The translations under genes and the position numbers were made by a program. The notes under the pieces were generated by a model. That model did no database searches, was not told where the DNA came from, and was given only the letters and a program-made list of their open reading frames with translations. Source: Mesorhizobium sp. (GTDB lineage Bacteria; Pseudomonadota; Alphaproteobacteria; Rhizobiales; Rhizobiaceae). From it: DNA of 42,251 bases. Below, piece by piece: positions 1-42,251 of this stretch (position 1 is its first letter; every line of letters begins with the position of its first letter). Where the stretch lies: positions 1 to 42,251 of the forward strand of contig SAQE01000056.1 of NCBI GenBank assembly GCA_004020545.1. Reading direction: 5' to 3'.

Positions 1-221
1 TGCTGCGCAGCGCCGTCGCAAGCTGACAGGTCTCGGTCGGGCCGCGGGCCATGGAACCTTGTACCTTCCTGCGCGATTTAACGGGGTCTTGCGGGAAACG
101 ACAGGTCCAGCACTAAGATCGGAATGAACATCGATACGAGGGTTGTTGATGACTGCGATAGATTGGGCGGCCTGGCTGGCCCCCTCACTACGCCGACGCC
201 CCTGTCACTGCGAGAAAGCCC

Positions 222-719
222 ATGGTGCAGCTTCATTTCTGGCCGATTGCTCAGTGCCTCGTCTTGTTGACTCTTGCGAACGGCGTGCCCGTGATCGCCA
301 AGAAGGTGCTTGGCGACCGGCTCGCTTGGCCGATCGACGGCGGCTGGCATTTCTGGGATGGGCAACCGTTCCTCGGCAAGTCGAAGACGCTTCGTGGACT
401 CCTGCTGGCGGTCCTGGTCGCTGCTGTCGGCGGGGCCCTTGTGGGGTTCGACGCACGAACCGGAGCGCTTGTCGGTTTTGGCGCCATGGCAGGCGACATG
501 CTGTCGAGCTTTCTCAAGCGTCGGCTGCGATTGGCTTCAAGCGCTGAAGCGCCGGGGCTCGATCAGGTGCCCGAATCCCTTCTGCCCCTTATCCTTGTCA
601 GAGGCATTGTTGGCCTATCGGCTTGGGATATTCTGATTGGAGTCGGGGCCTTCTGGATTGGCGAGCTATTGGTCTCTCGTTTTCTCTACATGCTTCGCAT
701 CAGAGACAGGCCCTACTAG
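222..719 (+). CDS. CarS-like (CDP-archaeol synthase family) integral membrane protein
   Basis: This 165-residue, very hydrophobic protein resembles the CarS/DUF46 family, whose archaeal members move CTP onto an unsaturated diether lipid at the membrane; bacterial members are less well understood. The visible family features are FLGKSKTLRG near residue 50, GDMLSSFLKRR near residue 90 and a later DQ pair, set between about four or five membrane segments. The ATG follows GAGAAAGCCC, a modest ribosome site. It runs rightward and its last 54 bases overlap the 3' end of the convergent metallophosphoesterase gene. No FixK-type box lies in the 221 bases before it, where nothing else is recognisable. 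The family call is fairly safe; the bacterial substrate is unknown and CDP-lipid synthesis is only an inference. Confidence 0.7.
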   Translation: MVQLHFWPIAQCLVLLTLANGVPVIAKKVLGDRLAWPIDGGWHFWDGQPFLGKSKTLRGLLLAVLVAAVGGALVGFDARTGALVGFGAMAGDMLSSFLKRRLRLASSAEAPGLDQVPESLLPLILVRGIVGLSAWDILIGVGAFWIGELLVSRFLYMLRIRDRPY

Positions 720-1682
720 TTCCCCACGGGCAAGTTGATGGAGCGTGATCTCTGGAAGACAGTTCAGACGGACTGCGACCACACTCGAGCCCGCACCGAC
801 AGAGGTGTAGCCGAACATGCCGCGATACATCCAGGCACCGGCGCCCATCCTTCGAGGAAGCTTTGAATCCAGGGTAATTGGGATCCCTCCCGGCAGACAG
901 ATCTGGCCGCCGTGGGTGTGACCCGCGAGCAGCACGTCGAACCCGGCGTGCACCGCCTGACGATATATCTCGGGAGTGTGGGAAAGCAGGATCGAGAATG
1001 CCTCGCGCGGCACGCCGGCTGCTGCCTTTTCGATATTGTCGACCCTGAAGAAATGCGCATCGTCTATTCCGGCCAGGTAGATGCGCTCGCCACTGCGCTC
1101 GACCACCTCGAGCTCGTTCATCAGCATGCGAACGCCCATATCCTCTAGCGCTGGGACCATTCGCACAGTGTCATGGTTGCCAAGCACGCCGTATAGAGGT
1201 CCCCTCAGAGACGCTCGCACGCGCGCGACGCCATCCAAAGCCGCCTCGAAAGGGCCAAACGTCTTGGCGCGGAAGTCTCCCGTGAGGACGCAGATGTCAT
1301 AATCCAGGTCAGCGACCAGTTCGATAACCCGATCCATTGCCGGGCGGCTCATGTCGGCGTGGAGATCGCTGAGTTGCAATATCCGGAAACCTTCAAATTC
1401 GCCTGGCAGTTTCGCCGACGCGATGTGGTTGGTTCGGACCTGGACGTTGCCGGCATTGCGGCGCCCGCGCCCGTAGAGGCCGCAGACCCGAAGCACGTTG
1501 CGGATTACAGCATGGACCGAATACCAGTTTTCCAGGTGAAAGAAGTTCAGACCTTGGCCGAAGACTTGCGCCTCGTGGTCGTCTTCTATGCCCAGGCGTT
1601 GCATTGCATGGATTCGGCCAAGGCGTTCGTCCAATCTGAGGCTGATGTCAGTCATCGCGGCCCAAATCCATCGCGCAGTCAT
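666..1682 (-). CDS. Calcineurin-like metallophosphoesterase
   Basis: This 338-residue protein has the metal-binding motifs of the calcineurin-like phosphoesterase fold in order: SDLH (about 105-108), TGDFR (134-138), GNHD (168-171) and GHTHGGQ (near 256). Relatives of the YkuE/LpxG type hydrolyse phosphodiester or pyrophosphate bonds, often in lipid precursors at the inner membrane. The first 90 residues are outside the conserved domain and contain no clear signal peptide. It starts 12 bases after the cytochrome c gene, so the two are probably one transcript driven from the box at 2150-2163. An internal ATG at 1655 is a possible alternative start. Its 3' end overlaps the CarS-like gene. A lipid-linked substrate would fit that neighbour but is inference. 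Confidence 0.85.
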   Translation of the reverse strand: MTARWIWAAMTDISLRLDERLGRIHAMQRLGIEDDHEAQVFGQGLNFFHLENWYSVHAVIRNVLRVCGLYGRGRRNAGNVQVRTNHIASAKLPGEFEGFRILQLSDLHADMSRPAMDRVIELVADLDYDICVLTGDFRAKTFGPFEAALDGVARVRASLRGPLYGVLGNHDTVRMVPALEDMGVRMLMNELEVVERSGERIYLAGIDDAHFFRVDNIEKAAAGVPREAFSILLSHTPEIYRQAVHAGFDVLLAGHTHGGQICLPGGIPITLDSKLPRRMGAGAWMYRGMFGYTSVGAGSSVVAVRLNCLPEITLHQLARGELVGPVSDAKHVEKTRDQ

Positions 1683-1694
1683 TGCTGCCTGAAT

Positions 1695-2093
1695 CTAGTG
1701 CTGCAGGGTCTCGATGTAACCCGCCAGATTGTGGATGCGTTCGGTGGTTACCACCTCGCCACCGCTTGGACCGTACGTCTTGGCGTCCTCTTCAAGAAAC
1801 TGCCGACCCCAGACCGGCATCTCGCGATCGCCATGGCTCGGTATGGCGTAGCGACCGTCAATGGTGGCGAAGACCCTCGAATAGGGGAACCTGCCACCGT
1901 TGCGCTCGGACAGATGCGTCAGATCGGGCGGATGCTTGAGCAAAAAGTCGCCCAGCGGTCCGTCGCCCCTGCCGCCGACGCCGTGGCACACCGCGCATGA
2001 ATTCAGGTATTCCGCCTCGCCGTAGGACATTTCCTGAGCGGTGGCCGCGCTCATGGTCAATCCGACGCATGCCGCCATCGTCAACAGTCTCAT
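1695..2093 (-). CDS. Exported c-type cytochrome, single haem
   Basis: The 132-residue product begins with a short signal peptide ending near AATAQ (residue 20), then carries one haem attachment motif CAVCH at 33-37. MPVW near residue 92 offers a likely axial methionine. This is a class I periplasmic cytochrome c of usual size, likely to shuttle electrons between membrane complexes. It is first in a leftward pair with the metallophosphoesterase. A relaxed FixK-type box centred about 64 bp upstream suggests low-oxygen control, shared with the divergent USP gene. The specific redox partner cannot be told from sequence. Confidence 0.88.
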   Translation of the reverse strand: MRLLTMAACVGLTMSAATAQEMSYGEAEYLNSCAVCHGVGGRGDGPLGDFLLKHPPDLTHLSERNGGRFPYSRVFATIDGRYAIPSHGDREMPVWGRQFLEEDAKTYGPSGGEVVTTERIHNLAGYIETLQH

Positions 2094-2149
2094 ACCACGC
2101 TCCCATCGCTGCCCGACGAGAAACTCTAATCCATCCTACAGACCCTGCA

Positions 2150-2163
2150 TTGACGCAACGCAA
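2150..2163. promoter_or_regulatory. Relaxed FNR/FixK-type box (TTGACGCAACGCAA)
   Basis: TTGA-N6-GCAA lies midway between the divergent cytochrome c (start 2093) and USP (start 2222) genes, with its centre about 64-66 bp from both start codons. This fits the spacing of the other boxes here, but one half-site is imperfect. Confidence 0.5.
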
Positions 2164-2221
2164 TGCCGGCGTGCGCCGTCTCGTTACTGTTTACCAATCT
2201 CAATCAGTAGGAGCGGCTGCT

Positions 2222-3055
2222 ATGTCATTCAAGACGGTACTGACGATTACGGGACCGGGTATGGGCGATGGCGATCTGCAAATCGCCGCCCGCCTTTGCG
2301 AGGAGGTTGATGCCCACCTTGCCGTTCTCGTCGTGGTGCTCGCTGCGCCGCCACCCGTTGGTGAGTATGCCGCAATCGTCTCCGAAGACTGGCTGAAGGA
2401 GCGTCAGGCCGATGAAAAGCTTCTGAGGCAGAGAACAGAGGCCGTATCGGCTTTTCTTGCTGGCCAGGCGCTCTCCGCCGACATCGCCAGCGAATATCCC
2501 GAAGCCGGATGGGCCGACGAAACGATCGGACGCCGCGCACGCTATGCCGATATCACCGTCGCGGGGCCGGAAATGCTTGCCGGCAAGACGCTGAAAGGCA
2601 AAGTGATAGAGGGAGCGTTGTTTTCTTCCGGGAAGCCATTCCTGCTCCTCCCCGAGGGTTCGCGACCGACTTTGAAGCCGAAATGCGTCGTGGTTGCATG
2701 GGATGCCCGTATAGAGTCGTCGCGCGCAGTTCGCGAGTCGCTCGACATTCTGATTGGCGCCGACGAGGTGCATATCGTCGTGGTCGACCCGATCCGGAAC
2801 GAAGTGCACGGGGCGGAGCCCGGAGCCGATGTCGCGGCCTACCTTGCCCGACATGGAGCAAAAGTTACGGTCGACCGGCTGCCCAATGCGGACCATTCCA
2901 TCGCCGACGTGCTTCGCCAGCACGCGGTGGATATCGACGCCGACTTGATGGTGATGGGCGCCTACGGACATTCACGCCTGCGCGAGCGCATTCTTGGCGG
3001 TGTCACCAGATCGATTCTCGAACGACCGACACTGCCGGTCCTTCTGGCGCGATGA
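2222..3055 (+). CDS. Universal stress protein (UspA family), double-length
   Basis: This 277-residue protein belongs to the tandem or long UspA class. The N-terminal half begins FKTVLTITG. The C-terminal half ends GAYGHSRLRERILGGVTRSIL, which matches the G-x2-G-x9-G(S/T) nucleotide-binding signature of ATP-binding USPs. The start chosen is the ATG at 2222, preceded by TAGGAGC; longer upstream reading lacks USP similarity. USPs are cytoplasmic and help cells survive growth arrest and low oxygen. A relaxed FixK-type box is centred 65 bp upstream. It is a paralogue of the protein at 7053-7832, with a nearly identical terminal motif (GAYSHSRFREALFGGMTKSLL). Confidence 0.9.
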   Translation: MSFKTVLTITGPGMGDGDLQIAARLCEEVDAHLAVLVVVLAAPPPVGEYAAIVSEDWLKERQADEKLLRQRTEAVSAFLAGQALSADIASEYPEAGWADETIGRRARYADITVAGPEMLAGKTLKGKVIEGALFSSGKPFLLLPEGSRPTLKPKCVVVAWDARIESSRAVRESLDILIGADEVHIVVVDPIRNEVHGAEPGADVAAYLARHGAKVTVDRLPNADHSIADVLRQHAVDIDADLMVMGAYGHSRLRERILGGVTRSILERPTLPVLLAR

Positions 3056-3174
3056 CAAACCCACGAAAGCAGAACGGGCCCACGAATGCAGGAGGGGTCT
3101 GGTGCTTTCTGTCGCTTGGTCCCAATGCGCCGACGCTACCGCCCTGCCCGATCCATCGTCCTCCGACAGCCGCC

Positions 3175-3792
3175 TTAGATATTGCGCCAAATACGGCTGG
3201 ACTCGTTGGCGAAAAGCTCCAGACAGCGCATGAAACTGTTTCTCACGGCCTCCTCTGGAGGAGATGCTATCTTGTAGGTCCGCATTTCGCGGCGTGAGTC
3301 CGAACGCGCAAAACGCACTTCATATGTTCCGGCAAGCACTGCGTTTACGAACGCCGCGGCGAGCACCGGAGCCTGCGTCGCCGCCATGACAGTGCCGTCC
3401 TCATAAGCCTCGTAATTCAAATGATCGAGCGAGGTGAACGCGCGGGAGCTGAACGCGGCGTCCGAAATCTGCACTATTTGATATTTGTCGCTGGCCGTGA
3501 GATCGGCAGCCGCCATGAGGAAGCCGGCCACAACACCCCCATCGTATTTATTGTATCCGGCAAACGCGACGAACTTGACGGCTTCCCGAGACGGGGGATT
3601 GCTCGCGTCCAGGATGATCTCGCAAGCCTTGGTCTCCTCGGTCTCCTCGGTCCGGTTGCTGTAAGTGACTTCTGCCGGGAATATCGTCGCGCTGGCCGCC
3701 TGGTTGACGCCGGCTGAGGCCAGGATGGTCAGCCACGCAAGGAGGCGAAGCACGACGGATATGTGTTCAGTGTTTCCGCCGTTACTCCGCAT
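3175..3792 (-). CDS. Exported protein of unknown function
   Basis: I do not recognise this 205-residue protein. From the ATG at 3792 it starts with a charged stretch, then a hydrophobic signal segment (VVLRLLAWLTILAS) ending near NQAASA, so it is probably periplasmic. The mature part has one cysteine near each end (in CEIIL and RCLEL) and a mixed alpha/beta look, with no known catalytic motif. An in-frame GTG at 3861 would give a longer, unlikely N-terminus. It follows the Spy-like gene on the same strand after a 68-base gap, so it may share that gene's low-oxygen promoter. Confidence 0.6.
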   Translation of the reverse strand: MRSNGGNTEHISVVLRLLAWLTILASAGVNQAASATIFPAEVTYSNRTEETEETKACEIILDASNPPSREAVKFVAFAGYNKYDGGVVAGFLMAAADLTASDKYQIVQISDAAFSSRAFTSLDHLNYEAYEDGTVMAATQAPVLAAAFVNAVLAGTYEVRFARSDSRREMRTYKIASPPEEAVRNSFMRCLELFANESSRIWRNI

Positions 3793-3860
3793 CGATCCAT
3801 GCTCCCACGATAAATTCCGCATCGGCGTCCCGAGACGTCGGCAGCGGGGCGCAATGGGCA

Positions 3861-4418
3861 CTATCTGACCATCATTCCAGGACCGAATCCGCCCGAGCGT
3901 CCCATGCCCATGCCCATCATCGGCAAGACAATCTCGTCGGCTGCCTTCTTCTGCTTGTCGTTCAGTGTTGCGTACAGTTTTTCAACCGCCGCCCTGACTG
4001 CCTTTATCTGCGTCAGCCGAGCTTCCAGATGGGATTGTTGATAAGCAAGCCGCTCGGGCAAAGGCTTCTCAAAGAAGTCGCCCTCCCGGAATTCCTTGAT
4101 CATGCTCTGCATCAGCGCGTTATGCGTTTCGGCCGTACTGCGAATAACAGATGCCAGCTCATCCCACGACGGCTTCTGTTCATCCGTGATCTCCAGCTCC
4201 GTCTTGAGGTAGGCCAGGCGTCCGTCAATTCGATCGATCATCTCGCCTGGGTCGAAATCTCCCATCGGGCCGCCAATCCCCCACTGGCCCATCATCATCC
4301 GGCCCATGCCCCAGCGAGGCCACCAGCCGCCGTCACTGTCGTCAGCACGAGCCACCACAGGTAATGTGACAATGCTCAGCATCAGCCCCGCTGCGAAAAC
4401 ACTGCGCAAACTGCACAT
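3861..4418 (-). CDS. Spy/CpxP-like periplasmic protein, methionine-rich ends
   Basis: The 185-residue product has a signal peptide (cleavage near VVARA) followed by a helical LTxxQ/Spy-CpxP type domain, seen in LEITDEQKPSWDEL and LEARLTQIKAVRAAVEKLYATLNDKQKK. Family members are small periplasmic chaperones or metal-responsive proteins. Both flanks of the domain are rich in Met and Gly (GMGRMMMGQWGIGGPMG and MMGMGMGRSGGFGPGMM), which could bind copper or another soft metal; that is inference. The start at 4418 is preceded by GGAGTAAGGCCG. A box centred 73 bp upstream suggests FixK/FNR control. Confidence 0.8.
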   Translation of the reverse strand: MCSLRSVFAAGLMLSIVTLPVVARADDSDGGWWPRWGMGRMMMGQWGIGGPMGDFDPGEMIDRIDGRLAYLKTELEITDEQKPSWDELASVIRSTAETHNALMQSMIKEFREGDFFEKPLPERLAYQQSHLEARLTQIKAVRAAVEKLYATLNDKQKKAADEIVLPMMGMGMGRSGGFGPGMMVR

Positions 4419-4804
4419 CGGCCTTACTCCACTCAATGGTCTGAATTGTGCGGCCAACAACATCCCGAGATCGCAGCGGCGGCATTGACCTACGTCAAAA
4501 CGGCTGGTGGGGCGTGGACGGTGATAGCGCGTGCCAACATCGCCCATTTTCAGTATCTTCTGGCACGGGGATCAATCCGAAGCGGCGACAGATGATCGAA
4601 GGCTGGCTGGCCCCGGAGCGGAAGAAGCTCGCCTTCCTCGATTAGGAATCCAGTGCAATTGCTTGCGGTTAGTGCAAGGTGGATTATCCTTGTCATCGGA
4701 CAAACACGCTCACCTTCTCGACCTGTAGCGTGCGCGCGATTTTGGCAGAACGGTATTGAAGCGCCGACTTCGGCGGCGCGCTTCCTAACGCGAAAGGGAG
4801 ATCG
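4419..4804. other. Divergent promoter region between the spy-like gene and fixL
   Basis: These 386 bases hold one exact FixK-type box (4485-4498) placed for the leftward spy-like gene. A weak TTG-N8-CAA palindrome lies at 4690-4703. A small hairpin occupies 4761-4779 (GCGCCG, 7-base loop, CGGCGC) in the probable fixL leader. No protein-coding frame looks convincing. Confidence 0.5.
4485..4498. promoter_or_regulatory. FNR/FixK-type box (TTGACCTACGTCAA)
   Basis: This is an exact TTGA-N6-TCAA palindrome centred 73 bp from the ATG of the spy-like gene. If it is a class II activator site, transcription would start about 32 bases before that ATG. Confidence 0.75.
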
Positions 4805-6310
4805 ATGCCAGCGAGAGATGTCCCAGGGTTGCAAGATCGCCTGCTTCAGGCTGCTTTCTCACGCCGCTTTGAAGGCCTGAACGGATATCTGCTTGCGATG
4901 GCTGCAGTGGCCGTCGTCTTCGCCGTTCGACTTGCGTTGGGCAGTGTCCTCGGGACTAGCCTTGCCTTCATACTTTTCATTCCCGTCATCTTGATCGCGG
5001 CGATCCTGGGCGGCATCGGCCCTGGCCTTGCTGCGGTCCTTCTATCCTTTGCCTCGGCGACCTACTTTACCGGCATCGATCAAATCAGCTGGCTGCAAGC
5101 CGCCGTCTTCGGACTTGTCGGGCTCACGATTGCCTGGATGGGAGAGATGCTCCATCACGCGCGCCGTGCGCTTGACCGGGCCGAAGACCAGCTAAGGTCG
5201 CGAGAAGCGCATCTGCGCTCGATTCTGGACACTGTTCCCGACGCAACTGTCGTGATCGACGAGAAGGGGCTTATCACCTCTTTCAGCGCAGCAGCCGTTC
5301 GTCAGTTCGGCTACTCGGAGGCGGAGGTTCTGAACCGCAACGTCCGTCTTCTGATGCCAGAGCCGTATCACAGCCAGCATGACAGCTACATTCAGCGATA
5401 TCTGACGACTGGAGAGAAGCGCATTATTGGTGTGGACCGCGTGGTCGTCGGGCGCAGGAAGGATGGATCGACCTTTCCGATGAAGCTGTCTGTCGGCGAG
5501 GTGAGATCCACCGCTGGAAGGTTCTTCACCGGCTTCATCCAAGACCTGACCGAACGCGAGGAATCCGAAGCACGCCTGCAGGAACTCCAAAGCGAACTGG
5601 CCCGGCTCGCCCGCCTGAACGAACTTGGCGAAATGGCCTCGACCCTCGCGCACGAGCTCAACCAGCCCCTTTCGGCGATCGCGAACTATTCGCAGGGCTG
5701 CGTCCGCTTCCTGAAGGCTCTGGATGACAGGACGGCCGAGCCTTTAAGGGACGCGCTGGAGGAGATAGCAAAGCAGTCGCTTCGAGCCGGGGGCATTATT
5801 CGCCATCTACGCGAATTCGTCACTCGCGGCGAGACGGAGAAGTCGCCGGAAGATCTGCACAAACTGATCGAGGAGGCTGGCGCCTTGGCGCTCGTCGGCT
5901 CGCGCGAGCAAGGCGTGCGCTCGGTGTTCGAATTCGCTCAGGACACCGAGGAGGTTCTGGTCGACAGGGTGCAAATCCAGCAGGTTCTGATCAACTTGAT
6001 GCGCAATGCCATGGAGGCGATGCGCGAAAGCGCCAAACGCGAGCTGATTGTCCGCACGGCTCGCGACGACGGACATATGCTGATCGAAGTGGCTGACACT
6101 GGGCCGGGAATCTCGGACGAGATCGCTGCCAATCTGTTCCAGCCTTTCGTCACCAGCAAAGCCAGCGGGATGGGTATTGGGCTTTCAATCTCCAAGCGCA
6201 TCGTCGAGGCGCATGGTGGCGAGATAGAAGCCCACCGAAACGGGAACGGTGGGGCGACGTTCCGACTGTCCCTCCCCATAGCCGCAGAAGATGTCGCAGA
6301 TGCAAACTGA
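4805..6310 (+). CDS. fixL: Oxygen-sensing haem-PAS histidine kinase FixL
   Basis: This 501-residue sensor kinase matches FixL closely. Residues about 27-112 form several membrane helices. A PAS domain follows (about 135-250) with HDSYIQRY, placing the haem-ligand histidine near 192, and IIGVDRVV, with the regulatory arginine near 212. The kinase core has the H-box [15 protein letters not shown] (phosphorylated His near 283), an N-box ([12 protein letters not shown]), a G1 motif (VADTGPGI) and GMGIGLSI. In FixL, oxygen bound to the ferrous haem shuts off autophosphorylation; at low oxygen it phosphorylates FixJ. The ATG at 4805 follows AAAGGGAG. It overlaps fixJ by 11 bases, so the two are co-translated. 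It sits inside the group of genes its cascade probably controls. Confidence 0.95.
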
Positions 6311-6926
6311 CACCTATGTGGTCCACATCGTGGACGATGAGGAGCCGGTCCGCAGATCTCTTGGCTTCCTGCTGAGTGTGATGGGGTTCAATGTGCGCGT
6401 TCACGACTCAGCGACAAGCTTCCTTGCTGCCGCCCCCGGCGCCGGCAACGCCTGTCTCGTTACCGATCTGGGCATGCCGGATATGAGCGGCGTCGAACTC
6501 TTGGAGCGGCTGAACGAAATGGGGGCAATGATGCCATCGATCGTCATCACAGGTCGCGGCGACGTACCGATGGCCGTGGCGGCAATGAGAGCTGGGGCAG
6601 TCGATTTCATCGAAAAGCCATTCGAAGATGAAGTCCTGGTCGATGCCATCAAACGCGCGGCAAGCAGCTTCGACGAAGCTGCCAAGAACGGCGACGACAT
6701 TTCAGCACTTCAGTCCCGGTTCGAGCAGTTGTCGAACCGGGAACGTGACGTCCTGTCGGGCATGATCGAGGGACTGTCGAACAAAACTATCAGCTATGAT
6801 CTCAACATCAACCCGCGAACTGTCGAGATTCATCGCGCCAACGTTATGGCAAAGATGCAGGCCAGGAACCTTCCGGAACTTGTGAGAATGGCAATCGCCA
6901 TGGATTTGCTCGATGAGCGCAAGTGA
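6300..6926 (+). CDS. fixJ: Response regulator FixJ
   Basis: This protein has a receiver domain (acidic pair in HIVDDEEP, phosphoacceptor Asp near 56 in [11 protein letters not shown], and Lys in FIEKPFED) followed by a LuxR-type helix-turn-helix ([21 protein letters not shown], then [13 protein letters not shown]). This is the FixJ layout, and the usual length of about 205 residues is met. I prefer the ATG at 6300, which has AGAAG nine bases ahead and matches the FixJ N-terminus; an ATG at 6291 has no room for a ribosome site. Phosphorylated FixJ classically activates fixK and nifA. Neither gene lies in this window, so the FixK acting on the boxes must be encoded elsewhere. Confidence 0.95.
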
Positions 6927-7052
6927 TTTCGGCGAATTCGCAGGCTCCTAATCACCCGCTTCGCAGTAAAAATTCTCTCTCTCTTTTTGCCGCCCATCTG
7001 GCGCAACGCAAAGGCCTGTACCAGAGGTCACCTATCAGGCATCCGACACAGT

Positions 7053-7832
7053 TCAGTGGGACACCAGCACCGGCAGCGAGAATTGCTGGAGCAGGGATTT
7101 GGTCATCCCGCCGAACAGAGCTTCGCGGAACCGAGAATGACTGTAAGCCCCGGCCACGATAAGATCTGCTTCTTCCAATGCAGGAGAGGCAAACAGCGCC
7201 TCGATCGGCGACAGATCGCCAGCGTTCGACCATCTGTCGATGTCGATCTTGATCCCATGAGCAAGCAGATGCTCACGAAGCATATCGAGGTCCTCATCCT
7301 CCCTGTCGGCCGGTGGATCGAATGCGAACGCTGTCACCTTCTGCGCGCGGGCAAGGATCGGCATTGCATCGTGCACCACGCGCGTGGCCTGAGCGCTGGG
7401 CGACCAGGCGATTACGACCTCCTTGCCGATGGGCCGCGGCTTCCAGCCTTGCGGCAGTACGATCATCGGCACCCCCGCCGTCATCAGGACCTGCTCGGGC
7501 ACCCCGGAGAGAATTCTGCCAAAGGCCTCCGGGTTGGGCTGTGTTGCGATTACCAAATCCGCATAGTGCGCATAGAAGTCCTTCCATCCCGCCGCATCCC
7601 GATCCGCGATTTTGAAGCGGACTTGCACGCCCGCGCCGTTGGCGCCGGCATGGAACGTCTCTGGGAGCGATTTCGCGCGCTCGGCCCACTCGCCCTCGAA
7701 GGCGGCGGCCGCATCGACGTCGACGCCCGTCAGCCTCGCGCCATGAACTCGCGCCAGAGAAAGGGCAAGGTCCAGCCGCGCGTTGTTGTCGGTAGAACCG
7801 TCGAGAAAGACCAGAATATCCTTGTAGCTCAT
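7053..7832 (-). CDS. Universal stress protein (UspA family), double-length
   Basis: This 259-residue USP begins YKDILVFLDGS and ends with GAYSHSRFREALFGGMTKSLL, the ATP-binding type signature, close to the tail of the USP at 2222-3055. The middle contains a second USP-like strand pattern (VVIAWSPSAQATRVVHDAMPIL). The ATG at 7832 is preceded by GTGGGAGCGAGTC. It is convergent with fixJ across a 126-base gap that holds a CT tract but no clear terminator. A box centred 80 bp upstream points to low-oxygen expression. The two USPs here are probably old duplicates. Confidence 0.9.
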   Translation of the reverse strand: MSYKDILVFLDGSTDNNARLDLALSLARVHGARLTGVDVDAAAAFEGEWAERAKSLPETFHAGANGAGVQVRFKIADRDAAGWKDFYAHYADLVIATQPNPEAFGRILSGVPEQVLMTAGVPMIVLPQGWKPRPIGKEVVIAWSPSAQATRVVHDAMPILARAQKVTAFAFDPPADREDEDLDMLREHLLAHGIKIDIDRWSNAGDLSPIEALFASPALEEADLIVAGAYSHSRFREALFGGMTKSLLQQFSLPVLVSH

Positions 7833-7904
7833 GACTCGCTCCCACTCCGCTATAGCCGCCTCAGCAGGCACCCGGCATTGAACCGCCAGACTCGCGGAAG
7901 TGCT

Positions 7905-7918
7905 TTGAGTTGGATCAA
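7905..7918. promoter_or_regulatory. FNR/FixK-type box (TTGAGTTGGATCAA)
   Basis: TTGA-N6-TCAA is centred 80 bp upstream of the USP start at 7832, in the 112-base gap after the hydrolase gene. The fifth base of the left half is G rather than T or C, so it is slightly weaker than the others. Confidence 0.65.
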
Positions 7919-7944
7919 ACCGCTACATCAGCCCATCCGAGCGG

Positions 7945-8613
7945 CTACTTCAGGTAGGTACTGAACCAGCCCGCTGCTTCAGCGACCACGCTGTCGAGGG
8001 CTCCAGGTTCGGAAAACAGATGTGTCGCGCCGGGGATGACCTTCAGCGCCTTTGGACAGTTCAGCCTGGACAGCGCTGCCTCGTTCAGCAGCAGCACCTC
8101 TCGATCATGCCCGCCGACGATGAGCAGCGTGGGGGCGCGGATGGTTTCGAGCGCCTTCTTTGCCAGATCGGGCCGACCGCCACGGGAGACCACTGCTGCA
8201 ACCGCGCTCCCGAACCGTGCGGCGACGACGAGCGCTGCAGCAGCCCCGGTGCTCGCACCGAACAGACCAAGCGGCAGATGCGCCAGACGATCCTGTGCGG
8301 CCCTCCAGTCAATCGCCGCAGCCAGTCTGTCGGCCAGAAGCGGGATGTCGAAAACGTTTCGCCTGTCGGCCTCTTCCTCGTCCCGGAGCAGATCGAAGAG
8401 GAGCGTCGCGAACCCTGCCCTGTTCAGCCCCTCGGCGACATAGGCGTTTCGCGGACTGGAAAGGTTCGACCCGCTGCCGTGTGCAAAGACGACAAGACCG
8501 CGGCACTCTTGCGGAACACGCAGGAAGCCTGGAAGCCCAAGCGGTGGAATAGCTACGCCGGTGGCGAAACCGTCATTGTCCGATGTCTGCGCTTGCATGC
8601 CGCCACTGAACAT
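7945..8613 (-). CDS. Alpha/beta hydrolase (dienelactone hydrolase-like)
   Basis: From the ATG at 8613 this is 222 residues. It shows the oxyanion region AHGSGS (about 44-49), a nucleophile elbow GASTGA (Ser near 121), an acid Asp near 170 in VGGHD and a His near 198 in GATHLF, a full serine-hydrolase triad. Related domains occur fused behind a phosphoribosyltransferase; here the hydrolase stands alone. The reading frame continues upstream, but an exact FixK-type box covers 8633-8646, so the start must be inside. ATG 8613 has AAGGGG ahead of it; ATG 8598 is the alternative. The substrate is unknown. It lies 112 bases from the next USP gene on the same strand. Confidence 0.83.
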   Translation of the reverse strand: MFSGGMQAQTSDNDGFATGVAIPPLGLPGFLRVPQECRGLVVFAHGSGSNLSSPRNAYVAEGLNRAGFATLLFDLLRDEEEADRRNVFDIPLLADRLAAAIDWRAAQDRLAHLPLGLFGASTGAAAALVVAARFGSAVAAVVSRGGRPDLAKKALETIRAPTLLIVGGHDREVLLLNEAALSRLNCPKALKVIPGATHLFSEPGALDSVVAEAAGWFSTYLK

Positions 8614-8632
8614 GCCCGCAACCCCTTTTGCA

Positions 8633-8646
8633 TTGACCGCTATCAA
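8633..8646. promoter_or_regulatory. FNR/FixK-type box (TTGACCGCTATCAA)
   Basis: An exact TTGA-N6-TCAA palindrome is centred only 27 bp from the hydrolase ATG at 8613, or 42 bp from the ATG at 8598. That is closer than the other boxes, so it either sets a very short or absent leader or works differently. Confidence 0.6.
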
Positions 8647-8921
8647 ATCGAAGCAGTCGACGTCTCAATCGGCGAATAGCTGCTGCAGTCAGTTTCCGAT
8701 GGCTGAGATCGTCGCGACGCGAATCCGCGGCCCCGCCGCCTTCCACCCTGAGATCTCTCCTGGGGCGCTCGTCGGCAAGACCACGGATCCATTGTTGCGC
8801 GTCAACGGGCGATTGGTTCGTCGCATTGGCATCTCCACGCCCAAAGACATTTCAATGCCGTACTTCGCCAATCTGCCTCGGCACAACTTTATTAAATTAT
8901 GTGATGAGGAGAAGTGATTCA

Positions 8922-8935
8922 TTGATCTTGATCAA
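8922..8935. promoter_or_regulatory. Perfect FNR/FixK box (TTGATCTTGATCAA)
   Basis: This is a full match to TTGAT-N4-ATCAA. No recognised start codon lies at the usual distance: the polX remnant starts 137 bp to the right (CBS-BON gene behind it) and the hydrolase about 310 bp to the left. It may serve the rightward polX-remnant/CBS-BON transcript or an unrecognised small gene. Confidence 0.75.
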
Positions 8936-9020
8936 TCGTGCCTTCGGTCGTCGCAGCAGCCGAGGCAAGCAGCGGCCGCCACGGAACTGATCTGCGACCC
9001 CGCGGCGCTGCAGATCGATT

Positions 9021-9034
9021 TTGATCTGTCGCAA
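9021..9034. promoter_or_regulatory. Relaxed FNR/FixK-type box (TTGATCTGTCGCAA)
   Basis: TTGAT-N4-CGCAA is centred 39 bp before the polX remnant ATG at 9066. One half-site deviates. With the perfect box at 8922 it could form a tandem promoter for the rightward unit. Confidence 0.45.
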
Positions 9035-9065
9035 TGCGCTAACGGTGACGCTGGTCGATAGTTAC

Positions 9066-9290
9066 ATGATGATGAGACCCGCCGCCCACATCAACCGAAT
9101 GATCGAACTGTTGGAGGTCGAGGGCGCCAACCCAATCCGGATCCGTGCCTGCAGGCAGACGGCCGCGACTGTGGAAGACCTGCCGGAAAACGTGACCGTC
9201 ATGGTGGCGGGAGATTGCCCCCTCTCCGGCCTGCCCGGAACTGGTGAGGATCTTGCTGGCAAGAGTTCGAGAAGCCGTTTCATCCGCTGA
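9066..9290 (+). pseudogene. Remnant of DNA polymerase X (N-terminal HhH domain only)
   Basis: The 74-residue frame reads like the first 70 residues of bacterial/archaeal-type PolX. INRMIELLEVEGANPIRIRA matches the helical start of the family (usually an LEIKGENPFRVRAYR-like motif), and LSGLPGTGEDLAGK matches its helix-hairpin-helix (LPGIGKDLAEK). Similarity stops right after GK, and a stop codon follows eight residues later. Intact PolX proteins are about 570 residues, with polymerase and PHP exonuclease domains, all absent here. The CBS-BON gene begins 15 bases later, so a deletion joined the two. Any residual peptide is unlikely to repair DNA. Confidence 0.7.
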
Positions 9291-9305
9291 GTGGGAAAGA
9301 TATCG

Positions 9306-10007
9306 ATGCTGGCGCGCGACATCATGACCACGGGAGCCTTGACAGTCACCCCGCACGCCCCGATCGCCGATGCCGCTCGCCTCATGCTCGACCACCATAT
9401 CAGCGGGTTGCCAGTTGCCGACCAGGGCGGCGCTTTGGTCGGTATCGTTACGGAACGAGACCTGCTGTGCCGGCCCGAGATCGGCACCGCGCCAAGGCAC
9501 GAGAAGTGGATCCAGCTATGGCTCACAACGGACGAGCTGGCGGCCGAATATGTGCAGAGCCGTGGCCGCACCGTCGGCGAGGTGATGACCCGTCAGGTCG
9601 TCACCATCACACCGGACACGCCGCTCGACAAGATCGTCTCCCTGATGATCCGAGACGGCATGAAGCGGCTGCCCGTCGTTCAGGACGGGAAGGTGATCGG
9701 AATTGTCAGCCGAGCCGACCTGCTGCGCGGTCTGGCTGCACGCCTCGACAGCTTGCCGGAAGCCAAGACCGAGGACCTCGCCGTGCGCGGGCACATCCTG
9801 AGGGAGATCAGAGGCAAGAGATGGGTATCACGACCGATCGTCAATGTTGCGGTCTGTGACGGTATCGTCGAATTGACCGGCAGCGTGGCGAGCGAAATTG
9901 TCCGCGACGCTATCCGCGTGGCTGCGGAGAACGCACCGGGCGCCAAACAGGTGATCGATCACCTTAGTGTAGTTCCTCGAGCCTCTGGCTCGAAGGGACA
10001 GACATAG
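9306..10007 (+). CDS. CBS-pair protein with C-terminal BON domain
   Basis: This 233-residue cytoplasmic protein has two CBS motifs (about 1-58, DIMTTGALTVTPHAPIADAA, and about 90-145, EVMTRQVVTITPDTPLDKI). A BON domain follows (about 155-225, VNVAVCDGIVELTGSVASE). CBS pairs bind adenine nucleotides and sense energy state; BON domains often contact membranes or phospholipid. The ATG at 9306 is preceded by GTGGGAAAGATATCG; an in-frame GTG at 9291 is less likely. It has a close paralogue at 31315-32001, with the same unusual insert (TERDLL ... W..LWL..D.LA..Y). Hypoxia-response CBS proteins are typical of dormancy regulons. The nearest boxes are at 8922 and 9021. Confidence 0.88.
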   Translation: MLARDIMTTGALTVTPHAPIADAARLMLDHHISGLPVADQGGALVGIVTERDLLCRPEIGTAPRHEKWIQLWLTTDELAAEYVQSRGRTVGEVMTRQVVTITPDTPLDKIVSLMIRDGMKRLPVVQDGKVIGIVSRADLLRGLAARLDSLPEAKTEDLAVRGHILREIRGKRWVSRPIVNVAVCDGIVELTGSVASEIVRDAIRVAAENAPGAKQVIDHLSVVPRASGSKGQT

Positions 10008-10078
10008 TGCTTTGCACCTTCGGAAGGGTTCGATGTCTTCCGCCCTAGACCCAATGTGTTGAGAGGGGACCGCGCGAA

Positions 10079-11173
10079 ATGAGACTGTTTCTGTGCGGCG
10101 ATGTGATGACCGGTCGTGGCATCGACCAGATCATGCCGCACCCTTGCGAACCGACGCTGTACGAGCCGCATGTCCACTCCGCTCTTGGTTACGTGAAGCT
10201 GGCGGAAAGCCGCTCAGGCGAAATCCCGCGAGCGGTGCCTTTTGACTATATCTGGGGCGATGCGCTGGACGAGATCGATCGCCGCGAACCAGACCTGAGA
10301 ATTGTCAACCTAGAAACCAGCGTCACGGCCGGCGGTCAGCCTGAGCCGAAGGGCATCAACTACCGGATGCATCCGGCCAATTTGGGCTGCATAGCTGCCG
10401 CGGACATCGACTGCTGCGTCCTTGCCAACAACCATGCTGCCGATTGGGGGCTGGGCGGCCTGAGGGATACTGTGCTGGCGTTGCAGCAAGCGGGAATCGC
10501 GACGGCCGGCGCAGGGCTCGATGCCGATGCGGCTGCCACTCCCGCCATGCTCGAAGCCGCACCGGGCAAGCGGCTTCTCGTGTTCGCCTTTGCCTGCCCA
10601 TCCAGCGGAGTTCCGGAGCACTGGGCTGCCGGGGAGAGGCGACCCGGCGTGAATGTCCTTGCCAGCCTGGGCGAAAATGCCCTCACAGCCGTCATACATA
10701 GCATCGATCGCTGGCGCCGACCTGGCGACGTAGTCCTCGTCTCCGTCCACTGGGGGGCCAATTGGGGCTATGAAGTGCCCGCCGCGCATATACGCTTTGC
10801 CCACGGCCTGATCGACAGCGCCCGCGTCGACGTCGTCCACGGGCACTCTTCGCATCATCCCCTGGCGATCGAGATCCATGCGGGCAAGCCGATCCTCTAC
10901 GGATGCGGCGACTTCATCAACGACTACGAAGGCATCGGCGGACACGAAGCGTATCGTCCTGAACTCTCTTTGGCCTATTTCATCGATTTGGACAACGTAA
11001 GCCACAGTCGTCTTAAGATGGAAATGGTGCCCTTCCACATGCAGAAATTCCGGCTCGTTCGCGCCAGCGAAGTCGAAGCCGCTTGGCTCGGCCAGACGGT
11101 GGACCGCGAATGCCGGCGCTTTGGACGGCGCGTTCACCTGAGCGATCAGAACACTTTGGTGCTGCCGGTTTAG
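10079..11173 (+). CDS. CapA-family metallophosphatase-like protein
   Basis: This 364-residue protein has the hallmarks of the PGA_cap/CapA family: CGDVMTGRG at the start, NLETS (about 77-81), NNHAADWG (about 120-127), SVHWGANWGY (near 223), HGHSSHHPLAIE (near 257) and GCGDFINDYEG (near 280). The family is named for poly-gamma-glutamate capsule formation but has a calcineurin-like metal-binding fold, and many members are not capsule proteins. No signal peptide is visible, unlike classical CapA, so it is probably cytoplasmic. The ATG follows GAGAGGGGACCGCG. It lies 71 bases after the CBS-BON gene and may be read from the same promoter. No capBC partners are near, so a capsule role is doubtful. 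Confidence 0.82.
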   Translation: MRLFLCGDVMTGRGIDQIMPHPCEPTLYEPHVHSALGYVKLAESRSGEIPRAVPFDYIWGDALDEIDRREPDLRIVNLETSVTAGGQPEPKGINYRMHPANLGCIAAADIDCCVLANNHAADWGLGGLRDTVLALQQAGIATAGAGLDADAAATPAMLEAAPGKRLLVFAFACPSSGVPEHWAAGERRPGVNVLASLGENALTAVIHSIDRWRRPGDVVLVSVHWGANWGYEVPAAHIRFAHGLIDSARVDVVHGHSSHHPLAIEIHAGKPILYGCGDFINDYEGIGGHEAYRPELSLAYFIDLDNVSHSRLKMEMVPFHMQKFRLVRASEVEAAWLGQTVDRECRRFGRRVHLSDQNTLVLPV

Positions 11174-11539
11174 AGCGTCGACGCGGGAGCTTCGGAGATC
11201 ATGCCTGGTCCTTGCTTAGCCGCCATGTCGACTGGCGGGAGCCCGGCGCCTTGAAGCCGACGGCGCCCGTGCTGTCGGGTCACTCGGACATGTATTCTTC
11301 CGGATTTTTGTTGCTCGGCTGTCCGGACGCGCGGCAACCCAGCAAGGTGCATAGCCAACTATCGGACGCACCTTCTTGCCGTGATCTCGGAGGCCGGCAC
11401 AAGTGATCGCAGGGGCCGATCCAGCGAGTCGAATTTCCCTTTTGACGTGAATCAATATGGCGTTGGGCGCGTGTGTTAACGTGTGCCTTGGCACCAGTCA
11501 TCCTTGATCGCACCGTTACTTGGATCGAGCATCGCACTC
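11174..11539. other. Intergenic region upstream of glucokinase
   Basis: Apart from the box at 11442-11455 I see nothing coding or structural in these 366 bases. Short frames on either strand lack ribosome sites and similarity. Confidence 0.4.
11442..11455. promoter_or_regulatory. FNR/FixK-type box (TTGACGTGAATCAA)
   Basis: An exact TTGA-N6-TCAA palindrome is centred 91 bp upstream of the glucokinase ATG at 11540. It is well placed for a class II site with a leader of about 50 bases. Confidence 0.75.
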
Positions 11540-12532
11540 ATGGCTTCCACCATCAAATCTCGCACCGCCCTCGTTGCCGACATAGGCGGCACCAACGCGC
11601 GGTTTGCGATCGCGGATATCGACGAACTCACGATCGAACATTTTGCCGCCTTTCGGTGCGACATGTTTCCTTCGCTCCAAGCCGCTATCAAAGCCTATCT
11701 GGATTGCATCCCGCACCGGCCATCGCTTGCTGGCTTCGCGATTGCCGGCCCTGTGTCGGACGAGACCATCCGGATGACCAACCTGCCTTGGTCCTTCTCG
11801 CGCAAGGATTTGTGCCTGGCGACCGGCGCGAAATACGTCCATGCGGTCAATGATTTCGAGGCGCTTGCGCTCGCCCTGCCCTTTCTGGGGCCGCACGATC
11901 TTCACAAGATCGGGGGAGGAGACCCGGTTGATCGCGCGCCCAAGGTGGTGCTTGGACCAGGCACTGGACTGGGGGTAGCCGGGCTTGTCTTCTCTCCATC
12001 GGGGTGGATCGCGGTACCCAGCGAAGGTGGTCACATTTCCTTCGCGGCTGAAGATGCGGATGAACTCTCGCTCATCAAGCTCATCGCAAAAGACGAACCA
12101 CACATTTCGGCGGAACGTTTGATTTCCGGGCCGGCCTTGGTGAGGATTTACGAGGCATTGGCCGAGACGCGCGGTGTCGCGGCGGAGCTTACGTCGGCGC
12201 CTGAGATCGTGGAGCAGGCGCTGCACAGCGAAGATCGGCTCGCGCTCGAGGCCCTCGGCTACCTCGAGAGATGGCTGGGCCGCTTCGCTGGGGACATGGC
12301 TCTTGCCTACAGCGCGCGAGGCGGCGTCTATCTCGGCGGGGGCATTCCGGCGAAAGTGTTCGATCCGTCGGAAGCCACGGCCTTCCGTTTGGCATTCTTC
12401 CACAGGGAGTATCAGTCGAAGGGCCGCCTGTCGTCCTTCCTGGCGCCGATACCGATATATGTGATCAAGGCGCTCGACGCGGGCTTGCGTGGCGCAGCCG
12501 TTGCATTGTCCCGGGCAGAATTCCTGTCGTGA
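11540..12532 (+). CDS. glk: Glucokinase
   Basis: The product phosphorylates glucose to glucose 6-phosphate with ATP. Its 330 residues carry the bacterial Glk pattern: phosphate-1 loop LVADIGGTNARFAI near the N-terminus, NDFEALA, GPGTGLGVAGLV, EGGHISFA with the substrate-binding glutamate and histidine, SGPALVRIYEAL, and a C-terminal YLGGGIPAKV. The length agrees with E. coli Glk (about 320). The ATG at 11540 was chosen because the family similarity begins about 10 residues after it; the ribosome site is weak. It is convergent with pfkB, with 12 bases between stops. A FixK-type box upstream suggests glucose activation is raised at low oxygen. Confidence 0.9.
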   Translation: MASTIKSRTALVADIGGTNARFAIADIDELTIEHFAAFRCDMFPSLQAAIKAYLDCIPHRPSLAGFAIAGPVSDETIRMTNLPWSFSRKDLCLATGAKYVHAVNDFEALALALPFLGPHDLHKIGGGDPVDRAPKVVLGPGTGLGVAGLVFSPSGWIAVPSEGGHISFAAEDADELSLIKLIAKDEPHISAERLISGPALVRIYEALAETRGVAAELTSAPEIVEQALHSEDRLALEALGYLERWLGRFAGDMALAYSARGGVYLGGGIPAKVFDPSEATAFRLAFFHREYQSKGRLSSFLAPIPIYVIKALDAGLRGAAVALSRAEFLS

Positions 12533-12544
12533 AATTCGTACAGC

Positions 12545-13507
12545 TCAGCGCGTTTGACTCTCGCCGCCGGCGGACAAGGCGGTCGCGTTGAGCGCCAAGA
12601 CTTCCTCTCTACGGCAAAGCTCAAAGCCTGGTTTCATGACAGCGGCAGCACCGGCCGCAACACCCAAGCGGAATGCTTCCTCCGGGGACCGCCCTTCTGA
12701 AAGCGCCCAGACCATCGCCCCAAGGAAGCTGTCGCCCGCGCCGAGGGCGGAGCGCACGCGCACATGGATCGCCGGCACACGCAGGACACCCCGGGCACTG
12801 GCGAGAAGTGCGCCGTCCACCCCCATGGTAATCGCGACCAGTTCAGCCGCGCCGCTGGCCACGATGTCGGATGCGGCCTGGCCGACGCCGGCCTCGTCGA
12901 GCTTGCGGCCGACGAACTGCTCCAGTTCCCCACGGCTGGGTTTCACCAGGAACAGCGGCGACTGCTTCAGCGTCGTATCAAGCCCCTTGCCGGAGCTGTC
13001 GAGAACGAATTTCGCGCCGCGGGCAGCCGCCAGCTTGGCCATTCGAGCGTAGACGTCGGGAGGCGCGCTCGTGGGGAGGCTGCCGCTCGCGATGACATAT
13101 TGCCCCTTGTGGGATGCAACTGCATCCAGACACGGCTCCAATTCCTGAGGCTGCACGGGGGGGCCTTCGGGAACAAAGCGGTATTCGAGGCCGGTGCTGC
13201 GCTCCCGAACCATAAAGCTGATCCTCGTCTGACCCTCAATCGGCACGAGGTGACTGGCGATTCCTTCGGCTCTCAGCAGGCGGGTCAGCAGCGAGCCGGT
13301 CTCTCCCCCGGCCAGGAAATAGGCTTCGGCCTCTCCCCCCAGGGCTGTGATCACGCGCGCGACATTGATGCCGCCGCCGCCTGGATCATACCTGACGTTG
13401 GAGGTTCTGACCTTGCGGACCGGACGCACTGTGTCCGTCTCGCTCGATACATCGACCGCCGGGTTGAGGGTTATGGTGAGGATTGGAGCAGGGCGTGCAA
13501 CGCTCAT
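12545..13507 (-). CDS. pfkB: 6-phosphofructokinase, PfkB family (Pfk-2 type)
   Basis: This 320-residue PfkB-family sugar kinase has the N-terminal GGGGINVARVITALGG motif (about 43-58), SGSLP (141-145), DSSGKGL, LVKPSRGELE and the catalytic GAGDS (256-260, base Asp near 259). These features and the C-terminal KPGFELC stretch resemble E. coli PfkB more than the 1-phosphofructokinase branch, so fructose 6-phosphate is the likely substrate. Rhizobia usually use the Entner-Doudoroff path and lack phosphofructokinase, so the gene is notable. The ATG at 13507 follows GGGGACAAGAACTC. It is last in the acs-pdh-acp operon, 13 bases after the acyl carrier protein gene. Tagatose-6-phosphate kinase remains possible. 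Confidence 0.83.
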   Translation of the reverse strand: MSVARPAPILTITLNPAVDVSSETDTVRPVRKVRTSNVRYDPGGGGINVARVITALGGEAEAYFLAGGETGSLLTRLLRAEGIASHLVPIEGQTRISFMVRERSTGLEYRFVPEGPPVQPQELEPCLDAVASHKGQYVIASGSLPTSAPPDVYARMAKLAAARGAKFVLDSSGKGLDTTLKQSPLFLVKPSRGELEQFVGRKLDEAGVGQAASDIVASGAAELVAITMGVDGALLASARGVLRVPAIHVRVRSALGAGDSFLGAMVWALSEGRSPEEAFRLGVAAGAAAVMKPGFELCRREEVLALNATALSAGGESQTR

Positions 13508-13520
13508 GAGTTCTTGTCCC

Positions 13521-13769
13521 CTATGGCTGCCCAATGCTGGTCAGATAGGCGACAACCCCGTCGATGGTGAACAGCTTGGGATAGTCTTCCTCGGGGATCG
13601 ACACGCCGGCGCGCTTGCTCAGCGCGATGATGAAGTTGAGGAAGTCCATCGAATCGATGTCCAGCCCCTCGCGGATGTCCCGGCCGCCGGACAGCAAGGC
13701 AGGGTCTGTTTCCGGTGCGATGTCGGAGAGGATGTCGCATACAAGCTGGCGGATTTCGGCTTCGGTCAT
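13521..13769 (-). CDS. Acyl carrier protein-like protein
   Basis: The 82-residue acidic helical protein has the phosphopantetheine site LDIDSMDFLNFI (Ser near 40), so it should be modified to carry acyl chains as thioesters. Its start codon overlaps the stop of the E2 gene by four bases (ATGA), implying coupled translation in fixed ratio with the dehydrogenase. It is not next to fatty-acid synthesis genes. Possible roles are to accept acetyl or other acyl groups from the complex or to serve lipoyl synthesis; both are inference. It differs from the housekeeping AcpP, whose motif is usually GADSLDTVEL. Confidence 0.85.
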   Translation of the reverse strand: MTEAEIRQLVCDILSDIAPETDPALLSGGRDIREGLDIDSMDFLNFIIALSKRAGVSIPEEDYPKLFTIDGVVAYLTSIGQP

Positions 13770-14992
13770 AGGGCTTCTGGCTCCTGCAGGAAGCGGTCGA
13801 CCGCAGCAAGGAAGAGACCGCCTACATGGCCGTCGCTTGCGCGGTGGTCGGCGGCGAGCGAGGCCGTGACCAGGGAGCGTGCGGTGACTTGCCCATCCAC
13901 CACCCACGGCCGCTCGATCACCCGCCCGAAGCCTAGTATGGCTACCTGGGGTGGATAGATGACACCCAGAACCGACTCTGCTCCACGATCGCCGACGCTG
14001 GTGACCGTGAAGGTGGGGTCCATCATTTCCGATCCGCGGATGCCGCCGCTGCGGGCGCGGCCCACGAGGTCGCGCAATGCCCCCATCAGGCTCGGCAGCG
14101 AGTGGTTGTCGACATCGTGTATGGCAGGAGCCAACAGGCCGCCACCGCGCAGCGAGATCGCCCAGCCGATATGGACGCCGTCCGCGCGCCGGAAACTGCC
14201 ATCTTCCCAGAACCCGTTGAGCTGCGGATACTCACGCAGCGCCAGCGCCGTTGCCTTGAGCAGCAGCACGGCCGGCAGCAGCCGCTCCTCGGGCTTGCGC
14301 TGCCTGTTGAACGACTCCAGCCAGGCAAGCGGCCGGGTCATATCCATGGTGCTCGTGAGATAGTAGTGCGGGATTTCCCGCTTCGAGCGCGACATAGCCG
14401 CCGCGATGGCCAGGCGCATCTCGTCCGGATCGAAGCCTCTGCGGCGTGCGGCGGGGGCCGCAGCGGAGGAAGGGGTCTTCGGCGGTACCCCTTTTGCTGC
14501 CGCCAATTCGACATCGGCAAGGGTTACGGATCCGTCGAGACCGGTGCCCTTCGGCGTGTTCAGGTCGATGCCGAGTTCACCTGCCCTCCGCCGCGCGGCC
14601 GGACTTGCCTTTGGCCGGGACGAAGGCTGTATCAACGGGGGTGAAGGGGCGGCCACTGTTCCCTCGGTCCGCTCCACCTCGACCGCCGGTATGGGCGCGG
14701 AGACCGGGATGACTTCCGGCGCGATCGTAGAGGCCTTCGAGGCGGCGGATTCCTCCCCCGGCCTTACCAATCGCGCAAGGGGAGCGCCCACCGGCAGTTC
14801 ATCGCCTTCCTTGGCGCACAACTCAGAGATGACACCTTCCTCGAAAATCTCGATCTCGAACGCCCCCTTGTGCGTCTCGACGACGGCGGCGACGTCGCCC
14901 TTCTTGACCACGCTGCCGGGCTTGACGAGCCATTGGACGAGCTTACCGCTCTCCATGTCGGCGCCCAGCGACGGCATCACGAAATCGCTCAT
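13766..14992 (-). CDS. 2-oxoacid dehydrogenase E2 (dihydrolipoyl acyltransferase)
   Basis: This 408-residue core subunit of a pyruvate-dehydrogenase-type complex moves the acyl group from lipoate to CoA. It has one lipoyl domain (about 1-77) with the modified lysine in VVETHKGAF (Lys near 42; ETHKG instead of the common ETDKA). An alanine/proline-rich linker follows, then a peripheral-subunit-binding domain (about 127-163) and a catalytic domain ending DHRASDG (His near 383). The ATG at 14992 overlaps the E1 beta stop as ATGA. No E3 (lipoamide dehydrogenase) gene is present here, so E3 must be borrowed from another complex. Pyruvate is the likeliest substrate; acetoin is the main alternative. 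Confidence 0.9.
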
Positions 14993-15996
14993 CGCGGCTT
15001 CACCAGACTGCGAGCGGCGTTGATGATCTGCGGGGTTTGTGGAAGTGCCGCCTCTTCCATATGCGCCGCGTATGGGACCGGGACCTCGCGGCTGCAGAGG
15101 CGCCGGATCGGAGCGTCGAGTTCGAAGAACAGATCTTCTGAAAGCCGCGCCGCGATCTCGGCGGAGATCGACCCGCTCTTCCACCCTTCGTCGACGATGA
15201 CGCAGCGCCGCGTGCGAGCGACGGATTCGAAGATGGTCGCGTTGTCCAGAGGGCGCAGCACGCGCAGATCGACGACCTCGGCCTCGATGCCTTCCGCGGC
15301 GAGCGCCTCTGCAGCCGCCAAGGACTTCGGCAGGCTGTTGCCGTAGGTCAGGATGCTTATGTCGCGGCCGGATCTTCGAATTCTCGCCTTGGCGATGTCG
15401 ACGCAGGTCACGTCCGGGTCCAGGTCGCCTTCGGCGTTATAGAGGACGATGTGCTCGAAGATCATGACCGGGTTCGGATCGGCCAATGCTGCCTTCAGCA
15501 TGAAGCGTGCATCCTCGATCGTGCCGGGCGCCAGGACCTTCAGACCGGGGATATGGGCGAACCAGCCTTCCAGGCTGTGAGAGTGCTGGGCGGCAAGCTG
15601 CCGTCCAGCGCCCGTAGCCATACGGATGACCAACGGAACGGCGAACTGACCGCCCGACATGTGGGGGATCGTGGCGGCATTGTTCATGATCTGGTCGAGC
15701 GCGAGCAGGCTGAAGTTGCAGGTCATGATCTCCACGATCGGCCGCAGGCCCGCCATCGCCGCACCTATGCCCGCTCCAACGAAGGTCGCCTCGGCAAGCG
15801 GCGTGTCGCGGATACGCTGGGGCCCGAACTCGGCGAGCAGACCTTTGGAGACGGCGTAGCAGCCGCCGTAGAGCCCCACATCCTCGCCCATCAGAAAGGT
15901 GCGGGGGTCGTCTATGAGAGCTTCGCGGATGGCCTGACGGCAGGCCTCCCGATAGGTCATCCGGTTCGTGTTCGCATTCGCGGCTAACTCTTTCAT
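14989..15996 (-). CDS. 2-oxoacid dehydrogenase E1 beta subunit
   Basis: The 335-residue protein shows E1 beta features: [24 protein letters not shown], a [23 protein letters not shown] stretch, and a transketolase C-terminal domain ([18 protein letters not shown] ... [11 protein letters not shown]). It pairs with E1 alpha to decarboxylate the oxoacid with thiamine diphosphate. Unlike the main PdhB of many rhizobia it has no N-terminal lipoyl domain, so this is a second, distinct complex. Start and stop overlap both neighbours by ATGA, giving strict translational coupling. Confidence 0.9.
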
Positions 15997-16975
15997 TCGG
16001 GCACCTCGTCGACCAGGACGAAGCGTTCTAGCTCTTCGATCTTTTCCCATTGCCCCTGTTCCGCGAAGGCCACCGCCTTGCCGATCTCGGCCTCAACGTC
16101 CGCCTCGATCTCGCGCAGTTCCTGCGGCGAGAGCATGTGGGTTTCCTCCAGCCATTTCTGCATGCGCGGAAGGGGATCCCGTTCCCTCCACAGTTCGATC
16201 TCCTCGCGGGTGCGGTAGAGCTGCGCATCGAACATGGAGTGAGCACGGAAACGATAGGTGCGGCATTCCAGGAAGTAGGGGCCGTTGCCGCCCCGGATCG
16301 ACTCGACCGCCCTCCTGGCCGCACCCTCCACGGCGATTGGGTTCATGCCGTCGACCGCCTCGTTCGGAGTGCGATAGGCGTCGGCCTTGCGCGAGATATC
16401 CGTTTCGGCTTCAGCCAGTTCGAGCGGCATGCCCATGGCATAGAGATTGTTCTCGCAGACGAAGAGCACCGGCAGATCCCACAGCTCCGCGAGGTTGATG
16501 CTTTCGTGAAACGCACCTTCGCCGGCGGCGCCCTCGCCAAAAAAGCAGGCCGTCACGGCTCCGGGGCGAAGCTGTTTGTCGGCCATGGCGATGCCGATGG
16601 CGAGCGGCAGACCGCCGCCGACGATCGCGTTGCCGCCGTAGAAGCGCCGGGCGCGATCGAAGAAGTGCATCGAGCCGCCGCGGCCGCGTGAGCACCCTTC
16701 CGCCTTGCCGTACATCTCCGCCATGAGCGTGGTCATGGGCAGGCCCCGGGCAAGCGCGTGGCCGTGGTCCCGATAGGTGGCGACGATCGCGTCGCTATCC
16801 TCCAGCGCCTGCATGACGCCGACCGCAACCGCCTCTTCGCCGTCATAAAGGTGCAGGAAGCCGCGGATCTTCTGGGCCTGATAGAGTTCGGCGCATTTGG
16901 CCTCGAAGCGCCTGATACGCAGCATCTGCTTGAACAGGTGCCGGCCGGACTCGCGGTCGAGATGCGGCTTCTGGC

Positions 16976-16979
<4 letters not shown>
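15993..16979 (-). CDS. 2-oxoacid dehydrogenase E1 alpha subunit
   Basis: This 328-residue thiamine-diphosphate subunit has [13 protein letters not shown], the GRGGSMH loop and the ThDP motif at about 148-178 that ends CENNLYAMG. The motif normally opens GDG; here it is GEG (Glu near 149), a conservative change at a Mg-binding position. [10 protein letters not shown] and the [15 protein letters not shown] segment favour the pyruvate type over acetoin dehydrogenase. The ATG at 16979 overlaps the acetyl-CoA synthetase stop as ATGA. The region upstream in the same frame is the synthetase gene read out of frame, so the longer start is rejected. Confidence 0.9.
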
Positions 16980-18759
<1,780 letters not shown>

Positions 18760-18763
<4 letters not shown>

Positions 18764-18972
18764 CGTATGCCCATCGGCGAGGCGGTGCTCGCCCAAATTG
18801 TCGTCTCGGATTGCACTTCAGCGAAGACGACTCGAGCATCCGCACAAGATGGACCGAATGCTGATCCAGGGATGCCACTCCGGTGGAAGTGCATTTGCCT
18901 GCGCACCGCGGTGGCAGGAAACGCAAGCGAAACGTTGGTCACGTGAACGTCGACTTCCACTGGGATTTCCAT
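18760..18972 (-). CDS. Possible small leader protein of the acs-pdh operon
   Basis: I recognise no family for this 70-residue frame (starts [20 protein letters not shown], later a Ser/Ala-rich C-terminus with one Cys). Three things support it as a gene: GGGGGAT sits five bases before its ATG; its stop overlaps the acetyl-CoA synthetase ATG as ATGA, like the next four junctions; and an exact FixK-type box is centred 55 bp ahead of its ATG. Its third-codon-position GC is less marked than in its neighbours, so it could be a translated leader that delivers ribosomes to acsA rather than a functional protein. Confidence 0.45.
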
Positions 18973-19019
18973 GGCATCCCCCGTCCTGACGAAGATACCG
19001 TTCCGCGCCGAAGGGAGGT

Positions 19020-19033
19020 TTGACGCCGATCAA
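19020..19033. promoter_or_regulatory. FNR/FixK-type box (TTGACGCCGATCAA)
   Basis: This exact TTGA-N6-TCAA is centred 55 bp before the small ORF at 18972 and 263 bp before acsA. It is the only box seen upstream of the acs-pdh-acp-pfkB operon, which makes the small ORF the probable first cistron. Confidence 0.72.
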
Positions 19034-19166
19034 ACCGACATCCGCACGCAAAGAATCGCTCAGCGTCAGCGACCGCGCCGAGATTCCTGTGTTCTCGGGA
19101 GGTAGCGAATGCACCCAGGATAAAGGCTCGCCAAGCACGGCGGTTCGCAAATAGCGGCTCGCCCTT

Positions 19167-19367
19167 CTAGCCGACGCGCAGGTTGCCGTTCTTCTCGCGC
19201 CATCTGGGCCCAGGGCCGCGCATATAGTGAAGCTCGGGCCGATAGGGATCGAACAGATCCCTCGCGAAGTTGCGCAATGCGCCTGCAACACGCTTGCGAC
19301 TGCAGTATATGCCTGTGCCGATCGTCGTTGCCACGCCGCGCGACATGGAGTGCACGTAGAGCATCAT
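19167..19367 (-). CDS. Small basic protein, unknown function
   Basis: This 66-residue, arginine-rich protein (TTIGTGIYCSRKRVAGALRN, then FDPYRPELHYMRGPGPRWREKNG) has no family I recognise. A good ribosome site, GAGGAGAGG, lies four bases before the ATG pair at 19367/19364. The proline- and aromatic-rich tail and positive charge could suit nucleic-acid or membrane binding, but that is a guess. A 20-base perfect inverted repeat at 19409-19428 sits 42 bases upstream and may be its operator. It lies between the importer operon and the acs operon, on the same strand. Confidence 0.55.
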   Translation of the reverse strand: MMLYVHSMSRGVATTIGTGIYCSRKRVAGALRNFARDLFDPYRPELHYMRGPGPRWREKNGNLRVG

Positions 19368-19408
19368 CGCGCCTCTCCTCAGGTTCGATTGAGATGGACG
19401 TCACGAAC

Positions 19409-19428
19409 ATGAGATACTTCGATCTCAT
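19409..19428. promoter_or_regulatory. Perfect inverted repeat ATGAGAT-N6-ATCTCAT
   Basis: The two 7-base arms are exact complements around ACTTCG. The 20-base dyad looks like an operator for a dimeric regulator but is not a FixK box. It lies 42-61 bases upstream of the small gene starting at 19367. Confidence 0.45.
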
Positions 19429-19654
19429 ATCGGCACGCCTCAGAGCCTAAGTTTCAATGCAAAGACGGCCGCGAAACAATTCGGGAGGTCCCTTAGGTAC
19501 TTTCCCTGAGGAATTTCCCAATGCGGTAAAGACAATGTCGCGATACGGCCTACACTATTCCCGCGAACTCAGGCGTTTGGTGCTGGGGAAGTCGTCACAC
19601 GGAGGTCGGCAATTGTTGACCCAGCGTGATCGTCGCAACGACTGCCCACAGAGC

Positions 19655-20422
19655 TCATCCGATGTTCGTGCCCCAGCGGCGGTGCATGAACCGCTCCCAT
19701 GGCGAGAACAGAACTCGGTCCGCCAACAAGCCGATCAGCACGATCACTGCCATTGCACCGATTACCTGGTCCATCGCATTCAGTTCTCGCCCGTAGTGCA
19801 GCAGTTGGCCCAGGCCGAAGCCGGTCAGGATCGTGACGAAGATTTCCGCGGCCATCAGCGAGCGCCAGGCGAAAGCCCATCCCTGCTTCATGCCGCTCAC
19901 CAGGAACGGCAGCGACGCCGGCAGCATGACCATAGTCCAGAGGTGAAGCCCCCTGGATCCCATTGTGCGGGCCGCCCGTGCATAAATTGGCGGAATCGTG
20001 CGGGCCCCATGATCCGTCGCGATGATCACCGACCAAACCGTTCCCATCACGACTACGAACAACATTGCGCCTTCGGTCTGCCCGAACCATAGCAGAGCAA
20101 GCGGCACCCAACAGACGCTTGGCAGCGTCTGCAGCCCAAGGGCGAGCGCGCCCAGAGTATCCTCCAGCGTCTGCGACGAACTGGCCAGCAGGCCAAGCGG
20201 AAGGCCGATCATTGCGCCAACCGTGTAGCCGACCAGGAGCCGCTTCAGCGTTACCCAAATCGCTTCGAGAAGCGTGCCGTCAAGCAACGCATCCCAGAGG
20301 TACGCGCCGACGCTCCATGGCGACGGAAAGAGAACGGGGGACCAACGGCCGCTCTCCGCGCCTGCTTGCCAGAGAGTCAGCAGTCCAAGGAAGAAGATCG
20401 ACGCGGCGATGAACCGCCTCAT
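19655..20422 (-). CDS. ABC importer permease, SsuC/TauC/NrtB family
   Basis: The 255-residue membrane protein has about six hydrophobic segments and the family loop IPPIYARAARTMGSRGLHLWTMVMLPASLPFLVSGMKQGWAFAWRSLMAAE, which contacts the ATPase. Such permeases bring in sulfonates, taurine, nitrate or similar anions. Its ATG overlaps the ATPase stop (ATGA). It is last of three coupled genes and ends about 290 bases before the next gene on the same strand. The substrate cannot be assigned. Confidence 0.88.
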   Translation of the reverse strand: MRRFIAASIFFLGLLTLWQAGAESGRWSPVLFPSPWSVGAYLWDALLDGTLLEAIWVTLKRLLVGYTVGAMIGLPLGLLASSSQTLEDTLGALALGLQTLPSVCWVPLALLWFGQTEGAMLFVVVMGTVWSVIIATDHGARTIPPIYARAARTMGSRGLHLWTMVMLPASLPFLVSGMKQGWAFAWRSLMAAEIFVTILTGFGLGQLLHYGRELNAMDQVIGAMAVIVLIGLLADRVLFSPWERFMHRRWGTNIG

Positions 20423-21246
20423 TCCGGCACCCCGCCTCCCGTTCTGCCCCTTAGCGCATCGGCGATGCGCGCCGCATAACCAACCAACTCCGCATCGTAG
20501 ATGCTTCGTGGGCGCGACAGCGGAATGTCAAACGCCTGCACAATGCGCCCCGGCGAGGACGACATCAGCAGAACCCGGTCACCCAAGCAGGCGGCCTCAC
20601 GCATATTATGCGTGACAAAGACGATCGTCTTGCCGCTGTCGTGCCATATACGCTGAACATCGTCATATAGATGTTCCCTGGTCATTGCATCGAGCGCGCC
20701 GAAGGGCTCGTCCATCAAGAGCACTTGGGGGTCGGGCGCGAGCGCACGTGCCAGCGCGACGCGTTGCTTCATGCCGCCGGACAGCTCATGCACATGGGCA
20801 TGTTCGAAGTTTTCCAACCCGATCAGCGCTATGAATCTGTGTGCCGTCTCGACACGTTCGGCCCTGGTCAACTCGGGGCAGAGGTTAAGGCCGAACATCA
20901 CATTGCCGAACACGTCCAGCCACGGAAATAGCGATGGCTCCTGAAACACCATGAGCCGCTGCCGACCGGGCTCAATGACAAGCTCGCCGTCGGCGAGCAC
21001 CCGCCCGGTGTCGGGCTTGGTCAGTCCCGCTATGATGTCAAGCAGCGTGGACTTGCCGCAACCGCTTGGGCCGACGATGCAAATCACCTCCCCTGCAGAA
21101 ACCTCAATAGAGATGTTGTCGAGGGCATGCACGGTCGTTCGCGGAGTGCGAAACCACTTCGACACGCCGTCAACGACAAGCTTATTTGCTGGCAGGACAG
21201 TCGAACTGACACCTTTCGAGGGGCCTTGCGGGTCTTTTCGGCTCAT
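20419..21246 (-). CDS. ABC importer ATPase, SsuB/TauB/NrtD family
   Basis: This 275-residue nucleotide-binding subunit shows Walker A GPSGCGKST (59-67), a Q-loop in VFQEPSLFPWL, signature LSGGMKQR, Walker B VLLMDEPFGALD and an H-loop in VFVTHNMREA. These match the nitrate/sulfonate/taurine importer family. It overlaps both its neighbours by ATGA, so the three importer parts are made together. Residues before about 23 are a non-conserved extension. Confidence 0.9.
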   Translation of the reverse strand: MSRKDPQGPSKGVSSTVLPANKLVVDGVSKWFRTPRTTVHALDNISIEVSAGEVICIVGPSGCGKSTLLDIIAGLTKPDTGRVLADGELVIEPGRQRLMVFQEPSLFPWLDVFGNVMFGLNLCPELTRAERVETAHRFIALIGLENFEHAHVHELSGGMKQRVALARALAPDPQVLLMDEPFGALDAMTREHLYDDVQRIWHDSGKTIVFVTHNMREAACLGDRVLLMSSSPGRIVQAFDIPLSRPRSIYDAELVGYAARIADALRGRTGGGVPE

Positions 21247-22250
21247 GGCGCCTCAACCAGGCGCGACAGGTCGGGCACCGAGCGCAAAAAACCGACTTGC
21301 TGGGCATTCGCGACGAAGATTCGCAGGGCGGGCAGTGAGACGTCGCTCGTGATGTGCATTCTCCCCCAGGCACGCGCGATGAGCTCCGGCGCCATATCAG
21401 TCCTGAATCCGATCTTGAGTTCATTCCTGATCATCTCTCGGGCTTCGTCCGGATGCTGCATGATCCACTCGCTCAGCTCACGGTGGGCGGCCATGAAACG
21501 CCGGACGATGTCGCGGTGAGAGGTCAGAAACTCGGTCCGCGAGACAAGCAATGTCGTCACCGCCTCCCCGTGCTCGACCAGTACCTTGCCGCCAGCCTCC
21601 AGTTCAAGGCGCGAGACCCATGGCTCGACCGTCCAGACTGCGTCGAGCTGCCGGGTCTTGAAGAGCGCAAGCTGGTCCGGATTTGCCGTCGGCAATACCT
21701 GCGCGTCGCCGCCTGCCTGCGTGATCCGCAGCCCGCCGGCTATCAGCCAGGCCCGTGTTGCCACATCCTGCGTATTGCCGAATTGCGGCGTGCCGATGCG
21801 CTTTCCCCGAAAATCCGCCGGACCTTCGAGACCTTCATCTGGTTGGACCACGAGAGCCGATCCACCATTTACGGCGCCCGCAATGACGCGAATCTCCTCA
21901 CCGTTCGAGCGCGCATAAGCATTGATGGCTGGGTTGGGCCCGACATAAGTCAGGTCAAGGCTTCCGGCGAAGATCGCCTCCATGGCGCTCGGGCCTGCAT
22001 TGTAGGCGTACCATTCGACCTTGACGCCCGGCCCTAGCCGCGGAGCGAACCAGTCCCTCCCCTGCCGCTCGAAATTCCTGGCGACCAGCGCCTGGACATG
22101 CGTAATGTTCGGGAAATGACCCACTCGGATTGTCATCTCCTCGGCCCCTGCAGGCGCCGTCAGGGCAGCAAGCAAAGTCACCGCTGCAAGTCGGCACAGC
22201 AGACGCCACCCTGCAAACCCGATCATCGGCGTTCCGAAAAATGAGGTCAT
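21243..22250 (-). CDS. Periplasmic solute-binding protein, SsuA/TauA/NMT1-like
   Basis: This 335-residue protein starts with a signal peptide (hydrophobic LLCRLAAVTLLAALTAPAGA), then a periplasmic binding domain: MTIRVGHFPNITHVQALVA, LDLTYVGPNPAINAYA, GKRIGTPQFGNTQDVATRAWL, and a hinge-region AVWTVEPWVSRLE. It delivers an anion such as an alkylsulfonate to the partner permease. An ATG at 22250 is used; a TTG at 22259 and an ATG at 22226 are possible. It is the first gene of the importer operon. No FixK-type box lies upstream, unlike most units here, so this operon may be controlled separately. Confidence 0.85.
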   Translation of the reverse strand: MTSFFGTPMIGFAGWRLLCRLAAVTLLAALTAPAGAEEMTIRVGHFPNITHVQALVARNFERQGRDWFAPRLGPGVKVEWYAYNAGPSAMEAIFAGSLDLTYVGPNPAINAYARSNGEEIRVIAGAVNGGSALVVQPDEGLEGPADFRGKRIGTPQFGNTQDVATRAWLIAGGLRITQAGGDAQVLPTANPDQLALFKTRQLDAVWTVEPWVSRLELEAGGKVLVEHGEAVTTLLVSRTEFLTSHRDIVRRFMAAHRELSEWIMQHPDEAREMIRNELKIGFRTDMAPELIARAWGRMHITSDVSLPALRIFVANAQQVGFLRSVPDLSRLVEAP

Positions 22251-22327
22251 CACCCTCAAGTCTCACCCCCCGCCCTCACCTCGACTTGGCCCGTGACCAA
22301 AGTCCATGACGGTTTCCCAATGACTGC

Positions 22328-22657
22328 TCAGAGCGCCGAGCTGGGATGAGAGACCGAGTAACCTCGGTGGATCGCGCCACGCCGCTCACAGGGGCTCGCC
22401 ATGAAATGCTCGTGTGACGCGGGCTCGACCAAGTGCAGAGAATTGCCATCGGTCTCAACGGTCTCGAGCTCGGCAACATCGGCATAGAGGGTCCAGTTGC
22501 CGATCTTCTTCTGCCGTTCGTATCGTCGCTCGGCGGCCTGGAACGCGCGGTCCAGATTGCGGGCCCGCCGAATTTCGACTGTGCCTTGTGGACACTTGAA
22601 TCGGTGGCCGCTCGAATTGACGAGGTTCTTGAAGAACGTCACGCGATAGCTGGTCAT
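22328..22657 (-). CDS. Small conserved-looking protein, unknown function
   Basis: The 109-residue protein has no family I can name. It is charged and soluble-looking: TSYRVTFFKNLVNSSGHRFKCPQ, then a helical EIRRARNLDRAFQAAERRYERQKKI and WTLYADVAELETVE. The first two thirds look like a compact domain; the tail is likely disordered. The ATG at 22657 has AGGCATAATCCC before it, a weak ribosome site. A relaxed box centred 76 bp upstream fits the spacing of the island. It lies 77 bases in front of the importer operon but probably is not part of it functionally. Confidence 0.6.
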   Translation of the reverse strand: MTSYRVTFFKNLVNSSGHRFKCPQGTVEIRRARNLDRAFQAAERRYERQKKIGNWTLYADVAELETVETDGNSLHLVEPASHEHFMASPCERRGAIHRGYSVSHPSSAL

Positions 22658-22726
22658 GGGATTATGCCTAGTCGCTCACCGAACCGAAGACTGATCAACT
22701 GATAACGGACTGCCGGGCGGCCGTTA

Positions 22727-22740
22727 TTGATATGAAGCAA
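22727..22740. promoter_or_regulatory. Relaxed FNR/FixK-type box (TTGATATGAAGCAA)
   Basis: TTGA-N6-GCAA is centred 76 bp before the start of the 109-residue protein at 22657. It lies in a 146-base gap, with the right half imperfect. Confidence 0.45.
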
Positions 22741-22803
22741 ATCTCTCAAGATAAGCTGCTGCGGCGAGAGCGGGGCGCGCGCCAACTATCCTGGGCCGCA
22801 CCC

Positions 22804-23178
22804 TCAGTCCAGCAAGGGCAAATTTCCGCAGAGGAATTCGCCGCTCCTTGCATCCAGCGCGAGGTTGCCGTCAATAACGCCGTGGTCGAACTGGTCCTTG
22901 TCCACTGTCGTCACCACGACATGGAACTCCCACGCTGGCGCGGCCAAACCTGTGCAGGCCTTCGCCGGACCTTGTGGCCTGAGCCGAGCGTCCTTGATGG
23001 CGCGCGCGACCTGAGCGTGGGTTTGGCCGTAGGGATCGCCTTTCAGGAAAGCTACGGCCTTCGAACGTGCCCGCTGCTCACTCATCGACGATACAGCGGC
23101 CGCGGAACTCAGCATCAGCAGGAGTGCAAACGCCGCCACGACGTAGGGGGCGATTTTCGACCGCGACATAGGCGGCAT
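22804..23178 (-). CDS. Small exported or membrane-anchored protein
   Basis: The 124-residue product starts with a signal or anchor segment (IAPYVVAAFALLLMLSSAAAV). An exported part follows: helix GDPYGQTHAQVARAIKDA, a beta segment WEFHVVVTTVDKDQFDHGVIDGNLALDARSGEFLCGN, and two cysteines (in KACTGL and FLCGN) that could pair. The strand pattern resembles peptidase-propeptide (PepSY-like) or small binding folds, but I cannot assign it. Starts at 23178 and 23169 are both possible. An exact FixK-type box is centred about 65 bp upstream. Confidence 0.65.
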   Translation of the reverse strand: MPPMSRSKIAPYVVAAFALLLMLSSAAAVSSMSEQRARSKAVAFLKGDPYGQTHAQVARAIKDARLRPQGPAKACTGLAAPAWEFHVVVTTVDKDQFDHGVIDGNLALDARSGEFLCGNLPLLD

Positions 23179-23235
23179 CTACGCATGGCGGACCCCACAA
23201 CCACGACCATCCTGATGCTGAAGACAGATGGGGCA

Positions 23236-23249
23236 TTGATCCAGGTCAA
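23236..23249. promoter_or_regulatory. FNR/FixK-type box (TTGATCCAGGTCAA)
   Basis: This exact TTGA-N6-TCAA is centred 65 bp upstream of the exported-protein start at 23178. Confidence 0.72.
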
Positions 23250-23677
23250 AGATCCGCAGCAAGGGCTACGTCATGGATTTCGGACCGCCCAGCGGGTCCT
23301 CGACTTGTGTGGCTTGAAGCTGAGCGGAGGGTGGTCGTGACGCTGCACCGATCGCGATTTCTTCCACAAGCGAGAAGTCGTCTGAGCTCGCGGCGGAATC
23401 GCGATGGCCTCCGGAGGAACTGCGTTGGTCACATGCAGAACAGGTACAGCCGGCCTGCGTTGCGCCAAGCGAGCTCGCAGAACATTCCTGAGCAATGCCA
23501 TCGTTATCGCTTCCGCAAGCGCCCATCGGGCCTATCGGCCGCGATCGACGTCTCAACCGCGCTCGACAAAAAAGGGAGCCCGCGGCCGAAGCAGCGGCAG
23601 CGGGCTCAGCACCACGATGGATCAGGGAGGACAATCCATCGCTCGCCCACGAATGCGAGGACGCGGGCAGCTCAAGA

Positions 23678-23695
23678 ATAGGAACAATATCCTAT
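23678..23695. repeat. Inverted repeat ATAGGA-N6-TCCTAT
   Basis: The perfect six-base arms surround ACAATA, followed by CTTTTC. The stem is weak and A/T-rich, so it may be an operator or a poor terminator. It lies in otherwise empty DNA. Confidence 0.3.
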
Positions 23696-23843
23696 CTTTT
23701 CAAGATGGTTTCCCAATTCGACCTCACTCATCCCCGGAATCGCTGCTTCACGCTTTAGCGCCCAATTCCCGCACGCCCCTGCGGCCGAGGCCGTGGGGCA
23801 GGCCGTCGAAGTCCGCGACGGGCCTCGGGCACGTCCGAGCGCC

Positions 23844-24110
23844 TCAGCCAGCCTTGTTCTGGACGACCAAGGGGAAATCGGGTGGCAGAGTTGCCCGGCC
23901 GGTCACCAGCCTTGGCGCTTGCGCCGCCGGCGTGCTCGGGACGAAGCCAGTCGTGCTGACCGTCGTGGCGAACTCAGCGGCTGGCGAGTGCCCATGCGGC
24001 GATCTGCCGTTTGACAGGGCCCATGGCAAGGCTACTCCGATGCCGACCGCAACCAGCGTGACAATTGCAGAAACCGCTATCTTGATGATCTGACGTTCGC
24101 TTCGCTTCAT
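23844..24110 (-). CDS. Small single-pass membrane protein, unknown
   Basis: From the ATG at 24110 (AGGTGACGCC ahead) this is 88 residues. It has a short basic cytoplasmic end MKRSERQ, one membrane helix IIKIAVSAIVTLVAVGIGVALPW, and a periplasmic tail rich in Pro, Ser and Thr, with no motif I recognise. An exact FixK-type box is centred 55 bp upstream, and a second box serves the divergent hibernation-factor gene. The longer upstream frame lacks a good start. Confidence 0.6.
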   Translation of the reverse strand: MKRSERQIIKIAVSAIVTLVAVGIGVALPWALSNGRSPHGHSPAAEFATTVSTTGFVPSTPAAQAPRLVTGRATLPPDFPLVVQNKAG

Positions 24111-24158
24111 GGCGTCACCTCGACGGTTCGCATGAACCATTTCGAGCGTTCCGCTGCA

Positions 24159-24172
24159 TTGACTGACGTCAA
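24159..24172. promoter_or_regulatory. FNR/FixK-type box (TTGACTGACGTCAA)
   Basis: An exact palindrome (TTGAC-N4-GTCAA) is centred 55 bp before the small membrane protein start at 24110 and 63 bp from the next box. Confidence 0.7.
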
Positions 24173-24221
24173 AAGAGGCGACAACCATCGACGCCTCTCA
24201 CGCCAGCATGTCGCGACGACT

Positions 24222-24235
24222 TTGATCCCGGTCAA
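24222..24235. promoter_or_regulatory. FNR/FixK-type box (TTGATCCCGGTCAA)
   Basis: This exact TTGA-N6-TCAA is centred 66 bp before the ATG of the hibernation-factor fusion at 24295. It forms a divergent pair with the box at 24159. Confidence 0.75.
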
Positions 24236-24294
24236 TTGCCAGACGCTCCGACCATGGCAAAGTTCCTGGTCAATTTATCAGGTGTGGAATTGCC

Positions 24295-24849
24295 ATGCAG
24301 ATTGAGCCCCAGATACGGTTCCGCGGGATGGAACCCTCAGCTTCGATAGAGGAGGTAGTTCGCGAGCGGATTGGCCGGCTGACCCGGTTCCATGATCGAA
24401 TAACGTCATGTGCGGTCTTGGTAGAGGCCCCGCACAGACATGGCCACAAGGGCCGGATCTACCGTGTGCAGGTCGACGTCACTGTTCCGGGACTGGAAAT
24501 CGTGACCGGCAGGGAACACGAGGAGAACCGCGCTCACGAAGATGTCTACGTCGCGATCAGGGACAGCTTCAACGCGGCACAGCGCCAATTGGAAGACCAC
24601 GTCCGCAAAAGCAGTGGCTATCGGGTCAAGTCCCATCCCGAAACGCTGCGCGGCACGATTGCCCGGCTGGTCCCCGAAGAAGGCTACGGATTCATTGCGG
24701 CACAGGATGGACGGGAGTTCTTCTTTCGCCGCGAGAGCGTGGCGTCGGACAAGCAATGGTCTGCGTTGACCGAGGGAGTGGAAGTTCGTTTTTCGGAGCG
24801 CGCCGGCGCACAGGGTCCCCATGCATCCGCTGTGACCATTGCGTCGTAA
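24295..24849 (+). CDS. Ribosome hibernation factor (HPF/RaiA) fused to cold-shock domain
   Basis: Residues 1-108 match the S30AE/HPF-RaiA fold (QIRFRGMEPSASIEEVVRERIGRL, then AHEDVYVAIRDSFNAAQRQLEDHVRK), which binds the 30S decoding region and idles ribosomes. Residues about 118-184 are a cold-shock OB domain with LRGTIARLVPEEGYGFIAAQDG and the RNP2-like EFFFRRES. Long HPFs instead carry a dimerisation domain there, so this variant may add RNA binding rather than pair ribosomes; that is inference. Box-controlled, it would spare energy at low oxygen. It is followed 32 bases later by the host-attachment-family gene. Confidence 0.88.
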   Translation: MQIEPQIRFRGMEPSASIEEVVRERIGRLTRFHDRITSCAVLVEAPHRHGHKGRIYRVQVDVTVPGLEIVTGREHEENRAHEDVYVAIRDSFNAAQRQLEDHVRKSSGYRVKSHPETLRGTIARLVPEEGYGFIAAQDGREFFFRRESVASDKQWSALTEGVEVRFSERAGAQGPHASAVTIAS

Positions 24850-24881
24850 AGCCGAGCCTGCTGGATAGTGGGAGTTGAACA

Positions 24882-25358
24882 ATGAAACCAAAGATTACCT
24901 GGGTACTGATCGCTGACGGCGCTCGAGCTCGCATCGTGCGCGATCTGGAGGCAACTGGCGAAGTTGCCGATCGGTTGCAGGACCTGACTTTCGATACCGA
25001 CCAGAAGCAATTGCGCGAGATCATGGCTGACCGGCCGGGGCGCAGCTTTGCCTCTGAAGGGTCGCGCCGCTCCGCGATGGAATATCATTCAGATCCTGTT
25101 CGCGAGCAGGAGTCCGCCTTTGCGGATATGTTGATCGAACAGCTGGAGCGCTGCCATGCCGCCCATGAGTTCGATGGGCTGGCGATCGTGGCAGAACCGC
25201 GAATGCTGGGTCTGCTCCGTCAGAAACTCTCTCCGAAGCTCAGCGGCGCGGTCATCAAGGAAGTTTCGAAGGATTGGACAAAGCTCTCCCCCGCAGCGTT
25301 GCGCAGAGCGATCGTCGACCTCGGCATCGCTGCTCCGCAGCATAGCAGGGCACCATGA
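24882..25358 (+). CDS. Host-attachment-family protein (AtsE/baeRF-like)
   Basis: The 158-residue protein fits the bacterial 'host attachment protein' family, named after an Agrobacterium attachment gene. It begins ITWVLIADGARARIVRD, has the RSAMEYHSDPVREQESAFADMLIEQLE stretch and ends LSPKLSGAVIKEVSKDWTKLSPAALRRAI, all typical. The fold is related to release-factor eRF1 domains, so a ribosome-related role is as likely as plant attachment. GTGGGAGTTGAACA precedes the ATG. It shares a transcript with the HPF fusion, which favours a role in translation or quiescence. Its stop overlaps the cheB stub's ATG. Confidence 0.85.
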   Translation: MKPKITWVLIADGARARIVRDLEATGEVADRLQDLTFDTDQKQLREIMADRPGRSFASEGSRRSAMEYHSDPVREQESAFADMLIEQLERCHAAHEFDGLAIVAEPRMLGLLRQKLSPKLSGAVIKEVSKDWTKLSPAALRRAIVDLGIAAPQHSRAP

Positions 25359-25495
25359 AGGGACGCATCTTTGTTATCGGCGCATCGCTCAGCGGCATCG
25401 ATGCCTTGACTGAACTGGTGTCGAAATTGCCCAGTGCCATCTTCATCGCTCAGTATGTCGGCATCCCAAGTTGCAGCTTATTATTGCCCGCTTGA
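25355..25495 (+). pseudogene. cheB-like methylesterase, N-terminal stub
   Basis: The 46-residue frame starts RIFVIGASLSGIDALTELVSKLP, matching the start of CheB methylesterase domains (VVIGASAGGVEAL..LV..LP, with the catalytic serine in GAS). Similarity ends by about residue 35 and a TGA follows; the remaining catalytic residues are missing. The second Ser of the usual GASAGG is replaced (GASLSG). The ATG overlaps the previous gene's stop (ATGA), so an intact gene was once coupled to it. The 148 bases after it, up to the convergent exporter gene, hold nothing I recognise. Confidence 0.65.
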
Positions 25496-25643
25496 TCGGC
25501 TGCGCGGCCAACAAGAATGGCATCACGGCACAACAACGACGGCGCAAGGCGCTAAGCTCACCAACTTCTGTGAGGTACTTCCCAGTAGCAATCCATTGGC
25601 TGCCGCGGCCGCGCCAGCCAAAAGCCACATTGGCCGCGCTGGC

Positions 25644-26846
25644 TTACTCGTGGCGCAATGCTTCAATGGGGTTGAGGCGGGCCGCCTGACGTGCGGGAAA
25701 GTAGCCGAAGCCGGTGCCGATGAGAGCCGAAAAAGCGAATGCGATCAGGATGATCGAAGGACTGGTGACGAAGGGCACATCCAGATACGCGCCCGCAACA
25801 TAGGCAAGCCCAAGGCCCAACAAGATACCGACGATCCCGCCGAACAGCGCCAGCACGGTCGCTTCGACCAGAAATTGGGTCAGAACCTGGCGTTCCAGCG
25901 CGCCGATGGCGAGACGAATGCCGATCTCGCGTGTCCTCTCCGTCACCGAGACCAGCATGATGTTCATGATGCCTATCCCGCCGACGAGCAGGCTGACGGC
26001 CGCTACCGCGCCGAGAAGTCCGGTGAGAATCGTCGTGGTCCCCGACAGCGTCGCGGCGATCTGTGTCATGTCGTTCACGGAAAAGTCGTCCTCTTTTCCG
26101 GCAATTATGCCGCGACGCTCGCGCATCAGGCGTTCGATGTCGCCCTGGACCTTCTTGGTCGACGATCCAGCCCTTGCCGAAACCATGATGGTGCCGACAT
26201 CGCTGTTGCCGGCAATGCGGCGCTGAAAGGTGCGCAGCGGCATCAGCACGACATCGTCCTGGTCCCGCCCCATGCCCGACTGGCCCTTCTTGCCTAGGAC
26301 ACCGATCACGTCACAGGAGATCTTGCCTACGCGTATGTCGGCCCCGAGCGCCGAGGCATTCCCGAACAGCTTCGAGCGTACCGTCTCACCGACCATGCAG
26401 ACGGCGCTGCCGCGTTCTTCCGCCTCGACGAAACCCCGGCCGGCGACGATCGTCCAGTCGCCGGCCGTCAGGTAATCGGAGGTCGTTCCGACCACCGTGC
26501 TCGATCGGCTTTCGCCGCCGAAGATAATGGTGGCGGTGGACTGCGCGACCGGCGCGACTACACGAATGCCGGATATCTGGTTCCAGACCGCCGCGACGTC
26601 CTTGGAGGTGAAGGATTTCGCCTGCATGCTCGCCCGTCCCGGACCAAACTGTCCTGGCACGACAAACAGCATATTGCTGCCCAGCTTACCCAATTGTTCG
26701 GTCACTTTGGCCGTAGTGCCGTTACCGATGGTGACCATGGCAATGACCGCAGCGACCCCGATCACGATGCCGAGCACCGTCAGGAACGAGCGCATCGGGT
26801 TTCGCAGCATCGCCTGCGCGGCAAGCTTCAAGGTTTCATAGAACAC
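25644..26846 (-). CDS. MacB-type ABC exporter permease (FtsX-like)
   Basis: From GTG 26846 this is 400 residues. It has an N-terminal membrane helix (MRSFLTVLGIVIGVAAVIAM), a large periplasmic MacB core domain (about 45-270) and three C-terminal helices with the VGGIGIMNIMLVSVTERTREIGIRLAIGA signature. The GTG follows AGGAGCCAGCCG and overlaps the ATPase gene by 11 bases; a TTG at 26891 in the same frame has no ribosome site. With the ATPase and HlyD genes it forms a MacAB-like pump, which normally needs TolC; no TolC gene is here. Exported substrates may be peptides or small molecules. Confidence 0.9.
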   Translation of the reverse strand: MFYETLKLAAQAMLRNPMRSFLTVLGIVIGVAAVIAMVTIGNGTTAKVTEQLGKLGSNMLFVVPGQFGPGRASMQAKSFTSKDVAAVWNQISGIRVVAPVAQSTATIIFGGESRSSTVVGTTSDYLTAGDWTIVAGRGFVEAEERGSAVCMVGETVRSKLFGNASALGADIRVGKISCDVIGVLGKKGQSGMGRDQDDVVLMPLRTFQRRIAGNSDVGTIMVSARAGSSTKKVQGDIERLMRERRGIIAGKEDDFSVNDMTQIAATLSGTTTILTGLLGAVAAVSLLVGGIGIMNIMLVSVTERTREIGIRLAIGALERQVLTQFLVEATVLALFGGIVGILLGLGLAYVAGAYLDVPFVTSPSIILIAFAFSALIGTGFGYFPARQAARLNPIEALRHE

Positions 26847-27558
26847 CGGCTGGCTCCTGCTGGCTGTCCGAGGCGATCTTGCCGTCGACAAAACGAATCA
26901 GCCTGCGGGCATACGCGGCGATGTCGTCCTCGTGGGTGACCATGATGACCGTCAGGCCGCGGTCACGATTCAGTCCGCCGATGATGGCCATGATCTCCCG
27001 GCTGATCCGTGTGTCGAGATTCCCGGTCGGCTCGTCAGCGAGAAGCACGACCGGGTCGGTCACGATCGCACGCGCGATTGCGACCCGTTGCTGTTGGCCG
27101 CCGGACAGCTCAGCCGAGGTATGATGCGCGCGATCGGCGAGCCCCACCTGGTCCAATGCGCGCATGGCGCGGCGCTGCCGCTCATCCTCGGGCATGCCAC
27201 GGTAGATCAGCGGGAGAGCGACATTCTCGATCGCAGTGGTCCGGGCGAGCAGATTGAACCCCTGAAAGACGAAGCCCAGCATGTGACGGCGAAGGATGGT
27301 CCGCTCGTCCCGGCTGAGGCCACTCGTCGGCACCCCCTCGAACAGATATTCTCCGGAACTCGGTACGTCGAGGCAACCCAAGATGTTCATGGCCGTGGAC
27401 TTGCCTGACCCTGACGGCCCCATGATCGCGACGAACTCGCCGTGCTCCACTGCAAGGTTGACGCCCGCCAAGGCGCGAACCTCGGCTTCGCCGCTGCCGT
27501 AAACCTTGCTGACCGCCCGGAATTCGATCAGGGGATTGCGCGGGACAGCGGGCGCCAT
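26836..27558 (-). CDS. MacB-type ABC exporter ATPase
   Basis: The 240-residue ATPase has Walker A GPSGSGKST, Q-loop FVFQGFNLL, signature LSGGQQQR, Walker B VLLADEPTGNLD and H-loop VTHEDD, all of the LolD/MacB class. In E. coli MacB the ATPase and permease are one chain; here they are two genes, overlapping by 11 bases. ATG 27558, just after the HlyD stop at 27563, is used; ATG 27582 would overlap it by 20 bases. The order HlyD-ATPase-permease is a conventional exporter operon. Confidence 0.9.
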   Translation of the reverse strand: MAPAVPRNPLIEFRAVSKVYGSGEAEVRALAGVNLAVEHGEFVAIMGPSGSGKSTAMNILGCLDVPSSGEYLFEGVPTSGLSRDERTILRRHMLGFVFQGFNLLARTTAIENVALPLIYRGMPEDERQRRAMRALDQVGLADRAHHTSAELSGGQQQRVAIARAIVTDPVVLLADEPTGNLDTRISREIMAIIGGLNRDRGLTVIMVTHEDDIAAYARRLIRFVDGKIASDSQQEPAGVL

Positions 27559-27562
27559 CGTC

Positions 27563-28864
27563 TCATTGCGCGGCGACTGCATCGACAACGAGCTCGTCAC
27601 CCTCCCTGAGATCACCCGAGATCAGCTGGGTGTTCTGCCCATCCGTCGCACCGACAACGACCGCCTTCTCAGTCGGAATCTTGTCGCGCATGACCCAAAC
27701 GGTCCGTGCCCCGCCGGGAACCTCCGCTGTCGTCACGGCGCCCATGCGCGGAGGCCGGAACATGCCCAGAAAGCCGCCGCTGCTGCTGCTTTCCGTCGGC
27801 GGCGAATAGCGCATCGCCGCATTGGGCACGAGCAGGGCCGACTTCACGGTTTCGACGACGATGTCGGCCGTGGCCGTCATGCCCGGCCGAAGAAGAAGAG
27901 CGGTGTTGTCGACCTTCAGAAGCGCCTTGTAGGTGACGACATTGTTGATCGTCTCGGAGATAAAGCGGATATCCGTGATCACGGCGGGGAACGAACGGTC
28001 CCGATAGGCGTCCACGGTGAACGTTGCTGTCTGGCCGATGGCCACGCTGCCGATGTCGGCTTCGTCAACGTCGACCTGAACCTCCATCTGCTTGAGGTCC
28101 CCGGCGATGGAAAACAGCACCGGTGCCTGCAGGGAGGCGGCCACGGTCGAGCCTTCGTCGACATTGCGGGTCAGCACGACCCCGTCGATGGGTGAGATGA
28201 TCTGCGCCTTGGTGAGATTTGTTTCTGCCGTCCTAAGGTCCGCCTCCGCCACAAGCACGTCCGCCTCAACCGCCTTGAGGGCCGCGTCGGCGGCGTCCAT
28301 GGTCAGCCGCGTGTCCTCCAGGCTCTGGGCGGACATGACGCTTCGTTCAAAGAGCACCAGTTGCCGGTCGTAAGTGGCCTTCGCCGCGTTCAGCGTCGCC
28401 TTCGCCTTCGCGACATTGGCGTTCGCTGCGACCAGTTTCGCCTGAGAGCTGGCGACCGTCGCCTGGAGCTTGTCCGTATCGAGTTCGGCCAGGACCTGAC
28501 CGCGATGGACTTCGCTGTTGTAGTCGACGTTGACCTTGCGGATGATCCCGGAAATTTCGCTGGAGACATCGACCTGGGCGACGGGCTGTACCGAGCCGGT
28601 CGCTGTCACAACAACGGTGAGGTCGCCGCGAGTGACTTTTTGCGTCGTGTAGGTGTAGACACTGCCCTGCCCGTAGTAGCTCCAAAGGAGCAGGCTGCCC
28701 GCAACGATTGCCACCGCAAGCAGCAGCCACTGCCAGACGCGACCCAGGATACGCTTACGGCGCGGTGCCTGATCGCCGAGGATCGAGGCCAAGCTTGGTA
28801 CCGGCGCCGGAGCAATCTTTGGTGCATCGTTGGCTGGGGCACGCAGCCTTTGTTCAATTCCCAT
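27563..28864 (-). CDS. MacA-like periplasmic adaptor (HlyD family)
   Basis: This 433-residue membrane-fusion protein has a cytoplasmic N-terminus and a membrane anchor (WQWLLLAVAIVAGSLLLWSYY). It also has a biotinyl-lipoyl-like half (VSSEISGIIRKVNVDYNSEVHRGQVLAELD), a long alpha-hairpin (about 125-215) and beta-barrel parts (ISPIDGVVLTRNVDEGSTV). It bridges the inner-membrane pump and an outer-membrane channel. GGGAGCTCGCCT precedes the ATG at 28864. An exact FixK-type box centred 64 bp upstream makes the whole exporter a likely low-oxygen operon. Confidence 0.9.
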   Translation of the reverse strand: MGIEQRLRAPANDAPKIAPAPVPSLASILGDQAPRRKRILGRVWQWLLLAVAIVAGSLLLWSYYGQGSVYTYTTQKVTRGDLTVVVTATGSVQPVAQVDVSSEISGIIRKVNVDYNSEVHRGQVLAELDTDKLQATVASSQAKLVAANANVAKAKATLNAAKATYDRQLVLFERSVMSAQSLEDTRLTMDAADAALKAVEADVLVAEADLRTAETNLTKAQIISPIDGVVLTRNVDEGSTVAASLQAPVLFSIAGDLKQMEVQVDVDEADIGSVAIGQTATFTVDAYRDRSFPAVITDIRFISETINNVVTYKALLKVDNTALLLRPGMTATADIVVETVKSALLVPNAAMRYSPPTESSSSGGFLGMFRPPRMGAVTTAEVPGGARTVWVMRDKIPTEKAVVVGATDGQNTQLISGDLREGDELVVDAVAAQ

Positions 28865-28921
28865 AGGCGAGCTCCCGCGTCTTCCAAGAGAGCTTTCTCG
28901 CCTGGGCCGGCAGATTTAGCC

Positions 28922-28935
28922 TTGACGTGCATCAA
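28922..28935. promoter_or_regulatory. FNR/FixK-type box (TTGACGTGCATCAA)
   Basis: This exact TTGA-N6-TCAA is centred 64 bp upstream of the MacA-like start. Confidence 0.75.
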
Positions 28936-29088
28936 ACTTACTGCCCCGTTTCGGACAGCGGACTTCCGGTCTCTGCCGCGCAAATGGGAAGGCGCAGCAG
29001 CTCCGCTGCCTAGTGGAAGAGTCCGCCGCTCCTTGATGCCAAGGCTCTGGCCCACTGCCTCGATGAACCGCGCGAATTCATGAAAAGA

Positions 29089-29508
29089 TCACGGAACAAC
29101 GGCCACCACGCAAGGGCGAGACTGACCAGCTTTTGCGAAACGCTGCCCAAAAGCAGTCCTGTAAGCCTGCCGTGACCACGGCGGCCGACAACGATAGTAT
29201 CCACCTTTTTGCGCCGAGCCATCTCGATGATCACTTCGGCGGGGTCGCCCCAACCTGATTGGGTGTGAATCGCCGAAACGCCCACCTTCTCGGCAGCAAT
29301 CCTTGCCTGCTGCAGCAGTCGATCGGAGAATCCTTCGAGAGCGTCGGCGACACTTCCTTCCGCTCGTGCGTACTGCTTGACGTCTTCGGAAAGCGCTTCG
29401 CCAACCGTGAGAATGGACAGCCTGGCCCCATGGCTCGCGCCAGATCCGCGGCAAACCTCGTTGCCCGCCCCCGCGCTCTTCGACCGTCGCCAGCTGAATA
29501 TGCTGAAT
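29089..29508 (-). pseudogene. Frameshifted universal stress protein gene
   Basis: USP similarity runs through three reading frames. The start (IQHIQLATV) is in one frame, RFAADLARAMG in a second, and ARLSILTVGEALS through GRRGHGRLTGLLLGSVSQKLVSLA in a third. The final PCVVAVVP-stop returns to the first. Single-base slips fit near 29459-29490, 29421-29431 and 29106-29120. At the expected start, six bases after GGAGGG, ATT stands where ATG would be (29506-29508). The body keeps the USP ATP-site motif (GRRGHGRLTGLLLGS), so it was once a single-domain, roughly 140-residue USP. A perfect FixK box remains upstream. Confidence 0.78.
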
Positions 29509-29594
29509 CGATCGCCCTCCAATCCAGTCCCGATCAGCATTGCCAGTGATCAAGCCCATTTTTTGCAGCTTCCCGACAAATTGCCGATCCGGCA

Positions 29595-29608
29595 TTGATA
29601 GGCATCAA
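29595..29608. promoter_or_regulatory. Perfect FNR/FixK box (TTGATAGGCATCAA)
   Basis: A full TTGAT-N4-ATCAA match is centred about 94 bp before the lost start of the broken USP gene. The promoter seems to have outlived its gene, or it may now serve a transcript on the other strand toward the lipoprotein (start 29778). Confidence 0.75.
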
Positions 29609-29777
29609 ATCGCACCGCTTATGACCGCCGCTGCCGAAGGCAACGGACCTGCGACGCGGCCGTCTCTCGGTGCTTCAAATCCGTGCTGTGTTTTGATCCA
29701 GGACAAAGAAACCTTTGAGCGGGTTATGGTAGATGATTGATTAATTTGTTGTTTTGCAAGCGGGAAAGGGCGTATCC

Positions 29778-30032
29778 ATGTCAAGAGGAAAACAGATTCT
29801 CAAGGACAGTAAGCTAGTTGCCTCGATCGTTTTACTTCTGACGGTAGCCGGGTGCTCGCAGACCACTGGTTCGATTAGCACCTCGAGCACACCTCAGACG
29901 AGCGGACCTCATTGTCATCGCTCGGTTCCGCTCGGCAAATTCGACCCAAACTGTGACGAGCCGCGGCTTGGCTTCAAGAACTTTTCGCCGCCGCCAATCG
30001 TCACCGGCTTTCAGATGCAAACCTATCACTAG
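29778..30032 (+). CDS. Small lipoprotein
   Basis: This 84-residue protein has a lipoprotein signal: basic start, hydrophobic LVASIVLLLTVAG and lipobox cysteine at 26 (TVAGC). The mature part is short, Ser/Thr-rich near the lipid, then has HCHRSVPLGKFDPNCDEPRLGF and a Pro-rich end. Two cysteines around HCHRSV...NC could form a disulfide or bind metal; that is inference. The ATG at 29778 follows GGGAAAGGGCG. The preceding 60 bases are unusually A/T-rich for this window. I recognise no family. Confidence 0.65.
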   Translation: MSRGKQILKDSKLVASIVLLLTVAGCSQTTGSISTSSTPQTSGPHCHRSVPLGKFDPNCDEPRLGFKNFSPPPIVTGFQMQTYH

Positions 30033-30118
30033 CCATCTGAGGCTGCGCGCCCTTGAGCGGGGAAACTCCCCTCCAGCATCGACAGGACGCAACCCTGCCT
30101 CCCAAAGGAGTGGAGGCC

Positions 30119-31138
30119 ATGCATCCCAAATCCGTGCCTGGCCTTCCTGAAATCGAGCTTCCGGGTATCGGCGTTGCGATCGGCTGGCTGTCAGGCCTGC
30201 TTCTCTTGGGCGTGATTGTCGGCTTTGCACTGCATTTCGGCGATGTTCAGGTATTCCTTTCCACGTTGAGATCCGCCAATCCCCTCTGGCTCGCCGTGGC
30301 CGTGGCATGCCAGATCGCCACCTATGCCTGCGCCGCTGCGGTCTGGTTCAGGATTTTTTCGCGCACTGAAGCCCGACAGTCGTTTGCCGGTCTGTTCAAG
30401 CTCGCGGTCGTGCAGCTTTTTGCCAATCAGGCGCTTCCCTCCGGGGGCTTCAGCGGTACGGTGATCGTCGCGAAAGGACTGGCACGGCGGGGAGTGGCCC
30501 CGTCACTGGTCATGACAGCGCTTCTGGTCGACGGGTTTTCGTACTATGCGAGCTACCTGATGGTCGGTCTTTTGGCCTTCGTGATCTTGTGGCACAGCAG
30601 CGACCTTGGCACAGCCTGGCTTCCGCTTGCGACCGCTTTCGTCCTCGTTCTTCTCGCGCTGGTGCTCGCCACCTTCCTTCTGATCCGGCGACAAGGGCGA
30701 ATCATCCCGAAGGCCACGCTTCGCTGGGCGCCGGCGGCAAAGATGGCTGCGATTCTCGGCAGCGCCCGCACGGACATGCTGCGCGACGGGAAACTCATCC
30801 TTGAGGCCTTTTTCCTGCAGATCGGCGTTTTTCTGCTGGACGCAGCGACTTTGTGGATTGCCGCCCGCTCGGTAGGGCTCGCCGTTGGTCCAATCGACGC
30901 GTTCCTGAGCTTCGTCCTGGCCTCGGTGGTGGCCACGCTCTCACCAATCCCTCTCGGCCTGGGCACTTTCGAGGGAACCTGCACAGGCCTGCTTCACGTT
31001 ATGGGAAGCGGCATCGAAGCCAGTCTTGCCGCCACCCTGATCCTGCGCGGTTTCACACTCTGGCTGCCAATGGTGCCGGGGCTTTGGCTGATGCGCAGCG
31101 AAATGGACGAGACGGCCTTGCATGATACCGATCTATGA
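30119..31138 (+). CDS. LPG-synthase-like integral membrane protein (UPF0104)
   Basis: The 339-residue protein has about eight hydrophobic segments and the flippase-like motifs of the lysylphosphatidylglycerol-synthase membrane domain family. These include NQALPSGGFSGTVIVAKGLARRGV in the middle and LSPIPLGLGTFEGTCTGLL near the end. Members flip or modify lipids, often glycolipid or aminoacyl-lipid. There is no C-terminal aminoacyltransferase domain, so it is the membrane part only. The start at 30119 follows AAGGAGTGGAGGCC. Its stop overlaps the rhomboid stub by 17 bases. No FixK box lies directly upstream. Confidence 0.85.
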   Translation: MHPKSVPGLPEIELPGIGVAIGWLSGLLLLGVIVGFALHFGDVQVFLSTLRSANPLWLAVAVACQIATYACAAAVWFRIFSRTEARQSFAGLFKLAVVQLFANQALPSGGFSGTVIVAKGLARRGVAPSLVMTALLVDGFSYYASYLMVGLLAFVILWHSSDLGTAWLPLATAFVLVLLALVLATFLLIRRQGRIIPKATLRWAPAAKMAAILGSARTDMLRDGKLILEAFFLQIGVFLLDAATLWIAARSVGLAVGPIDAFLSFVLASVVATLSPIPLGLGTFEGTCTGLLHVMGSGIEASLAATLILRGFTLWLPMVPGLWLMRSEMDETALHDTDL

Positions 31139-31334
31139 CACTGCTCCACGAGCCCGACGGCCGCTCATCGTCTTCGGCGTGATCGCAATTAATTTCGCGA
31201 TCTTCCTCTGGATGAGCGGGATGTCCGAACGCAACCTGAACTGGGTCCTGGAGAATTTTGCCCTTATTCCGTTGCGTTATTCGGATCCGCGGGCAGCGGT
31301 GGCTGCGCCGCCAGTCACTCGCAGGAATCGGTAG
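31122..31334 (+). pseudogene. Rhomboid-family protease, truncated N-terminal stub
   Basis: The 70-residue frame begins MIPIYDTAPRARRPLIVFGVIAINFAIFLW and continues to FALIPLRYSD, which is how rhomboid proteases of about 220 residues begin (first membrane helix, then the start of loop 1). The catalytic GxSG serine and the histidine helix are absent. After about residue 57 the sequence is unrelated, and the frame ends inside the 3' end of the convergent CBS-BON gene, so a deletion junction lies near 31290-31310. It overlaps the previous gene by 17 bases. Confidence 0.7.
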
Positions 31335-32001
31335 CGACGCGAATATTGTCCCATACGCGAACTGCGCCAGGTGCGTTCTCGGCAACCACGCGAATAGCGT
31401 CCCGTATATGCTCGGTCTTGACCGTTCCGTTCAGCATGATGACGCCGTCGCGGACGAGAATGTCGATCATGACGCCCGGTGCCCAGCCCCTTCCCGTCAA
31501 TTCGTCCACAATGCTCTTGCGAATTGCCAGGTCACTGACAACTGGTTGAGACGGCTCACCCATCAGGCGCGCCAGGGCCGACAACAGATTAGCGCGGCTC
31601 ACCATGCCGATCACCTGCTTATCTCGAACCACCGGAACGCGCTTGATCCCTTTGGTTTCCATGGTATCCACGATCTCGTTGACTGGAGTATCCGGACCAA
31701 CGCTCACGACGTCGCGGGTCATCACGTCCTCGACCCTGCGTCCATGTTCGCGAGCATAGTGATGTGCCAACGTGTCCGCATCCAGCCAAAGACCAAGCCA
31801 GTGCGAGCGATGATCGGCGGTGCCGAGTTCCTTGCGGCGAAGCAAGTCGTGTTCGGTGATCATTCCGACAAGCTTTCCGTGCGCGGTCACGACGGGTAAG
31901 CCGCTGATCCCGCGCTCGACCATCAGGCGCGCCGCATGAGTGACCGTGCTGTCGGGGCGCACCGTTATCGCGCCGATCGTCATGATGTCGTTGGCTTTCA
32001 T
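31315..32001 (-). CDS. CBS-pair protein with C-terminal BON domain
   Basis: This 228-residue paralogue of the protein at 9306-10007 has two CBS motifs (DIMTIGAITVRPDSTVTHAA; DVMTRDVVSVGPDTPVNEI) and a BON domain (MIDILVRDGVIMLNGTVKTE). It probably senses adenine nucleotides. The ATG at 32001 overlaps the PEP synthase stop (ATGA), so the two are made together. An energy-sensing regulator coupled to an ATP-consuming and AMP-producing enzyme is an attractive pairing, though a direct contact is inference. Its 3' end abuts the rhomboid stub. Confidence 0.88.
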   Translation of the reverse strand: MKANDIMTIGAITVRPDSTVTHAARLMVERGISGLPVVTAHGKLVGMITEHDLLRRKELGTADHRSHWLGLWLDADTLAHHYAREHGRRVEDVMTRDVVSVGPDTPVNEIVDTMETKGIKRVPVVRDKQVIGMVSRANLLSALARLMGEPSQPVVSDLAIRKSIVDELTGRGWAPGVMIDILVRDGVIMLNGTVKTEHIRDAIRVVAENAPGAVRVWDNIRVATDSCE

Positions 32002-34403
32002 TGTGCCTTCTCCGATTTCCCTGCTGCTTCCGCCGCGGCAATCTGGCGCTTCACGGCGATGAAACTGTCGGGGCTCACGGAAATCGAATCGATGCCGCAC
32101 TCGACGAGGAAGGCGGCAAACTCGGGATGATCACTGGGTGCCTGGCCGCAGAGACCGATCTTGGCGCCCGCCTTTCGAGCCGCGGCGATGACGCTGGAAA
32201 TCATCCACTTCACCGCCTGGTCCTGCTCGTCGAACAGGGCGGCCAGGTCGGCCGAATCCCGGTCGACGCCGAGAGTGAGCTGCGTGAGGTCGTTCGAGCC
32301 GATCGAGAACCCATCGAAGCGTTTTGCGAACTCGGCCGCAAGAATCACATTCGAGGGAACCTCGCACATGACGTAGACCTCAAGTCCGTCCTCTCCGCGC
32401 CGCAAGCCGTTCTCGGCCATGACTTCCAGCACACGGTCGGCCTCGTGTGTCGATCGGCAAAACGGGATCATCATGACGACATTGCGGAACCCCATGTCGT
32501 TGCGCAGACGGCGGACCGCGCGGCATTCGAGCGCGAAACCGTCCTGGTAACGGGGCGAGTAATAGCGGGCGGCGCCCCTGAAGCCGATCATCGGGTTTTC
32601 CTCTTTCGGCTCGAACTCCGCGCCACCGACCAGCCCGGCATATTCGTTCGTCTTGAAATCGCTCATGCGGACGATGACCGGTTTGGGGTAGAGCGCGGCG
32701 GCAATGCGCGCCAAGCCGCGCGCCAGGCGATCGACGAAGTACTCAGCCTTGTCCGGGTAGCCGACCGTCAGCTCGGCAATTTCCCGCCTTGCGGCCTCAT
32801 CCTTGAGCTCATCATAGCGCAGAAGCGCCATCGGATGGACGCGGATGTGGTTACCCACCACGAACTCCATGCGGGCGAGGCCGACACCGTCCGATGGCAG
32901 GCGCCACCAATGCATAGCCGCCGCGGGATTCCCAAGGTTCAGCATCAACTGCGTGCGGGTCTGCGGGAGGTCACCTACCTCGACCGTTTCGGCTTCGAAC
33001 GTCGCCGTCCCTTCATAGACAAAGCCTTGATCTCCCTCCGCGCAGGACACCGTCACCTCCTGCTCGTCATGGAGCAACGCGGTGGCGTTGCCGGCGCCGA
33101 CGATCGCCGGCAGCCCCAATTCACGGCTGACGATGGCGGCATGTGACGTGCGCCCGCCATGGTCGGTGACGATCGCAGCCGCCCTCTTCATCACCGGCAC
33201 CCAATCCGGATCGGTGGTGCGGGCGACGAGAACCGCACCATCGACAAAGTTGCCGATGTCGCGGGGGTCTTCAATCAGGCAGACACGACCCGCTACGACC
33301 GCGTCCCCGACGGCAAGGCCGCTCAGAATTTTCCGCCCGGCCTTGACGATCCTATAGGATTTGAACGCCGCCGCCTGACGACGCGACTGAACCGTCTCCG
33401 GCCTTGCCTGGACGATGAATATCTCGCCCGTCTCGCCGTCCTTGGCCCATTCCATGTCCATCGGGCAGGCATAGTGGGCTTCAATCGCGGCAGCCCATCT
33501 GGCGAGCGTCAGGATTTCCGTATCCTCCAGCACGAAGGCCATGCGCTCCGCCTTGGAGGTTGGGACATTGCGCGTCGGCTTCTCGCTGGCGGCGTAGATC
33601 AGCTTTTGCCCCTTGCTGCCGCGCTTCTTGCCAATGATCGGCACCACGGCCGGATTCGCCAGCAGCGGCTTGAAGACCTGGTACTCGTCGGGATCGACGA
33701 TGCCCTGCACGACGTTCTCGCCAAGCCCCCAGCTGGCGTCGATCAGCACCACATCCTTGAAGCCTGTCTCTGTATCGATCGAGAACATCACTCCCGATCC
33801 GCCAATGTCCGAACGGACCATCTGCTGAACGCCGATCGAGAGGGCGACGCTCATATGGTCGAAGCCTTGTGCCTTTCGATAGCTGATCGCTCGGTCGGTG
33901 AAGAGCGAGGCGTAGCAGCGGCGGCAGGCACCGAGCAATGCCCGCTCGCCGCGAATGTTCAGGAAGGTCTCCTGCTGGCCGGCAAAGCTGGCACCCGGCA
34001 GGTCTTCGGCTGTTGCGCTGGAACGGACGGCGACGTCGACTTCCGGCCTGCCGGCGCGTTCGCAAAGCTGCCGATAGGCGGCAACTATCTCGTTCGCTAT
34101 CTGCTCGGGCCAGTCACCACGCAAGAACAGCTCTCGAATGGCCTTGCCCGCTTCCTCGAGGGAAATCTTGCCCTCGCCCAGATCGGCGAGCAGGCGCCGC
34201 ATCCGTTCCTCGAGACCATTGGCCTGGACGAACGTCCAATAGGCCTCGGCTGTAGTCGCAAAACCCGGGGGAACGCGGATGCCCTCCGAACTCAGCGAGC
34301 GGACCAGTTCGCCCAACGAGGCATTCTTGCCGCCGACATGGGCAACATCATCTCGTCCGATGTCTTCGAACCAGACGATCCGTGGATTGGATTGCGCAGC
34401 CAT
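31998..34403 (-). CDS. ppsA: Phosphoenolpyruvate synthase
   Basis: The 801-residue enzyme converts pyruvate, ATP and water to PEP, AMP and phosphate. It has the N-terminal ATP-grasp domain (GGKNASLGEL; RSSATAEDLPGASFAGQQETFLNI), the phosphohistidine domain TDHGGRTSHAAIVSRELGLPAIVG (His near 421) and a C-terminal PEP/pyruvate barrel ending KIGLCGQAPSDHP (catalytic Cys near 752). The length matches E. coli PpsA (792). The ATG at 34403 follows GGAGGTGACGTG; a further upstream in-frame start is not supported. Two FixK-type boxes lie 60 and 128 bp upstream. Making PEP at low oxygen would feed gluconeogenesis or balance the pfkB route. Confidence 0.93.
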   Translation of the reverse strand: MAAQSNPRIVWFEDIGRDDVAHVGGKNASLGELVRSLSSEGIRVPPGFATTAEAYWTFVQANGLEERMRRLLADLGEGKISLEEAGKAIRELFLRGDWPEQIANEIVAAYRQLCERAGRPEVDVAVRSSATAEDLPGASFAGQQETFLNIRGERALLGACRRCYASLFTDRAISYRKAQGFDHMSVALSIGVQQMVRSDIGGSGVMFSIDTETGFKDVVLIDASWGLGENVVQGIVDPDEYQVFKPLLANPAVVPIIGKKRGSKGQKLIYAASEKPTRNVPTSKAERMAFVLEDTEILTLARWAAAIEAHYACPMDMEWAKDGETGEIFIVQARPETVQSRRQAAAFKSYRIVKAGRKILSGLAVGDAVVAGRVCLIEDPRDIGNFVDGAVLVARTTDPDWVPVMKRAAAIVTDHGGRTSHAAIVSRELGLPAIVGAGNATALLHDEQEVTVSCAEGDQGFVYEGTATFEAETVEVGDLPQTRTQLMLNLGNPAAAMHWWRLPSDGVGLARMEFVVGNHIRVHPMALLRYDELKDEAARREIAELTVGYPDKAEYFVDRLARGLARIAAALYPKPVIVRMSDFKTNEYAGLVGGAEFEPKEENPMIGFRGAARYYSPRYQDGFALECRAVRRLRNDMGFRNVVMMIPFCRSTHEADRVLEVMAENGLRRGEDGLEVYVMCEVPSNVILAAEFAKRFDGFSIGSNDLTQLTLGVDRDSADLAALFDEQDQAVKWMISSVIAAARKAGAKIGLCGQAPSDHPEFAAFLVECGIDSISVSPDSFIAVKRQIAAAEAAGKSEKAQ

Positions 34404-34455
34404 CACGTCACCTCCGAAATCGGAGTCACTGTGCCGGTTTTCGCTTTTGGCGACT

Positions 34456-34469
34456 TTGATCCCCGTCAA
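34456..34469. promoter_or_regulatory. FNR/FixK-type box (TTGATCCCCGTCAA)
   Basis: This exact TTGA-N6-TCAA is centred 59 bp upstream of the ppsA start. Confidence 0.75.
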
Positions 34470-34524
34470 GATGAGCCGAAACGCTTCAGTCGGTGTCGCG
34501 TCAGGCCGAGGCAGGCTTGCTTGA

Positions 34525-34538
34525 TTGACACACGTCAA
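34525..34538. promoter_or_regulatory. FNR/FixK-type box (TTGACACACGTCAA)
   Basis: An exact palindrome (TTGAC-N4-GTCAA) is centred 84 bp before the rightward membrane protein start at 34616 and 128 bp before ppsA, so it probably serves the former. Confidence 0.68.
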
Positions 34539-34615
34539 CGACCTTTGACGGTCACGGGTTACCCTCTCGGCTTTCGGTGCATTTCGCGTCATTGACGGCA
34601 GCGATGGAGGCGGAG

Positions 34616-35446
34616 ATGTCTACTGGCCCGAGGAGTGCGATACTTGTCGCAACAGGTTTGTTCGTCGTATGGGCAGGTGCGACATGGCTCCTGGAAGGTC
34701 GCATTGACACCTTTCTGAGACCTGAGGCGGCCGCGGACCGCCTGATCTACATCGTGGTCGCCAACCTGATCATCGGCATTGCCGGCGCGGCATTCGCCAT
34801 CAGGTTTTCCGTCGAATCAAACGGTGCGGATCGAGGGGATACGGGGTTCGGCCGCGGAAGGCCGTCGGCGACGTGGATCGCCATTGGCCTGGCCTTGGGA
34901 TTGGGGCTTTACCTCGTGCAAGGCGCGCCTTCCTACGACCCTGTCGTGATCATCAATGCTTGCGCTCAGGTGCTGGCTGTTTCAGTCGCGGAAGTCGTCG
35001 TCTGCTGGGCGTTGGTCGGCCGCGTCCTCAAGAGGATGTTCGGCGCCTATGGTTCACGGAAGGTGCCGCATATCGGACGCTCGAAATGGATCGGCACGAT
35101 CGGCGCAACAGTAGTGTCCAGTATCCTTTTCGGTATCTACCACTTCGGGCACAGCGCGCCGTTCAACACGGTCAGCATGGTCGCCTTCTTGGCCTTTATC
35201 GGGCTGTGGACGAGCGCCTTCTTCTTCCTCTCCCGGGACGTGTATGCGACGGTGGCCTTCCACAATTTCCTGGGTGTCTTCGGCGTTGCCCGGGCATTGG
35301 CTGCAGCAGGGAAGTTGGAAGGCTTCAGCACCCTTCAGGTACCGCTGCTGGTAACGGCCGTCGTCGCGCTGCTGGCGCTGATCGGATCTGACGCACTTGT
35401 CGTACGCCGTAACCAACCCACGGAAGTTGGCCATGCGGCTCATTGA
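34616..35446 (+). CDS. CPBP/CAAX-protease-like membrane protein, degenerate motif
   Basis: This 276-residue protein has about seven or eight hydrophobic segments. The pattern AEVVVCWALVGRVLKR, then SSILFGIYHFGH, then FHNFLGVFGV resembles the CPBP (Abi/CAAX-like) intramembrane protease motifs (EExxxR, FxxxH, HxxxN/B). The paired glutamates are reduced to one (AEVVVCW), so activity is doubtful. ATG 34616 follows GGAGGCGGAG. It is divergent from ppsA with a box 84 bp ahead. Bacterial members process or anchor membrane proteins or act in defence; which applies is unknown. Confidence 0.62.
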   Translation: MSTGPRSAILVATGLFVVWAGATWLLEGRIDTFLRPEAAADRLIYIVVANLIIGIAGAAFAIRFSVESNGADRGDTGFGRGRPSATWIAIGLALGLGLYLVQGAPSYDPVVIINACAQVLAVSVAEVVVCWALVGRVLKRMFGAYGSRKVPHIGRSKWIGTIGATVVSSILFGIYHFGHSAPFNTVSMVAFLAFIGLWTSAFFFLSRDVYATVAFHNFLGVFGVARALAAAGKLEGFSTLQVPLLVTAVVALLALIGSDALVVRRNQPTEVGHAAH

Positions 35447-35535
35447 GCCGCTGTACAGCCAACGACTTCCCCTCCGGCGATCGGAAGAACACTATGAGGA
35501 TCACGAGTCACAGCGCCACGGTCATTGCCCCGACC

Positions 35536-36660
35536 TCACATCATGGCGGCGCTGATCTTGCGGAAACGCATGATGGAGAGGGCGAAAAATACGCCGCCGA
35601 CGATCCCGACGACAGCAAACTGCGGCCAGACCACGTCAATGCCGGCGCCTCGATAAAGGATGGCCTGCGCGAAGCTTACGAAATGGGTCGAGGGTGACAG
35701 CTGCATCACCGCTCGCAAGAACGTCGGCATGCTGTCGAGCGGCGTGTTGCCACCGGACAGGATGTTCATTGGCAGAGCGACAAGGACGAACAGGAGCCCA
35801 AGCTGCGGCATCGAGCGAGCCACCGTGCCCAGAAAGATACCGATGGCAGTCGCGAAGAACAAATAGATCGTGACGCCCGCCATGAAGAGCGGAATGGAAC
35901 CGACGATCCGAATTCCGAGCAGCGTCTCTACCACCAACCAGAGTGACAGGCCGACCGCGACGGTGATCACCAGGCCGTTCGCCCACACCTTGGCAGCCGC
36001 GATCTCAAAAGGCGTGAGCGGCATGATCAGCAGATGATCCATCGTGCCGTGCTCCCGTTCGCGGATGATTGCCGCACCCGCAAGTATGATGGCAAGCATG
36101 TTGACGTTGCCGATGATGGCCATGACCGCATTGAAGAGTTGCGTGGTGAGATTGGGATTGAAGGCGACGCGGACAGCGAGTTTCGCTGGTTCGGCCTGTG
36201 AAGGCTCGGCATCCGTAGCAGAGCGAGCGATTTCGCGAGCGATGATCTGCTGCAGATAGCCGGCGCCGATGCCGGCTTGCATCATGGCGGTGGCGTCGAC
36301 ATTGACCTGGATAGCCGGTCGGCGGCCCGCCATGATGTCGCGCTCATAATGTGGTGGAATATCGAGGACGAACGTGCTGCGGGCCGTGTCCATCTGTTCG
36401 TCAACGTGACCGGCGACGACCTCGGTCGGGGGGCTGAAATAGGGCGGCAGCAAAGCCGCGGCGATCGCACGCGAGAGCGCCGAATGGTCCTCATCGACGA
36501 TGGCGACGGAAGAGTTATGGGCCTCCTGCGCCGGGCTCTCGGCCTGCGCATAGACCGCCAGCGTGAAGGAGTAGATGACGAAGCCGAAGAGCACGAAATC
36601 GCGCGAGAAGCTGCGCAGCTCCTTGGTGCCGAGCCAGAAGATGTTCGCTAGGTGCTGCAT
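35536..36660 (-). CDS. ABC-2 type exporter permease (YhhJ-like)
   Basis: The 374-residue permease starts with a cytoplasmic segment and helix (FVLFGFVIYSFTLAVYAQAE). A long periplasmic domain follows (about 45-170), then five C-terminal helices with EREHGTMDHLLIMPLTPFEIAAAKVWANGLV, the ABC-2 hallmark. It sits four bases downstream of the rbbA-like gene, forming the last gene of HlyD-RbbA-YhhJ, the same order as yhiI-rbbA-yhhJ in E. coli. The substrate is unknown. Confidence 0.9.
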   Translation of the reverse strand: MQHLANIFWLGTKELRSFSRDFVLFGFVIYSFTLAVYAQAESPAQEAHNSSVAIVDEDHSALSRAIAAALLPPYFSPPTEVVAGHVDEQMDTARSTFVLDIPPHYERDIMAGRRPAIQVNVDATAMMQAGIGAGYLQQIIAREIARSATDAEPSQAEPAKLAVRVAFNPNLTTQLFNAVMAIIGNVNMLAIILAGAAIIREREHGTMDHLLIMPLTPFEIAAAKVWANGLVITVAVGLSLWLVVETLLGIRIVGSIPLFMAGVTIYLFFATAIGIFLGTVARSMPQLGLLFVLVALPMNILSGGNTPLDSMPTFLRAVMQLSPSTHFVSFAQAILYRGAGIDVVWPQFAVVGIVGGVFFALSIMRFRKISAAMM

Positions 36661-36664
36661 GACA

Positions 36665-39397
36665 TCATAGCTCCTGGCGGCGGAGGAATGCCAGGCTGAT
36701 CAAGATGAGGATGGGGATGAAGGCTGCCAGCGCCAACAGGCTTCCGGCAAGTTCCTGGAAGCCGAGCGCCTTGGTGAAGGTGCCGACCGAGATGCGCAGG
36801 AAATACATCGCCGGGAAGGTATGGGCCATGAAGGCCGGAAAACCCACCAGTGAAGAGACGGGCGCCAACATGCCGGAAAACTGCACGGCGGGCAGCGAGG
36901 TCATGATCCCCGCAACGAAGAGCGCGGCAATCTGGGTTCGCGTGAATGCCGAGATCACCAAGCCGTAGCCGGTCATCGCCGTCACGTAAAGCAGCGCGCC
37001 GAGAAGGAGCACCCAGAAGCTGCCTTTCAGCGTCACGCCAAACAGGAAAACGGCCATTACGAAGAGGGTAAGAAAGCTGATCAGGCAAAGGATGACGTAG
37101 GGCAGCTGCTTGCCAAGGAGAAATTCGAGCCGCGTCACGGGAGTTACGTAGAGATTGACGATCGAACCCAGTTCCTTCTCCCTGACCACGCCAACGGCCA
37201 TCAACATGGCAGGCATGAATGCGAGCAGCATAGCGATCGTCCCGGGCACCATGGCGAAGATGCTCTTGAAGTCCTGATTGTAGACGAATCGAGTCTCAAT
37301 GACCGGCGACGCTGGCCGATTGCCGGCCGTGGCCGCGAGATCGGCGACATATTGCTGATGCAGGCCGGTGAGATAGCCGCGGACGGTTTCGGCACGGAAA
37401 GGCATGGCGCCGTCAACCCAGGCACCAATCTCGGGCGCCGTCCCGCGCCGGATGTCGCGGCCAAAGCCCGGCGGTACCTCGATGGCCAATGCGAAGCCGG
37501 CGCTGCGCAGCGCCCGATCGAGATCGTCGTAGCTGGTCAGTGTTTTCCGTTCCGCAAAATAGGGCGATCCGCGGAACTCCTGCAGATAGGCACGGCTTTC
37601 CGGCGTGTTGTCGCGGTCAAGGGCGGCGAAAGTCACCAGATTGACATCGGTATTGATGCCGAGCCCGAAGACGACCATAAGAAACGCAGTGCCGAGCAGG
37701 GCGAAACCGAGCCGCACCGGATCGCGCCAAAGCTCCAGCGTCTCGCGCCACGAATAGGCGAAAAGCCTTCCCAAGCTGAAGCCGGCCCGTGATGCCACGC
37801 GCGCGGAGGGGGAGATCGCGGCGCGCTCGGGCTCTGGTGGGCTGCTGACAAGGTTGGAGCTTTCGCCGCCTGCTGACTGGAGATAAGCAACGAAGGCATC
37901 CTCCAGATCGGCTGCACCCTTGGCTTCGACCAACTCGGTCGGCGTGCCGGCGGCCACCACCCTGCCGCCGTGCATGAGCGCGACGCGATCGCAACGCGCC
38001 GCCTCGTTCATGAAATGGGTCGAGACGAAGATGGTGACGCCTTGCCGCCGCGAAAGCTCGACGAGGAGCTCCCAGAAGCTGTCGCGAGCAAGCGGATCAA
38101 CTCCCGAAGTGGGCTCGTCGAGGATAAGGAGCTCCGGCTCGTGCACCACGGCAACGGCGAGCGAGAGCCTTTGACGGATGCCGAGGGGCAGCTGCGATGC
38201 CCGCTGGTCCACATAGGGGCCGAAGCCGAACCGCTTGATAAGCGCGGCGATGCGCGATTTCGCCCTGTCGGCGGCGATATGGAAGAGACGGGCATGCAGG
38301 TCGAGGTTCTGCCTGACGGTCAGCTCGGTATAGAGTGAGAAAGACTGAGACATATAGCCGACACGCCTGCGCAGGCGCATGTTGGCGGCGTCGATCGGCT
38401 GCCCCAACAGCCAGGCCTTGCCGTCAGAGGCCGGCAGCAGCCCGGTCAGCATCTTCATCGTGGTGGTCTTGCCGCAGCCGTTCGAGCCGAGGAAGCCGAA
38501 GATCTCGCCGCGTTCGATGGCGAAGCTCACGCCATCAACCGCTACGAATTCGCCGAAGCGCCGAGTGAGGCCATCAGCGATGATGACTGCCTCGTGTTCG
38601 CCAGATGGCCGCGGCGGAATGGAGAGCGCACGACGCCCGGCACGAACCGCCTCGGGCAAAAGCGCAATGAAGCTTTCCTCCAGGCTCCCCTGCCCTGTCA
38701 GCCGTTTCAGCTCGGCCGGCGCCGCCGAAGCGAGGATCCGCCCGGCATTCATCGCGATGAGCTCGTCGAAGCGCTCTGCCTCCTCCATATAGGCGGTGGC
38801 CACGACCACGCTCATGCCGGGCCGCCTCGCTCGCATACGTTCGATCAGCTCCCAGAATTGCCGGCGCGACAGCGGGTCAACGCCCGTGGTCGGCTCGTCG
38901 AGAATGAGTAGGTCGGGGTCGTGAACGAGCGCGCAGCAAAGGCCGAGCTTTTGCCGCATGCCGCCCGAGAGTTTCCGCGCCGGGCGGTCGGGAAAGGGTG
39001 CCAGGCCGGTCGCCTCGAGCAGCGTGTCAATGCGCCGGGCGCGCTCGCCGGCCGGCTCGCCGAAGAGGCGTCCGAAGAAATCTATATTCTCTCGGACGCT
39101 AAGATCGGGATAAAGGTTCTTGCCGAGCCCCTGCGGCAGAAAGGCGATGCGCGGGCACACGGCAGAACGATGGCGTTGGTCGGCCATATCGCTGCCGAAG
39201 ACCTCCACGCGGCCCGTCTGAATGCGTTTGGCCCCGGCGACCAGGCTGAGCAGGGTCGACTTGCCAACGCCGTCCGGGCCGATCAATCCGACGAGCGCAC
39301 CTGTCGGGACCCTGAGCGTCACGCCGTCGAGCGCGAGCGTGCGGCCGTAGGAGTGAGAGAGCCCCTCGACGGCGATGACGCTAGCGGGATGGCTCAT
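36665..39397 (-). CDS. rbbA: RbbA-like fused double ATPase and ABC-2 permease
   Basis: The 910 residues match the length of E. coli RbbA (911) and its layout. ATPase 1 has Walker A GPDGVGKST near 40-48, LSGGMRQK and LLILDEPTTGVDP. ATPase 2 has GSNGCGKTT near 304-312 and the degenerate signature LPLGIRQR, then LLILDEPTSGVDP. An ABC-2 permease of about 360 residues follows. RbbA is known for ribosome-stimulated ATPase activity in E. coli, but with HlyD and YhhJ partners an export role is equally plausible. ATG 39397 overlaps the HlyD stop by 17 bases. Confidence 0.9.
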   Translation of the reverse strand: MSHPASVIAVEGLSHSYGRTLALDGVTLRVPTGALVGLIGPDGVGKSTLLSLVAGAKRIQTGRVEVFGSDMADQRHRSAVCPRIAFLPQGLGKNLYPDLSVRENIDFFGRLFGEPAGERARRIDTLLEATGLAPFPDRPARKLSGGMRQKLGLCCALVHDPDLLILDEPTTGVDPLSRRQFWELIERMRARRPGMSVVVATAYMEEAERFDELIAMNAGRILASAAPAELKRLTGQGSLEESFIALLPEAVRAGRRALSIPPRPSGEHEAVIIADGLTRRFGEFVAVDGVSFAIERGEIFGFLGSNGCGKTTTMKMLTGLLPASDGKAWLLGQPIDAANMRLRRRVGYMSQSFSLYTELTVRQNLDLHARLFHIAADRAKSRIAALIKRFGFGPYVDQRASQLPLGIRQRLSLAVAVVHEPELLILDEPTSGVDPLARDSFWELLVELSRRQGVTIFVSTHFMNEAARCDRVALMHGGRVVAAGTPTELVEAKGAADLEDAFVAYLQSAGGESSNLVSSPPEPERAAISPSARVASRAGFSLGRLFAYSWRETLELWRDPVRLGFALLGTAFLMVVFGLGINTDVNLVTFAALDRDNTPESRAYLQEFRGSPYFAERKTLTSYDDLDRALRSAGFALAIEVPPGFGRDIRRGTAPEIGAWVDGAMPFRAETVRGYLTGLHQQYVADLAATAGNRPASPVIETRFVYNQDFKSIFAMVPGTIAMLLAFMPAMLMAVGVVREKELGSIVNLYVTPVTRLEFLLGKQLPYVILCLISFLTLFVMAVFLFGVTLKGSFWVLLLGALLYVTAMTGYGLVISAFTRTQIAALFVAGIMTSLPAVQFSGMLAPVSSLVGFPAFMAHTFPAMYFLRISVGTFTKALGFQELAGSLLALAAFIPILILISLAFLRRQEL

Positions 39398-40505
39398 CCG
39401 TCCGCCCCAATGCGAGAGAGGTCGGCCACTCGGCACCGCCGTTGAGGTGTACATAGGCGAGCCCGGGAAGCCCCGAGCCCATCTCCGCCGCATGAATGCG
39501 CAGATAGTCGGGGTCAACGCGCACGCGAATCCGAAACATCAGCTTGTCGCGCTCCGCCTTGGTCTCCACTGCTTTTGGCGTGAACTGCGCCTCCCCGGAG
39601 ACAAAGACAACCTTAGCTGGGATTGGCGATTCAGGTTCGGCGTCAAGTACGATGCGCGCGTCGCTGCCTACGGTCGTGCGACCGGCCTCCGCCGTGGGCA
39701 GGAAAATGTCCATGTAGACATAGCCGGTGTCGATAATGGTCAAGACCTTCCCGCCGGCGCCGATTACCTCGCCGATATTGGCGAGGCGATATTGAACGCG
39801 GCCGTCGCGAGGAGCGACGAGCGAATTGTCGGCGATGTTGATCCGATAGAGGTCAACATCGTGATTGGCGGCCGTCAGCGTTTGTTCGGCTTGCCCGACG
39901 CGCGCATTGGCTGCAGCGAGCGCGGCATCGGCAGCGCTCATCTGCTGCTGACGCTGGTCGAGAATCTCGGCGGTCGCGTATCCTTTGTCCACGAGGACAA
40001 TCGCGCGGGTAAGCTGCTGCTCGGCGAGCTTGGCCTGGGCTTTCTGCTGCTCGACGCCAGCTCGCGCCTCGTCGAGCATCCGATTGGCCCCAAGCACCTG
40101 TGCCTCCGCTTTGCGAAGCGACATCTCGAGGTCCTGCGTGTCCATCCGCGCGACCACCTGGCCGGCGCGAACGACATCACCCTCATCAACGAGAAGCGCG
40201 GCGATGCGACCGCTGAACTTGGCCGCGATGTCGATCTCGTCTGCCTCGACCCTGCCATTGCCGAAGGCAATCCCGGCGGGCAGTCCGGGAAGGGCATGCA
40301 GCCACCAATATCCGCCTGTCGCAGCGCCGGCGACCGCAACCAGCGCCAAGGCGAGCCAAAGCCGGCGGCGCCGTTTCACGGCGGCGGCAGGAATAATCTC
40401 CGGGAGGTTGAGCTCAGGCTGGCTCGGCATGAGCATTCGGCTCCCCGAACGGTCGTTCGAGGGGAGCAACTCGGTGCCGTCATTGATGACCTTGGTGTTG
40501 GGCAT
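39381..40505 (-). CDS. HlyD-family adaptor (YhiI-like)
   Basis: The 374-residue adaptor has a cytoplasmic start, a membrane anchor (LWLALALVAVAGAATGGYWWL), a lipoyl-like domain (AAKFSGRIAALLVDEGDVVRAGQVVARMD), a coiled-coil hairpin (about 125-205, rich in Ala, Gln, Glu) and NSLVAPRDGRVQYRLANIGEV. It is the first gene of the three-gene exporter. The ATG at 40505 follows TTAGGAATCGACGA. Two FixK-type boxes lie 88 and 113 bp upstream (centres 24 bp apart), the clearest tandem pair in the window. Confidence 0.9.
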   Translation of the reverse strand: MPNTKVINDGTELLPSNDRSGSRMLMPSQPELNLPEIIPAAAVKRRRRLWLALALVAVAGAATGGYWWLHALPGLPAGIAFGNGRVEADEIDIAAKFSGRIAALLVDEGDVVRAGQVVARMDTQDLEMSLRKAEAQVLGANRMLDEARAGVEQQKAQAKLAEQQLTRAIVLVDKGYATAEILDQRQQQMSAADAALAAANARVGQAEQTLTAANHDVDLYRINIADNSLVAPRDGRVQYRLANIGEVIGAGGKVLTIIDTGYVYMDIFLPTAEAGRTTVGSDARIVLDAEPESPIPAKVVFVSGEAQFTPKAVETKAERDKLMFRIRVRVDPDYLRIHAAEMGSGLPGLAYVHLNGGAEWPTSLALGRTDEPSR

Positions 40506-40586
40506 TCGTCGATTCCTAATCAAACCCAGAAGACGACGGGCGCCAGCGCCTTGTTCTTACCCTCGTCCGGATGCGGCGAGCGAGCG

Positions 40587-40600
40587 TTGATCTGCGTCAA
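40587..40600. promoter_or_regulatory. FNR/FixK-type box (TTGATCTGCGTCAA)
   Basis: This exact TTGA-N6-TCAA is centred 88 bp upstream of the HlyD-like start at 40505 and is the proximal half of a tandem pair. Confidence 0.75.
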
Positions 40601-40610
40601 GGCATTGGCG

Positions 40611-40624
40611 TTGATCCGCATCAA
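40611..40624. promoter_or_regulatory. Perfect FNR/FixK box (TTGATCCGCATCAA)
   Basis: A full TTGAT-N4-ATCAA match is centred 113 bp upstream of the HlyD-like start and 24 bp from the neighbouring box. Confidence 0.78.
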
Positions 40625-40740
40625 CCCGGCGCTCAGCTGCAACAAAATGTCTGGCCATGTGCCGGCATCGAAATTCGGCTGGCAGCCACGCGGAATCATT
40701 TCGGTCACTTGATCTCAAATCCGCTCTTCTTCGGGCTTGT

Positions 40741-40754
40741 TTGATGTTGATCAA
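40741..40754. promoter_or_regulatory. Perfect FNR/FixK box (TTGATGTTGATCAA)
   Basis: A full TTGAT-N4-ATCAA match is centred 240 bp upstream of the hsp20 ATG and about 240 bp from the exporter start. It is most likely for hsp20 with a long leader, though the distance is unusual here. Confidence 0.72.
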
Positions 40755-40987
40755 GGATGGCTGCTCAGACCTTTGCTTTGATGCGTAGTCTCGATCGGCC
40801 GAGCATGAATTGGCGATGCGGGCGCGACGATCCGTGTCAAACGCGGAAATCGCGAAGCAATGGACCGGTTCAGCGAAGACGCCTGTCGGGCGGGTCCGCT
40901 GGCCTCCGGCTCCTCTTGGGTAACCTAAGGTGGAGGGCGGAGGCAGCGGCACTTGCTGATCAATCAATCTGTCTTATGGAGAGAACC

Positions 40988-41527
40988 ATGGCTGAGGCCG
41001 CTACCAAACTGCCCGTGAAGTCCGAGAAGAATGCCCTCGCTCCTGCCCGGTCGGACAACTGGATGGGACCGTTCGAGAGCCTGCGTCGTGAAATCGACCG
41101 GCTTTTCGATGACTTCCATCCGTTCGATTTTCGCCTGCCCTCCACCCGTTCGCTGTTCGGCCGGGATTTGCCGGCGGTGAACAGCGCATGGTCGGTGGCG
41201 CCGGCAATGGACCTGGTGGAAAAGGCCAATGCGTATGAGATCACGGCCGAACTGCCGGGCATCGATGAGAAGAACATCGAGATCAAGCTCGCCAACAACG
41301 TGCTGACGATCAAGGGCGAGAAGAATGAAGAGAAGGAGGAAAAGGAGAAGGACTACTACCTCTCGGAACGCCGCTACGGCTCCTTCCAGCGATCCTTCCA
41401 GTTGCCTGAGGGGGTCGACGCCGACAAGATCGACGCCAGCTTCGCCAAGGGCGTGCTGACGGTCAAGCTGCCCAAGACGGCAGAAGCCCGGAAGGCCGAG
41501 AAGAAGATCACCGTGAAGGCCGCATAA
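40988..41527 (+). CDS. Small heat-shock protein, Hsp20/alpha-crystallin
   Basis: This 179-residue chaperone has an N-terminal arm (about 1-67: GPFESLRREIDRLFDDFHPF) and an alpha-crystallin domain (about 68-172). The domain includes YEITAELPGIDEKNIEIKLANNVLTIKGEK, the YGSFQRSFQLPEGVDADKIDA segment and GVLTVKLPK. It binds unfolding proteins in oligomers without ATP. GGAGAGAACC precedes the ATG at 40988. Upstream lie a perfect FixK box (40741) and no heat-shock (CIRCE or ROSE) element that I can see. Low-oxygen Hsp20s are a standard part of dormancy regulons. Confidence 0.92.
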   Translation: MAEAATKLPVKSEKNALAPARSDNWMGPFESLRREIDRLFDDFHPFDFRLPSTRSLFGRDLPAVNSAWSVAPAMDLVEKANAYEITAELPGIDEKNIEIKLANNVLTIKGEKNEEKEEKEKDYYLSERRYGSFQRSFQLPEGVDADKIDASFAKGVLTVKLPKTAEARKAEKKITVKAA

Positions 41528-41542
41528 CGGCTCGAACGATCA

Positions 41543-41575
41543 CTTTCTCAGCGCGCCGGACGCGCACTGAGAAAG
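41543..41575. terminator. Stem-loop after hsp20
   Basis: CTTTCTCAG at 41543-41551 pairs perfectly with CTGAGAAAG at 41567-41575 around a GC-rich loop, 16 bases past the hsp20 stop. No T-run follows on the + strand, so termination may be imperfect. Confidence 0.5.
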
Positions 41576-41606
41576 AACCCCTCCGCCTGCCGGCCTCATT
41601 CGCTTA

Positions 41607-41710
41607 ATGCATGTCGCCCAAAGTGCGCAGCGGTTTTGGGAGAACGATATGCATCAAACAAAGACTTAAAAGCGCATCGCCTGAATTCGTTTCAGCGCGA
41701 CGCGCTTTAG
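41607..41710. repeat. Two-hairpin rhizobial palindromic repeat
   Basis: The first hairpin has arms ATGCATGTCG (from 41607) and a matching ...CGATATGCAT (to 41654). The second has arms AAAGCGC (41669-41675) and GCGCTTT (41702-41708), with an inner CTGAA/TTCAG stem. The pair strongly resembles an intergenic palindromic element I recall as common in Rhizobiales genomes. It ends on the stop codon of the next gene and may act as a two-way terminator between convergent genes. Confidence 0.7.
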
Positions 41711-41898
41711 ACCGATCGATCCTCGGCCCTGGAAGGAGCCCGCTTCTGGTTGGTCTCTGCCTGGCGCTCCGCGATCTTGAGCTTCTCCTTTTCGCGCGCA
41801 AGCAGGCCTCGGATCATCATCCGCTTTTCCGGGTCGGTTTCCCGGGCAAGCAGATCTTCGAAATGGGCGATGTTGGCCTGAGCAATGAACCGGTCCAC
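41707..41898 (-). CDS. Small helical protein, rhizobial type
   Basis: From GTG 41898 (GAGGA five bases before it) the product is 63 residues, mostly charged helix: RFIAQANIAHFEDLLARETDPEKRMMIRGLLAREKEKL. That pattern, an IAHFE(D/K)LLA.ETD..KR helix then a second LLA.E helix, resembles small proteins I have seen in rhizobia, probably a helical hairpin. Function is unknown. A TTG at 41910 is an alternative start. Its stop lies inside the palindromic repeat. Confidence 0.65.
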   Translation of the reverse strand: MDRFIAQANIAHFEDLLARETDPEKRMMIRGLLAREKEKLKIAERQAETNQKRAPSRAEDRSV

Positions 41899-42115
41899 GA
41901 CAGTCCTCAATTGCCGACAAGACGCATTGCCATCGAGCTTATATCCAATAGCTTCGATATCCTACCCTGACTTGTTCACATTCGCTGCAACCGCCTTCCA
42001 AACTGCTGCGACCGGTTGAGTTCGGGCGCCGGCGAGGCCCGAAGCATCTCCTTGACGATCCGCCAGTGGCCCAACATGAGCCGGATGGTCAAGGGCGCGC
42101 GCGAATTGATCAAAC

Positions 42116-42129
42116 GCAATGCGCGCAGG
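42116..42129. promoter_or_regulatory. Relaxed FNR/FixK-type box (TTGATCAAACGCAA)
   Basis: TTGA-N6-GCAA is centred 48 bp before the ATG at 42171. Spacing is a little short and one half imperfect. Confidence 0.4.
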
Positions 42130-42170
42130 TCTAAATGGCGGAGAAAGGGACAGGTCGAAGGGGCCCAACG

Positions 42171-42251
42171 ATGGCGCACTCTGTTTCACACACTTTGATC
42201 GCGCATGCAGCCGAGCAGGCTCAGCAATGGGTGAACGAACTCGCCAAAGAT
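42171..42251 (+). CDS. Start of a gene cut by the window end, possibly DUF2267-like
   Basis: Twenty-seven codons are visible: MAHSVSHTLIAHAAEQAQQW, then VNELAKD. An opening of this kind (helix with AAEQAQQWVNELA) recalls DUF2267 proteins, which often occur near USP and Hsp20 genes, but the fragment is too short for certainty. AAGGGG lies seven bases before the ATG and a relaxed FixK-type box is 42-55 bases upstream. The gene continues past the window. Confidence 0.5.
   Translation, partial: MAHSVSHTLIAHAAEQAQQWVNELAKD

Follow-up and report, generated by a model that had tools for sequence, protein, structure and literature searches.

A dense cluster of FixK/FNR-type boxes in Mesorhizobium that probably marks most of an accessory low-oxygen survival island

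Related gene sets in other bacteria

In published accounts, the Bradyrhizobium diazoefficiens region bll4634–blr4659 carries common core genes and several FixK2 boxes and shows FixK2-dependent expression (PMC9104804, PMC6515984). For homologous genes with neighbouring locus numbers in units preceded by FixK2 boxes, a 10- to 111-fold drop is reported without FixK2, and the same paper names hspC2 and ppsA as cases with in vitro validation (PMC9104804). The stretch of Mesorhizobium sp. DNA analysed here (42,251 nucleotides, hereafter the window) resembles that region, as far as the published tables describe it, in an adaptor protein, Hsp20, a universal stress protein (USP), a host-attachment protein, a CBS protein, PEP synthase, glucokinase and a PfkB-type kinase. 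FixK2 boxes are given for five of these eight common genes (adaptor, Hsp20, USP, host attachment and ppsA) in Table 2 of PMC9104804, and those for the CBS protein, glucokinase and the PfkB-type kinase appear among microoxia-induced genes (PMC9104804, PMC6515984). The same Table 2 led us to reject the idea that the cluster as such is novel. By comparison with the published tables, however, the Mesorhizobium block adds the acs-pdh genes, an S30AE-CSD factor, an RbbA-like exporter, fixLJ and 16 exact boxes.

In Rhizobium leguminosarum, the anaerobox is given as TTGAT-N4-ATCAA, and strain 3841 is described as signalling via hFixL-FxkR rather than FixLJ (PMC7888657); an Hsp20 gene with such a box is described as FnrN-dependent (PMC11784457). 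Plasmid pRL22b4 of R. leguminosarum 22B likewise carries PEP synthase, glucokinase, Hsp20, USPs, RbbA and HlyD, with 15 strict boxes (TTGAY-N4-RTCAA) in 42 kb, but differs in having GroEL and FtsH near PEP synthase. Plasmid pSF45436d of Sinorhizobium fredii, typed as conjugative, has the acs-pdh operon, alpha/beta hydrolase, Hsp20, BON and USP genes in common with the window, and also PEP synthase, glucokinase, a PfkB-type kinase and an ABC importer. It bears 18 strict boxes in the two stretches covered, which total 74 kb and are separated by 35 kb, and differs in that acs and PEP synthase lie about 70 kb apart; no gene is annotated fixL or fixJ, although genes for a PAS protein, an HTH protein and a response regulator are neighbours there. 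More distantly, the mycobacterial DosR dormancy regulon is partly clustered and combines a two-component hypoxia sensor with USPs and a small heat shock protein, a functional parallel only, since neither its regulator nor its binding site is known to be homologous. Our literature search found no description of the patchy, shuffled and partly plasmid-borne nature of the cluster.

Boxes and genes of the window

With exact boxes defined as TTGA-N6-TCAA, the window (Table 1) holds 16, versus a mean of 0.34 in dinucleotide shuffles (maximum of 3 in 100 shuffles). The relaxed pattern TTG[AC]-N6-[TG]CAA gave 22 sites, namely the exact boxes and six relaxed ones starting at 2150, 9021, 22727, 29540, 31832 and 42106, where 60 Markov simulations averaged 2.7 sites and never exceeded 8. 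The initial annotation had likewise counted 16 exact boxes, all within the range it claimed, and its chance expectation of about 0.2 was close to ours; it had given four relaxed boxes.

A genome-wide scan (6,993,374 bp) returned 142 exact and 81 strict sites, and 33 sites for the reversed pattern. At the rate of the rest of the genome, the window would be expected to hold 0.77 exact boxes, and its density is therefore about 21-fold higher; for strict boxes, 15 were found versus 0.40 predicted (37-fold). Thus 0.6% of the genome holds 15 of its 81 strict sites. Five dense stretches, the window and four others, make up 1.65% of the genome and contain 43 of the 81, whereas the rate outside these clusters is 5.5 strict sites per Mb, and we therefore rejected an evenly high box density over the whole genome. 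Chance was rejected as the cause by the shuffle expectation and the genome-wide comparison. The box cluster is confirmed, and the physical clustering that had been proposed is borne out by the density, but the window is not the sole cluster.

Within the five clusters, a simple gene finder placed 39 of the 43 strict boxes outside its predicted genes. By our own gene calls, the centres of 11 of the 16 exact window boxes fall 50–95 bp ahead of a predicted start, although counting the box at 8633 among these 11 presupposes that a weak 72-aa ORF is real; those outside the range are at 8922, 19020, 24159, 40611 and 40741. The mainly intergenic location and the 50–95 bp spacing initially noted for most boxes are both upheld. 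Promoter TTGA-N6-TCAA palindromes thus occur above chance, as in a FixK/FnrN regulon.

The PEP synthase, glucokinase, PfkB, USP, Hsp20 and host-attachment genes form one boxed block, as in a FixK2 island of the B. diazoefficiens type; the PfkB and host-attachment genes are without a box of their own. FixL and FixJ were identified in the window as first annotated, and the gene names given were supported, except that, judging from how its plasmid homologues are annotated, one of the "two exporters" is RbbA-like. Neither GroEL nor DnaJ was identified in the window. A GroEL gene is present in the C33 cluster, one of the dense stretches of the same genome.

Table 1. Boxes and genes in the window, with distances from box to start codon and box conservation in relatives
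Feature	Position	Strand	Remarks
Relaxed box (TTGA-N6-GCAA)	2150..2163		ahead of USP gene 2222-3055 (+)
Exact box	4485..4498		73 bp before LTXXQ-family gene (3861-4418, -); also 314 bp before FixL
FixL	4805..6310	+	DUF4118-like membrane part (below Pfam cut-off), PAS, HisKA, HATPase
FixJ	6291..6926	+	receiver and LuxR-type HTH
Universal stress protein	7053..7832	-	two Usp stretches
Exact box, not strict	7905..7918		79 bp before USP gene; identical in G115, G118
Alpha/beta (dienelactone-type) hydrolase	7945..8613	-	
Exact box	8633..8646		26 bp before alpha/beta hydrolase start, 59 bp before weak + ORF; unaligned in relatives
Exact box	8922..8935		116 bp before 9045 ORF; unaligned in relatives
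Short HHH_8-like ORF, then CBS-BON protein	9045..10007	+	HHH_8 below Pfam cut-off
PGA_cap protein	10079..11173	+	
Exact box	11442..11455		91 bp before glucokinase; half-sites conserved in G118, G010; TAACGT at offset 28
Glucokinase	11540..12532	+	
PfkB-family sugar kinase	12545..13507	-	next after acs-pdh genes
acs, pdh E1alpha, E1beta, E2, acyl carrier protein	13521..18739	-	
Exact box	19020..19033		287 bp before called acs start; identical in G118; TATCTT at offset 29
ABC importer	19655..22226	-	NMT1-type binding protein, ATPase, permease
Exact box	23236..23249		73 bp before 121-aa unknown protein (22804-23169, -); unaligned in relatives
Exact box	24159..24172		129 bp before hibernation-factor gene; unaligned in relatives
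Exact box	24222..24235		66 bp before hibernation-factor gene; identical in G115, G118
Ribosome hibernation-type factor	24295..24849	+	S30AE domain fused to cold-shock domain
Host-attachment/baeRF family 12 protein	24882..25358	+	
MacB-type ABC exporter with HlyD adaptor	25644..28864	-	
Exact box	28922..28935		64 bp before HlyD; unaligned in relatives
Universal stress protein	29010..29540	-	Usp match C140:29118-29438
Exact box	29595..29608		61 bp before USP; half-sites conserved in G115, G118
CBS-BON protein	31315..32001	-	downstream of PEP synthase
Phosphoenolpyruvate synthase-like	31998..34403	-	PPDK_N, mobile and PEP-binding domains
Exact box	34456..34469		60 bp before PEP synthase; half-sites conserved in G118, G115, G010
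Exact box	34525..34538		72 bp before divergent 280-aa protein (34604-35446, +); unaligned in relatives
HlyD adaptor, double-ABC ATPase/permease (RbbA-like), ABC-2 permease	35536..40505	-	RbbA from homologue annotation
Exact box	40587..40600		88 bp before HlyD; identical in G115, G118
Exact box	40611..40624		112 bp before HlyD; not conserved in G115/G118 (6/8 half-site bases)
Exact box	40741..40754		240 bp before Hsp20; degraded in G118
Hsp20 small heat shock protein	40988..41527	+	

Box conservation and candidate regulators

For boxes aligned in three relatives, 131 of 136 half-site bases were identical versus 1277 of 1642 flanking bases. For seven of the 16 window boxes, no alignment was obtained in the stretches searched from seven relatives, and the aligned boxes at 40611 and 40741 are degraded. 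Were the density a by-product of local promoter-gene duplication (USP, Hsp20, CBS-BON), many boxes would be relics; paralogues do exist (Hsp20 on C140 and C100, several USPs and two CBS-BON genes), and two of the nine boxes aligned in G118 are not conserved. We consider this reading very improbable, since the boxed genes of the window, such as glucokinase, PEP synthase, acs, S30AE and HlyD, are mostly unrelated to one another and aligned half-sites are more conserved than their flanks.

A −10-like TANNNT lies 28–29 bp from the box centre for 12 of 75 pooled, de-duplicated and oriented boxes, versus 0.28 per offset elsewhere. This spacing is that of FNR class II promoters and holds for the pooled set only, with 2 of 10 listed window boxes showing it. 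A strict box precedes acs in 18 of the 81 orthologues with at least 200 bp upstream (63 are without), versus 0/75, 0/64, 0/63 and 0/52 for the next four genes of the operon, a contrast that is weaker than it appears because genes further down the operon overlap, with no room for promoters between them. For other boxed genes, the orthologues are often without a strict box (hydrolase 2/9, USP 29010 1/3, PEP synthase 4/8, Hsp20 1/2).

Box density, half-site conservation where alignable, boxes before orthologous operons and pooled promoter geometry all support the FixK/FNR reading first proposed. We judge it likely that the window represents most of a rhizobial accessory low-oxygen survival island, in which FixLJ would act through FixK/FnrN on class II boxed operons. 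The distances of the acs and Hsp20 boxes from the called starts (287 and 240 bp) count against this explanation, as do the unaligned and degraded boxes, the orthologues without a box and, in other genomes, the box totals and the Methylocystis plasmid described below.

The FixL of the window matches solved FixL PAS structures (1d06, E 4e-55), has QHDSY and RIIG motifs, which we take to be haem-related, and is followed by an adjacent FixJ. Although no Crp/FNR gene was found in the window, the genome does encode a cognate FixK/FnrN regulator with an FNR-type recognition helix: an FnrN-like gene lies in the C117 cluster, and the same contig carries a FixK-like gene some 7 kb past that cluster. Both proteins have an ETVSR helix, and a third such helix occurs at C33:57 kb; a motif scan for FNR-type helices recovered only 4 of 11 Crp loci, and the FixK-like locus, which it did not detect, had its helix read by eye. 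C117 perhaps also holds a second FixLJ-like pair.

From these components, we infer that falling oxygen would cause haem-bound FixL, of the window and perhaps of the C117 pair, to phosphorylate FixJ, which in turn would raise FixK. FixK, joined at lower oxygen by the Fe-S protein FnrN, would then bind the TTGA-N6-TCAA boxes of some 14 separate units, each about 41 bp ahead of where transcription begins, leading to class II activation. Hsp20, the USPs and the hibernation factor may guard proteins and ribosomes, while glucokinase, PfkB, PEP synthase and acs-pdh may redirect carbon flow and other island products drive exporters.

The chief box reader could instead be a Crp/FNR protein of the NnrR/DNR type, with the island answering nitric oxide or denitrification and not oxygen as such. 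C117 encodes a protein that, by its sequence, we take to be NnrR-like, near genes presumed to be NirK- and NnrS-like. A USP is also listed in the predicted DNR regulon (PMC2908626). However, the gene set matches B. diazoefficiens genes listed as FixK2-dependent or microoxia-induced, and no denitrification gene is among those identified in the window, which makes this alternative improbable.

Extent and mobility of the island

Genes of the C149 cluster adjoin the 3′ genes of the window in two close relatives, G118 and G115; the window is therefore probably cut, an incomplete piece of the island. No 18-mer was common to any of the nine 300-bp contig ends compared, and no tRNA gene was found at an island edge in the window or the seven stretches scanned. 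The two genes flanking the island in G118 had no match at E <= 1e-90 in the genome of the window or in the 12 non-carriers searched (the left one is also in G115); no empty site could be read because these genes are accessory too.

As a marker, PEP synthase was found in 9 of 146 congeners. The alternative marker acs was rejected, as it occurs in records titled with many phyla, mostly without a box. Box totals of carriers and non-carriers overlap: G028 and G039, PEP synthase carriers from other families, have totals of 28 and 17 and only 6 and 5 exact boxes in 140 kb, and a non-carrier congener has a total of 53. A Methylocystis plasmid has PEP synthase and no strict box in 42 kb. A plasmid of the betaproteobacterium Burkholderia savannae has seven strict boxes around PEP synthase.

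Clustering might stem only from one ancestral plasmid, with no gain from togetherness and the boxes a record of plasmid history. Related gene sets do reside on plasmids, some typed as conjugative, and a truncated integrase-type Arm domain lies beside the C149 cluster (C149:17.8 kb). We nevertheless find this rather unlikely, since the modules stay together in G010 and G095 despite shuffled order and orientation, which suggests repeated reassembly. Note that this alternative concerns origin, not regulation.

On the preferred reading of a low-oxygen survival island, we propose only tentatively that it is a hypoxia-survival regulon of modular and portable make-up. Its operons, most of them equipped with an FNR-type box and some with a FixLJ sensor of their own, might be interchangeable, move between chromosomes and plasmids, remain together despite shuffling, and plug into any host FixK/FnrN, even that of a betaproteobacterium. 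What has been a list of microoxia-induced proteins would then possibly be a transferable unit, whose gain and loss can be tracked with the PEP synthase marker. The island could be deleted to test survival under hypoxia, and because the genome also encodes nifH-family and nodA genes, any effect on symbiosis is testable.

Box density in the window and in the rest of the genome

The initial annotation had counted 16 exact TTGA-N6-TCAA palindromes in the window as candidate FixK/FNR boxes, and we obtained the same number, compared with a mean of 0.34 and a maximum of 3 in 100 dinucleotide shuffles. Across the draft genome (6,993,374 bp, 188 contigs), in which the window is C140:1-42251, 142 exact sites were found versus 33 for a control pattern read backwards, and the strict form (TTGAY-N4-RTCAA) occurs 81 times. 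From the rest of the genome, 0.40 strict and 0.77 exact sites are predicted for the window, which holds 15 and 16, respectively. These counts far exceed prediction, so the equal genome-wide density that had been set as the outcome speaking against a clustered low-oxygen programme is not observed. The clustering is real, but the window is not alone, as four other dense stretches exist, all towards contig ends. With bounds that were set after the sites were seen, the five stretches (115.6 kb, 1.65% of the genome) carry 43 of the 81 strict sites, and the rate outside them is 5.5 per Mb.

Stretches dense in strict sites, and individual features (C, contigs of this genome; L208, PEP synthase region of an S. 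fredii plasmid)
Feature	Position	Content
Dense stretch	Window	
Dense stretch	C33:1-15 kb	GroEL, P-type ATPase, PhaC, two USPs, baeRF protein; alongside PhaC and GroEL, a phasin-like protein that narrowly misses the Pfam cut-off
Locally denser than window	C33:1-15000	2-14.3 kb holds 11 exact boxes
Dense stretch	C149:18-32 kb	FtsH, triple-BON protein, ribose-phosphate pyrophosphokinase, USP, MBL/beta-CASP protein, Crp-family gene without ETVSR helix
Integrase-type Arm DNA-binding domain (PF13356), truncated	C149:17833-18286	Lies in the first of a pair of short frames immediately ahead of the box cluster
Dense stretch	C100:1-24 kb	
Dense stretch	C117:1-20 kb	Presumably fixNOQP, fixGHIS, hemN, nirK, phosphoketolase, second FixLJ-like pair (named from sequence)
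Second FixLJ-like pair	C117:584-2786	Near the presumed fixGHIS/fixNOQP
FnrN-like protein	C117:13.5 kb	Cys-rich N terminus, ETVSR helix
FixK-like protein	C117:26.7 kb	ETVSR helix
S30AE-cold-shock fusion	Window 24295-25358	Fusion of S30AE hibernation and cold-shock domains, then baeRF-family protein
Apparently shared gene start	Window 42106-42251; C100:104-1272	Gene we take to be DUF2267-like, after very similar Hsp20 genes
Plasmid trio	L208:3009-6525	Adjacent genes for a PAS protein, an HTH protein and a response regulator, near PEP synthase

Genes behind the boxes and box conservation

Window genes were called with a simple codon-usage script trained on the window itself, and domains were assigned by Pfam. 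Both agree with the earlier claim that boxes precede USPs, Hsp20, glucokinase, acs-pdh, a hibernation factor (the S30AE-cold-shock fusion), two HlyD-headed exporters, and PEP synthase; boxes also stand before genes for an alpha/beta hydrolase, an LTXXQ protein, and some proteins of unknown function. The fusion and the neighbouring baeRF-family protein may both act on the ribosome. FixL and FixJ indeed lie inside the window, and the FixL PAS domain matches solved FixL structures. No Crp/FNR gene was found in the window; C117 has three Crp-family genes. Since C117 carries a second FixLJ-like pair, two oxygen-sensing FixLJ-type pairs may act in parallel. The organism looks like a nodulating diazotroph, because its genome contains a NifH-family gene (E 3e-130) and nodA (E 7e-99).

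In stretches of six relatives and in 80 named loci, we looked for orthologues (identity of 45% or more across 60% of the length) and, where 200 bp or more lay upstream, checked for a strict box; the relatives are not independent. Boxes precede all orthologues of the S30AE gene (5/5), glucokinase (4/4), HlyD at 39381 (2/2), and FixL (3/3; the window FixL's own box is 314 bp away), 4 of 8 for PEP synthase, 1 of 2 for Hsp20, 1 of 3 for the USP at 29010, 2 of 9 for the hydrolase, and 0 of 1 for the ORF at 9045. For acs the count is 18/81, versus 0/75, 0/64, 0/63, and 0/52 for the four operon genes that follow, where overlapping genes leave little promoter space.

The 16 exact boxes were also sought in stretches of seven relatives (G numbers denote their genomes). 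Nine align in G118, six in G115, and two in G010, and seven have no alignment in any of these stretches. Identical bases amount to 131/136 in half-sites, 89/102 in spacers, and 1277/1642 in flanks. Counting against function, box 40611 is broken in G115 and G118, and box 40741 in G118.

For promoter geometry, we pooled 155 strict boxes from the five clusters, G118, G115, G010, G095, and nine named loci (L206, L208, L209, L212, L213, L214, L050, L054, and L088), with G028, G039, and other loci excluded. A predicted start lies on one side only in 83, leaving 75 oriented boxes after removal of near-duplicates. On the side facing the gene, 12 of the 75 have TANNNT 28-29 bp from the box centre, versus 0.28 per offset elsewhere; the opposite side gives 4. 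In class II FNR activation the box is centred at -41.5, and the pooled spacing is what such activation would give; 2 of the 10 window boxes shown (11442 and 19020) have it. The clustering of these predicted boxes is very probably functional.

Distribution among relatives and plasmids

Counting this genome, 9 of 146 congeneric genomes carry PEP synthase (E <= 1e-150), the marker of the candidate island; among 40 relatives the protein shares 70-82% identity in G010, G039, and G028 and 51% in G035. Common genes follow the window's order, reversed, in G118 (450-486 kb) and G115 (217-248 kb), which lack some window genes (e.g. the ABC importer and MacB exporter) and carry others; G115 also lacks acs-pdh there. 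Many window modules occur together in shuffled order in G010 (42-78 kb) and G095 (466-496 kb). Because C149 genes (25.5-30.2 kb) directly precede the window's 39-40 kb genes in G118 and G115, we infer that the 3' ends of the window and C149 join in this genome, perhaps through a repeated block of Hsp20 and genes we take to be DUF2267 and phosphoribosyltransferase, which is absent from the corresponding junction in G118. The contig break at the window's 3' end may stem from a repeat.

Strict boxes per genome number 62 (G118), 59 (G095), 90 (G010), 55 (G115), and 81 (this genome) in congener carriers versus 20 (G003), 35 (G005), 28 (G009), 53 (G011), 13 (G021), and 17 (G016) in non-carriers. The trend is seen within the genus, where the two groups overlap at about 53-55, and not outside it, where carriers from other families have 28 (G028) and 17 (G039). 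Backward-pattern controls gave 2-8.

On 130 plasmid records, PEP synthase matches (E <= 1e-100) fall at 60-80% identity in 56 and lower in 74. Seven regions of ~42 kb, chosen among 20 matches listed, hold 12 (S. fredii), 15 (R. leguminosarum), 9 (A. tumefaciens), 7 (B. savannae), 2 (P. zucineum), 2 (R. binae), and 0 (M. rosea) strict boxes, where 0.05-0.2 are expected; two acs regions of ~32 kb hold 6 (S. fredii) and 0 (M. rosea). MOB-suite typed the S. fredii, P. zucineum, and B. savannae plasmids as conjugative, that of M. rosea as mobilizable, and the remaining three as non-mobilizable. The P. zucineum plasmid has an annotated fixJ near PEP synthase and phosphoketolase, and the S. fredii trio (Table) could be a local oxygen-sensing set.

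The best acs match among the named records searched is from Chelativorans xinjiangense (86%). Records with acs relatives (L050-L129), often with pdh-ACP genes, are titled Nitrospira, Acidobacteria, Planctomycetes, and Beta-/Alphaproteobacteria, many being MAGs; wide transfer seems likely.

Relation to known FixK/FNR regulons

Passages of PMC9104804 report that, without FixK2 in microoxia, B. diazoefficiens bll4634 (adaptor), groEL5, hspC2, bll4644 (USP), bll4645 (host attachment), blr4652-4654, and blr4655 (ppsA) fall 10- to 111-fold; these genes belong to units with FixK2 boxes, and in vitro validation is cited for hspC2 and ppsA. Portions of other sources describe microoxic induction of blr4646 (CBS), blr4658 (glk), and blr4659 (PfkB-type) (PMC6515984), FnrN dependence of an anaerobox-associated Hsp20 in R. 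leguminosarum (PMC11784457), the anaerobox and FixK/FnrN cascade (PMC7888657), and comparative FixK/FNR regulons (PMC4999443; PMC2908626, which includes USPs). A literature search, with most subscription journals outside its scope, found no account that presents these genes as an island that moves or is shuffled. Islands of this kind are already known; this one adds extra operons and a FixLJ pair of its own, and its distribution, which is patchy and in part on plasmids, deserves proper study.
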